Below, one piece after another: positions 1 through 64,000 of a stretch of DNA of 64,000 bases. Positions within the stretch are counted from its first letter, which is position 1. Every line of letters begins with the position of its first letter. The notes under the pieces were generated by a model, which worked only from the letters and a program-made list of their open reading frames with translations, did not search any database and was not told where the DNA came from. The stretch comes from Nautilus pompilius. Taxonomy: Eukaryota > Mollusca > Cephalopoda > Nautilida > Nautilidae. The DNA lies in NCBI GenBank assembly GCA_018389105.1, contig JACATO010002210.1:1-64000 (forward strand), read 5' to 3'. The position numbers and the translations under genes are program-made.

Positions 1-935
1 TGGGGATCGATTCTCGAGCTCTCGCTCTCTCTCTGCTCGCCTCTCTCGCTCTCTCGCTCTTTTTCCCATCCTCCGGACGCCCTTCCAGACTTCTAAGAAA
101 ACCTTCCTTTCACGAACCCTAAAACGATAAACACACAGATTAATTATTAAAAAAGAAAATATTCAGCCAAAAGCAAACAATGAAAAGACATTAAAGATGA
201 CAATAAAATTCAGGTAAACTCTTGGTGATGTGTTACTTACGGGGATGTTGGAGAGTTACTATGGGCATTCTCCATCACCTGACAAACAAACAACAAGATC
301 ACCTTTCGATTAATTTTCCCAGTCGCCTTTATTAGGGATCTAATCCTCAAACTTTTAAAAATTGAAATTATACGCAAAATCGTACCGACATAAAGACGAG
401 TTCGGGGACAGAAAGCCAAATAGTGAGGAATTGTTTGAAGAGAAGTTCAAATGTTAAAAAAATATATATACAAGTAAACGACATCATAAACAAATTCGTG
501 ATGACAGAAAGACAAAGAAAGAATGATAAATGAGTTTTCTTATATATATAGCGAGAACGAGAGCTTTATTAACTTTATTTCTCAGTGGTGGGAAGAGAGA
601 GAGAGAGACACACACACACACACAGGTAACTATGGCAATTTACCTGTCTAGCCGAAATAATTACCTGTCGACGGCCGCTCCCGAGATCCAGCTAAGACGC
701 GCGTTTCAGTCGTCTGAGAAGTTGTCGCTAATTTCACGACCTCAGGGGAGAATACATTAATCAAGACGGCGGGGAAAGTCGTTATTTCCGACGGTTAGTT
801 AGCCTCTGCCCGGTTAGAATGGGCGTTAATCATACCCGGATAGGCACCGACTGAACGACTGACCCCTAATTCTGCTGAATTAACCTCTTTCTTGGGTCAT
901 CAAAGGGCTAATTAACTAATTTTCACTGTCAACGT
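1..935. other. Non-coding stretch, no gene recognised
   Basis: Positions 13-62 are a CT-rich run. The rest holds only short open frames without recognisable domains or paired splice signals. A GA run followed by a CA run lies at about 596-624. Confidence 0.5.
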
Positions 936-1255
936 TTGTGTTGTAGTTGCTCTCTCTCTCCCATCTCTCCCCATCTCTCTCTCTCTCTCTGTCTCTCCAT
1001 CTCTCTCTCTCTCTCCCTCTCCCTCTCTCCTCTCTCCCCATCTCTCTCGCTCTCTCTCTCTCTCCCTCTCTCTCCCCATCTCTCTCTCACTCTCACTCTC
1101 TCCATCTCTCCCCCTCCATCTCTCCATCTCTCCCCATCTCTCTCTCTCTCTCCCCATCTCTCTCTCTCTCTCCTCCATCTCCTCCTCCCCCATCTCTCTC
1201 TCTCTCTCTCTCCCTCTCTCTCCTCTCATCATCTCTCTCTGTGTGTGTGTTTTAA
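936..1255. repeat. CT/GA-rich low-complexity tract
   Basis: About 320 bases are almost purely pyrimidine on the plus strand, made of ctctct runs broken by 'ccccatct' blocks. The tract stays open in several frames (Ser/Leu/Pro-rich on plus, Arg/Glu-rich on minus), but this comes from composition and is not a gene. Confidence 0.9.
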
Positions 1256-3215
1256 AAACGTTTTGGTCATTCTGTTTGCAAGGTATGGCTGGAGGCGAGG
1301 GTAACCTGAGAATATTCGCTAACTTCATCTCTCCTTTCCCCGTTAATTAGTAAGTAAAGACCCGAACCCTCCAAGACAGTGCACATATCTCTGTAGTCGA
1401 AAAGAGAGAAAAGGGCTATTATCGCTAACAATAAGAAATAACACCAGTGAAACTTTGCCCGTCAAGACGTAAACAGTTAAAGGAATGAGGGAGGTTTAAA
1501 ATTCACAAAGGCCCTCATCACCTAAGATTTTTGTCCTTTGTCTGTTGTTTCCCCGCCCACCCCCCAGTAAAACCCGAGCCGTCTTATCAAAGAGTAACTC
1601 GTTGGCCCTTCCACTCTCTCTCTCTCTCAAAAAAAAACAGATTCTACAACAAGACAAACGAAACATCGCATTTACTCAGTCGAACGAGTCCGTGTTGACA
1701 CGAGATTTACTGATGCACTAAATCAACCAGCAAGCGGCGATGGTAGACACCTCTGGCACTCGTAACAGCAGTTTAGTCATTTGTTTAGTTTATAATTTAT
1801 TTTCTTTTGCTGAAAAACCTACAAGGGACAAAAAAACGCCAGCCTAACTTTTCGGCAAACACTGTATACAATCGGGCACTATCAGGGTGACTGGTTCGGC
1901 GTTAGCTTTTAGACTTCAGTATTCAGAGTTATGCCTTTTTAAAGCAGATTTCTCTTCTACGTATTTCCATTTAGTCAGAGCATTCTTCCGAAACTGGTCA
2001 GTTTCTTTTTGTACCGCCAACCTTTGGTATATCGGCTCCACCGAGCCATTCCAACTTAACCCTGTCGGCACCTTCACGGACCACTGCCGTCTCCAGACCG
2101 CCTTGTTCGTTAAAGAATTTTAAATTTCCTTTTAAAAATATAAAAATAAAAGGCAGCAAATAATTTATTGTAGACCTAAATTACTCGGACTACACAACAA
2201 ACGACGTAGTTGGACAAGTTTTAAAAGTTCGCGTCTAAGCTGGCAATAATCATCATCTTCCTCTCGGAGTTTTCGGATAGCTGGTGCCTTCGAGCAGAGA
2301 GACGAGGGAACCAACCGAGACAGAGGAAGAGCTAGAAGGATGGTGGAAAAGTGACTGTATCATTACGCAGGCCACATTTGTCACCATTATCTCCAACGAA
2401 GGGAGAGAAAAAAAACAAGATTAACTGTCGCTAAAAGAGTCGGATTTTAGAGAAAGAAAGATATAAATTAGAAATAATTAATGAACCGATTATTAGTTAG
2501 TATGTTTATAAATCATTAGAGCGGCTTGTTTCTTTTATATTTTGGGGTACAGAAACCACGGTGGGAAATCTCGCGGCGGGCGCGATTGTCTTGAGCCCTA
2601 GAGCCTGGAGATGGGAGAGGGGAGATTTCAAAGGACCTGTAAGTTTGGCCAGACCGAGTGTACTCGGAATGAGATTAATAGGTGAACAAAATCAACTCGT
2701 TCTTCCCTTTAAAAAGAAAAGAAAAGAAGAAAACGCTTTAATTTACAAGATAAAGAATTTAAAAGAAAATCTGAAGGGTCCCGAATAAATCGCTTTAAAA
2801 AAAAATAAAAAGGGAGCAGCAATGACGATGTATTCAGGTTTTAATTCTTACCAAGAACAGTGAAGTGCTGCGGCTTTTAATTAGAAACGGTCCGTTGCAA
2901 TCCCATCTACGCCGGCAGACCCGAACTTGTTGGGTCATTAAAGCTGCATGTCACAAAAAACAACAAGGTCGGGGCCACGCCCTGGCTGGATGGAGGGATG
3001 GGAAAGATCGATAGATTCAGTGACGTCGTCATCGCTACATTCTCCTTTCCTACTGATGGGGAGAACTTGGTAAATAAGCTCATCTTCCTTTTCTCGTGCT
3101 TCTGCACCTACCCACACCTAGATGTATTAGACCTAAAGTCAAAAAAAAAAACAGATCCACAGTAACTCGGTTTAAACTAGGAGGCAATTTTGCTGAAGAA
3201 TAGACGCGCGCACAG
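1256..3215. other. Non-coding stretch, less AT-rich than the rest
   Basis: No exon, RNA gene or transposon is recognised. A short CT run lies at 1613-1628. Short open frames at 1887-2123, 2561-2788 and 2907-3107 have no familiar motif. Confidence 0.4.
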
Positions 3216-3223
3216 GTAGGTAT

Positions 3224-3530
3224 CCTGAAGACGGCGACCTGGAAGCTCATCGAAACGTCGTTAAAGGATAACGTTTTGGTGGTAACTTAGCAGTAAGATT
3301 TCTTAAACATTTGGATATGCAGAATGGGTCGGGTGGAGGCTTTTACTTTCACTCGGAAGGCGGGTACTTTAGGGGGGCTGATGCGACGACGGCCGCTATG
3401 CCCCACCCCGTCGGAGAAAGACGACGTTGAGATCATTTTCAGCCGAACAATAAAGAAGCTGGCGAATGTGGACGTCTCCACACTACCGTCGCTAGTACCT
3501 GGGCGTGCATGGCCACGTTTCTGACCTGTA
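3224..3530 (+). repeat. Possible dispersed-repeat fragment (retroelement-tail-like)
   Basis: The segment 'gctcatcgaaacgtcg' (3244-3259), with 'cctgaagacggcgacc' about 20 bases upstream, resembles the short conserved tails I associate with invertebrate Penelope-like elements. Both strands downstream are open (plus 3324-3524, minus 3287-3481), but neither protein is recognised. The assignment is a guess from motif resemblance only. Confidence 0.2.
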
Positions 3531-3630
3531 AACCATTGCTATGATTTCCTACACCGTGCAGTGCTTTACTAGATCAGTTAGGGACGGGGCAACCATAGTC
3601 CGAACAGACGGAGAAAGGTCCGGTAAAATT

Positions 3631-4979
3631 CGGGCCTGTTAACCCTCACACCCAGCTATCCACGGGTCTGTTAACCCTAACACCCAGCTATCCACGGGCC
3701 TGTTAACCCTCACACCCAGCTATCCACGGGTCTGTTAACCCTCACACCCAGCTATCCACGGGTCTGTTAACCCTCACACCCAGCTATCCACGGGTCTGTT
3801 AACCCTAACACACAGCTATCCACGGGTCTGTTAACCCTAACACCCAGCTATCCACGGGCCTGTTAACCCTCACACCCAGCTATCCACGGGTCTGTTAACC
3901 CTCACACCCAGCTATCCACGGGTCTGTTAACCCTAACACCCATCTATCCACGAGTCTGTTAGCCCTCCCACCCAGCCATCCGCGAGTTTGTTAGCCCTCC
4001 CACCCAGCCATCCGCGAGTTTGTTAACCACACACCCAGCCATCCATGAGTCTGTTAACCCTCCCACCCAGCTATCCGCGGGTCTGTTAACCCTAACACCC
4101 AGCTATCCGCGGGTCTGTTAACCCTCACACCCAGCTATCCACGGGCCTGTTAATCCTCACACCTATCTATCCACGAGTCTGTTAGCCCTCCCACCCAGCC
4201 ATCCGCGAGTTTGTTAACCCACACACCCAGCTATCCACGGGTCTGTTAACCCTAACACTCAGCTATCAACGGGTCTGTTAACCCTCACACCCAGCTATCC
4301 GCGGTCTGTTAACCCTCACACCCATCTATCCACGGGCCTGTTAATCCTCACACACCTATCTATCCACGAGTCTGTTAGCCCTCCCACCCAGCCATCCGCG
4401 AGTTTGTTAACCCACACACCCAGCTATCCACGGGTCTGTTAACCCTAACACTCAGCTATCAACGGGTCTGTTAACCCTCACACCCAGCTATCCACGGGTC
4501 TGTTAATCCTCACACCCATCTATCCACGAGTCTGTTAGCCCTCCCACCCAGCCATCCGCGAGTTTGTTAACCCTCACACCCATCTATCCACGGGTCTGTT
4601 AACCCTCACACCCATCTATCCACGGGCCTGTTAATCCTCACACCTAGCTATCCACGGGTCTGTTAGCCCTCCCACCCAGCCATCCGCGAGTTTGTTAACC
4701 CACACACCCAGCTATCCACGGGTCTGTTAACCCTAACACTCAGCTATCAACGGGTCTGTTAACCCTCACACCCAGCTATCCACGGGTCTGTTAATCCTCA
4801 CACCCATCTATCCACGAGTCTGTTAGCCCTCCCACCCAGCCATCCGCGAGTTTGTTAGCCCTAACACCCAGCTATCCACGGGTCTGTTAACCCTAACACC
4901 CAGCTATCCACGGGTCTGTTAACCCACACACCCAGCCATCCACGAGTCTGTTAACCCTCCCACCCAGCTATCCACGAGG
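3631..4979. repeat. Minisatellite, 32-bp unit, about 42 copies
   Basis: Tandem array of a 32-bp unit with core 'ctgttaaccctcacaccc' followed by 'agctatccac'. Two main variants alternate: one with 'gttaaccc' and 'gctatcca', the other with 'gttagccctccc' and 'gccatccgc'. A run of four or more consecutive variant units recurs near 4180, 4371 and 4662, so there is irregular higher-order structure. Many units contain 'aaccctaac', which includes the animal telomere hexamer CCCTAA, but CCCTAA itself is not tandemly repeated. Confidence 0.95.
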
Positions 4980-6465
4980 CTGGCTTTATTTATAGAAATC
5001 GCCCATCTACTCTTTTATTCCATATTCACTAAATAATGAAAAATAAACCATTTTCTTTCGTTTACTATTAAAAACTTTACCGAAATAATGACGATGGCGG
5101 GTGTAAAATTAAGTGAGATGGTTTATGGCTGCAGTCCACACACACACACACACACACACACGCACCGTGAGAGGGGTTCGCACGACCAGAACCTTGTCTT
5201 CTCCCTCTCTCCGCTAATTGGAACACTGTCAATTTTTCATGTTTGTACGTCAGGGAACTATATAATCTCTGTTCCTGGAAAGGTCATTAGGCCTATTAAT
5301 AAGTACATCTTGAAATCAGAATTCTTCCAGGACGAAAAAGGGGTCGGACAGAAAGCAATTCCTCCAGCAGGGTTTAATAGAGAGAACTCGCAATTCAAAT
5401 TAAACAAACAAACAAACAAACAGCAGCAGGAACCTTTTGATATTATGTCGCTATGCAAGAAAACTGATTAGTAGCGTGTACATAAAAGTTATTTCAGGTC
5501 TTTGAAGTTTTCGAGTTTTCCAAATCATTACTTAATTAAAAAAGAAAAATCGTGGTAAGATCCCACGAGTCCGGTCCGATGTATAGGTAGATTAAAGATG
5601 GCCGGGACGGAGGCTGCTTGGAAGCGAGAACAAAACTAAAAAGGGAGATAAATGCAAAGTAAAGTAGAACGTCACCACACAGACAACATCTATCATAATT
5701 ATCTGTGTCCCCCCACGAGATCATACGGTCAGCGCATCGAGATAGAAAGAAGGCAGAGAGGAATCAGGGAGAATATAAATTAAATATGATTGATCATGTT
5801 ATTATCACTTCATGAATCACTAAACACTTTCTTTCATATTTTTTACAGAAACATTTACTTAAAGTCTCTCCCCTCAACAACAGGGATCATCTCAATATTC
5901 CACACTTTGGTTAAAATAATGGAACAGATTTCTCCCTAGAAATATTTACTTTCTCTTCTGGGAGTTCAAAACATTTATTGCAGGGAATCCTATTTATTCA
6001 TTTGGAGCCATAAAACATTTAATCAATAATGATGTAGTCTTTCCATTCATCTAGTACTATTATTGCCTTTTACTAGATTTACAATTTAATAGAAAAGTTT
6101 CTTCTTTTGTCCAAATAATATTGCAAGATGTCATGACACAATTTCTTTCTGACTGAATATCCATGAATGCTGCATAAATATGAGATTCTCTCCAGTGTCT
6201 CTTCCTGTACCATTTTATTTATTTAACAAGATGTCAGTTTATTTAGTACAATGAAATTCAGGAAATATCCCTAATGTCTGCAGATACTGATGCTAAAAAT
6301 CAAGACTCAATATATATATATATATACTTTGTAATGAAAACATCTTTTGTAATAACTTATCTGTATCAATCATTAATTCCAACAGAAATTTTGTGAATTT
6401 ACAATTGTGGAATTTTTTAAATGGGTATGAATGCAACTAGAGCTCTCCTGTCAGGAAGACCATAA
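4980..6465. other. Non-coding stretch with a (CA)n microsatellite
   Basis: A dinucleotide CA run lies at about 5137-5162 and a (caaa)n run at about 5403-5421. The sequence becomes strongly AT-rich after about 5750. The open frame at 5088-5471 runs across the CA repeat and has no recognisable domain. Confidence 0.5.
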
Positions 6466-6469
6466 ACAA

Positions 6470-7187
6470 CTATGTATGTATCATAGCCGTGCATAGCACT
6501 ATTTCTTCCTTGATTGTGCCACAGCTGTACAAGCTGGCATACCAAGTTTCAATCTTATAGCTGTTGTAACAACATCTACTTTCACCTTAAAAGAGCTCAA
6601 AAAAACAGATGAATCTTTAATTACAAATATGGGAATATAATTATTTTTTTGTAATTTGTGATTTGTAATTTTAACATTTAAAGAAAATCACAAACAGGAA
6701 TTAAGTGCTAAATGTAAACATACAAAACTGCCAAGAATTTAAAAATAATTGCACACTCTTTACTCCAAGCCTAGTGTTTCTGTAGTCACTCACCACATTT
6801 TTCAAAGTTTCTGCTGTACAATTCTGCAATTTGTCCTTTATAAGTGAATCCTATATTCCAGCCAAAGTATGAATCCTAATTTAAAATATAAAGTATTTAG
6901 TAAGCAGTTTACCATTATTACCTCAATACATAAATCAACATTCTTTCTCACAAAACTGACATCTGACAGCAGACGTTATGAAAGGAATTTCTTTTATCTT
7001 GTGTTCTGTATCACCAGCTGAGTATGAGAGAAAATCTATTGCCAGTATATATCTGGTTTTAGCTTAGTTCGAAAAGACGAGGTCCAAATATTTACCAAGA
7101 TGGTTGAAAGTTACCGCCATTCCACAAGCCATTTTGTGGCCTTGATGGAATACCAGCATCCCAATAGAATCTCAATTTGTACAGAGT
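6470..7187 (-). pseudogene. Old GSTK1-like copy, exon remnants
   Basis: Three fragments lie in GSTK1 exon order on the minus strand. The first, 7187 downward, begins TLYKLRFYW and matches the start of GSTK1 exon 2 (TLCRYRSYW), then diverges. The second, 6850-6794, reads DSLIKDKLQNCTAETLKNV before a GTGAGT donor and matches the end of exon 6 (VKDRLRSYTSEALKHG before GTAAGT). The third, about 6560-6470, reads KLGMPACTAVA and then, one frame over, IKEEIVLCTAMI, resembling exon 7 (AFGVPTIVVH, EKKEMIFGSDRF). Spacing between fragments is much shorter than in the intact gene. The second fragment is the strongest evidence; the third is tentative. No full frame survives, so I read this as a relic rather than a working paralogue. 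Confidence 0.55.
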
Positions 7188-7959
7188 CTGCAAAGAAAGA
7201 GAAACAAGTAATAAAAACCTAAAAGAATGATTTTCAAGTGAAACAATTATTTATCATCTTAAAATTCTGAATAAAAAAACAAAACAAAAAATCTTTTTAA
7301 ATGAAAATCTCTCTGGAAGGTAAAAGAAAACCCATACATGTAGTAACTGTTACTAGTAGCATTAATACCCATTCATAGCCATCTACTGTGACCATGTTAA
7401 AACAACATATAGTTACTAGTCTTAAGATTTACCTCTGATACAATGAATATAATGCAAACAAAAGTTTTATAAACTGATTATACTGTGAGAAACTTAACTA
7501 GTATTATTAAGTGGAAATCTGAAACTAGTTTCTCACTGTCAATAATTAAGAATATCTTCGCACGTTGATGAAAGCAGATCCCAAGTCAAACACAGGCCCA
7601 ATTTGCTCTTTCCGCCCTTTAGGTTGTAAATCTTATGGAGTTAAGTGTAGTTCTTTAAGGTCAAACCTCTAGCCAAGTATAGTTGAGCAATATGACAGTG
7701 TTACATTGAGGAACAGTTTTTTCAATCTGTTTTAAATCCATACCCCTTTTGAACACTTCCGCCCTTTCTCCAGAACACTTAAATATTAATGTTAGTTTGG
7801 ACTCACTCATATCCTTGTGATATAATTTTATCAGATGAGAAATGGCTCAATAAGATGATGCCTGCCATATAATTCACAGTGCATTATACATTGAACAGGA
7901 GATATTTGTAAACCTCTAAAGTCACACTGCTTAGACCTCTTAATAAAGTGAAAATGTTT

Positions 7960-8560
7960 CAATAAATAAAATCACATGATCATCGAACTACAAAAGACCA
8001 AAATAAAGTGTTATGGACTGATGAATCAAAGTTTGAGGTGTTTTGGCCCAAACATAGAATGTGTGGGGGCAAAAAAAAAGAAGTTGGAGAACACCGACAG
8101 AACAATATATTGTTCCTATAGCTAAACATAGAGGAGATAGTTTAATGGATTAGGGTGGCCAAAAGCTAATACAGTTGATCTTTGTACAATTAATGTAATA
8201 TTGATAAAAGAGCATTACTAATGTCCTGCAAAGACATGCAATTCATTCTGGCAGTTGACTAATAGATGCAGAGTTAATTCTGCAATAAGATAGTGGCTCT
8301 GAGGAAAGCAAAGGAGGCAGGGTGTTTGTTCTCCAGAACGTGCCTTTAACTCTTATGGTATGAAATGCAAGACAATGTCGTCACATGACGCAGCAGTCAC
8401 AGAAATACCTCCAGACAGCATGGAACTCAACAACACTCTAATCTTTTATAAAGTTAGTTGATAGACTCCCCAGAACAGAGCAATGGTAGGTTATTTTTGA
8501 TGAAGCAAAGGTTTAAGTCAAACTTGATAAAATGTGTGTAGTCTTTATAAATCTATGTAT
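7960..8560 (+). mobile_element. Tc1/mariner transposase relic
   Basis: The plus strand reads KVLWTDESKFEVFWPKHR (about 8007-8060), the sequence around the second catalytic aspartate of Tc1-type transposases. Stops and frame changes follow, so it is inactive. Terminal repeats were not identified, and the limits are approximate. Confidence 0.65.
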
Positions 8561-11395
8561 TGAATCCTACGATCACTAGGTATGGCAAAAAATAAATTGG
8601 TTATACTATTTTTTATTTTAAAATAATTGTTCCCATATTTGTCTTTTCTTCCAGATTTTGGCCAGTTGTGCATATTGCTTATTTTTCTCAAAATGAATTG
8701 TGAATGACAGTGCCAGCATGAGAGTACTGTACTGACATGAAACTCCTTGGTGCTAAATTAAAATAATTTACTGAAAGTACTAAAATGGTTCTATATGTAT
8801 TGTAACAACAACGCTGCCATGCAAAAGGTATAGTGATGCCATAATGTAAATGAATAGTTGTCTCCACTGTTAGTTTAGAAAACAATTGCTATTCATAATT
8901 TACAGGAATTTATTCACATCATTTAATTATATACAATTAACTTTAACTGGCAGACAGAAATTTAGATATTACCAAAATGCCAGTAAACAGTAAAATATGA
9001 AGAGAACAGACAGACAGTAGAATACTTCGGGTGCGGCTTCACCCATTCTGAGTGAGCAAAGTACAAAACACATGGGAGCTTTCCTCACAATGGCTGTGGT
9101 CTTACACCTGTTTGGTTTAATACTCGGAATGTTCTGCTGTTGCACACCAGTGTATTATCGGTTGAAAATAATCATTACTTTTCAAAACTGAAATTTGAAC
9201 TTTCGTTCAGTTTGGAAAGTTCTTGCACCCAGTTTGGGGTGAGGGTTAGGGTTGGGGGGGATGATGATGTGAGAGGCGCAGCCATATTTGTTCAATGGCA
9301 GACATGTCGTCATTTGTAACTTATCCCCACTACTTTCTTAAAAAAATGGGGATCTAATTCGACGGGTTTAAAATATCTCTGCCCTTTACTCTTCTGATTA
9401 ATAGTTTATTTTTTTTGTTTTTCTCCACTAGCCAACCCTCGAAAAATAGCTTTTACTTCCTGGAAAATCATACGGGTGGGTTTTCATTTTGCTCATCTTG
9501 CTCCGAATGGCAGAGCCACAGCGCTCTGAAACAATTAGACACCTCAGCCATTTTTTGCAGAGTTATCGATCTTGGTAAGTTATGTAGAATTTGGGACAAT
9601 AGATATCGATCTATTCTCTTATCGCGTATTAATAAATAAAATAGCCAGCTATTTTAACGTTTTAATTTGTCCGTTTTAGGCTTTTATAGATGCTTGAAAA
9701 TTATGATTAATTTTCTGCCTTTTATAGCAACCGTGAGGATAAATAATATTAATGACAACATATAGTAAATTTTATTACTTTATTTTCATTCTGTGATTTC
9801 TCAAAAAAACAAAATACGATAATTTAACCCTCCATATACCATCTGCGTGACTGGCAAAAGCAGACGATAGAGTCCATAATTATGTGGAAAAAAAAATATA
9901 TATATATATATAGGGGTTTTCCATGGGCACCAAAAGCACTAGTAGTTAAGGTCTGTCTGTGTGCCACATACTCTAAGACTCAACTGGTGCTAAGTGATAC
10001 AGATTTGAAGGGTGGTAGGGTGCAAGTGCACCTTGGGTGGAATACAGGGTATGAATTGTTTTTGTTTGACACTGTATTCTTGAAATGTATGATTTGTAAG
10101 CATTTGCCACACACAATCTGTAGAGAAGTTCAATAACTCCAGGAGATATTAAAGTTGTCATCATTCTTTAGCAAAATAAAATTGCAGCAAACTTAGCAGG
10201 ATGATGTAGACAAAGTTCAATGGAAAGGAGTGGCAGTATTGTATATAAACACAAGAAAAACAATTACAACAACATTAGCCGAACAAGCATCTGAAGCACA
10301 TTACAGATGGCAGTATTGACTTTATCATGAATTATTTTTACCCAGTATCTTCCCTCATTTGAATTCCCTTCAGTCCACCTCCCTAAAGGGTCTTTATACC
10401 AAACATAATCAGATTTCTATGCCTTTCCTCAATGCAAGTAATTTAGTAGGTTAACACTTATTTGAAAAGAAAAGTAGTCTATAATAATAATGATGATAGA
10501 ACTCTGAAAATTGCAGAAAGTTAAAATGAACATGAAGATTACATAAGATACATAAATAAGCATCTAGTGGTTGACTCCAGAAAGAAGCCAGCCAGAATTG
10601 TTTGGAATGTGCCACGACGACCTAAGCTTTGGTAGTGGTTTGAGTTGAAAGCTGCAAAAAACCAACCCTTTAGGGATGCAAAAGAGAAAAATAATAATAT
10701 CAATTGAAAAAATTTTAAAATAAAAAAGACTTGGAGATAGAAATAACCAAAATGTGGGAAATGAAAACTATCACTCATCACTGGATGGATTAGGGTTTGT
10801 GAAGAACCACCTGATGAAGAGCATCAGTAATATCCAAGCAGCATCATCACCAGAGACCATATTACATCAAAAGAAAACCTCTCTCCATCCAACAGATACA
10901 AACACCTGTAAATACTACCATGGCTTGAACCTGCCATCATATGATAATAATAACAACTTTATTTTAAAATATTTTACCATAATTACCTCAAAGTGCATAA
11001 AAGTTTAATAAGATTATGAAACAATTATGACTGTTTTTACAAAAGTAAAATAAATAATAATTAATTTTAAAAACTTTATTAACTGCAGCAGCATCAGGTG
11101 GTATGCAAGATTTCCAGTTGCAGCAGCAGCTTGGTTCAGACACATGTAATAATAAAATAACAAAAAAGGAATCTTTATCACTGTTGGTTTCTGGGAGGGT
11201 TAGAAAATGTAACATGGAATCCACACCAAATTATTACAAAAGTCATGTTTTCACTAACCTTTGGGTAATTATTTCTCATTCAGAGATAATTCAGATTATC
11301 ATACTGTACCATCTGACATTTTCAAGTATTACGTCATTTATGTTCTTTTTAACAAATTCCAATTAATTTTTTAGCGACCAAATTAAAATAAAGGA
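8561..11395. other. Intergenic, no gene recognised
   Basis: The stretch is AT-rich with short open frames only. At about 9540-9600 the run 'gccattttttgcagagtta' followed by 'cttggtaa' resembles the region between the head-to-head genes at 37798-37835 and, more weakly, 23306-23355, so it may be the old promoter end of the third GSTK1 copy (inference). From about 11040 the sequence is homologous to 28985 onward, marking the left edge of the duplicated unit. Confidence 0.4.
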
Positions 11396-11398
11396 TAA

Positions 11399-11404
11399 TT
11401 TATT
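11399..11404 (-). promoter_or_regulatory. Probable GSTK1 polyadenylation signal
   Basis: AATAAA on the minus strand, about 126 bases past the GSTK1 stop codon. The position is plausible, but such hexamers are common in AT-rich DNA. Confidence 0.4.
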
Positions 11405-11529
11405 ACATTATTTTTTTAATAATATGGGTTTCACCGTTTCTTTATCAAAGATTATATTTTACTAAAAACTATAAGTGTATATTTGTTTCTTTTTAAACAA
11501 TAAAAGTGCATGTGTGCCCGTTCTTCTTC

Positions 11530-14500
11530 CTATAACTTGCTCTCTGGTTGCTCAGGGTTTGGTCCAAGCCAGTGCTCATCTGAACAAAGAAACAGTCAAA
11601 AATAAATATTATGCATCCATGTAAAAATGTAGCAATCAACACAACCTATCTAAATGGCAGTCCTAACATTCATCTTGTTGTTTTTTTTTTTGTTAAATAT
11701 ATTGCTTTTTACACAGTGGCAGAAGTGAATCAACTTGTTGCATGAACAAAAAAGAAGGTAGTTCTTTGAAAACATGCTAAAACAACCAAACCGTTACAAG
11801 ACAAACATGCTGAGTTATCTCCCATGCCATGGTTTTCCCTGCCACATTTTAAACTAAGCAAAGAAGAGTAGATGGAACTAAATAAATGAACATATGTTTT
11901 GGTAATCTTCCCTGCCACCATCAACAAAAGTTATTTGAGTGTACTGATCTGAAAATTTACAGATGTTTTTCAGTAGGCATACTCATTGTTTTGGTTGTAC
12001 AGCAGTTTGAGGTGGTCTTAAACCTAGAAATGAATTGTTTGCTATTGTTTTTTTTACTAGCGCTTGAGCTCACTGGCCAATGAGCTATCTAAAGTACAAG
12101 TAGCAACCTTTTAATCTTCTTCCAGAGCTTAGTACTTGGTTAACAAATGCAAGCATAAGGTGGTTTGTATTGCACCATGAGAGGCCTGGCACTGCCATCT
12201 TCAACAGGATTTTCCAACAGTGATCTTAATAAACACCAGTAGAGCACACAAGCAGGCATGTATGACAAAAATTACTGGGGTAATTAATACAACATGACAG
12301 GAAATGAAATAATAAACTAAAAAAATTATATTTGCATGACCACTTACCAAGAATTCTGGCCAATACAGGGAATCTGTCAGAGCCAAAAATCATTTCTTTT
12401 TTCTCTCCTAGATGAACCACAATCGTGGGAACACCAAAGGCCTGTAAACAATGGAGAATAAGAGAAAACACGATTAGTTTAAAATGTCTACAACATTAAC
12501 AGATTCCCTCTTATGTAAGGCACTTCGGTCTTGTGTGCAAAGAAAATATGTTCAACACCAACTAATATAACTGAAGAAACAAGCATTTTTATTACACTGT
12601 TAAATGCCGTCATTTGTTCGGATGCTACAATCTCTCTCTATACATAAGTACAAAATCGGAGATCAACTAATTACCATCATTATACAAAGAGAAAGTGCTG
12701 TTTGCTCTTTCTCAGATAGGGAAGAGTGTGTTTTCAAGTTCTGAATTTACTCAAATTTTCCCTCTACATTTTGGTGACTTTTTAAATATCTGCAGTATAT
12801 AAAACATTTTCTGTTTAAATGAATTCGTACAGAAATAAGACTTAAGCTTTCTCTGCATCTGCAAAAAAAAAAGCTGGATAAAAATTAAATAAAAGCAATA
12901 TCTATATAATATTTGATGATAATAAAAAAGAAAAAAATTGTAAAAATTACTTTTAACTGAAAAAAAACAAGAAATATCAGTTGATTTGACTGATTGCTAT
13001 ATTGCCAAATATTATATAGATATTAGATGGGTAAATAAAACAGAAAAAAAAAGAGAGAGAGAGAGACAGACCAGAACAGTAGCTGTATAAAGAGAGATAC
13101 ACAAAGTATGCAAGATAATTTTGATTGTTTATCAGATTGTTCAGCCAAACAGCAAAAAAGATTTACTTCTAGAATCAAATGTCAGAGCCTCTTAAATAAC
13201 CAAAACGTAGACTGTTACATTGGTCCCAGTGCAAGAAGAAAAAGATTCAGGGTTCAATGCTAAAAGCAACAGTGAAAGTGTGTGTTTCAATGTAATAAGT
13301 TCCGCTGACTGCTAATATAATTAGTAAAACTCTACTCATTCTGGTTCCCATATAAAAGTCCCTTAGTTAGGCCCCCTTTTAGAGGGTGTGGTTCACAAGA
13401 AAGGTCCCTAGTCCATCAATATTCATATTTTCTCACTCGGTCTTATATTCTCCAAATTTTCTGTTGGATGTCATAGTTGCCAGTCAGAAACAAGATAGTA
13501 GACGAGGCTAGGAGGATGGTTAAAAATCAGGGCCAAACTAGTACAGAAATATTCTGATAATAGATATTACCTTAAATGAAGTTGCCAAAGAGTTTGTAAA
13601 AAAAAGGGGGAGAGAAAAATCAAACGCAACTTTTTGGAAGACTTTATTTAAACTTGTTATCTACATGTTTATTTAAAGTTTATTACTGTATCTCTTATTA
13701 TATTACTGCCTTCAAATGAAAACTTTTGTATAAATATTTTCAATTTTAATTAAATTGCATATTTATTTATTATTAATTACTTTAAAATGATACTAAAAAT
13801 GTTATAAAAATTCTGGAATGCAAATATCTTATCCTCATTTCAGTTATGAACAATTTAAGTTTCAGTAATAATAAACCACAATCTCAAACACTCCTTGAAA
13901 TATAAGTTTATTTTTTTGAAATTACATAATAAAAATTCATTGAATCCAGTATTATTGTCAGATCTGACCTAAAACTTGTTCAAAAGTTTGCGAGTAACAG
14001 AAAAGATATTTTGGCATTACATGGACGTGTTACTGAAAAATTCAACGATCTCTTAATAAAATCACTGTGACGTGTATATTCAATACTGAAACGTTTTCTC
14101 TATTACTCTCAAGGCTTCGAATAAGTGTTAAGTCACATGACCGCAGAAATTTTAATTCAACAACTGAAAAAAAAATCTATCTTTTGTCTTTATAGTTAAA
14201 ATAAACACTCTCAATATGTCCTTATTATCTCTACATCCTGCCAGCAGACACTTATTGATAATAACTAAGGGTCTTATGACCACATGTTTCCTGTTGGGTG
14301 GCTCTTTGAAAACCATGATGACTCATAACTACCCTGATCCTAGAAGAGGTCACTAATGAACTGTTTTTCATTCTGACTGTCAGCCTGATTAGACTGTAAT
14401 TTTGGAGTGCGCTCTGCTCCTGTAAAATATCTCCCACCATGTATTTATGAGAGTAAGTCTGTTGATATCCATAAGACTATGAAAAACTGAAGAAAGTTCA

Positions 14501-17500
14501 TTCACTACCTATAACTGCATATGAAGACAAACATAACAAATGCAACATTGTACATACTATTTTCCGGTATGAAACAAAACTGATGATTTTTCAACAAAAA
14601 TCCAAAGAATAAAGTGATCCAAGCTGAAGGGAAAAAAAGCAAAATTTTTAAAAACAAATTGATGTTGCTTCAGCTTCATGTTCTACTTCATCTACTAGTG
14701 ATCAGCTATTTACGCCAATATAACCAAAATCAAGACTGAAAGATTTTCGACAGTATCCAGAGTAATTCCAAGGTACCATTTTGCCAAAAGATCAAACAGT
14801 AAACATACAGAAATGTAGTATGATCTTGTTCTGTTATCCATGTCGACAAGTATCAAAGCATTCAATTCAAGGTAGCGGTAAACCAGAAGAAGCATTCACA
14901 AAATATGGCGTCGGAAATGAGGAAAAAATGCATTATAACAATGTCCACAACACGAAAAATGTAAAACTCATTATGATTCAGTTAACTGATTAAAACTTTT
15001 GGTGTGAAAAAGGAAGACTGAGTTCCTTGAAGATGCTCATAGAAATTTTACTAGCCTGTGTTACTTGGCTCAACAAACTGAGCCAGTTGCTCAGATGAAG
15101 ATGAAAAAATGATCCTGATCTCAGGATGGATGGAGCAAAAATCTAATTGGCTTTCACCATGGATACCATGAAATTCTCAGTCAGTTTGCTTCAGATGTCA
15201 GAATCACTCATTATTATGTTTTTCTTGCTGATGAAACAGCTGGTGCCAGCATAACAAAGCTGATGTCTTTATGTATGTGAACTGTTGGATTATCTGGAAG
15301 TATGCAAGTTAATATTAGACTATATTCATCAAATCAATGTGATCCAGTCATCTTTACTGTGAACAAAGATTTCTTATTGTGTTTTGGCTGTAACATCAAA
15401 AATTGTAGATTCATTGCTTTGATGGCATCAACACTCTTCAAGAAAAATTCAAAAAAGCTCTCATTTTGAAGAGGAGGAAACCTGAGCAATAACTGTCCAT
15501 TGCCAAATGTATTAAATTTAGCCATTCAAGACTATTTCTGGAAAATCTCTTATTATGAAATTTTAGCATTGATACAGAAATCATCATTTTCTATGAGATT
15601 CTCCAAAACTTGTGGCAACAGTTCAAAAACCTTTCAAAATCTGCTGAAATGTCCTCAAGTACATATTCAGCCATTGTGTCTTACTTGTTTCACAGCTAAA
15701 TTCCATTCATTAAAAGTAATACAATCACAGTTATAAATCCTACCTGAAGTCTTGGAAACTATACAAGAACAGTCATGTGATACCCTTGTCAAATGTAAAG
15801 CAGTGAGCTTTCAAGAAAAGTTGCAACAATTGTGTTTTTTCAAATCCTAGAAAACAACCTTGAGAATTTTAAAAATTACTGTTAAGACCAGTAAATTTAT
15901 CAAGTCTAAAAGAATGTCATCTGGGAGTGTAAAATTTGTGGAACATACAGCTAAAGAACTTGTTTGTCTGAGAGATAACTTTGACTCTATTTGGGATATA
16001 GCTGTTTCAGAATCTAAAATGACTGCATACAAATGATCCAAAGCTATCCCAAAAATAAATTGAAATATTTTTTTTGCCATTTTTATAAGTCCTAGGTCCA
16101 CAAATTTTGAAACCTGAAAGATTATTATCAAGTTTCATCCTCTGAGACTGTTAACACGACTATCAATTTAATAGAATAATGTAAACAAATAAAATGAGAT
16201 CTACTTTGATATCAATTAGAAAGCTGTTATTGTCTTCATCCTTTGAGGTGGTGAGGTGGTATTGAAATTTGATTTAAAATCTGTTTGAAAATCCTTTTTC
16301 AATGATTTAGATGAGTTCAAAATACAATTTCAACTCTTGGATTTAAAAAATCTTCCTCAACTCAGATGTATCTCTACCATCAGTGAAATCATACAGGTCC
16401 TCAAAGAAAGAGAAGTAAAAGTTACAATTCCACAAATTTGGTAACTTTGTAAATTGTATTTGCTATCATTCACAAACACAGTTGTTCCATGGAGCTCTAT
16501 CAGCAAATTGTGAGGAATAAAAAAATCCTTGTGCTGCACTACATCACAATAAAAACCCAACCATCTCTCATTTTAACATCGTATATAATTGTTGAAAAAT
16601 TTGATCTTAAAAACTTGTGAATTATTTTATTTCACATGGTAATACTAAAAGATGTAATGCATTTACTTTATTGGATATGTAAATAAGTACTTTTATATTT
16701 ACTCATCTTTTTTCTCCATGTGGTAATGCACTTTAAAATATTTACGAAAACAGACTCTTTTCATATTTCTACTATTTGGTCATAATTCTACAAAACATTC
16801 TTTCTGAAAGTTTCAAGATACTGTTGATTTCAAGCAGAAACTTTAAATATGCATTCTAGATGCCTGGCGATTCAGACACAAAGACCACATTATATTAAAG
16901 ATATATGAAGCCCTAAAAAATCAATTTTAGAAGAAAATTGTAAAGGTAGATTGGTTCTCGAATATCAGTAGGTGGTCATAAGTATAAAAGTTAGTCTTAA
17001 TTGAACATTATTCTTCAAACCTGCATGCTGATGTCAGCACATACAGCATCCACCAGAGAAAATCTCTGGTTTCAGTTAATTGAACCTTTCTTCCTTTCTT
17101 CCATAAGTCAAGTATGAGACATCACAGAGAGCAAAGAGATCCAATTGGCCTCAGTTCACATCCTCCTAGACGGAGAAATAGTGCACTTGGTAGACTGCCA
17201 AGTCACTTCAAGGTGGAGATTTGAGCAGTAATTGTCACCAGGAGTTGTCAACATCAAATGAACCTCACAAAAGTAATTGGACATCAGGAAATGATTTTTT
17301 TTTTAAAGTAATTCTGCAGTATCTGCCTGGAATACTTCACCAAAACCAGTTGGTGGAAGCAGCAGGCTAAAATACTTTTCAACTAGGTAAGTGCATACAT
17401 TTTGATGAAAGCAGCTTCGGTGTAAATTTTAGAAACTACCTGCCCTTCTGACGTTCTACATTTATATCAAGTGGTCACATTAACATGTTAGAAATTAGAG

Positions 17501-20500
17501 TGCCATTGTTGTCGACATTGGCTTGAAGTGAGCTACCCAACTAACAGCAGGAAAGGATGGATGTCTAATAAAAAGGCAGCGTATACAAAGTGTCTCTTCA
17601 TGTAATATATTTTTAAAGAGTAAAATAACAGCTGAACCAATTCAAATTTATGGTCACCACCATCAACCAGAATTTCATTTTACAATGGGAAAGCAATCAC
17701 TTACCCCGTGTTTCAGAGCTTCTGATGTGTAACTTCTCAGCCTATCCTTCACAGCATCACTTCTGATTGCGGATATAGACTTTTGGATCAAACTATCACT
17801 GACATCTGCTTTTCGTGCAGCCTGCAATCCCAATGAAATCATTAAAAATTATAGAACCTCTCTACTTCTATAAAAGTCTCAGGTAAAAGATTCATTTTGA
17901 CTCTCATGAGTAAATAAATTGAAATTAAATTTCTTATGAAAAACTTGCTGTCATAACTCCAGCCTTGAAAGGCTTCTGGATTTCCCAAGAGTTAATAAGC
18001 CACTGCCCTGTCAGTTGTTAGCTGATGCAGGTAAGTGTGATGATTTCAAGCACCTAGAGAACCTTCATAATAACAATCTACATAATCTAACAGCTTTACA
18101 TAAAAGAATTTATTTGCTGTCTCTGATAAAGTTGTTCCTTGTATGGTCTGATTCATTCAAAATGTTAAAACCACAGATTTGAACTAACACGCACTTCCCC
18201 TGTGATTTATCTGTTATGACCAACTACCATGATGTAATCTCTACTTACCAGGCATGCTAATTGTTATTTGTATAGAATTTTAATAAGAATTATAAATTAA
18301 ACAAACAACAAGCAATAATGCAAAACATGGCTTAGCCAACTTCAATAGATTTTATTCATGCAATATTGAATCAAGTAACTCAAAAATGTGACATTTTTAC
18401 ATGGTGATCAGAACTATAGCTGGTTTTCATTACCATAAAAGCAATAGAGAAACAGTCACACCTGTGGATAGTTATGAGATGCTTCTTATTCCAACAAACA
18501 CTGGTTCTCAAGTTTTGCCAGACAAGAAGAGAAGTGTTGGCTCCTTCAGGTTACACAGCAGCAAAAATTCTTAAGACAAACATATCAGTTCATCTAGAAA
18601 CTTAGAAAGTTGAAATCGTAATAAAAAACAAAAAAACCACCACACACACACACACACACACATACATATATGATGATTCTGCAGGTTAGGCAAAGAATTT
18701 TGGAGATGCAGGTTCAGCACAATCCACAAGGTTACATGAGATCTGTGTAAGAAGAAATTATGTTAGATCACTTGTCCTGAAGCTGAGAAGGGTTAATCAA
18801 AGTCTGAACAAAGAATCATCATTTGTGCTGGACAGTTAATAAATTGTGGAGGAAAACAGTACAACAGCCATTTTATTGTCTCTGCAATCAATTTTTTTTT
18901 CCAGATAGATAAAGTCAATGAACTAACCTCAAAAAAGCTTTCATCTTTTGTAATGTCTTCATCCTAAAAAAAGAGAAGAAAAAAAATACAATACAATCAA
19001 TCAAAAATAAGTAAACCAACTCTGACACAAGCAATAAAAATAAGTTGTAATTGTTCACTTAAAAAAGAATCTGTTTCTTTCTCTTTGTAGCAGGCACCAC
19101 AGATCCATCAGGTTACAGATATGATCTCAAAATAATGTATAAGCTACTCATCATTTAAGCATTATTCATCTCTATTCATCTGTCCACCAAATAACAGATC
19201 AATTCTTGATTTATCTTTTCTTCTTTTCATCTGTTTTGACTGAAAATTGCTCTACCGATGCAGTCACATCCTTTAGTAAATCGTTGTACTTTAGCAATGA
19301 CATCTCAGGTGTATTCCTCTTGAAACTTCAGATTTGTCATCATATAAAAAGCCCTATAAGTGACTGGTTCACCATTAAATAAAACTATACAAAAAAGTGG
19401 AAAACGGTAAATTAAAGTTTAGCTTTAGTTGCACTGTCAAGAGATTTGGAGATCTTGTTTACCCTGTTGTGTATCCTTAGCCAGAGTTCTCGTGAGAGGG
19501 CTTCAGTGTGCTGTGGAGTGACCATGTCAATGGATGTCAGGAAACGCTGCGCTTGCAGAGACCCTTTGATGAACATCACTTCTGCTGGGTCCTTTAAAAT
19601 CATTGTAGAAAACCACATCAATACACTTCTAAGATGTACAGTAACACCAAAAGTCCACAAAAACTAAAAGTATGCATTCTTTACATATAGGTTTTAATGA
19701 CACATTGAAAGAATTCTGCAATATATTAACATTATGAACACATTTATTTATTAGTTCTATCTATCAGTACACTGTGTAACTGGCAGAAACAAATTGATTT
19801 TCTGGCCCCTTCTGACAGACTCATTTATCAGTAATTAGTGTTCTTTGGATCAACATCTTATCTTACAACTACAATTAGAAACAAGCATTTGGATACAATG
19901 CAAATTTAATTGGTTGATATTTTTAAAAGTTTAAATATGAAGACACGTCATGAAATAGTCTAAGTAAAATTAAAACATGGACATTAGATCAACTCATCTT
20001 GGTCACATCAATTCAATAGTTAAATGGGAAAATACAGAGGCAGAGTTTCTGTTCCTTTGAAAGTTTTGTCATGCATCACTGTAGCAAGCATGTTAAAGAG
20101 GAACAACAACATTATAGGCTTGTTATTAGCAAGTAGCTATGGAATTTCAAATAGCACATCATCTTCTTATCACAAATAGTAGCTAAAACTTATTCTTTAA
20201 AAACAAATTAGTCATGTACAATGACTTAAGCAAAATTGAAAATCTTTTTGTGTAAGGGAGAAAACATCGTCTGAATGCAAATTTAGATAGATAATTGATG
20301 TGTCAAGCAGGAAGTTGTATGCAAGTGTTATGCAAATGTTTAGAAACAATGATGGAAAACCAGGTGGGTGGCACTATATGGGCATGTCGGAAGCTATATA
20401 TGCAACTGGTTGTTCCTCATCAAAAAGGCTGCTCTTTATTTATTTATGTAGTCACAAAGAACATGGCCCAGGTGAATCTGCAATTGGTCAATGTTTGCAG

Positions 20501-23284
20501 AAAACTATTGACATTGTTAGTGGATTCAGCCCGCAAAACAGTGTGAAAAGCAAAAGTTGTGCATCAATGGTCATTGAGCAACTTTCTACTTGAACAACAC
20601 AACAGCTGAATGTAAATTTTGTTTAAATGTAAAACTTGTATAATCACATAGATTCTCCTTGGCTTGAACAGGTGAACGCATCAACCACTCCCTAGCGATT
20701 GATAAAGTAACAACCATAAGCTGTCACATAGCATCCGAAGCCAAGATCATATGTAACTGTTGGTAACCAAGTGATCAAAATGCTTAGCAATTACTTCACA
20801 TAATTAGTAAGCATTTTAAAATAATCTGTAAGTAGATATCCACAAAGGATAAAATTAAATAAACAATACCATTAACAAAAACCATTGTTTCTTATTTTTT
20901 ATCAAATGTTATTTGGTAAACAAAAATTAATTTCATTTTCTCCAGGATGAGAATATTAATACTGCTCATTTGTATACTAATGAAAATCCCCATGATGGAC
21001 ACACTTGAGTCTAATGTTGAAGTGTTTTAGGTTTATTATAACCTTAGAAGTTTAATATGTATTCATAAAATTCAAGTGTGAAATAGGTTATGGATGAGGT
21101 AAACTCTGAAATAGATTAATGTGGAAGTTAGGCTTGTCTACACTAAAATGGCCCTAATCATTTTATAGCAAACATACATCTGGTATAAATATTGTCACAG
21201 GGCTGCGTACAAACTCTCCCCATCCCAGTATTCATTAAGCTGAAAAGTAATATCTAACAAAGATACACACAAGAGAATTCTTACAGATGGCAGTTTCAGT
21301 GGAACCTGGAAGTATTCACTTTCCCTTATCACATCTTTATTTAAATATTCAGCCTTAACAGGTAGCATTCCAGGCGGCTTATTACCTGTAACAAACAGCA
21401 AAAATTCTTAAAGAAGAATTTTCCAAAAGTCTTAAATTAAAATGACTCTTTGCTGAACATATGTTGCAGTTAAACTCTACCTAAAAAGAATGATTCATGC
21501 TAAAGCATTAACTTGACTAATGTGGAAAAGTATACATCATTTGTGAAATCAGATGCCTTTTTTGAGGAGTTGCCCTCTTTTATTTCTTAGATGTCACATA
21601 TTTTTAAAACAAGTGGGCACCAAAAGCACATACAAAAAAATAAATGAATATGTTTAAAGATGAAGTACAGTAGTCAGAAAATTCAAAACCTACAAGCCCA
21701 GTCAAAGCACACATTTTACCATAGAGATAAAAGTCTTATGCAAAGAAACATGTTCCACAATTAGACATTTCAAAAGATTAAAATGGTAGAAGAAGCATCA
21801 TGGTGTGAAAAGGATTCACTCATGTCAATTTTGTTTTTGTCTGTATTGAATGTTCCCTATGAAGGCACAATGAGTGATAAAAGTCTGCAGTAGAGTCAAG
21901 GTAATGCCTTCTCTCTCTCTTCTCTTGCTGCCAAAGTTTTTTTATGGTGACCTGTATTAAAATATACCTCCAAATTTGTTCAATCTGGAAGGTAATGGCA
22001 TAAACCTGAAGCTGCAGACACACCAAAAGTTGGTGCAGGCCTTTCTACACAAATCTTCCTGTGTTAGTTAGCATGGAATCTGATTACATCAGTGTGAGAT
22101 AACCCATCAGTAATACATACTGACCTCCCACTAAAGAACAATTACTGCTGATAGAAAAAGATGAAAAACTGCATTACATGCTTTGTTGTAATTTAATTAT
22201 AACCAGTATTACTATGCAGCAAAGGCATTTAGTTAAAATAGTACATAATAGTGGTTATAGCAATTTTATTGCTAATTATTCTTCTACTTAAATATTCAAA
22301 TCTATTGTTGGCTTCAGATTATATTTTTAACCATTTCAAAAAAGAACTAGAATTATACATATCCTTGGATAACTATGATTTCTTTTGATTTTCTATAAAT
22401 TTAGACACAAAATTTTTTAAAAAGAAAATTTTAATAGATTTCATTTAAATATAATTATTTACTATAAATTATTTTGGTTTTGTTTTTCTCATTCACTAGA
22501 CTGACTGCTTATTGTTGCTTTAAGTAGCAACAGTGCTAATGTTTTGACAACAAAGAAAAGAGATCGAATCAATCAAACCATGTCAATGATTAGGTATCAC
22601 CTGAGTGCTCATCAAATGGTTACAGAATTCATTCTCTAATATACTTCATTCCCCATAAAATTGAAATTTACTATCACGACATGCCTGTTTCCTTCATGAT
22701 TGCTCCAAGAAATACTGGCTTCAGCATCAAATCAATATTCCAGTAAGATCTGTATCTGCACAGAGTCTGAAATTAAATATTTTCAGAAAATACAATGATC
22801 AGTCAGCTGTGTGTGTGTGTTCTTTTAGAAAGGCAACTTTTACATATAAGGGGAATGTACCCAACGTTTCCTTGTTTTTTTTTTCCTCGCCGTGTTACTT
22901 CCCCTTGACTCCCCGCCATTACAGGGTTTAAAGTATCTAAGATGTCAAGATAAGCTTAAATTTTTTTTAAAAAATCAACCACTCCAACAACATATAGTAG
23001 TGTGGTATTTAAATAAAGGGAAGTACCGATACGACTGGACCGCTTATTTCACCAATTTGTTAGGCGTTTTACCAGTAATAAGCTATGTATCGGTAAATGC
23101 TACTTACTGTAACAGTACTATTACTAGTTTGGAAATTGTCACTAATCCAAAAATTTAATTCCGACCAACTTAAAAACCGTATATGTGTGGGGTGGTTCAG
23201 ACATATCTCAGTCTTACCTCAAACGCCAGCCAAGAATAGGGAGACACTACATCATAGTAGAATTCGATTAGTTTTACATTCCAT
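11530..23284 (-). CDS. GSTK1: Glutathione S-transferase kappa 1, eight exons
   Basis: DsbA-like thioredoxin-fold enzyme that conjugates or reduces substrates with glutathione in mitochondria and peroxisomes (family knowledge). Exons in transcript order: 23284-23218, 22766-22685, 21385-21285, 19591-19463, 18963-18928, 17821-17705, 12441-12348, 11579-11530. Phases agree across all seven junctions. Exon 1 gives IEFYYDVVSPYSWLAFE with the catalytic Ser region, exon 3 GNKPPGMLPV, exon 4 KGSLQAQRFLTSIDM and SRELWLRI, exon 7 AFGVPTIVVH and FGSDRFPVLARI, exon 8 HWLGPNPEQPESKL. The C-terminal SKL is a canonical type 1 peroxisomal signal. Total is about 225 residues, the usual family length. Two oddities: exon 2 ends at a GC donor (GCATGT), and exon 1 has no in-frame ATG; the nearest ATG (23284) is out of frame by one base in an A-run. 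A noncoding or further 5' exon is possible. Confidence 0.9.
12442..17704. other. GSTK1 intron 6 (5.3 kb)
   Basis: The intron holds the hAT-type relic (separate entry) and otherwise AT-rich filler. The first 180 or so bases next to exon 7 (12442-12620) are about 96% identical to the same place in the second copy (30503-30680). Confidence 0.6.
14700..16560 (+). mobile_element. hAT-type transposase relic in a GSTK1 intron
   Basis: Plus-strand translation, across several stops and frame changes, gives pieces in the order of a hAT transposase of the ZMYM/DUF4371 kind. These are IQGSGKPEEAFTKYG (about 14870), the catalytic-aspartate context YYVFLADETAG (15211-15243), an LCLTCF and SLKV segment (about 15676-15716), AKELVCLRDNFDSIWD (about 15950-15996), and a C-terminal dimerisation-like stretch at 16300-16560. 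It lies antisense to GSTK1. Terminal repeats were not found, and the limits are approximate. Confidence 0.6.
18639..18663. repeat. (CA)n microsatellite
   Basis: A run of about 12 CA dinucleotides inside a GSTK1 intron, followed by 'tacatatatg'. Confidence 0.9.
20300..20593 (+). other. Unrecognised 97-codon open frame in a GSTK1 intron
   Basis: It starts at ATG 20300 and runs 97 codons, antisense to GSTK1 inside intron 3. Its composition is less biased than most frames in this AT-rich DNA (WHYMGMSEAIYATG, LLFIYLCSHKEHGPGES). The 'LLFIYL' stretch in an alternating hydrophobic context vaguely recalls a thioredoxin-like UAS domain, but I cannot support that. A second frame overlaps it at 20295-20546. 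It may be a captured exon or transposon fragment. Confidence 0.25.
21733..22262. repeat. Near-identical intron block, copy 1 of 2
   Basis: This block in GSTK1 intron 2 matches 34566-35095 with only about seven differences in roughly 510 bases by eye. The neighbouring exon 3 pair differs at about one base in six. Both blocks lie at the equivalent place in the two GSTK1 copies. No terminal repeats are seen. Confidence 0.85.
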
Positions 23285-23572
23285 TTGTATACAGTCGAGT
23301 TACCGCCATTTTTGTTTGAATAACTTCACACGAGTTACCGGCCTTACCTTGGCTAATTATTTCTATTGCGTCTATGTTGGGGGGAACAATGGCTCTGAAG
23401 AGAGAGACAAAGTTATTAATTAATTAAAAGTAGTAAAAAAAATACATTATCAGTATTTTTACGATTATATACCTTGAATTTATAACTTATGTAGAATAGA
23501 AGAATAATTTCACTTTACATTTACTGTGAACATCTGGGGATATTTTTAGCCAATGAGGTTTGTTTGTAACAA

Positions 23573-23574
<2 letters not shown>

Positions 23575-23619
<45 letters not shown>
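23575..23619. repeat. (AAT)n microsatellite
   Basis: About 15 AAT/TAA units between GSTK1 and the NUDT8 remnant. A matching array lies at 38109-38149 in the second unit, so it probably predates the duplication. Confidence 0.95.
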
Positions 23620-23620
<1 letters not shown>

Positions 23621-23711
23621 TTCCACGCCAATTTTGTGTGTATGTGTGTGTGGATATGGTTTTTATATATTATTTATCCGTCCTTACCTATCATTTTATT
23701 ACTTTATTTGT

Positions 23712-23870
23712 TTTTGGCTATGATGTATTGAAACCTTCAAAAGAAAACGGCTACCTGGGGAGCAATGCCACCTTTTGCCAAACAGGGTAAGCAAGATCTC
23801 ATCAGATCTGTATTTTTAAACAGAAGTTTGTGAATTAAGGAAGTACACAACTCAATTGTAAAGTTTTTGA
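23712..23870 (+). pseudogene. NUDT8 exon 2 remnant
   Basis: Homologous to the 3' end of NUDT8 exon 2 and the start of its intron (39380-39540). It has 'caaacagggtaagcaag' with the donor site, then 'agatctgt', 'cagaagttt' and 'aaggaagta' in the same order. Translation gives WGAMPPFAKQ against WGTMPPLTNR, with a one-base indel before the donor. The Nudix box, exon 1 and exons 3-4 are absent from the next several kilobases. This is what is left of the NUDT8 copy belonging to the intact GSTK1 gene. Confidence 0.8.
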
Positions 23871-24249
23871 TACTATCAGTACGATATGCAGTATTTATAC
23901 GTGTGTTGTTGTCTCGTAAAGGATTTTGTCATACAACTAGTGAAATGCATTAAAATGTTTTCTCTTTAGTTTGAAAGATGATTTCTTGTTTTTACATATC
24001 ATTTTATCTGTTTGTTTATATGGGAGGATAATGATGAGAGATAGTGAGAATGCAGTTGTATGGAAGGAATGAAAACAACATTAAATATAATACTTTCTTG
24101 AGAGAAGAATCAGAAGAACTGCTGCAGAAACTGACTGGTGATCTTCAAACAAGAAAGAGAAAAATGTTTTTGGTCATAAACATTAAAAAAAATAGAAACT
24201 ATGGTTGTGAGCAAGTCAGAGGTACTCCCAAAATGTGTGATTAAAATAC

Positions 24250-24781
24250 AGTTTGTCCCAAAAAGATGTATACAAACACTTCTACAGCCAACCTAGCAAA
24301 CAGACAGATATCACTAGATAGAATTCTTGTTTTATACATCAGACACCTGAAATTGGATACATGACAACAAGTGCTTAAAGTGCCCACCATCTACATTTAT
24401 GCAGACATTGTAGCAACATTTGACAACAGAGGGATATATGTTTTCACGGAAATGGCTGTTGAAGGATCAACAATTCTCTGTTGGAGTTTGTGGATGGTAG
24501 GTAGCTTGTTTTGTGTGTACACCTTTTCCTTTAACACCACAGGATAAAATCTGATAGTGTGGCAGGTATTCAGCTGGTATGCATTGTTTCAACGCCCTCC
24601 AAGTAAAATGTTCATACAAAAACACCTGTAAATCTTGATGAAAATGCAGGAGAATGCCATCTTGCTGTTCAAATGCTTCTTCATTGCTATACATATGAGA
24701 AACAAGTGCAAATGTGTACATTCCTAGTAAGGCTGAAGACAAGACATCAAAGGGAAGACAAAAAAGTGAGTGTCTGGACAT
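24250..24781 (-). mobile_element. Tc/mariner-superfamily (DDE_3) transposase relic
   Basis: A minus-strand open frame (24781-24467) contains FEQQDGILLHFHQDLQVFL, the context of the second catalytic aspartate in DDE_3 transposases. In another frame it continues to a C-terminal VDGGHFKHL (about 24400-24370). The left end 'cagtttgtcccaaaaagatg' (24250) looks like a terminal repeat; the matching right end was not found. Frameshifts and stops make it inactive. Confidence 0.65.
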
Positions 24782-24849
24782 CTTGAGGTAGTTTGGCTAA
24801 AGAAACAAGAGACAGGAAGAAATGAAGATCAGACTTTTGACCCCCAGAT

Positions 24850-26290
24850 CAGAAATTACACATGATGATGATAGTGAAGAATTTATTTTTATTAGTAATT
24901 AACCATCCTGGTATTCTAAAGCTGTTTTCATTGAAAGAAAAATTGCAAACCCAATTTTCAATAAAATCTTTTATAGTTTCTGATTTATATTAAACGACAC
25001 CAAGCAAGATACTGTGGCTTTCACTGATCTTTTCAATGACTCAGTTTTCTTGTTGCTGGTAGACTGGTTAGGGATTTCCTTTTTCTTTATTAAAAAGTTT
25101 TTTTTCTCTAAAATAATAAAAACCTGTCAGGCTTTGAACAGGGTTATTATTTTTATCTACTAGGAAAGGAACAAGGATTTTTTGTGTTGTACATAATTGA
25201 GAGCAGTAAGCAGGAAAGAATTACTCCTGGATTTCCTGTCCACATCATTAAATATGTTCAAACAATATGGCTTCTGTCAACAAATATGAGTTTGAGAATT
25301 TTACTTTTGAGCACTATTCTTGATTTCAGTAATTTCTGATTGTTACATAAAATATGCATTGTATGATGAGTACCAGTAGACTTAAAAAACATTTCTGTTA
25401 TGGCAGATTTATAATGGTTAGACAATACAACTACAGAAAGTAAAACCCACATTTGATTCTGTGTGTGTGCTGTATTATACACCATACAAGAGACTTGCTT
25501 GCTGTTTTCTTCAGCACAAACAATATGCTATTTTTTAAAAAATAAATTATTAATGGCAATTAACATTAATGGATGAGTTTGAACTTGAAGGTTTAAGATA
25601 TCCAATAAATGAACAGTCAAATTTTTAATATAAATTCAAAGAGGGCATGGTATTAATCTCACTGCTTAAGAAAACATAATTTTAAAAATATATATTTAAA
25701 AGTTCTGCAGATGTACAACTGATGTAACCTGGTACAACCTAATGATGCCATGTTATGGTTTAGTTTAGATTTTACAAGGAGACAGGATGCTATCATAGCT
25801 AACACAAAAATCCACCCCAAGGAAAAACTGTCTGTCCATCAGTACAATTTTTGAATTGACTTACAAGTCTGAATCTTTTAAAGCCTGGAAAGATTTTGGT
25901 GAATTCACACTAACTCTGTCTAATAATTCCACATCTTTTCTAAAATAAAGACTCCATTCCTCTGTACACTATACAGTAACAGTATTCCCTTGATTTACAC
26001 ATCCTTAATATGTATACCCGAATTTGAAGTTACACTATTAACTTTTTATACCAAAAATTTCTTATGCACAGTATGGTTTGATGAGACACCCAGCTAAGTT
26101 CAACAGCAACTGAGAGTTGGTGACTGATGAAGGTGGACACCACCCGTTTATCTCTGCAAATGTTTCATACAGCATAATAAAGAAAACTTGAGTCTGTCAC
26201 TGTAAGAGATATGTATGAAAATACATAATTTATACTGAGTAACAAGTGAATGAACACTGATGAGAACGAATAAATGGCTTTAGGGATTTT
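24850..26290. other. Intergenic, no gene recognised
   Basis: AT-rich spacer between transposon relics. Short open frames such as 25258-25485 (minus) carry no recognisable motif. Confidence 0.5.
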
Positions 26291-26296
26291 CGCTAG

Positions 26297-28172
26297 CAGA
26301 CAATTTGCTCCTGGTTACTCCACTCCCAGACATTTTGCTCCTAGGTCACATCACTACCAGTTTTTACTTCAAAATCTATTGTTTTTTTTTTGATTGTTTT
26401 ATACAAAAACTTTGATGGTTGATTGTTGAGGTTACTTTTGCTTACCCAATGGTATAACCTGCCCTTATTAAGTCAAAACTACCTCTTAAAAAGTTTTCTA
26501 AGTATCAGTGTAGGTGCCACGAGTATCTTTTAATATTTTATTATTTAAGGCTTTAAAATCACAATACAAAGGCAGAAAATTTTAGAATTCTTTCTAACTA
26601 AGGGTAACTCCACGAAGAAAATTTTGTCTGCAGAGTCATATCTTTAACTAATTCATGACACGGTGCTCGACATCTCTCTACTTTTTATTTTTGTATCGTT
26701 TCCATGGTTACAGTAAACCAGTTTGGTCCTAGCCAATGCCTCCCTTCTCAAAGTAGCAATAAAGGTCCAAATGTTGATTGGACATTTGTGGCTAAACCAT
26801 GAAGGCCATTGTGAAATCCTTCAGTATAGTCATTTTGCATATTGTGGTATGCCATCTTCAGTGCATGCATGAACGTTCCAAGCAGCCATGGAGAAAACAA
26901 GTTCAACACGTTTTCTTCTCTGACTTTGCTCTCCTACAGTGCAATAAGTCACAAAGTATGAATCAATTTCTTGAGGGAAATCATCATCCACAAGATCGAC
27001 AACAGGAAGGAAAGCCAATGCAGGAAAACATCTAATCTTTAGACTAGACTCATCATCTCGACAATGTCTTGGCTGAAGGCCCATGTTGCCTACCTTGTAA
27101 ATATTACATGAAAGATGGAACAAGCAACATTTTACTGATACACCAGGAAAATTGGTAGAGAAACTGTTGACAGTAGATTTTTCAAAACTCATCATCAAGG
27201 TTTCTGGTCCTATGTTAGGTTGTAGTTCTTTCAGTTGGGCATATAATCAAATGTAAATGGCTTGCATTTTGTTGGGGAGCAAAGTGGAAAACTAGAACAA
27301 TGAGCAGGGTGTACAACTGATGGTAAGCATATGGGCCATCCCCTGCCCAACTCTTGATCTGTTTAGGATCTCCAAACCAGTGTATGTTGCAACACCAAAG
27401 TTTGATTAGGGTCATTTTCACCGCTATGAAACTGCAGAAACTGATTACAACAACCAAAATTTGCAATATTTGTCAAAAATTGCATAACCATGTTGTTTCT
27501 TAGGAACAGCAGAATCATTTTTCTTCTTCATGCTGCCAACACCGAACATTGCAATGTCAGCAATTGTTTCTTTAGCCTTTTGCAGCTGTAGTAGCATGAT
27601 TGTGCTCACCTACTCTTAACAATCTTGTTCTTCATCTCTATGACGATGCACCCTTGCTTTACAAGACACTTTTTGCACATCTAATGTTGCTTTGAACTAT
27701 CAGAATTTTTGTTTCTCATAGATGCAGATGAAGTCATCAAGTTTTTTCCCATCACGTGGTGAAGTGATTAGTCGAGGCGTAACTGAAGAGGGGTGTACAA
27801 AAATTGGTTATTTCTAGAATTCAGACAGAGAAACAGCATCCATGCTCCTTGACGTACAAATGATAACTACCTGAGCCTGGAATAAAATCAGTTGTAGTGT
27901 TTACTTTCGGAATCAAAAAGTGGTCAGAACAGAAGTTGGTAGTTTGTCTTCAAACATGATTCCCATTATGTGATATGTATAAATTTATATCTTTATGTAT
28001 TTATACTGTTACATATTTATATATGTAATATGATTGATGGATAGTAAAAAGTGGTCATACCAAAATACTCAGAATTCCAGTGTAGAAAATAAAAAAATCA
28101 ATTGTTCCTGAATTAAAAACTGGTAGTGATGTCACCTAGTAGCAAAATGTCGAGTGGAAAACTGTCTGGTCA
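26297..28172 (-). mobile_element. Mutator-like element with long terminal inverted repeats
   Basis: Inverted repeats of roughly 80 bases bound the element. The left end (26297-26385) has 'gacattttgctcctaggtca' then 'catcactaccagttttta'; the right end (28172-28093), read on the minus strand, has 'gacattttgctactaggtga' then 'catcactaccagttttta'. Inside, the minus strand reads as a MULE transposase. A FLYWCH-like zinc finger comes first (CKARVHRHRDEEQ near 27650, GEHNHATT near 27600), then SWAGDGPYAYHQLYTL with the aspartate context (about 27330), then a 122-codon frame (27198-26830) with CCLFHLSCNIYK, LKIRCFPALAFLPV and WNVHA. Stops between the pieces make it inactive. Confidence 0.75.
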
Positions 28173-28984
28173 CCTGAATAAGTGTACAGAAATGTGTTTT
28201 AGACAGTTGAACATATATTTAGTGTTGAAATGAGACAAGTTGTTGGAGGTGGGAGACTGTTGGTCATCAAAACAGTGATGATATGAAGCTGATCTTTTCG
28301 ATAATGTTACCTTGTGGATAATGGTCTTGTGTAAATTTATTTCTTTTAAACTTTTCTTAATAAACAAAGGTTACAAACAATTAAATGATTAGCTATCAGC
28401 CTTTATTATTGGTGTAGTTTTTAGTGCCTAGTTATTCTACAGGATTAGAATTAGAGAAAAAAATTGTATTGTATGGTGTTATAATTTCAATAGCATCACA
28501 GCAGGCAGGCTGGGATAGTGTGTCTTAGGTCTGCTTCATCACCACAGCCCTGGGGTAGCAGGCACATGGTTTCCTTCCAGTGAGGACTTGAAAATAATGA
28601 AATTATCTAACAGTATGGAACATAACCCCATGTTTACTGTGTAATAATAGGATTGAAATACGCTAATCTGATTTGCTTGTCATTTTCTAGGAATGCATCC
28701 CCTGTGTACATTAAGGGGGTACTGCATTCAAGATGTTGACAAACTAAGGATTTGTACAAACAAACAAATTAATTTGTATATTTGATGTTTCTCTTAATTA
28801 CTCCTCACATCTTATTAGCTTTGTTTGTGTATGGACTTCATTGCAACTCCAGACAATGGTCTGCTTGTTCTAATGTAAAAAAGTTTTTTTTAAAAAAATT
28901 AAGTTAAATTTTTACATCTTCCTGTATATGAATAGTTAACTTAGAAAAACATAGTGGCTTGTTTCTTGTAAGAAATTACTTCAT
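28173..28984. other. Intergenic, no gene recognised
   Basis: AT-rich spacer up to the left edge of the second duplicated unit at about 28985. Confidence 0.45.
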
Positions 28985-30680
28985 TAACTGCGGACAACTC
29001 AGTGATCAGACTATGCAAGATTTCCAGTAGCAATAATAAATGAAAAAATGATGCAGTTAAGATTACAGCTTGGTTCAAACAGCAGTAGCAGTAATTCTTT
29101 TCAGCTGACCACCAGACTGAGAGAAAAATTTTATTGCCTTTATTTAGAAAATTCGAAGATGCACCTACATCAAAACATTATGGATAACATTATTGCTTTT
29201 GAGTAATTATTACATGCAAATAATATGAAAAACATGGTCTAGGAAAGAAGATAATTCAGATTATCATAGGGTACCATTTAAAATTTTCACTTATTATGTC
29301 ATTTACGCTTTTTAACAAATTCCATAATCTTTTGGACACCAAATTATGACACAAAATAAATCATCACATTTGACAATATGGGATTTACCACTTCTTTATT
29401 CAAGTTTCTGTTTAATAAAACTAATTTAAATTTGTGTTTTTATTTTTCTAAACAAGTAAAAATAAACGTGTGTATGTCCTTCTTTTTATCACTTACTTTC
29501 TGGATGGTCAGAGTTTGGTCCAAGCCAGCACTCACCTGGAAAAGAAAGAAGAATGTCAGAAATAAATTATTTTCAGGTGTGGAAAAATGCAGCAATTAAC
29601 ACGACCTTTCTAAATGACAGAATCCTCTGAGTTCTTGTTCTTTTCATTAAACACTGTTTATCGCAGCGGCAGAGATGAATTAACTTGTTGCATGAACACA
29701 TAAGGAGGTAGGGGAGAAACTAGGAATCCCACATAAAGCTGATATTTGAAGATACTCATTAAAATTATGTTAAAATCATCTGACTTTTAAAATTATGCTG
29801 GGTGCTATGCTGTCACTTTATAAGCAACTGGTACTTGGTGTACTGGCAAATTAGAGAAACATTTTCACTTTTCCCAGCTGGATTTGAAGCCTGCTGGTGC
29901 CATTTCTAGTTAGAGAGTCTGTGGTCACCATCTGTACCAGCCTGTTTGCTAAGTTTTGTTTATCATGTTTCAGTTTCCATAAGCATCAGCAGCACCTTCC
30001 TCTGCCAGTCAGAAGAGCTTGGTCAGTTGTTTTGCAAGAGCTTCAGAAGATGCCACAGTAATCAGTAAAACATTTTCTATCATGAACCACACTACACAGA
30101 CTTAATTTAAATTAAACTAAAATTATCATATTTTGTACAACTTTTACCAAAATAATTCAATAAATTATGCAATAATAATGTTTGTATTCTAGTTGCACAT
30201 GTAAAAATAATTGCTACTCAGAATACATTTTATTAAGTATTTAAGAGAAGTTTTTGTTTGTATTTGTAAACTGACCTGCCACATTTTTGTTCATTTTTAA
30301 AATTTTCTTTTGATTTTCCTCTACAAATGAAGAGGTGTATGCAGAAAATTACTGGATAAACAGTAACTCTTAATGCATTATGGCAGATTAATTAAATTTT
30401 TACTTTACCAAGAATTCTGGCCAATACAGGGAATCTGTCAGAGCCAAAAATAATTTCTTTTTCCTCTTCTAGATGAACCACAATCGTGGGAACACCAAAG
30501 GCCTGTAAACAATGGAGAATAAGAGAAAACACGATTAGTTTAAAATGTCTACAATATTAATAGATTCCCTCTTAAGTAAGGCACTTCGGTCTTGTGCGCA
30601 AAGAAAATATGTTCAACATCAACTAATATAACTGAAGAAACAAACATTTTTATTACACTGTTAAATGCTGCCATGTAAAA

Positions 30681-33176
30681 GTGTGACTTTCCTGTTACAT
30701 TTAAAGACTGACAACAGCTTCCCTGTCCTTAAATCTCAACAGACATCCTGGTGGTTAGTTGTTTTAGTCACTAACTGGCCAGGATTTCTTAGGACCCCAT
30801 ATTTGTCACTGTAGTTATTAACCTTTCAGAAGAGAAGTAACCAAGTCTATTTGTGCAATTGGCATCATATTTCTATAATGTGTGCTGAGTGTACATTTAT
30901 CTCAACAATGTTTGCTGCTTGTTTAAAGTCTGGCAATACACCATACAGTCCATTAGGATAAAATTTACTCATGGCATTACATAAAATATCTCTCTGACCC
31001 ATGATATTGTGAACTTAGATGACCAAACTTGACAGTGAGAAGACATTTAATACTTTTAACCTCCTCTTTTCTGTTACCTGGCATATGGAATTCTGCCATC
31101 TCTTCCAATAATGGAAAATTTTTGTTCAACCATCCCTCTTGTTGAATACTTGTCAATATTTTTCTCTCTCTGCCAGTTCACTTAGGGTTAAGCATTTTCC
31201 AAGGTTGTCCTTTTTGCATGTTTAAGAAGCTGAGGTGTTTACTTGTATGTTATGCCAATCTGAGAGATTTTATGGCATTTCCATATTAGAATTGCCAACA
31301 CCAGTTATGTTTCCTCAAAATTCAGAGAATAAATGTGTTTATTGGTTGTGAGACTGATTTTGTTGCACTTCAGTCATATTTTTGTAATTTATGAACATGC
31401 TTCATGAGCTAAAATCATTGTATCTAAAAGTTTTGCTAAGTTTTTAAGATGCTGACAATCTCATACTGACTCTTCTCTTGAACCTCCAAAATTGTGGAAG
31501 TTTGTCATAATTCCCAAGCCAATGATTGTCTTCAGTATGAGTGCTGCCATGCATTAACAAAAGGAACCATGTTTTGACAGGTTAGCCTCTCAACTTTGTT
31601 TGATCTTTTCTAAGCCAGGGAAAGAAACTGCTTGTATTATGGCTTCTGTTTGTCTTGCCTCAAGTGCACAGTGATTTGGGCTCAGTTTACATAGCTAGCA
31701 AGGCAACAGCTTCAAAGCTGAATTGCAATGGCAATATTCTCCAGTCAAATGCAAGTTGTGAAATACCAGTAGCTGTTGATTGGGTAGGGATCATTGGCTT
31801 TGAATGCTACACAACCTACCTTTTAACCATGAGACTGCTAAATCATCATCTTGATTTTGGCTTTCTAGGATCTGTTTGTTGACCATTCATTTTGAGCATT
31901 ATGACCTTTTGTTTCAGCTTGCATTTAATTACTGCCCAGATGATTAAACTTGCCAATAAATCAGGCCTGGTTGTCCTTTGACCAGATGCATTTCCTAACA
32001 GTATTTAAATGCATTTTAAAATAGTCTTTGGGTTGGAAAACACACATGTAAAATTGCATGGCATCTCCCTGGAGACTGAAAAATCTTCTTTTTCTTGTCT
32101 AGTTATCCTGCAGGGTAACGTCTTGGTGAGTTTATATTTTGGCAGGTCCCTTACCTGTTCTTTTGTTTGAGAATAAGACTTCTCTTCAGTTTCTAAGCAT
32201 CCACCCTACATGTTCTTCATTTGGCTGTCAGTTGATCTCATGAATCTGGAAATACACAATGTTGTTATTAGTAACGTGCATCCCCTGGTGAGGCCAACTT
32301 AAAATCCTGTTTCTGTTTGACCCATTGTCATAATGTGAATTTAGAAAACTGTCAAGCCATTCTACACAGCAGTATGAGAAAACTAGATGAGAGGACACTG
32401 CTTTTGGTTGCATAGTTGTTGGTCACTTCATTATTCCACACTATTTATTTTCTTTTTGATTGTCTGTCATTCTTTTTGTGGCTGTTTAGCATAGCCTCTG
32501 TTATGTCCAGTTGCTGTGGTTCATACTAAAATATGTTAGAAGGTAAATAAAACAAACAAAAAAAAAATTAAATATATGATACAAGAACAGTAGGTAAATA
32601 AACAAAGAGATTGTGCAAAGTATGGAACTTGGTTTATATCCTTTAGTAGACTGGTCAGACAAACATGGATTTATCCAAGTGTAAATGTCACAGCCTCTAA
32701 AGCAAGCCAGTAATATCAAGAAGATTGTGCTACTCCTGCAGTGATACAAGAGATGATAACACCTTAAAGGTATTAAAAACACTCAGTCAAATAGGGTCTT
32801 TGCCGTGATAAATTTTACTATAAATAGTTTGAACCTGAACGGTTCTGATTCCCAGATAACAATGAGATTCTTAGTTAGATCCCTTTTGGTGCTTATGAAA
32901 CCAACATTATATTAAGTATTAAAATACGTTGGAAATAATTTAAAAAATATTTACCAAAATAATTAGTAAACATAATCTCAATTACTAGAGAAGCTTTGAC
33001 CAGGAGACATTCTTATTGTGGAAGGACTGAAGGGTTTTTTTAAAATATATTTCTATGGAAGAGATACAAGTATCAGAACTCTTCTGATCATCAGGGCGAC
33101 AAAATAATATACCAAAAAAGTAAGAAAATGATCCAGTTTAAACAAGATAAAACATGAAGCAAATCAAAGTTCTGGT
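30681..33176. other. Insert between pseudogene exons 7 and 6, unclassified
   Basis: About 2.5 kb without homology to intron 6 of the intact copy. Open frames at 31655-31882 (plus) and 32501-32782 (minus) are not recognised. It may include decayed transposon sequence. Confidence 0.35.
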
Positions 33177-34565
33177 CACCAGCACCAACCAGAATTTCAT
33201 TTTACAATGACAGTAATCACTTACCCCGTGTTTCAGAGCTTCTTATTTGTAACTTCTCAGCCTTATCCTTCACAGCATCACTTCTGATTGTGGACATAGC
33301 CTTTTGGACCACACTATCACTGACACCTGCCTTTTGTGCAGCCTGCAATACCAATCAGAACTATTACAAATTATAGAATCCATCTAACAGAATCAGCACT
33401 TCTACAAGAGTCTCAGGTAAAAGAGTAATTTTCACTCTCACAAGTTAGACTGAAATTGATTTTCTTATGAAGAACTTGAAATTATAATTCTGGCCTACAG
33501 CCAATACATTCTTAAATTAATCTGGAATCATTCCTGGTTTCAAAAGAACTGGTAAACATATATCAACCCATAGTTTATGAAAGTTCAACAATAAAGAATC
33601 AGTGGTACTTGGTGATAAAGCATCTTTTCATTTGCGAGATGTCTGTTCTGTGGTTTTTCTAGTCACTGGGTGGTGCTTCTGCTAACAGCAAAAACTCTTC
33701 TGACCAAAAACAGACTTTAAAATCATTGTAGAAAACCACATCAATACACTTCTAGGATGTACAGTAATGCCATCACTACGATGGTTTAAATCAATTTAAG
33801 CCACCGTATTAATAAACTTCTTTGATACAATTGAAGTTTAGAACAAAGAAATATATTCCTTTATCTGATTAGTAGATTAGCATCTGTAAGGGGGAAAATC
33901 ACAAATGGTATATATTAGAAATGTTGTTGGCTATGTCTAGTTGATGATGAGTTTGCAATTTCAAGTCATGACATAAACATTTATCTTTGATTCTGACCTT
34001 TTACTGTTTGAATTTCTATGAGAGTTTTGTAATGTGTTATTGTAGAAAAAAATGTCACAGAGGAACAAAAACAACATTAAAGCTTTGTTATTTGTGGGCA
34101 GATATGTGGTTTAAAATATGTCACATTCTCTTATCACAAACCACAAACAAAGTGTTTTTTTGAATAATTAAAATTGCCTCCCATTATTTACTATGCCAAA
34201 CTGTACTAAATTATCAAGAAAAGTTAGGAACAGGTACTTACAGATGGCAATTTCAGTGGCACCTGGTAATATTCACTTTCTCTTATCACATCTTTACTTA
34301 AATATTTAAATTTAGCAGGCACCAGGATTGGTGGCCTTTTACCTGTAACACACAATAAGAATTCTCAAAAGAGAAATTTTCTTAACAATGCAAAAAGTAG
34401 ATATCACCTGTAATATTAAACTGTTTAGCAGTCAACCTTTTTTTAAAATGTTATATGGTGTGAAAAAAGTGTGAGGAACTTCAAAAGCAGAAGGCATAGA
34501 TATATATGTAAAACAAAATCCAGAAACCATTGAAGTGAACATAAACCACACATTTCATCATCATT

Positions 34566-35095
34566 CTTATGCAAAGAAACATGTTCCACAATTAGACATT
34601 TCAAAAGATTAAAATGGTAGAAGAAGCATCATGGTGTGGAAAGGAATCACTCATGTCAATTTTGTTTTTGTCTGTATTGAATGTTCCCTATGAAGGCACA
34701 ATAAGTGATAAAAGTCTGCAGTAGAGTCAAGGTAATGCCTTCTCTCTCTCTTCTCTCGCTGCCAAAGTTTTTTATGGTGACCTGTATTAAAATATACCTC
34801 CAAATTTGTTCAATCTGGAAGGTAATGGCATAAACCTGAAGCTGCAGACACACCAAAAGTTGGTGCAGGCCTTTCTACACAAATCTTCCTGTGTTAGTTA
34901 GCATGGAATCTGATTACATCAGTGTGAGATAACCCATCAGTAATACATACTGACCTCCCACTAAAGAACAATTACTGCTGATAGAAAAAGATGAAAAACT
35001 GCATTACATGCTTTGTTGTAATTTAATTATAACCAGTATTACTATGCAGCAAAGGCATTTAGTTAAAATAGTACATAATAATAGTTATAACAATT
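34566..35095. repeat. Near-identical intron block, copy 2 of 2
   Basis: Partner of 21733-22262. It lies in the pseudogene between the exon 3 and exon 2 equivalents, in the same orientation, with sharp loss of similarity at both edges. Confidence 0.85.
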
Positions 35096-36990
35096 TTATA
35101 ATCTAGTATATTTCTATTTAAATTATCAAATCTATTTTTGTTTATAAAATAGGGAATACTATTGTTTGCTTCAGGTTATCACTTTAACCTCTCTCCCTTT
35201 TTGTAGAAACTAGAATTATACATATCTTGGGAAAACTGATTTTTTTTTAGGTTTCATTAATTTTTAACAAAGAAATTTTTAATGATAATAATTTTGATAG
35301 ATTTTATACAAATAAAATTATTTATTATTAATTACTTTGAATGAAAGAATTCCAGTATTATACTATTAGTATCATAGATATTAAACCACAAAATTTTGAC
35401 ATAAGTGTGTAGGTATGAATGACTGTTAACCATCTCAAAGAATACAAAGCTGCTGTTTTCTGAACTCCTTTACTTAATTATGGTGAGTGAAATCTAAGCT
35501 ATGCAATGAAAGAAGACAGACAATTAATGCGAAGAAAACAATCAAACTAACTTGATGTTTATTTTCATTGTTAGCCTAATTTAACCTTTCTGTCAGTTGA
35601 GTGACTGGCTAGTGTTGCCTATAAATTGAGACACTGCTCTTTCCTGATGTTCAAAGGGGGAATACTCTAGAAAAGCAGTTTCAGTATAGAAAATGAATGG
35701 ACTTATTCATTAGACTGGTTACTAAAACGTACCTCGAAGAAAGTCAGAGAAATGAAAAAGAATGCGATTTCAACAGTTTGCAGAAACAAATCTGCAGTCA
35801 TCTTTATGTGGTGAATTGTTTACCAGTCATATCTACCTTCAAACACAGTCTTGAAAAAACTGTTGTTTCATTCTCTAAATAAAAAACAAAAAAACAAACT
35901 TATCCTTAGCAAAATGACATTGATTCCTTAATTAGTGGGGCTTATAAATTGAAGAATTAAAATATGAACTAGGTTTTCTTTGTATCTGCTGGGGAAGTTT
36001 ATGGCAGTTTTGTTGAGAAGGTTGGAAAAGGGCTTTGTACAAAGGTTAGGGTTACAATAAGGACAGAGAAAGGATTCTTCAACAAAGTTTTATATTCCAA
36101 ACAGAACAATAATAACTCACAAAGGTGCAATTTATGTTGTGTGAAGTGATGTTACCATACCTGCAACATCTGCAGATGACAGATGATATAGCCTGCATAC
36201 ACCCAGCTCACTTTGGAAATTGGTATGGAAATATCTTGTAAAACTCAGACAACCAAGTAGCATCAACTGGCTTTGGAAATACTTGCAGAAAAAGTGATCT
36301 GTTAACAGATATTTTTAAAGACGGTTAAAATGTTTGCCTGTAATTAGCAAAGCTGAGATAAAAGCCAAAGTAGGTAATTTAATTTTATTTTCACATTTTA
36401 AAGGTAATAAATAAATAAATAAATAAACATAAATAAAAGTTCCATGACTTCTGAACACCACTGGGTATTTATTCTTGTGTATCTGCTTCCTCTTACCTAG
36501 ACCAAAATCTTCAGTGATATGGTTTGTACAAACTGTTTTTTGGGATGTGCCAAAAATTACTCATGACTTGTTAATCTGTAAATGAATAACACCAGTGCAG
36601 ACTATTCGAAAACTATTTCCACAAATCACAACAAAAAAGATTGTTAAAAACTAAAGAGATTCGTCCTTCCTTTTCATTCACATTTTCCATTTCAGTCCAC
36701 TCAACACCATAATGAATGATGATGATAATTAATCTGCCAGACTATGTATGTAAAATGTTAAAATGAAAGAAAAAAAAAAACAAAAGAACAAAATAAATCA
36801 GGGCAGATAGCATCTGAGTTCTTATCAAATGTTTGCAAGATTAGTTCTTTAAAAAACTTCAATCCTCAAAACCACTTCAAATTGAAATTCCCCATCACCA
36901 ATATACCTGTTTCCTTCATGACTGCTTGAATAGATAGATACTGGCTTCAGTAACAAATCAATATTCCAGCGAGACCTGTATTTGCACAGT

Positions 36991-37302
36991 CTACAAAATA
37001 TTTTTATTTTTAAAAAAAAAAATAGATTAAATTTTAAATAACAGATAAAGAAAAAATGCAGAATTCAGTACATCACCGTTATATTGTTAATATATCCAGC
37101 AGAAAAAAATATCACTTAGGTGCTGCAGTATTTTCTTATGGAAACCTTTCTCCTCCATCCTCTTTCCTCTCCACACACTCGAATGCTTTCCTTTTGTGAT
37201 TCTACTTGCACTTTTTCGCAATAACATTTAAAAATAATTAATTAATATATTTTTTGTCAGTTAGATTTGTATTGCACCACCATTCTGTTTATATTACACT
37301 GA

Positions 37303-37369
<67 letters not shown>

Positions 37370-38108
37370 GCTATTGTTACTATTTTTGCTGTGTTACCTC
37401 CCCTGGCGGGGCAGGGCTGCAGAATGTCCAACAACACGACCTGTCGAGTAAGGAATGGCACTGACAGGAAACCAGATACCCAAGCAAGACTTCAAGATAA
37501 TTTACAGTTGTTTAATGTCTCGGTCTCTTCTTCTTCTCTTTTTTTATTTTTCTTTAACAAAAAACAAACCCCGAACCAGTCGAAAACATGGAGGCGGTCA
37601 GACCCGCGTCCCGGCTCGCCAGCCGATTTAGGCTGCTGCCTCGCAGTTGTAGATACTATACATCGTATTACTGCTGGGGGTTGGCATCCAAAATCCCATT
37701 TCTTTCAACTTAAATGAATGATCTAAACATTTAATGTGGTTCCAGTGGGGGGGGGGGATACGACACCGTAAAGCAACTCGAGTAATTTCCCACACCGGCC
37801 ATTTTGTTCGTTTCAGAGTTACCTACCTTGGTAATTTTATCCTCTATTATTTCGCTTTGCATCAAAGAAGTGAAACCGCAACTCGCCCGATTGTCATTGG
37901 ATGGATGCACCACTTAAAGACAAGCGATCTGTATTTTTAAAAAAAACGAATATCTACTTAAACCTCTGTCTTATTTATTTACGATAGAAGAATAATTTTA
38001 CTTACAATTTATTATATATGAAGATGGTTTAGGGAAGGAGACTAATTTTTCATGTGACCGCCTAGTTTAAGGCTTTTATCTTTGAAATAAATAAAAATAA
38101 ATTTCGTA

Positions 38109-38149
<41 letters not shown>

Positions 38150-38540
38150 GAAAACTCAAGTGGTTGAATACTGAAATCAGGGCCATGATTCTTTTAATTT
38201 TGCTAACCCAGATGCCAAATCCACCAAGCTGCACTTTAAGCAAGTGGTCAGCCTACTGCTTTTGACTTGCAGAGTCTAAACTGCCAAGTTCCAGAAATCT
38301 TGAGAAAACCTTAAAATATGGACTAAACAGAAACCCTATTAAGACTAATCTGCAGTATTAGGCATTAGATCTAGCCCTTATCTCAACGCATATGTCAAAT
38401 GATTCAGTTCCATTTCAAAAAAGATATTTTAGACATAATGATATCGAAAAGAAAACTTGCATAAATAACTAGATAATTTTCTCATTTTTTTTAAATTTTA
38501 ACTTTCAGGAGAAGATTAGTGTGGCTCAAGAATTCTAAGA
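36991..38540. promoter_or_regulatory. NUDT8 5' region with microsatellites
   Basis: Lies between the broken GSTK1 copy and NUDT8. It holds (TTA)n at 37303-37370 and (AAT)n at 38109-38149. 'gccattttgttcgtttcaga' followed by 'gttacctaccttgg' (37799-37832) resembles 23306-23355 beside the intact GSTK1 exon 1, so this was probably the shared divergent promoter region. A 'tttcag' at 38503-38508 could be the acceptor of the exon holding the NUDT8 start, which would place a noncoding first exon upstream. No core promoter element is recognised. Confidence 0.35.
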
Positions 38541-41500
38541 ATGAATAGCCTGCTCCATTCTTGGAAGTTTTATAATTTCTTTGGACTTAGTAGACATCAA
38601 ACTTGCTCAGCAAAACTAGAAGATGTCTTTGGAAGATGGATACAGTGTAAAAGAACTTTTCCAAAGAGAGCAATTTGTGTTGGTTCTTTCAAGATGCATG
38701 AAGTGATCGAGACGGTCCTGTCCGATGCCAGCAAGAAGAGATTTTCCCAAAGCCTCGGTACAGTAAAGCCAGCAAGTGGGATAAAATTAAGGCATCACCG
38801 TAATGGGGCTGTCCTAGTCCCTTTGTGTTTAGTTGACGGCAAACCATCAGTCCTTTTTACAGTGCGGTCTCAGGTTATTATGAGACATCGAGGGGAAGTC
38901 AGGTGAGTCTGGCTTTGAAATTCAAGCTTTGACATTATCCCAAATAGTCAGGTGTGTCTTTAATATAGGATGGTACTTTTTTCAGCCAGGTCTAACATTG
39001 AATATCATAAAATTACTTCACTGAAGATTTTCTTTCCCTTTTTTAGTTGTAAGCCTGGTTTTCTATATTATTTGTCTGCCTTTACATATCCTTCTCTCTT
39101 TTTGTTTATTTTTGCTCATAGTGGTGAAGATGCAAGGCTATTAAGTATCAGCTAAATTTTGGTTATTTTATTTGAATTTCTTCAACAATATAAATTTTGT
39201 TTTTTTTTAAAGCCAGTAAATAGAAAAGGGAAAGGCAGTCAAATGAGAAGATAGTATTATTTCCATTTTTGTGCTTTGTTTGAATTTAATTTCAGTTTTC
39301 CAGGTGGTAAAATGGATGAGAATGACACTGATCTTGTCCAGACTGCACTTCGAGAAGCACATGAAGAAGTTGGGATACGCCCTGAAACCGTGGATGTCTG
39401 GGGAACAATGCCCCCTTTGACAAACAGGGTAAGCAAGTTAGTTTTACCTCAAGAGATCTGTTTTTAAGCAGAAGTTTATGAAGTAAGGAAGTATGCACCT
39501 TCCTTCAAATCTAGTACTGGGAAAAGCTACTAATTGTAAATTGTTGATACTAGAAGTAGGAGCTGGTACTTATATACATACACATCCACAGTGGGAATCT
39601 TCAAATGAAACTCTATTGATATAGCATCATCATAATGTATCCAGCCAGGTTTCATTTGAACATCCTTAATATAAATTTACTGTCCAAATCGATGCCTTGT
39701 TATTATGATTTATTGTATTTTTGTGTTTTTCATATCACTATTTATTTTTGTCTAGGATTTAGTTTTTGGCTAAGTGTTCTGAAATCCTTATTGGCAGGTA
39801 AATGACAACCCACTGATTTGGAGAAGCATTTTCTATAGTTTTCTGGTAAATTTGTACAAAAATACAAAGATATTTAATATATTAAATGCTAGAGAAGAAT
39901 AAATAAATAAACAAAATGAATTTTACACTTTTAAAAATAGAGAACAAACAAACAAACATCTTCATTTTTCTAAATAATGGTTTACTTTCATAAGAGCAAG
40001 AGTTAGTAAAATAATATAATCTAACATCTTTAACTTAAAATTAATTGTTTTGAACAATAGTACCTACATTTAACACATCTTTCAAATAATATACCTAAAA
40101 TATTTGTCTCCTCAGAAACATTAAAAAATTAGAAGATCACAAAGTGAAGTGTTTTTAAGTAGTTAGAAATGACTGTAAATAAATAATAACTTTATATCAG
40201 AACTAAAGAAAATATGCTTATTGTATTTGGTTAATACATGGTCTTCCTGTGCTTGTATAGCTCAGCTGCTCGAGGTTATGCATATGTGTTTTTTATAAGC
40301 TTTGCTGACCATGTTTTGGATACTACTAGACAGAATCTACATATCAATTGAACAGATTAAGGTAACCCAAGAAAACCCTATCACCCCTTGAGCACTTGGT
40401 TATTTGGCATGGCGGGTAACCCTAACTTCTCCACATTCTTGGCCTGACAGATTGCAGCTTTACAAAATTGGAATTTTAACACTGATCTCATGACCACCTA
40501 GCATTACACGACAATATTTAGTGAACAGCTGAATGAAGTTTGTTTGTTTAATCTTGTCACAGCAACAATATAGTTAGGTGTGTTTCTATGAATTTGTTCT
40601 TCTGAATGATTTTATTAAATTTTGTGAATACAAATTTAGAAGGTGTAAACATCTTTGAATCGTTTTGTATCACCTTTATAATTTGGGTGACAGGATAGCA
40701 CAGTGGTACACCAATTTCTTCTCGTCTCTAATTGAAAGGGTTTCTGTTACAGAGGCTTCATACTTGAGAGGTGCCTCTGGTTCCCATAAATGCTGTGAAA
40801 GCAGTATCAGAAGAACAAGTAACATAATGACTAAAGAAATAGTTATCAAGAGATGAAATCTACTTTTAAACTTTTGCATATGTACCTCATGGGTTTCATC
40901 TGTTAAAAATGTGAAATGGGGTTTTGCTACAGTAAGATTTCTGATGCCAGATATTCTGTATTTTTCTTGTCCAGTTCTCTCTCTTAACTGTTACTTTTTT
41001 ACCATAGATTTTCCAGACAAAAACCCATCTTTCCTACAGAAAATCTTTGTTGTGGAGTAAATTGTAATATTTTTTTTTTTTTTTTTTTTTTTGCTTTTTT
41101 ATAATAGAAAACAACAGCTTTTACTTTTTAGGTATCAAGACAGATGATGTTGGATTTTATTACATATATTTTCTGAAAACATCTTTTCAGCTAATTGAAG
41201 AAATAACAATAGAGAACACAGATGGCTGGTTATTACCGTTAGTTAGGCTGATGACCTAAAACATTTTTATGCTGTTTTTTATTCATATTTGTAGATGAAA
41301 CATTTTGTTTCCTAAAATAAACTCATATATGCAGTGGAGTTTAGAAATGGGACTTCCATGCAAAAAAGAACACTGCAATCTACCTTTTCAAAACTATTTT
41401 GCTCATGAAGATTTATTATGCTAGGAAAACAAGATGTGAAAAATTAGATGAGCCAAGTTTCAGAACATAAAACCATCAACTGTAACTTGCTACCACTTTG

Positions 41501-43888
41501 AGATATGAGATTGTTCCATCAAATTCTTCATCTTCCATGCAAATAACTGCTGCATTTATTTTGGGCATACAGTTTAGTAATGTTTCCAAACATCACCTTG
41601 TAAGTGGTCCCCTCTCCCAGTCTTGTTGCAAGTAGTTCTGTTGCTGATTGGCTTTATTAAGTCGTCCTGATTCTTCCATAGCAAAGTATAGTTTTGCGCT
41701 TTATGTGCTTCACATCATTGCTGCAGCTTTAAACCCATCACCTATCAAATGATTCCCTGATGGAATATCACGGCATTGCAAAACATTTTTTTTGTGGGAA
41801 TCTTATGAATTTTTATCAAGTCACCTGCCATTTTCACCGCTCTGCTTAACTGTAGGACAAATGCAGCTCTTGTACATACTTTTCTTTGGTCATTCTCCTA
41901 ACATATTGCCATTGCTTAGAACCAGATATTTTAAACATCCTCTCATCTTCCACAATATAGTTCTCATGTTTAGCCCAGGCCAGTCACATGTTCTTATTAC
42001 CTTGTCTGGTGTTTTCTTGCTGATATTTTACCAATAAATCCAACCTCTCTTAACTGTCTTTTGGTTGATGTGTTAGCTGTTGCAGGAGAATTGTGGTTGA
42101 CAAGTCATTGGATTTCTATCAAGGGTATGCTTTAGACTTTTAAACCAGCAACCCATTGCTCTAATTGGTTTATTCATCATCCATTTAGGTTTGGCAGAGC
42201 CAGTCGACTTCATTCCATAAATCCAGTTTCCCTTTTTGGAGTGGCCAGCCTTAAGAAGGGCCATGATAGATATTCTTGTTTTGTATTAAATGTTTTTAGG
42301 TGCCATTTTCATCTGCCAAAAACAAAACAATACCATGAGTTCTGTTAACATTTATACAAAAGCACAGTACAGTACGAGATAACAGTTATTTTAATCATTA
42401 GTGAAAAACAGCATTGGATGAACATAACCTCATGCTTTCAGCATGAACTAAATTTAACATTCATAGAAATAAAATGGTGTCCATAAGATAACGCCATCAC
42501 AATTAATGGTCTGTATGTTCTGATACATATTTCATTGGAATTTTATTTATTTATTTATTTTTTGTATGAGCTGCTTATAATTTTGAATGTCAGAACATAC
42601 ATATATTTTTTCTTTTATTAAAGGGTGGATTGCAGGTGACAGCTGTGGTTGGAAACATTGGATCGATAGATATTGACCGGGTTAATTTTAATAAAACAGA
42701 GGTAATGCCTGACAGAATCAATCATAATGTAATTACATTTTATCAAAAATCTAATGGGAAATATTTACATTGGAAATTAAATACATCTTCACACTTTGAA
42801 ATAATAAAATAAGTAAATAATTATTATAAATATTTTAAATGGCTTGTATTTACTGGTTCCATGGCCAGGTTTTGCTATCTAGGACTGGCCTTGAAATAGT
42901 GTAGGTAGACTGTAAAAGTAAGCAAATATTGTGCATGCAAGTCTCAATAAGCAATACACACACAAACAGATTCTGGATCTTTTTAGGTGGAAGCATAGCC
43001 CTGTAGGCTTTAATTTTACTGCATACAACTATTCAGAAAGCAGATATTTAAGCTGGACACATGATTATGTCTGATAAGTAGATAATTAAACTAGGGACAT
43101 GCTTCTGTCTGGTACAATAAATAAACTAGGCAAAGACTAGGGGTTTTGACCCCCATCCCCTGCTATTATACATGTGGCTGAATGAGGCACTAATTCTGCA
43201 TATCTTACATTATACAAATTATTCATGCAAGAAAACTGAAAAGCTAAAATATGGTACAATACATCTATCATAAAAGTTGTCCTTTGCAAGTAATTTTTCC
43301 AAAAATGACAAAACTATATATACATTGGCTTTAAAAATCTAACTCCACTTAACAAGCATATGAAAAAAATATCTTAAATTACAAAATTACAAGACAGTCC
43401 ATTGATTTGTTCTGTACTTTAAAAAGTCAGTTTAAAAACAGCTTGCTATTTCTTGTGATAGCATTTGTGCATTAACCACAAAAAACAAACCTGAGTTAAG
43501 CAACATTTTGTTGTAATATTAGTATTTTATAGATTAAATTTTAGTACCCCTTTTCTAACTTTTAATAACCTTTTGATGCTAACAGAAAGATATAAATGTG
43601 CTGAAATAATTTAATTCTAAATTTTTTTTTATTTAAGAACATTCATTAATATGCTTTTCTAATTTTTATTGGCAACAGGTTGAACTAGTTTTTTCAAGGA
43701 CTATAGCTTCCTTATGCAGTTTGGATAACATAAAGTCTACCCAGTTTCGGAACAGCAAAGGCTACACTATACCTGTATTTCTTGGAGAGCACAGAATTTG
43801 GGGACTGACTGCAGTAATGCTGCATCTAGTTCTCCAGAAACTGGTGCCAGAGGAGTATAGGTTTAAGCTGATTCATCAGCCAACATGA
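38541..43888 (+). CDS. NUDT8: NUDT8, mitochondrial Nudix hydrolase (CoA type), four exons
   Basis: Nudix hydrolase of the NUDT7/NUDT8 type, which cleaves coenzyme A and its thioesters at the diphosphate, in mitochondria for NUDT8 (family knowledge). Exons 38541-38902, 39296-39428, 42624-42701 and 43679-43888 join in phase to 260 codons without internal stop. The ATG at 38541 is the first in the frame; the N-terminal stretch is basic and lacks an obvious acidic cluster, which suits a mitochondrial presequence. Residues before the Nudix box (VLFTVRSQ, HRGEVSFPGGK) fit the CoA-specific signature. The box itself has REAHEEVGI intact. The C-terminal part (GYTIPVFLGEHRIWGLTAV) matches the NUDT8 tail. 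Exon 1 joins exon 2 as R-S-F-P-G-G-K. Candidate polyadenylation signals are at 44720 and 44860. Confidence 0.93.
40685..40760 (+). repeat. tRNA-derived SINE head (fragment)
   Basis: 'gatagcacagtggta' (about 40694-40708) fits the A box of a tRNA promoter; the B box is degenerate or absent. It lies in NUDT8 intron 2. Confidence 0.4.
41067..41092. repeat. Poly-T run
   Basis: A run of about 24 T in NUDT8 intron 2, possibly the tail of a retroposed repeat on the minus strand. Confidence 0.7.
41560..42270 (-). mobile_element. Possible pogo/Tigger transposase relic
   Basis: Minus-strand translation over several stops gives a CWFKSLKH segment and then KTPDKVIRTCDWPGL, which resembles the first catalytic-aspartate region of pogo-type DDE_1 transposases. 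No terminal repeats were found. It lies in NUDT8 intron 2, antisense to the gene. Confidence 0.35.
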
Positions 43889-44719
43889 AGTCAACACTAC
43901 AAGAATCAACCCAGGAGAATTGCTTGTAGCTAATATAACCTCTGACAAAAACGAGGGATCGTGGTTGTGTGCGCCCTCTGTTGATTTAGGTAACTCCAGC
44001 TATTTTTTTTTTCTTTCAGAAGTAAATGCAAAAAAATTACATCATCAAGTCTCTAAGTGAAGCAGTCAATTTTCTTGTTGCTGATCCCTTGGAATCAAGC
44101 AACAGTTTTTCCATTGTTGTGGTGTGTCTTGCCTCTGGATCTTTGTCTTCACAAAATTTTGTGTGTGAATATGTTTGTCCATCTTGTTTTCAAATTTCTA
44201 GTATTGCAGTCATTTTTAGCTCATCCACTCTGTCACGGCAGAGCACATTCACATTCATTTAGGCTTGGCATTGAATGTTTGTTACTTGACAAGGATTATC
44301 CTAAAAGTTCGGTTAGTTTTGACCAGCATGGATGTTGCTACTATTACTGTTTTGGTTATGCAAATCCCTAGCTGTCATCATCTTGCAACAGATCAGAGTA
44401 CAGAGCATCTTCTTCATTAAATGGTGAGAATGCTGAAATACTTATCTTTTAGCAGCATTAATCTGGCTAAAACAAGCTACTTGGGCATCTTACAGTGACA
44501 GCCAGAATTATTGATTAATGTGCTACAATATGAAAATACATTTTTACCTTGACAAAATCAACTAAGCATTGTTTTTGTTATGGGACCTCTGTATTAACTA
44601 TCTGTACTATGTTAACTTATTGTGGACATACAATTGGAAAAATGAAAAAATACTTCAATAGATGCTCACTTTAATATTATTTTAACAAAAGAAATGCATA
44701 GATGATCAAAAAGAAACAA

Positions 44720-44865
44720 AATAAAAGCTTAAATATGGCATTAGTCTTGCTGTGACTACCTGTAAAGAAGATAGTTTTGGTATCTTTTATATCACCTTTA
44801 TTATTTTAGTATCTTTCAGTGATTATTTGCAGTTTGAAAATTGCAGGTATTACTTCTTGAATAAA
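44720..44865 (+). promoter_or_regulatory. Candidate NUDT8 polyadenylation signals
   Basis: AATAAA at 44720-44725 and again at 44860-44865, about 830 and 970 bases past the stop codon. Either could end the transcript. Confidence 0.35.
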
Positions 44866-45039
44866 GTTAATTTTGTAAAGTTTTAGCTTTTTTATTATTG
44901 TTATTTCCTTTTTAGTAGTATTGTGTTTGTTATTGTTGATACTGACCTCTACAAGGTAGACAACCCTGCTTAAGGAATGTTTTTCCTATCTTGCATTGCA
45001 TGAAGCCTGGCATTTCCAGCTTCAGCAGAGAAATCCATA

Positions 45040-45235
45040 CTAAGGCTTTTCATTTTTAGATGTGGGAAGAAACTAGAGTGTGTGGGAGAAAAACCATCAC
45101 ACAGCTGGTTGGGGGAGAAGAGCAAGAAAACATGGAGGGAGCGAGGTTTGCCAGACGTATCTGATCCCTACAGGAAGTGAAGTTGGGCCCTTGACCTTAG
45201 CAGTCCAGTAGGCTAGACACTGGACCACCATGATG
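45040..45235 (-). repeat. tRNA-derived SINE copy
   Basis: On the minus strand a tRNA-like head ('gtctagcctactggactgct' from about 45221, then 'aaggtcaaggg') leads into a body with 'ggtttttctcccacacactc', ending in the reverse of 'gatgtgggaagaaac' (45060). The same body motif occurs at 48033. Confidence 0.6.
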
Positions 45236-46099
45236 TTTTAAATTTTAACTGCAGTACCATTATTATGTTTCCTGTAAAATGAATAGATTTCTACAGATTT
45301 AGAAATTCTGTGAGATGACTGGATTACAAAGAATATTCATGTGTTGGATGTTAGTTAAAATTTCTAAGAATTGCATGAACAGTAAGTTTAGCTCACTCTT
45401 ATTAGTTACTACATACAAGCTGTACACTAATATGGATATTATGGCACATGGCCCTTCTCCCAATAAAGAAAATGATTTCAGAATTGGTTTGACGAAGAAT
45501 AGAAAATAGATGAAAAACAAACAAACACAAACATAAATAACTTTTTAAGTAGTAAAGATGTGGATTCTACCAAAGTAAACCTATTAGCTACCATTCTCCC
45601 GGGATGATAAGCTGATCTGTTTTCCCATGATGGATGTTTTTTAATGAAGTCAACTTGCTGACTTTGCAAAAATGTATTAGATAAACAAATACAGAATATA
45701 TTTCTCTTATACTGAGAAATAAAAATGCATGCTCGAAAATTAAATGAACTCTTCCAAAATCTCTAATCTGGAAGTTTGAATAATAGAATTTGATTTTAGA
45801 TTTTTAATTACTCCTTAAGTGAACAACATATTTTTGTAACACTGAAGGTCAACTGGCCCCTGCACTATTAAGCTGCTTTGTAAAGTTTAGCTGTGTAAAA
45901 GTCATGTTGTCTTTAAAGTACAAAGGCTTTTAAAAAATGTCTAAAAAGGTCAATATTAACACAGAATATCTTGGAGACATTTTATTATACAAATATATTT
46001 ACACAAATGTATACAAAACTTTCAATATAAAACTTGTAAAAAAAAAATGGACCTAAATACATCCAAGTGTATAGATGTAGGTATATTTCAGTAATGGTC

Positions 46100-46650
46100 T
46101 TCACCATCTTTCCAGAGTTCTTTATGCAGTGATCACAGATGTTTCAGCAGCATCATCTGCTTTCTGCAGATATTTTGTTTGCCCCATCCACACAGGTGGT
46201 ACCACAAATGTTTGCTGGTGGCTCTTTTCCATTTCATGCTTCTCCAGTTTCTCACTGATGAAAACCAATTTGCTTCAAAAACTAAAGGAACATATTTCTA
46301 GAGTTTTGGAGCATTGACGCACCTATGAAACTGGTTCAGTAAGTTCTTCAGTAAAAGTGCACAAGGATGTCTTGATTTCTTACCTGATGCCACTCCAGCA
46401 ACATCTGAAAGATTGTCAAAGATCATATGTTGGTTTGTTATTCAATCCAAAGCATCCATGCCACTCTTTGCTTGGTTGGCATCTTCAGCAATGATATATC
46501 TGTCATGGTGGCTGCTTGACAGTAAAACTACAGATTTTCCTGCCATTCAGTGCTTCTGAAAACCAAACATGGAGCTGTGAAGCCAGTGTCTGTTAGGAAG
46601 AAACTCTTTTGGTATAAATAACTTGGTTTTTCAAACAGTACTGACCAATG
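46100..46650 (-). mobile_element. piggyBac-like transposase relic
   Basis: Minus strand reads KSVVLLSSSHHDRYI, then ANQAKSGMDALD, then FDNLSDVAGVASGK. These match, in order, the 'stmHhd', 'K-G-G-V-D-x-x-D' and 'x-x-N-x-A-G-I-N-A' regions of piggyBac transposases. Stops interrupt it. A 131-codon frame just upstream (47046-46651, minus) may belong to the same element but is not recognised. Confidence 0.5.
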
Positions 46651-47404
46651 TTAACTCGTTTTCACATTGTTTAAATGGACACCATCTGTGAAAAGGGCAT
46701 AGTTCATCAATTGTTGGGTACCCATGAAGCCTATAGTAGTGCAGCAGACTGCAGTTAAGTTTTTCAAAGACATGCCTAATTGGTATAAGTTTATCATCTT
46801 TGCATCTTTTGGAATTACATCTAGAATGGGAATCCCAAATATTCTAGAATGATTTAAATCAAAAACATTTTTACTCATGCCAGGATTTATGAGGCCCCAG
46901 TTGCACCTTGGGATGGTGTCATAAAAGGACTTGTATAAGAAAATAATTTTGTTGTTTTCAGTCCTTATGCTAGATGTCACCACAACAGACATCTCATCCT
47001 TGAAGAATACATGTAAGAACAAGGAATATGGCTTGTACGAAGACAAAGTTATGCTATTTAAAATGGTCTATTGAGTATGAAAGGCCATAGTTGTCTACTT
47101 AAGAGTTAGTATTAAATTATATAGAAAACTACTACGTATATACATTCAATATTTCCGAGAAATTAGTTTGTTGTCTTCCTTTAGGTTTGAAATATTTTTT
47201 GTACACTTTAATATTCCTTTGGTTAAAATTTGTAGTGCTTTTGTTATTTTTAGACATCAAATATTTCCAGTCATGATTATGGCATGTCATATTTGCCAAG
47301 CAAAATATCTTCCTTTGTATTCTTTTTTTCAAATTCTTACTGGCCATAGTGAATCAGACGGTTTAAACGGTTGTAGAATGTAGAAGCAATATGGAGAAGA
47401 AAGA

Positions 47405-47410
47405 TTTATT
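47405..47410 (-). promoter_or_regulatory. Probable CFAP107 polyadenylation signal
   Basis: AATAAA on the minus strand, 92 bases past the CFAP107 stop codon. Confidence 0.5.
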
Positions 47411-47501
47411 TGCAAATGTCTTATCTGCTCTAATTAATGGCGTAACTGGGGTATTAAAGGTTACCACTGTAGAAGGTGGCATATGGTGCCCTGATTGGCT
47501 T

Positions 47502-50500
47502 TTACTTTAAATTCTTGGTAGAATGTGGAGAGTTTGTTTTGTTTATATCTGGCAGCCAGCTGCTAACATTGGCTTCTTCACTAAGCACAGTCGATGGTTG
47601 CGGGCAGTGCTTTCTGTCAGCCATTCGTGCAGCACGGGACGCCATGACATCCTCCCAGGTGTGTGGTTTATACTGAGTGTTGTATACAGTCATGTGAGTT
47701 TTTTCCTGCTGAGTCTCTGCCTTTTGTCTTTTCTGAATTTTCTGAAGTAACCCAAAGTTTGTTGGGGGAGCTAAAAAAAAACAACAACAAACAAACAAGA
47801 AGTTAGTTTCTGTTAACATTAAAAATGAATTCCAAGCCTGAGAAGTATGGAACAAGGATACTCTGGAGATATGGCACATGTTTGTACCCAAAAACTTTTG
47901 TGCTTTTATTTTATTTGCCAGGATAGCAGTAATTAATATATTTATCTTCACCTGTCTGTGCTAGCCGGCTGGCCAGGACTAGCGCAGAGCCTCCATGTGC
48001 AACCTACTGAAAGTCTTAACCTTTTATTTTTAGATGTGGGAGGAAACCCATGCAGCCTGGTTTCCAGGTGTTATTAGATTGTCAAACTGTTTTTCATCAA
48101 GCATTTTCTTTCTGACCATCTCCAAGAGTCAGTACTACAGTTTCTCATCCCTCTACTGCCTTTTCTCCTTAATTCTAATGCTTGAATCAACACATAAGAT
48201 CTTCCATCTATCCTGTTCAACTATAGCCACCTGTCCACTCCAAAAAAGAACTCTTCTCTGCATAAGGGACATTCCAGTCAGGAGAGAGTCGGTCTGGCTA
48301 GGTGATATTCATTTATGAACATCCATGGAAGTTTCTTCATTGGTACACACACAGACTGAAAAGTCCCCCGTCTAGTAAAGAAAACGTTCTACTTTAGATT
48401 TTCCAAATCAAGTTGATCCCCAGCAGGGATCAAACTCAAAACCTTGACTACTAGGCCAATGCATGTACTAAGTCTTTCAAGTGGACATAATCTACTGGCT
48501 ATATACATAATTATTTGTTTAATGCTATTTTAGTGTCTTTTAGTAAACGTAAAATAACAATGTGGAAAACCTGAACATTTTTGTACATAGGTATTTAAAA
48601 TACTTGAAAACTAAGTTATGTTGCACCCATATGGACACCTTACACACCGCTTACCATATAAAGGGTATTCCGATCTCTCGGGTACCCAAGCAGAAAAGAT
48701 AAACCTCCAGTGACGACGTTCTGGCAAATTCTTTTCCGGCCACCGGTTATTATATTCTTCATCATATAAGGAAACTTTGTTGTCGAGATATCGGTCATCG
48801 TGATGTCTGAATAGTAATCTTTTCCCAATTCCTTCTTGGTTGTGTAACTGCGCCTTTTTCCGTACCACGATGTCCGGCCCAAATCCTCTAGGGAACGTGT
48901 ACTGGGTCCGATATAAACTCTCGTGATGGTACCGGTGCTTTGGGAACTAAGAAAGAGACAACAGCAAAAAAATAACCATCTGATGTCTTTTAATGTTTGC
49001 ACTCAGAAGTTCCATCTCTGAGCAGAGGGTAAGATATTGGATGATTGTTAATGACGGCGTCGTTTTGGGTTTTATTACTGTCAAGATTTTACTAGTTACA
49101 GGTGGTCTTCAGGTCCCTAGACCATGTCCAAGACATTCCGTCTGCTCTGAGAGTTTCCTGCAAAAAAACATGCAACTCGCTGAGGAGAGACCACCTGCTA
49201 AGCAAAGGCCACGTTCAAAATGGATCATCATTAATGCAAGTCTCGGTCACTTCCAATTAAAGAAACTACCCGCTCAAAAGTGATGCCTGGCTCTTTAGAG
49301 AGATCATTAAAAGTCACAGTCCTTAGCAAGTGTGTGTAGGGCTTGTAAACATTCATCAAGGGATTCACCTGGCTGCTGTCGACGAGTAAATACTTCGTTA
49401 GTGGGGTTCACAAACATTGGTGCTGATGTAGAGATTGCGTCTTCATAACTGGAGCATTCAGATACAGGTTCATATAACTTCGGAGTCGCAAAATTTGTCA
49501 GCAGGCTCAGTGTATCTAATCCTTCTTGCGGACGGACCGCGATGGAACTTTCGAATGTCTTCAACCAGCGACTCCATCCTTTGGCAGCCGTACTCGAACC
49601 TGGGTCTGTGTCTAGACGCTCTGGTCGCAACAGACGTTCCATAAATTCTAGTATAGAATTAAAATCATGCCTGCTACTATAAAACACGGGCCGTATTACC
49701 CAAACTAGAGGGTTTATTCAGACATAAATCGAAGCATACAAGTAATGTCGACCGCCACGATGAATAATCATCAGATCGTGCGTGTATCACTTCAAACTAT
49801 GACAAGTAAATGTACATAAAACAGAGGAAGACACTGTTGTCCAGTCTGGCACTCTCATGGCGAAGATTTCGAAAAGTCTTTAAAGTTAGGTGTAACTAAA
49901 AGCTAATAACAGCCGTTCTTGATTAGACATTAGGAGAATTATTTAAGAGGGACAAGGAGTTCACATGTGTATCTAAATATAACCCTGCTGTTTTGTCGAA
50001 AAGCACTCATTGAATCTGGTTCTAAAGATGCTTTACTTTCAGGCAGTGGAATAATCCTTAGCTAACGCATATCTCAAATCATTTTAGCAAATCTCTCTCC
50101 CTGTAAATAGGATTCCACCCCTCAGAAATGGTCTCACCATCGATTTGTGAAGAGAAACTAGACTGTTGGAAGTAAAGTATTGCTGTATTTAGACCAAGCT
50201 TTGTCACAGTCGAAACTCAGTTTTGCCCTGAGGCACACTCTCACATCGTTTCTGGCCCTCTTATCGACCACGGCAAATGGGGGTTGCAAAGAGGATAAAT
50301 ATGTACAGAAATACGCAATCCTTTGGTAAAAGGGGAACTGATATAAGCGTGAACGAGCCGCTGGCTTCCCGTGTAAGTGTAAATAACGGGAAGTTGCTAG
50401 CGTTTTAGCATCTGAGGTTCAAGATGACCGAGCACAGTCGTTAATACCTCTATGAGATGATACTATACGACAGTTGGATATGTAGGAAAAATACGGTGAA

Positions 50501-50798
50501 ACACCTGATTATATATTTTTCTTGTGGGTGGTTGACTCGAGTTAATAATAAAAACAAAAACAAAATCAAAGGGAATTATTAAAAAATAGAACCAGGTAAA
50601 ATCGGTAAATGTTATTATGAGAAATATCAGAAACAAAAGACAATTAATCACACACAAAACCATTGTCCAGAAACCTTTCATTACCTGTAGCCTCTCTTCT
50701 CGCCAGTTCCCCACGAGGACATCTGTGTGGTATCGCTTGACTACCTTCCACGACGGGGTGTGAAGAGGCAGCGGTTCCTCTCCGCTCATGTCTACCAT
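47502..50798 (-). CDS. CFAP107: CFAP107 (C1orf158 homologue), three exons
   Basis: Cilia- and flagella-associated protein 107, a small protein inside the A-tubule of ciliary doublet microtubules (family knowledge). Exons 50798-50685, 48946-48655 and 47770-47502 join in phase to 224 codons, near the human length of about 190-200. Exon 1 has the signature TPSWKVVKRYHTDVLVGNW followed by REER. Exon 2 has HESLYRTQY, YDEEYNNRWPEKNLP and AWVPERSEYPLY. Exon 3 starts APPTNFGLLQK and ends in a Ser/Asn-rich tail. Two ATGs lie close together (50798 and 50789); either could be used. Exon 3 lies where NUDT8 and CFAP107 converge. Intron 1 carries a retrotransposon gag fragment. The gene is head-to-head with MRPS22. 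Confidence 0.9.
47952..48475 (-). repeat. tRNA-derived SINE, interrupted
   Basis: On the minus strand 'gcattggcctagtagtcaag' followed by 'gttttgagtttgatccc' (48463-48424) looks like a tRNA 3' half with B box. The body motif 'gatgtgggaggaaaccca' lies at 48033-48050 on the plus strand. Sequence between is diverged or inserted. It lies in CFAP107 intron 2. Confidence 0.5.
49307..49687 (-). mobile_element. LTR-retrotransposon gag fragment
   Basis: An open frame of 126 codons in CFAP107 intron 1, in the gene's sense orientation. It reads like the capsid part of a Gypsy-type gag protein: WLKTFESSIAV, LDTLSLLTNF, SSYEDAI, and RRQQPGESLDECLQALHTL. A few residues seem deleted before RRQQPGES. No zinc knuckle, protease, polymerase or long terminal repeats were found nearby, so it is a fragment. 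Confidence 0.65.
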
Positions 50799-51608
50799 CG
50801 TATCGTTACCGCCCTGCTCACTCCTCTAACTACATGTTTACTCTAATCGGATCGTTAAAGTTACTCAGTAATATTAACCATAAAATTAATAATAATAATA
50901 ATAATATCAAGATTTCTTGTTTGTTTGTCTTTTTTTATAAATCAATAGAACAAAGAACGCTAATGCTTTCTAGACAGAATGGTTACAACATTGCATTTCA
51001 AGAGAGAACCGTTGTTATGGCGTTGCTAGGTTGACGTTCTTCACTTTGTTCTGTCATGTCCACTGAAGTGCCTCCCCGACCCACAGGTAACAAGGGTCAG
51101 CGTGACTCGCTTTAATGATGCTCAATGGCGAAGATTAGAATTCCCTCTGTCATGTAGGAGAGAAGAACCTGTTACACGTTGGTGTTCTCCCGACGTTGCC
51201 ATCTGACGCAGTTGTTGTCCAGTTAACCCTAAGAACCCTTATATTTATAGCGCCCTAGACCCTATAAACAGATCACCTGCATCTGTTTCCTCAGTACATT
51301 GAGCGTCTTTTATCAAATCATGTTTCCCTCCACCTCTTCCCTTTAAAGGTAGAACACATGCGCCGTCGTCTCACTTTTTAAAGGGACACACGTGCGCCTT
51401 ATTCGCGGGTCACGAACCCCCTTTTTTTTTTGGCAAGTATTTTACAAAGACCAAAACGGTGAGTGACAACGCAACCCCGTTAGGTTCGGATCTCTGCTAC
51501 CCGCCCTTCGCCCTCGGGCACGGGGCGGCGGAACCCGGAACACACCGCCCCCAGGTGGCGTTTCGAGTCCGGTCCGTTCCGACTTTTGACGCCAACCGAG
51601 CGGCAAAG
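50799..51608. promoter_or_regulatory. Divergent promoter region of CFAP107 and MRPS22
   Basis: Only 810 bases separate the two start codons, which point away from each other. The MRPS22 side (51360-51608) is rich in CG dinucleotides, unlike most of the window, and suits a TATA-less housekeeping promoter. An (AAT)n run is at about 50886-50906. Transcription start sites cannot be placed from sequence alone. Confidence 0.5.
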
Positions 51609-54600
51609 ATGGCGGCGTCCTTGGCGAGACGGGCGGCTCCCGGTATCGGTAAACGGCTCCTCTCGCGCCTGGATTTTGCAGGAAAGGGGAGGAAAAATCC
51701 CTCGGTGGGGTTTTGCTGTTCGACTGGAGACAGTAGGTTCAGTTCGTTGTTGCGTAATGGCAGTGGGTCCGCCGGCTGAGCAGTGGTCCCCGCAGTTATT
51801 AGGTTTGCAGTATCGCAGTTCAGTCTCTGGATTATGTGCCAATTTAAATTTGTGTTTGTATGGTTTCAGGATCCTTAAGAACACACAACTCTACCGCTGC
51901 TCAGAACACAGCCCCTGATCCTCTTCCAGTATTTTTGGATCAGAGGGTACAGAGCATTTTGAAGAAAATCACCGAGTTCGACCTGAATAAGATAACCAGA
52001 CCCAAGAAAATGCCAGCATCGAGGCCAGAATACAGACTTCTAACAAGCAAACAGCTGGAAACAGTAAGTAAGGTCTTCTGTCTGTCTGTCTTCTGTCTGT
52101 CTGTCTTCTGTCTCTGTCTGTTTAAACTAAGGGCGGGATGTTTGGACCAGTTTTTTTTTTTTTTTTTAATATGTGTACAAACTGAAAAGAATTGTCAAAA
52201 TTTCTTCAGACCAAAAATGTGGGGGTCGTTTGATATAATAAGTAAAATTGCTAGATAAATGTTAATCTAAAGTGCCAAAAGGAACATGACCTATGAGAAA
52301 TAATAAGTTAGATATATCTCCCCTCTATCTGTATCAAGAACTTAAATAAATAAAAACTGGTATTCAGCTTGAGCAAAATTTATTTATTTCCTGTTTTCAA
52401 CATTAAAGATGACTTCCAAATACGCTCATGGTGCTTCTGATGGACTCAGCTATGTGCTATCCCTCAATGGGCTTATTCACAGGGCCTTCTATCAGCTTAG
52501 CTAGGTGCTTCTCATTCCACGTATAAACTTTTAAGCCATGCCACCTTGATGCTCTTTCAGTGCTCTCAATCAGACATTTTGATTTTGCTTTGCAATCTCT
52601 AGATGAGAAACTAATTATTTTCAGTGTTTTTATTACCATTCTTTCCAGTACTCCTTTGGCACCTGGGGAAAAACCACACTTTCCATCTTACCACCTTGAT
52701 TTCTTGGCACAAGTTTTCGTACTTTCTCCTGTGGGGCTCTAACTTAACTAACAATACCTGCCTTGACATCTTTGACTAGATGATTATATCTGATCTCAGG
52801 TTTATTACACCTTTAGGGAATAGTAATTTCTGTCCTACATCCACTAGTGTTGTCTAGTCATTGGCTGATGCTAGGATATATCTTTCCTGTGTTCCTTCAG
52901 CTTTCTTGGTTACTTCCCCTTTTATGAGAAGAGGGCGGGACTTCTTATCTGACTTGTATGTTTTTTAACTTCTTCCCTATTTTTTTTGCCAGCACCTATT
53001 TCTCCATCTGTACCCTCTCTGTGCTAATGCTATCCTACAACTTGATAATATATATATCACTGACATACAAAAATTTTTTGATTTCTTGTTGGTTGACATG
53101 GTTAGGTGGTCTCTTGAAAGTAAATTACCTGTATTTTTGCCATGTTGCGTGATTAATTTTATTATTGACATTAGTTTTGTGATAAAATGATTCCACACCT
53201 TGTCAGTAACTGGAATTATGTAGTTGTCAGGACCAGCATCAACTCAGTTAATATCAGAATTAAACCCATAAAATCAGCAAGAAGGCCTTATAGCTACTGA
53301 TAGAAAATGGCTTTTCAAACATTGATAAAGGAGATACAGTTGGACTCAATTAATTATGTACTTTAATTTTATGAACCCAATGAATAAGACAAGATTATTA
53401 CTGGTGTTACAGTTAGATCTGTTAACCTATGGTCTGTAAAATTAAGAAAGATTCTGATATCTTATCCACTCCTCCAAGGATTAAAACATAGGCTTCACTT
53501 CATGAAAAACAGTGTATCTATTTTCATCTTGCCCTCATATATCATAAATAATTCAATTTGTTAGTGTTTAGTAGGTGGAGTAGGGAACATTCAGCCCTTC
53601 TTGACCATGTTGCTTTGAATTCTAGACCCAAGGCTTGTTTGGAGAATGTCAAGATACTGATGAGGTCTTCTATGGACTACAAACTTCTAATTATCAAATC
53701 TTTGTTTATTTTAAATGAACAAATCAAATATACGTGTTTTTGTTTACATTATACCAACTTTTCTGTTACATAGTTGCAATGTGTTTGTCAGTTTATTTTC
53801 AAATTTTTATCACAAGACATTTTCCATTGTAATATCCTCATTCATGCTGATGAATTATTTCATTAGTCAATCACCATTGGTATTTTTTGGTATTTTACTT
53901 AGTAAATTTTCCAAATTGATGCATGAAGTTAGTTTGGATATAATCTCTTCTGCATCTTCTGTTTTAGGAACAAGAATTGGCAATCCAGAAAGCAAAAGAA
54001 AGATTACAGATGCCCCCAGTAATGGCTGTGCGGGAGCCCATAAAGGAAGTTTTGTCTCATGATCCGGAGCTGGAAGGATTAGATGATGTTAACCTAGTTT
54101 TCACTGATATTTGTCAGGATGTTTCAGACAGGGTAAGGTTTTCTTATTAATTTGTACTATACTGCTTGGTATATTTTCTCCATATTTGTTTGTTGCATAA
54201 TTATTTATTTACTTTTTATATAGAAGAGTAAAATGTTAGTTGCCATGTTGAGCTATCCATTCCATTGGTAGTAACCTAATTGTAAATAAATGGAATAAAA
54301 TTGCAACATCTTTAGTTAATAATATACTGCAAATCCATTAAACAGTTTAAATATCTCTTCCTGTTGTAGCCCCCCCATCTGTTTGTTTAATAATTTAATA
54401 ATTTTTTAAACTCAATCTAAGTCATTCTAGTATTTTTTTCATTTTTAAAACAGTTTAAACATTTATTAAAACATCTGTGGAGAACCTAAAACAGTTTTTT
54501 TTATTCAAATGGGTTTTGAAAGCTATTCATAGTTTGTTGTTGTTCTAAAATCCCTTTCTTCTATTTTTTAAAGGAAAGATTCATTGTTGTGCGAGAACCC

Positions 54601-57600
54601 AGTGGAACATTACGGAAAGCAACATGGCAAGAAAGGGATAGACTTATACAGCTGTATTTCCCAAAGGAAGGCAAGAATTTGTTCACACCCAAAATGTTTG
54701 AATATGAGAATTTAGAGGTCAGTTGTTTGAAGGAATAATGCTTTGGTGTACATTGAAGCTACTTTCTCATTATTTGCTTAGTAGTGTTATTTCAGAGGGA
54801 AAAAATAAACATCACCCAAGTGTAAAGTCAGCCTAGGCTTTCTTTCATCAGCTTTCGTGATTTTGTTCTGAATGTCACAGTGTGAAATGTTCTCTTCATC
54901 AATGTCAGGAGCTGTCTTTTGATGTTAAATGGGTCATTGTAGGATTTACAATTGTATTGCCTCTTGGATATCTAAGATCCAAACTGGCTGATAAATCTCT
55001 CAATGCTGGGAACCTTTTAGAGAATCTTTGTCATATTTGTTAAGTATCTTTTCTTAAGCAAGGACTCCACACATGCACAGTATATTCATGATGCGGACAA
55101 ACGGTGCCATATATACAGAAACTAAAATAAACTTTGCTTTTGTGGTTGCTTAGTTTGGCTAATTATCTTTAGCATTATGTTAGTTTTGTTAAATAACTCC
55201 TGAACTTTTTCTGAAACTGGTTTTCAAGTTTAGTATTTCCTGTATATCTCTTATTCCCCATTTTTTATATGAATAACTTTAAGATATGTTGTGTTTAACT
55301 CTATTTTCTGTTTGACTTTATCTGAAATGAATCTCTGTAGACTTATTTTTTTAAAAATATACTACAGTTATCAGTATTGTTTATATTAATCAGTAACACT
55401 AGAGATTCCAAAACTGAATCCTATGGCTCTCTTCTAGTAGGTATGAAGATGATGATCTATTTAAAAATATTTTATAAAAAAAAAACGTACCTATTTTCAT
55501 TTGACGTTTTCCTCATTTAAATAAATGTCTACTTAATCAAATTTATTGATCTAAAAATTACACCACAATATACCATGCCATGCAACCAAGTTAATATTTT
55601 TAATTAAATAATTTATTAACCTCTCTTTACTATTGAAGTGAAGAGACCACGAATAATAAACAGCTTTAACTTACTTCATAACTGTCCTTTAAAAAAAAAG
55701 TTGACTATATTGTTAATTTTAAAACTTTCAATACTTTTCATCTGTGTATTGGCAATACCATAGTTCTTCTGTCTGTATATGGCCTTCATATTCATTTGGA
55801 CACCACTTTTTCTACTCTCACTTTGAGAGAGTTCAAGAATACAAGACTGTTGTGTCCAGAGTATGGATACAAGAAAATATAATGAATTATTTCTAATATG
55901 CATTGGTAATTTATGATTATAGAAGTATAATTCATGTATCAAGCCTAATACCAGGATCCACACATTCTTGGAGTGTGTCTACAAGTGTTTGTGTTTTCTA
56001 TCAACTGTTCCTGTGGCTGTCTTGTCCTCCTGGTTGATTTTGCTCATGTTTTCATAGAACATTCTTAAAAAATTGGTGATGTTCACTATCTTCCATTCAT
56101 TTAGAAGAGTACCTTTTCAAAGAATTAAAGCATTTGGTTTCATTTTAAATGGATTCTTGCTCGTTTGTAACAAATGTAATGCCACACGATTGATAGTGTG
56201 GAGATCCATAGCTAACTTTGATAAATTGCACTATTTGTTTTACTGTAAAGTATAATTATGCTGTATTTAAAAAAAAGGAATAATGAAAATAAAATGTGTA
56301 CTTTGTGCTGCAGTCATTATTGTTGCTAGGAGAGACCTAAATAAATGACTGAATGTATCAAATTTTGAACACAGATGCAAGTGTACACGCACGCACATTT
56401 TATTATTCACTATGGGAATATCCTATATTTCATACATAAATCAATTAATTGGTGCATATAGTTAAATGTATATAAGCAAATAATTCAAAAAAATCCATAT
56501 AAAGAAAAGTTTCCTCACATCTTGTACTGAAGAATTTTCTTCTATGCTGATGAATTATTTCAATGAGTCCCCATTGTAGCTTCTAGTGTGTTTATTTAAA
56601 TTATAGTATAGTTTACATTTTTAATGAAATGTGCATTTTTACAATTGTTTTCTCAAATAAATTTATATGTAAAAAGTGGTTCTTTATTGTACATTCCAGC
56701 GATTGTTGGAAGAAGAAAAATATGAATACATACTTGATAGAGCATGTGTTCAATTTGATCCTGATCATGAAGATTATATTAGGGTAAGTTGTCATTCAGT
56801 AACAATGACATATTTCATTGATCCGATTTCTGTATTGAGATGGTAAAGAGAATTTCCTGCTTATTAAAATGTCCAGAAGTTCATTTTTTCAGAATCTTTT
56901 GATCCTTTTTTTTTTTCACGTTAAAGGTCATTGCTTTTCAGGTTACCCAGAGAACATATGAGCACATAGAGCAGACAGAGAAATATGAAGTTCTTAATTC
57001 TACCAGACATTTTGGCCCTCTGGCTTTTTACTATGCATGGTACAAAAAGATTGATAACCTTTTAGTCAACATGATTCAGAGACAGGTGTATGTACTGATT
57101 CTTTCTTTCTTTTCTTTTTATAGCTAACAGAGTTGGTATCATAACATTTTTTTTTTAAATTTAGATCTTTAGAAATTTTTAGGTAGTTGTCTTGGTATCT
57201 GTACCGTTCATTCATTCATAATTCCCCTTTGAAAAAATCTCTCTTATGTTTGCATAAATGTAAATTAATTGTGAGGGTAATTAACAAACTGCTATACAAA
57301 CTCAAAATTTGATTATTTTTTAAAGAAATAGTAAGAGATTTTTATTTGAGAGCAAATCTTAAGGATTTAAGTTTCATTGTAAGCAATAAATATGGCACTT
57401 TAAGTATTCTCTTTTTTAGTAGTTATTCTTTACAGATCACCACCTGTAGACCACATTTGGTAATTTATAACATTTAGTTTTGAGAAATATTGTGAAATGC
57501 TGTTTTGTTAAATAATAAAATGCATTAATTCTTTTTTAAAAAAAGAAAATAAATAAATACTTCAGTTTAATTTAATGTTGTTATGAGGCAGGAAAAATTT

Positions 57601-59767
57601 TCTGATAAAATTAATATAAATGCTACTTTACAGTAATTCAAAATGTAAAAAAAACCACACCATCTGAAAATCATGTTTACTTTGAAATTGCATAAAAATA
57701 CAACCAAAAACACTGCACTTCCTCGTGTTAGTAAGATACTACTACTACAAACTAGAAAATGATTTTCAAGGATACATACAGTGGTGGACAAAAGTTTAAG
57801 AATGATGACAGAAAAAACATAAATTGACACAAAATATGTAAAAAAATTAACATTCCAGCATGGCTCAATAGAAAAGTAATTTCTAGTTCTTTCATTTTAC
57901 ATGTACATCAACATAAATAGTAGTATATATTTTGCATATACTTACTTTTCTTACATGATGAAGAAAAAGTTTAAGACTGTATCAAACAGTTAAAAAATTT
58001 GTAACAAAATCCCAATTTTTAGAGATGATGAGATAAAGGAAATATTAGTATTTGGTTGCATGGCTATAAAAATCAATTACAGCCTGATAGTGCTAATGCA
58101 TGTAGGTCACAAGACTAATGCACTGGTCTATGCAAATATCAGCTCAAGTCAGCTGAATAATTTGGAACAATTGATCCAAATTTCTGGGGTTTTTTCTTCA
58201 TTTTAATAGTTTTGTCGATATTGTTCCAGTGCTTAAATCAGAACTTTGAGTCAGCCACCATAAAACTGGAATTTTCTCTGAGATACTACTTGATAATAGC
58301 TGCTGAATGTTTCGGATTGTTATCATGTTGGAAAATCCAACTAAGAAGGAGGCATTTCTCAGAATATGGTTACAATCAATAGGGCCTGTCCCTTTTTTGG
58401 AGGAACAATCTCATACCATAATGGACTCGTTCTATCTTTTTCAGTTTGGTACACTTTGGATGATGATATGCTTCACTGAATCTTTGCTGCAACTGTGGGT
58501 CCAGAGCACCCAGGCTGACATTTCTGGGGTCCAAGGAGATGGTTCTTGTTGAGCTGAGGTCAGGCTCTCTCCCTGGAAGCATGCCTTGTTAATTCAGAAT
58601 CACAGAACCATCTCAGTGCAGTTTTCACAGAGATTGGATCGACATCTTGTGTTAGTCCGTTTTGGACAGACACTTGACTTTCAGATTGGTTTGATCATCA
58701 GCTTTTTAGGTCAGCCACTTATATGGCATTCAGTGAAGCTTTCCATTTATTTGTACAGCTTCCAGGTCAGATAACAAGCCATTTTACTGCACCTGTCCTG
58801 CTTAGCAATCTCTGAATATGAAAGTTCTCCTTCATGATTTGAGCATGTTTCATTCGGCTTAAATTGGCTTTTTTTAACCCATTGTAGAGTGCATTAGTTT
58901 ACTATATTCTATTGGTTGTCTGGAAAAACCTCAAATGTATGCAGTTGATATTAGCATTCTTAAACTTTTTTCCACTATGAATTTCTGTCTTAACATAAGA
59001 AAACCAAACATGCAAAATATTTATTAGCTATCATGTTGATGTATATGTCAAAAGAAAGGACAAAAAATTGCTTTTCTATCAGCAAAATGCTCATGCTGGA
59101 ATGTTTATTTTTGCTTATTTTGTATGCCAATTTTTGTTTTTTTCTACCATCATTCTTGAACATCTGTCTGCCAATATATATATATACAAATAGTTTTTTT
59201 TATCAAAAATGTATTGATTTTTAAATATTTAACATATCTATTAATAGGCATGAATCTGATATTTTTGGTTTGTTGCCTATTTTTAAGATTCTTAGTACTT
59301 CAAACATGGCTGAGGGTGTGTCTACAAGTTTTTGTTTTCTATCAACTATTCTTGTGGTGGTCTTGTCCATCCTTCTAGCTGATTGTGTTTATGTTTTCAT
59401 AGAACTCCCTTTCTGACAGAATTCCTCACATTTCAAACTATTTTAAATCTTTGTCAGCACACTCATTGCCACCATGGGCAAGATGATCAAGATATTTATG
59501 ATGGATGTAGCCTTGAAAATGAGTTTGTTTTCACTTGCTAATTGCCTGAGAAGTGTAAGAATAACATCATCTGACAGAAAGCTGAGCATGGTCAAAGTTT
59601 ACTGAAGGATGCCTTTTGAATTCCTTTTTTATGTTTTCATGCATTTCTTCTGCACTTTCAGAATATCAGATGCAGCATCTCTAGTTCATTTATATAACAT
59701 CATTCATCCAAACAGTGACTCGGCTTCTGAGACAAAGAGTGTACAGGATGATTTAGAGGTTGTAAAG
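51609..59767 (+). CDS. MRPS22: Mitochondrial ribosomal protein mS22, last exon not seen
   Basis: Component of the small subunit of the mitochondrial ribosome (family knowledge). Exons: 51609-51753, 51870-52063, 53968-54132, 54574-54717, 56700-56783, 56942-57087, 59662-59767. They join in phase to 328 codons. Exon 1 is Arg/Ala-rich ([20 protein letters not shown]), a good mitochondrial presequence. Exon 2 has [13 protein letters not shown]. Exon 4 has [20 protein letters not shown], nearly identical to the mammalian protein. Exon 6 must use the second GT (GTATGT, after 57087) to give [16 protein letters not shown] across the junction. The exon 1 donor is the least certain: GTAATG after 51753 is preferred, but GTAAAC after 51649 also keeps the frame. 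The family's last 30 or so residues were not found downstream, so the final exon probably lies beyond the window. Confidence 0.92.
55973..56066 (+). repeat. Dispersed repeat, copy 1 of 2
   Basis: About 90 bases similar to 59316-59406 in the same orientation ('gtgtgtctacaagt' then 'tctatcaact' and 'atgttttcatagaac'). Both lie in MRPS22 introns. Nature unknown. Confidence 0.7.
57779..58977 (-). mobile_element. Tc1/mariner element with terminal inverted repeats
   Basis: The left end 'cagtggtggacaaaagttta' (57779), flanked by TA, pairs with the right end 'cattcttaaacttttttcca' (58954-58973), allowing for a few changes. Length of 1.2 kb is typical. The minus strand encodes a decayed transposase: [17 protein letters not shown] (about 58324-58274) is the second-aspartate region, followed by a degenerate proline/aspartate-rich motif and a C-terminal [15 protein letters not shown] (about 58090-58045). 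Stops make it inactive. It sits in MRPS22 intron 6, antisense. Confidence 0.85.
59316..59406 (+). repeat. Dispersed repeat, copy 2 of 2
   Basis: Partner of 55973-56066. Confidence 0.7.
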
Positions 59768-60579
59768 GTGAGAATCACTTCATCGTTTGTTTTATTATAG
59801 GATTTTAAATTTCTTGTCTTTGTGTTTTAGAGACTTTCAAATAATCCAAAAAGAATAAAATTAAATACCTTAAATAAACAAATACATCACTGCACAATCT
59901 ACTCCATGGCAACAACAATTTTTGTGTGTATCAAAATGAATATAATCTCTTTTTTTTTTTTATATCTGACACAAACTTCATGTGAAGCAATTGCATGTCT
60001 CTAACTTACCACATTTCTTTTTCTTTTGATATAATTTTGTTATAGTCACTTGTTTGTTGGTTTGTTTTTTTTTTTACAATAAGTCCATGTATGTCCCACT
60101 TTATCTTTTAAGAAACAAAATATTGGTATTTCAGTCTCATTTGTATACCATTATCAGCTTTTAGTTGACTTTTCCTGTTTTGTAAAGGCCATAATACTAT
60201 GTAGTAGTGCATTCTTGTCTCCCCCCCCCCTTGATTTTTGGTTAAAATGTAGATGCAGTGCTTGTTCCCATTTATGGACTCCTCTGTGGGAAACATTACA
60301 TCTAACTCAGTTATTCTTTGTTAAACAACACTGGCCATGGCTTGGGGCCAAAATTTCCACAGCATATAGTTTTCAGGAATTTGTGATGTATAACAGTTGT
60401 CTTTCAATCAGTACTTACTGCTGGAGAGAATATAACAGCTGTTTTAGATGCCGTCTCTTTATTATGTGTATATGAATTTTGTATTTGTATTCAAATTAGG
60501 CTTAGTATTTTCTGCTGCAAGCTTATGATGGTACAGCCTTGAGCAAATAATTAGGAAAAATTTAGTAGGATTTATGTCC

Positions 60580-61000
60580 ACTTTAATAGGTCTGGCAAAC
60601 TGTTTTGGCATGGCATCCACAAAATTTCACACATTTTTTACAGAATCCTCAAACCAGACTTAATTGATAGCACAAACTATTTTTTTTCTTTATTAGTACA
60701 ATCTGATTTTCTCAGCCTTGTTTTGTGGATTGCCTACAGATTCTCTATTGGGGTGAAATCAGGCAGAGCTAGTCTAAACATTTCATCATGTTTCATTGGA
60801 AAATTTTTCTTAACACTTCTTGATGTGTAGAAGAGTGCAAGACCTTTCTGGAACATTCCACTACTATCTTGTAGGGCGTGCACTTCTTGTTCGTCATGCT
60901 TTTCACTAGAATGAGTGAACCTGTCTCATGGCAAGAGAGAAAACTTCCAAAACATCTGAGCAGCAGTGAGTTTCCCCAATGGCCCAACAAACCTGTTGGC
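60580..61000 (-). mobile_element. Tc1/mariner transposase relic
   Basis: Minus strand reads LFYTSRSVKKNFPMKHDEMF (about 60838-60779) and, continuing, LALPDFTPIENL, which matches the 'S-P-D-x-N-P-I-E-N-L' catalytic region, then a degenerate C-terminus. Terminal repeats were not found. Confidence 0.6.
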
Positions 61001-62330
61001 TTTGCTGTTGTTGCACTTTCATTAGAAAACTGCCCCTCCTAATTCATTATCCACAAATTGTATCTTTTAGGCAATACCAGCCATTTCTTTTCATTTTGCT
61101 GGCTAGCAGTTGCTGCTTTGAAGTCTTCCTGGCTTCTCATCCATTTGCCTTACAGTTGATGAAATCTTGTAATGTCAGCATTGCCTGATTCTCTCCTTAG
61201 CACATCACTGTTCTCATGAGGATCCAGTTTGCTCTGCCACTATAGTACTGCACTATCTGTTGCATTCATCCACATTTCTTTTTTATATATGGAGATATGG
61301 AATCATCTTATTTGTAGGGGGCTTTGAGACATTGGCACATAACAGTTTTGCTGTTTTTATCATTGTTAAAGGTAAAACAGTTTCAAAATAAGAATGAAGA
61401 ATTGTTGAAAGTCAAGAGCTCATTGCTAGACTACTGCATGATACAGTCATTGGAGAAAAGGTTGCAACTGCACCAAATCATTGTGTATTGATGTTATGCA
61501 TGCAGGGATAAAAAGGAAACCACACATAATTGGGGTGTTTACATTAATTTGCACAAGCACAGACAAACCAGATTCTATCAGGTGGTTTCTTCAGCTGCTT
61601 CTGCAGCTGTTCTCTGCCTACTCACTAGGAGGCAAAAATATCTAATGATTAGGCCAGATGGGGGATCACTGGTTTCTTTTCAACTGTTTCGCTGCAGAAG
61701 GCCTGTGGCCTCCAATATGTGTTAAAATGGCCACTTTGATTCATCAATAGCAGTTTTTTTATTACATATGATGTAGAAAACTACTATTATATGTCATACG
61801 TGGGAGAACTTTGCAGCAAAACAGTTAATAACCCTCACAGATAACTCAACCAAGACAATAATCCAAGATGATCCGCCCCCCCCCCAACGGAGTTATCGCC
61901 CCTCCCCCTATGACAAACTTGAATTAAGAACTGTCTTTATCTAGTTTTTCTTTTTCAAGGAATAACATTTGTCTTGCAAAACTCTTTTCATCCTGACCTG
62001 TCCTTTTCATCTTGGAAATAATAAAACTGTTTGTTATGGCTGCAATAATAATAAAAAATGTATATCTCAAAGCCCAAGTTGATTTATTTCCATAGCAATA
62101 AATTGATGAAGGGTACAGTGGCATGTTACAATAGTTCATTTTCTTTCCTCACTTTCTAACTACAGAAAATTCTTGTTCTAACAAAATACCATTTAAACAA
62201 AAAATCCCCCCCCCCACTAAAAAAGTAGAAAATTGGAAAGAAGGAAATTTTTCAGATAAAAAAGATTTCAATTTTATGCTTTGTGTTTTTGAAATTGGGT
62301 GCTATTTACACCTAATGCTACACTCCTCAG
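61000..62330. other. Downstream of MRPS22 exon 7, nothing recognised
   Basis: AT-rich sequence with C-runs at 61877-61887 and 62205-62215. A splice-like junction at about 61371 (VKQFQNKNEELLKVK) was considered as the last MRPS22 exon but does not resemble the family's C-terminus. Confidence 0.4.
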
Positions 62331-62419
62331 CTACCAAGTTGTCCTCAGTCGTGGCTTGCATGTGTTCAGTTAGTTTTTTCTGTCCATTGCGCTGACTTTG
62401 AGTTCATTAGCACACACAC

Positions 62420-63480
62420 TTAAATTAACAATGGCATCCAAAAAATGAACACAAGATTTTATATCTTCTCCAGCATTGTGTCTCCCACCTGCAAAGAAGT
62501 GAGTTACTTTATCATTAAATAAAAAAAGTAGAGATTTTACATTGTCTGCATGCAGATGAGATAGCAAGCAAGCTTGTTTCTGATTATGGCATTGGAACCA
62601 TTACATCCCAGGAGAAATAGATGGTGAACTTTTACTGCAGCAACTTTATGGAACATCTTATCAAGGCAAAACTGTTGATATTGATACTTTCTGGAAGTCC
62701 TACAGCCTCAGGGATGCTGTATGCAATTCTTTTGCTATCTGGAAATGTGTTTCCCCTGAAACAGTACAAAGATGCTGGACAGAACTGTGGCAAGATGCTG
62801 TATTTGATGATAATCTGGATCCCAATAAATTCAAGGCATTTGACATGAGGAAGGAAGCCATGAGAACAATCAAAACATTAGCACAGAACTCTCTCTTTGG
62901 ATAATTTTCTAGAGGATACATTGGGAGAGTGGATTGGCAATGATGATACTCCTGTGATGCATATTATAACTGACAGAGATTGTCGAGTCTATCCTTAACT
63001 GTACCATGGTACTGGAAGACTCAGATGATGATGATGATGATGATAGTGATGCAGTGCCTTAAAAACGTTTTTGAGGTTCTATAAGTTGTAAAGACTTGTT
63101 CAGTTCTTGGAATCTTGGCCAAAGTACTCACAGTGGAAATTGTTGCCATGTACCAACTGGAAAGTAAATTTTGAGATATAATGCTATAGGGACTCTTATT
63201 GAAAGCTTTAAAATGATCTGAGAATCTCACCAGTCAGGCACCCATATGGAACCCCACACCGTCACTTAGACCCAGGCCAGGAACATCATTGCTAGCAAGT
63301 GGTGGGAAAAGCTGCTGGCTCTGGTTGATTTAGATTCTTCCACTACCACCAACCAGTAATTATTATGGACACAAACGTGTATTTTGGGAGCTGTATGGTC
63401 ATTATTTCTGCAGGAATACTGTAATATTTATTATTGCAGCACTAATTAAGTTTACTTTCCCTGATGCTCTTGTTTGATAA
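62420..63480 (+). mobile_element. pogo/Tigger/Jerky transposase relic
   Basis: A helix-turn-helix-like start, ASKLVSDYGIGTITSQEK (about 62558-62612), is followed in another frame by TVDIDTFWKSYSLRDAVCNS (about 62671-62730) and SPETVQRCWTELWQD, which resemble the C-terminal half of Tigger/Jerky transposases. The DDE core between them is missing, so this is an internally deleted, frameshifted copy. A (GAT)n run lies at about 63024-63046. Confidence 0.55.
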
Positions 63481-64000
63481 TTTAAAAACTTTTTTTTATT
63501 ATTTTTTTAGTAAATTATATTTCTGTAAGAGAGATTTGAAGATTTCAGAGAGGCAGGAAGCTGTTTGTAATGAGATTACACAAATTTGCTAACACAGGAA
63601 GTGATGGGTGGGATCAGTTTAGCCGCGAAAGTTAAGGGCAGAAAAAGGAGTGCATGTTTCTGATAAACTGGAGTGCCTGGTAGATCTCATATTTTACTAA
63701 GGTGTGAACAATACATAAACATAGCGTGGAAGCAATAGCGACTTTCCAAGAAATACAGGTTCCTGCTAATACCAGATTTCATCAGCACCTTAGGCAGGTT
63801 TAAATACAAAATTTTTTAAGGCAAAAAGTAGTGAGAAATTCATGAGAAATCATATTCAAAATCTCAAAATGTATCTCTAACTGCTCAGTGCTTCCTACTA
63901 ATACTGTTTAAATTGTTATTTCAAGCATTTAGGAATCACATCAGAACACCTTGTGTAATTTTGTAATTTGATATAGAGTGGAGCTATTATATGTAGTAGA
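63481..64000. other. Window end, nothing recognised
   Basis: AT-rich sequence without recognisable exon, RNA gene or repeat. Confidence 0.4.

What the first reader, a model, noticed from the sequence alone, without database searches (positions are those of the whole stretch)
11530..43888. Tandem-duplicated GSTK1/NUDT8 pair with complementary gene loss
Two adjacent units each held a minus-strand GSTK1 and a plus-strand NUDT8, head-to-head. In the left unit GSTK1 is intact and NUDT8 is reduced to part of exon 2 (23712-23870). In the right unit NUDT8 is intact and GSTK1 has lost three exons and carries indels. One working copy of each gene thus survives, but from different units, which split a linked divergent pair and its shared promoter.
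Basis: partly seen in the sequence, partly recalled or inferred. Interest (0 to 1): 0.72.

Follow-up and report, generated by a model that had tools for sequence, protein, structure and literature searches.

The report
Duplicated gene pair, one survivor each
In an unnamed eukaryotic genome, probably an animal's, two neighbouring genes that pointed away from each other were copied side by side long ago, and one copy of each has since decayed, so the two genes that look usable now sit in different copies about 15 kb apart: a tidy but ordinary outcome of gene duplication.

Summary
Two collinear direct units, L (11.3-23.9 kb) and R (29.2-39.5 kb), each carry minus-strand GSTK1 and plus-strand NUDT8 sequence. 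Aligned parts are mostly 63-81% alike, too diverged for two haplotypes. L-GSTK1 has eight exons open over 226 codons, aligns without gaps to rat GSTK1 and ends in SKL. R-GSTK1 is a pseudogene: exons 4-5 absent, exon 1 a relic, indels in exons 2 and 6, SKL lost. R-NUDT8 is complete (four exons, 260 aa); L-NUDT8 is a relic of about 100 nt. Genome searches found no other copy of either gene.

Corrections: L-GSTK1 has no in-frame ATG as assembled, so 'intact' is not proven. Homology stops in NUDT8 intron 2, so L-NUDT8 may have been cut short at birth rather than lost later. A shared promoter is not shown. Overall: tandem duplication with complementary decay, close in kind to tandem-duplication-random-loss, but leaving gene order unchanged.

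The parts
23218..23289 (-). L-GSTK1 exon 1, part in frame with the domain (upper end chosen by me, as there is no in-frame ATG); SPYSW motif
22685..22766 (-). L-GSTK1 exon 2; donor is GC (gcatgt)
21285..21385 (-). L-GSTK1 exon 3
19463..19591 (-). L-GSTK1 exon 4
18928..18963 (-). L-GSTK1 exon 5
17705..17821 (-). L-GSTK1 exon 6
12348..12441 (-). L-GSTK1 exon 7
11530..11579 (-). L-GSTK1 exon 8, ends SKL stop (peroxisome signal type)
23755..23852 (+). L-NUDT8 relic: 3' part of exon 2, donor and start of intron 2
   Evidence: 78% to 39398-39500
37753..37800 (-). R-GSTK1 pseudogene, exon 1 relic
36907..36990 (-). R-GSTK1 pseudogene, exon 2 with indels
34242..34342 (-). R-GSTK1 pseudogene, exon 3, still open
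33225..33342 (-). R-GSTK1 pseudogene, exon 6, 1-nt insertion and a stop
30409..30502 (-). R-GSTK1 pseudogene, exon 7, still open
29486..29535 (-). R-GSTK1 pseudogene, exon 8, ends ESK stop (signal lost)
38541..38902 (+). R-NUDT8 coding exon 1 with mitochondrial-looking N-terminus (my reading, no predictor run)
39296..39428 (+). R-NUDT8 exon 2 with Nudix box
42624..42701 (+). R-NUDT8 exon 3
43679..43888 (+). R-NUDT8 exon 4 and stop
12344..12613 (.). near-identical patch A with 30405-30674 (11 mismatches in 270)
19592..19644 (.). near-identical patch B with 33715-33767 (1 mismatch in 53), ends at the exon 4 boundary
21734..22250 (.). near-identical patch C in intron 2 with 34565-35080 (4 mismatches and a 1-nt indel; no mismatch over 21938-22250)
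11284..23852 (.). L unit as far as homology is detected
29249..39500 (.). R unit as far as homology is detected

Best explanation
An ancestral head-to-head pair, GSTK1 (minus) and NUDT8 (plus), was copied as a direct tandem duplication reaching from below GSTK1's 3' end at least into NUDT8 intron 2. Afterwards the right GSTK1 decayed (loss of exons 4-5, frameshifts, stop, loss of the terminal SKL) and the left NUDT8 was reduced to a piece of exon 2, by deletion and perhaps also because its 3' exons were never copied. The left GSTK1 and the right NUDT8 are the only copies found in the assembly, so the order of the two genes is unchanged, but the starts of the survivors are about 15 kb apart, against about 0.7 kb between the two genes inside the R unit. 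Short gene-conversion events have recently overwritten at least three patches between the units. Shown: the homology, which copies are broken, no other copy at the search's sensitivity. Inferred: the order of events, conversion as the cause of the patches, and that the left GSTK1 is expressed and functional despite lacking an in-frame ATG in the assembly.
For: Eleven aligned blocks in one order and orientation. L-GSTK1 open over 226 codons with seven introns, 99 of 221 residues identical to human and 101 of 221 to rat GSTK1. R-GSTK1 lesions. R-NUDT8 complete, L relic only. Genome search with L-GSTK1: 11 of 11 matches lie in these two units, being 7 of the 8 L exons (exon 5, 12 codons, was not found) and 4 R exons; with R-NUDT8: 4 of 5 matches are its own exons, the fifth is a one-exon 212-aa relative on another contig that ends in SKL and so looks like NUDT7. 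Of 32 positions that differ between L and R in the compared exon stretches (two of them stops in R), L keeps the human or rat residue at 13 and R at 3, as expected if R is the relaxed copy. Near-identical patches whose match falls from 38-40 of 40 columns to 12-32 of 40 in the next 40-column step (positions); the intron-2 patch was found at only two places in the genome.
Against: No in-frame ATG in L exon 1 and a GC donor after exon 2. dN/dS between L and R is 0.69 with bootstrap 0.34-1.56, and 2.53 in exon 6 alone on very few changes, so it does not by itself show selection on either copy. In exon 6, R is as mammal-like as L (1 against 1). L-NUDT8 exons 3-4 may never have existed. The 5.4 kb between the last L match and the R unit matches neither flank better than a reversed-sequence control, so the duplication junction is not located. 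About three quarters of the L unit has no detectable match in R. No outgroup and no expression data.
Confidence: 0.78

Rival explanations
1. Truncated duplication (a sub-case of the best explanation): the copied segment ended inside NUDT8 intron 2, so the left NUDT8 was dead at birth. Only GSTK1 was ever truly redundant, and the single real loss is the right GSTK1. There was then no complementary resolution, just one useless fragment and one pseudogene.
For: Homology stops at about 23852/39500 in intron 2; the best match of 23860-29248 to 39500-64000 has E=0.021, weaker than the best of the reversed control, E=0.001; no convincing NUDT8 exon 3-4 relic at protein level, best E=0.12.
Against: The L unit also lacks NUDT8 exon 1, intron 1 and the 5' part of exon 2, which lie inside the duplicated stretch, so deletion did act there; the 5.4-kb spacer contains at least one element-like stretch and could hide a decayed tail.
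Confidence: 0.4
2. Both GSTK1 copies are broken: the left one lost its start frame recently, so the species (or the sequenced individual) has no working GSTK1.
For: No in-frame ATG in exon 1; no other copy found in the genome.
Against: All eight exons are otherwise open, and all splice sites but one GC donor are canonical; a base-call error, an unmodelled upstream exon or a non-AUG start would each explain it.
Confidence: 0.15
3. Assembly artefact: two haplotypes or a chimeric join placed side by side.
For: Some patches are almost identical, which a local mis-assembly could also give.
Against: The aligned parts mostly differ by 19-37% with many indels, and much of each unit is unlike the other; each has its own lesions. 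No third copy was found in the genome.
Confidence: 0.04
4. The near-identical patches are kept by selection (for example an enhancer or small RNA gene in intron 2) and not by gene conversion.
For: 313 nt without a mismatch inside an intron.
Against: Sharp edges, presence inside a pseudogene, no Rfam family at the gathering score in the window, no synonymous difference in exon 7 but three replacement differences.
Confidence: 0.08

Closest known systems
Tandem duplication random loss (TDRL), described mainly for mitochondrial gene orders
   Same: Block of adjacent genes copied in tandem, then one copy of each gene lost, with pseudogene remains still in place
   Different: Nuclear, intron-bearing genes; the losses happen to leave the original gene order, only the spacing changes; NUDT8 may not have been fully copied
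Divergently paired genes with bidirectional promoters
   Same: Head-to-head GSTK1 and NUDT8, about 0.7 kb between the GSTK1 exon-1 relic and the NUDT8 ATG in the R unit
   Different: Promoter function not tested; the surviving genes now start about 15 kb apart
Interlocus gene conversion between tandem paralogues
   Same: Near-identical patches with abrupt edges between diverged copies, uneven synonymous divergence by exon (0 to 0.52, from 14-39 codons each)
   Different: One partner is a pseudogene and most converted sequence is intronic; direction unknown without an outgroup
Reciprocal gene loss after duplication
   Same: Different members survive in different copies
   Different: Here in linked tandem units of one genome, not between species or subgenomes

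Membership tests
GSTK1 (kappa class glutathione transferase) | DsbA-like domain, matching solved GSTK1 over full length | tested here: met
   (L copy)
GSTK1 (kappa class glutathione transferase) | catalytic serine in SPYSW context | tested here: met
   L sequence DVVSPYSWLA at the human Ser16 position; the role of Ser16 is recalled, and an S16A mutant is named in passages of PMC10295636
GSTK1 (kappa class glutathione transferase) | C-terminal peroxisomal signal | tested here: met
   L ends SKL; R ends ESK, not met. By sequence only
GSTK1 (kappa class glutathione transferase) | translatable from a start codon | tested here: inconclusive
   no in-frame ATG in L exon 1 as assembled
NUDT8 (mitochondrial CoA diphosphatase; function recalled) | Nudix domain of the CoA-pyrophosphatase type | tested here: met
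   PF00293 1.8e-11; CoA pyrophosphatase 1nqy 8.6e-22 and NUDT7 about 2e-17; NF007980 CoA pyrophosphatase 2e-33, though 115.6 bits is below its cut-off of 134
NUDT8 (mitochondrial CoA diphosphatase; function recalled) | distinct from peroxisomal NUDT7 | tested here: inconclusive
   no C-terminal SKL here, while a separate one-exon NUDT7-like gene ending SKL exists in the genome; no direct comparison with a vertebrate NUDT8 record was made, so the name rests partly on recall
Tandem duplication random loss | both genes fully copied, then one copy of each lost | tested here: inconclusive
   R keeps traces of 6 of 8 GSTK1 exons; NUDT8 exons 3-4 have no L trace
Bidirectional promoter pair | starts under 1 kb apart and joint transcription | not testable with these tools
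   distance about 0.74 kb between the R exon-1 relic and the NUDT8 ATG; transcription starts and expression unknown

The most novel reading that the evidence does not exclude
The split is not finished: gene conversion keeps copying patches between the live and the dead unit, mostly in introns, so the pseudogene unit serves as a sequence donor or recipient for the live GSTK1, and the lost start frame of the left GSTK1 could be a by-product of that traffic; the gene pair would then be caught in the act of losing or rescuing GSTK1.
Probability: 0.1. Interest if true: 0.5.

Novelty: new member of a known kind. Interest (0 to 1): 0.3.

Why it matters
It is a clear local example of how a divergent gene pair can be uncoupled without either gene being lost, with both relics still readable, and it bears on the open question of whether shared promoters really hold such pairs together. 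The conversion patches warn that dating such duplications from single exons would mislead: synonymous divergence between the same two copies runs from 0 to 0.52 by exon (few sites per exon).

Tried and rejected
Haplotype artefact: rejected on divergence and on finding no third copy. Repeat element as cause of the intron-2 patch: rejected, found at two places only (the tool skips very common words). The same query for the exon-7 patch did not complete; exon 7 itself was found only at the two places. Structured RNA in the patches: no Rfam match at the gathering score in the window. Genome search with the DSBA family model found nothing, not even the exons here, presumably because they are too short for it; it is not evidence of absence and was replaced by the protein query. 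A DNA local alignment for the R exon-1 relic over about 1.5 kb was not significant (139 of 300 shuffles as good); the narrower 0.2-kb alignment and the protein comparison over 1.5 kb were. The narrow stretch was chosen after seeing the weak match (E=21), so the relic rests on position as well as score. A joint alignment of the two upstream intervals was poor. A literature search for GSTK1 with NUDT8 gave 4 papers, seen as listing only, none about linkage by title or start of abstract. Six further searches were seen as listings, some of them cut to the best 8 or 12; PMC2670823 and PMC3403606 as abstracts; PMC10295636 as passages. The species was not identified; the mitochondrial search meant for that (PF00115) did not complete.
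Full report
Setting. The window is the first 64,000 bases of a 217,828-base contig (C2108) in an unnamed 727.6-Mb assembly of 2558 contigs. The gene content (GSTK1, NUDT8, CFAP107, MRPS22, with introns) points to an animal; the species was not identified.

The two units. A self-comparison gives direct matches in one order: 11284-11761 with 29249-29711 (73%), 12344-12613 with 30405-30674 (96%), 13009-13379 with 32523-32887 (63%), 17622-17965 with 33144-33496 (81%), 19592-19649 with 33715-33772 (95%), 20045-20176 with 34006-34140 (71%), 21223-21486 with 34179-34448 (69%), 21678-22476 with 34515-35339 (86%), 22537-22796 with 36751-37023 (69%), 23449-23619 with 37927-38138 (64%), 23755-23852 with 39398-39500 (78%). 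These eleven lie on one chain and cover 3,245 of the 12,569 bases of the L unit; the rest has no detectable match. One search also lists other matches with E from 0.38 down to 1.4e-4, and one trivial self-overlap, which I set aside. Two of these (11073-11122 with 28978-29032, and 24144-24197 with 40081-40134, both E=0.052) sit just beyond the two ends of the chain and could extend the units slightly.

GSTK1. The left copy has eight exons between 23289 and 11530, open over 226 codons to a stop after SKL, with AG acceptors before exons 2-8 and GT donors except a GC donor after exon 2. It scores E=4.9e-36 for the DSBA domain and E=4.3e-65 against rat GSTK1 without a gap over residues 6-221; 99 of 221 residues equal human and 101 of 221 equal rat. 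In exon 1 the frame of the domain runs back to a TGA without meeting an ATG; the nearest ATGs are in other frames. The right copy keeps recognisable exons 1 (relic), 2, 3, 6, 7 and 8 of eight; exons 4 and 5 are absent, and the match to the left unit stops exactly at the exon 4 boundary; exons 2 and 6 carry indels, exon 6 also a stop, and exon 8 ends one residue early, without the SKL end.

NUDT8. The right copy has four coding exons, 38541-38902, 39296-39428, 42624-42701 and 43679-43888, giving 260 residues without a break, with a Nudix domain and similarity to CoA pyrophosphatases. The left copy is the end of exon 2 and the start of intron 2 only. Its exon 1 and most of exon 2 are missing although the units match on both sides of that gap. 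Exons 3-4 have no convincing left counterpart at DNA or protein level (best E=0.12).

Copies elsewhere. The left GSTK1 protein finds 11 matches in the whole assembly, all in these two units: 7 of the 8 left exons and 4 right ones. The NUDT8 protein finds its own four exons and one other place, a one-exon reading frame of 212 residues ending in SKL on a 3.8-Mb contig, which I read as NUDT7. The tool scores only best candidates, so distant relatives could be missed; it also missed the short exon 5 and the left NUDT8 relic.

Which copy is relaxed. In the exon stretches that can be compared, 32 positions differ, two of them stops in R; the left copy has the human or rat residue at 13 and the right at 3, with exon 6 even at 1 each. 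The overall dN/dS of 0.69 (0.34-1.56) excludes neither neutrality nor selection. Synonymous divergence is very uneven, on few sites: 0.52 in exon 3, 0.32 in exon 8, 0.15 and 0 in two parts of exon 2, 0.04 in exon 6, 0 in exon 7.

Near-identical patches. Three stretches stand out: 270 nt with 11 mismatches, 53 nt with 1, and 517 nt with 4 mismatches and a 1-nt indel, of which 313 nt have none. At the edges the match falls from 38-40 of 40 columns to 12-32 of 40 in the next step. The largest lies wholly in intron 2 and was found only twice in the genome. Interlocus gene conversion explains such edges and the uneven divergence; local mis-assembly is the alternative that I cannot exclude without reads.

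Reading. A head-to-head pair was copied in tandem; the right GSTK1 decayed, the left NUDT8 was deleted in part and may have been incomplete from the start, and one copy of each survives in different units. The order GSTK1-minus, NUDT8-plus is as before; the survivors' starts are about 15 kb apart, against about 0.7 kb between the two genes within the R unit today. Whether the ancestral interval was a shared promoter is not shown. The two units keep faintly similar upstream stretches, so each survivor probably kept its own version.

Known context. Divergent pairs are common in the fly and their conservation varies between lineages (abstract of PMC2670823); another survey found that co-regulation did not explain their preservation (abstract of PMC3403606). 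Tandem duplication with random loss is a standard model for mitochondrial gene order (recalled; listing). GSTK1 is reported in peroxisomes and mitochondria (passages of PMC10295636). That human GSTK1 and NUDT8 lie on different chromosomes, and that NUDT8 acts on CoA in mitochondria, is recalled, not tested. Only one search asked for both gene names (4 papers); from titles and abstract starts there and in six wider searches I saw no report of this linkage.

Verdict. It is a good example of a known process, with two reservations (start codon of the left GSTK1, completeness of the left NUDT8 at birth) and one addition (conversion patches).

Noticed in passing
47502-52258: CFAP107 on the minus strand (Pfam PF22595 in reading frames 48611-48946 and 47502-47960, and below the cut-off in 50463-50825) faces away from MRPS22 on the plus strand (PF10245 in 51848-52258): a second head-to-head pair, about 1.2 kb between the matched parts, close to the first.
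   Followed up: partly
26319-28158: Inverted arms of 61-71 nt, 84-87% complementary, 1.7 kb apart, around a reading frame with a weak MULE transposase match (E=0.0087, below cut-off): probably a DNA transposon inserted between the two units.
   Followed up: partly
3631-4976: Minisatellite of a 32-base unit, about 42 copies, in a G+C-richer stretch near the contig start.
   Followed up: no
L020 2018-2656: One-exon NUDT7-like gene ending in SKL on another contig, 39% identical to NUDT8 in the aligned part.
   Followed up: partly
22677-22684: GC splice donor after L-GSTK1 exon 2, while the right pseudogene has GT at the same place.
   Followed up: partly
23575-23619 and 38107-38149: A TAA repeat of about 15 units at what look like matching positions upstream of GSTK1 exon 1 in both units.
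   Followed up: no
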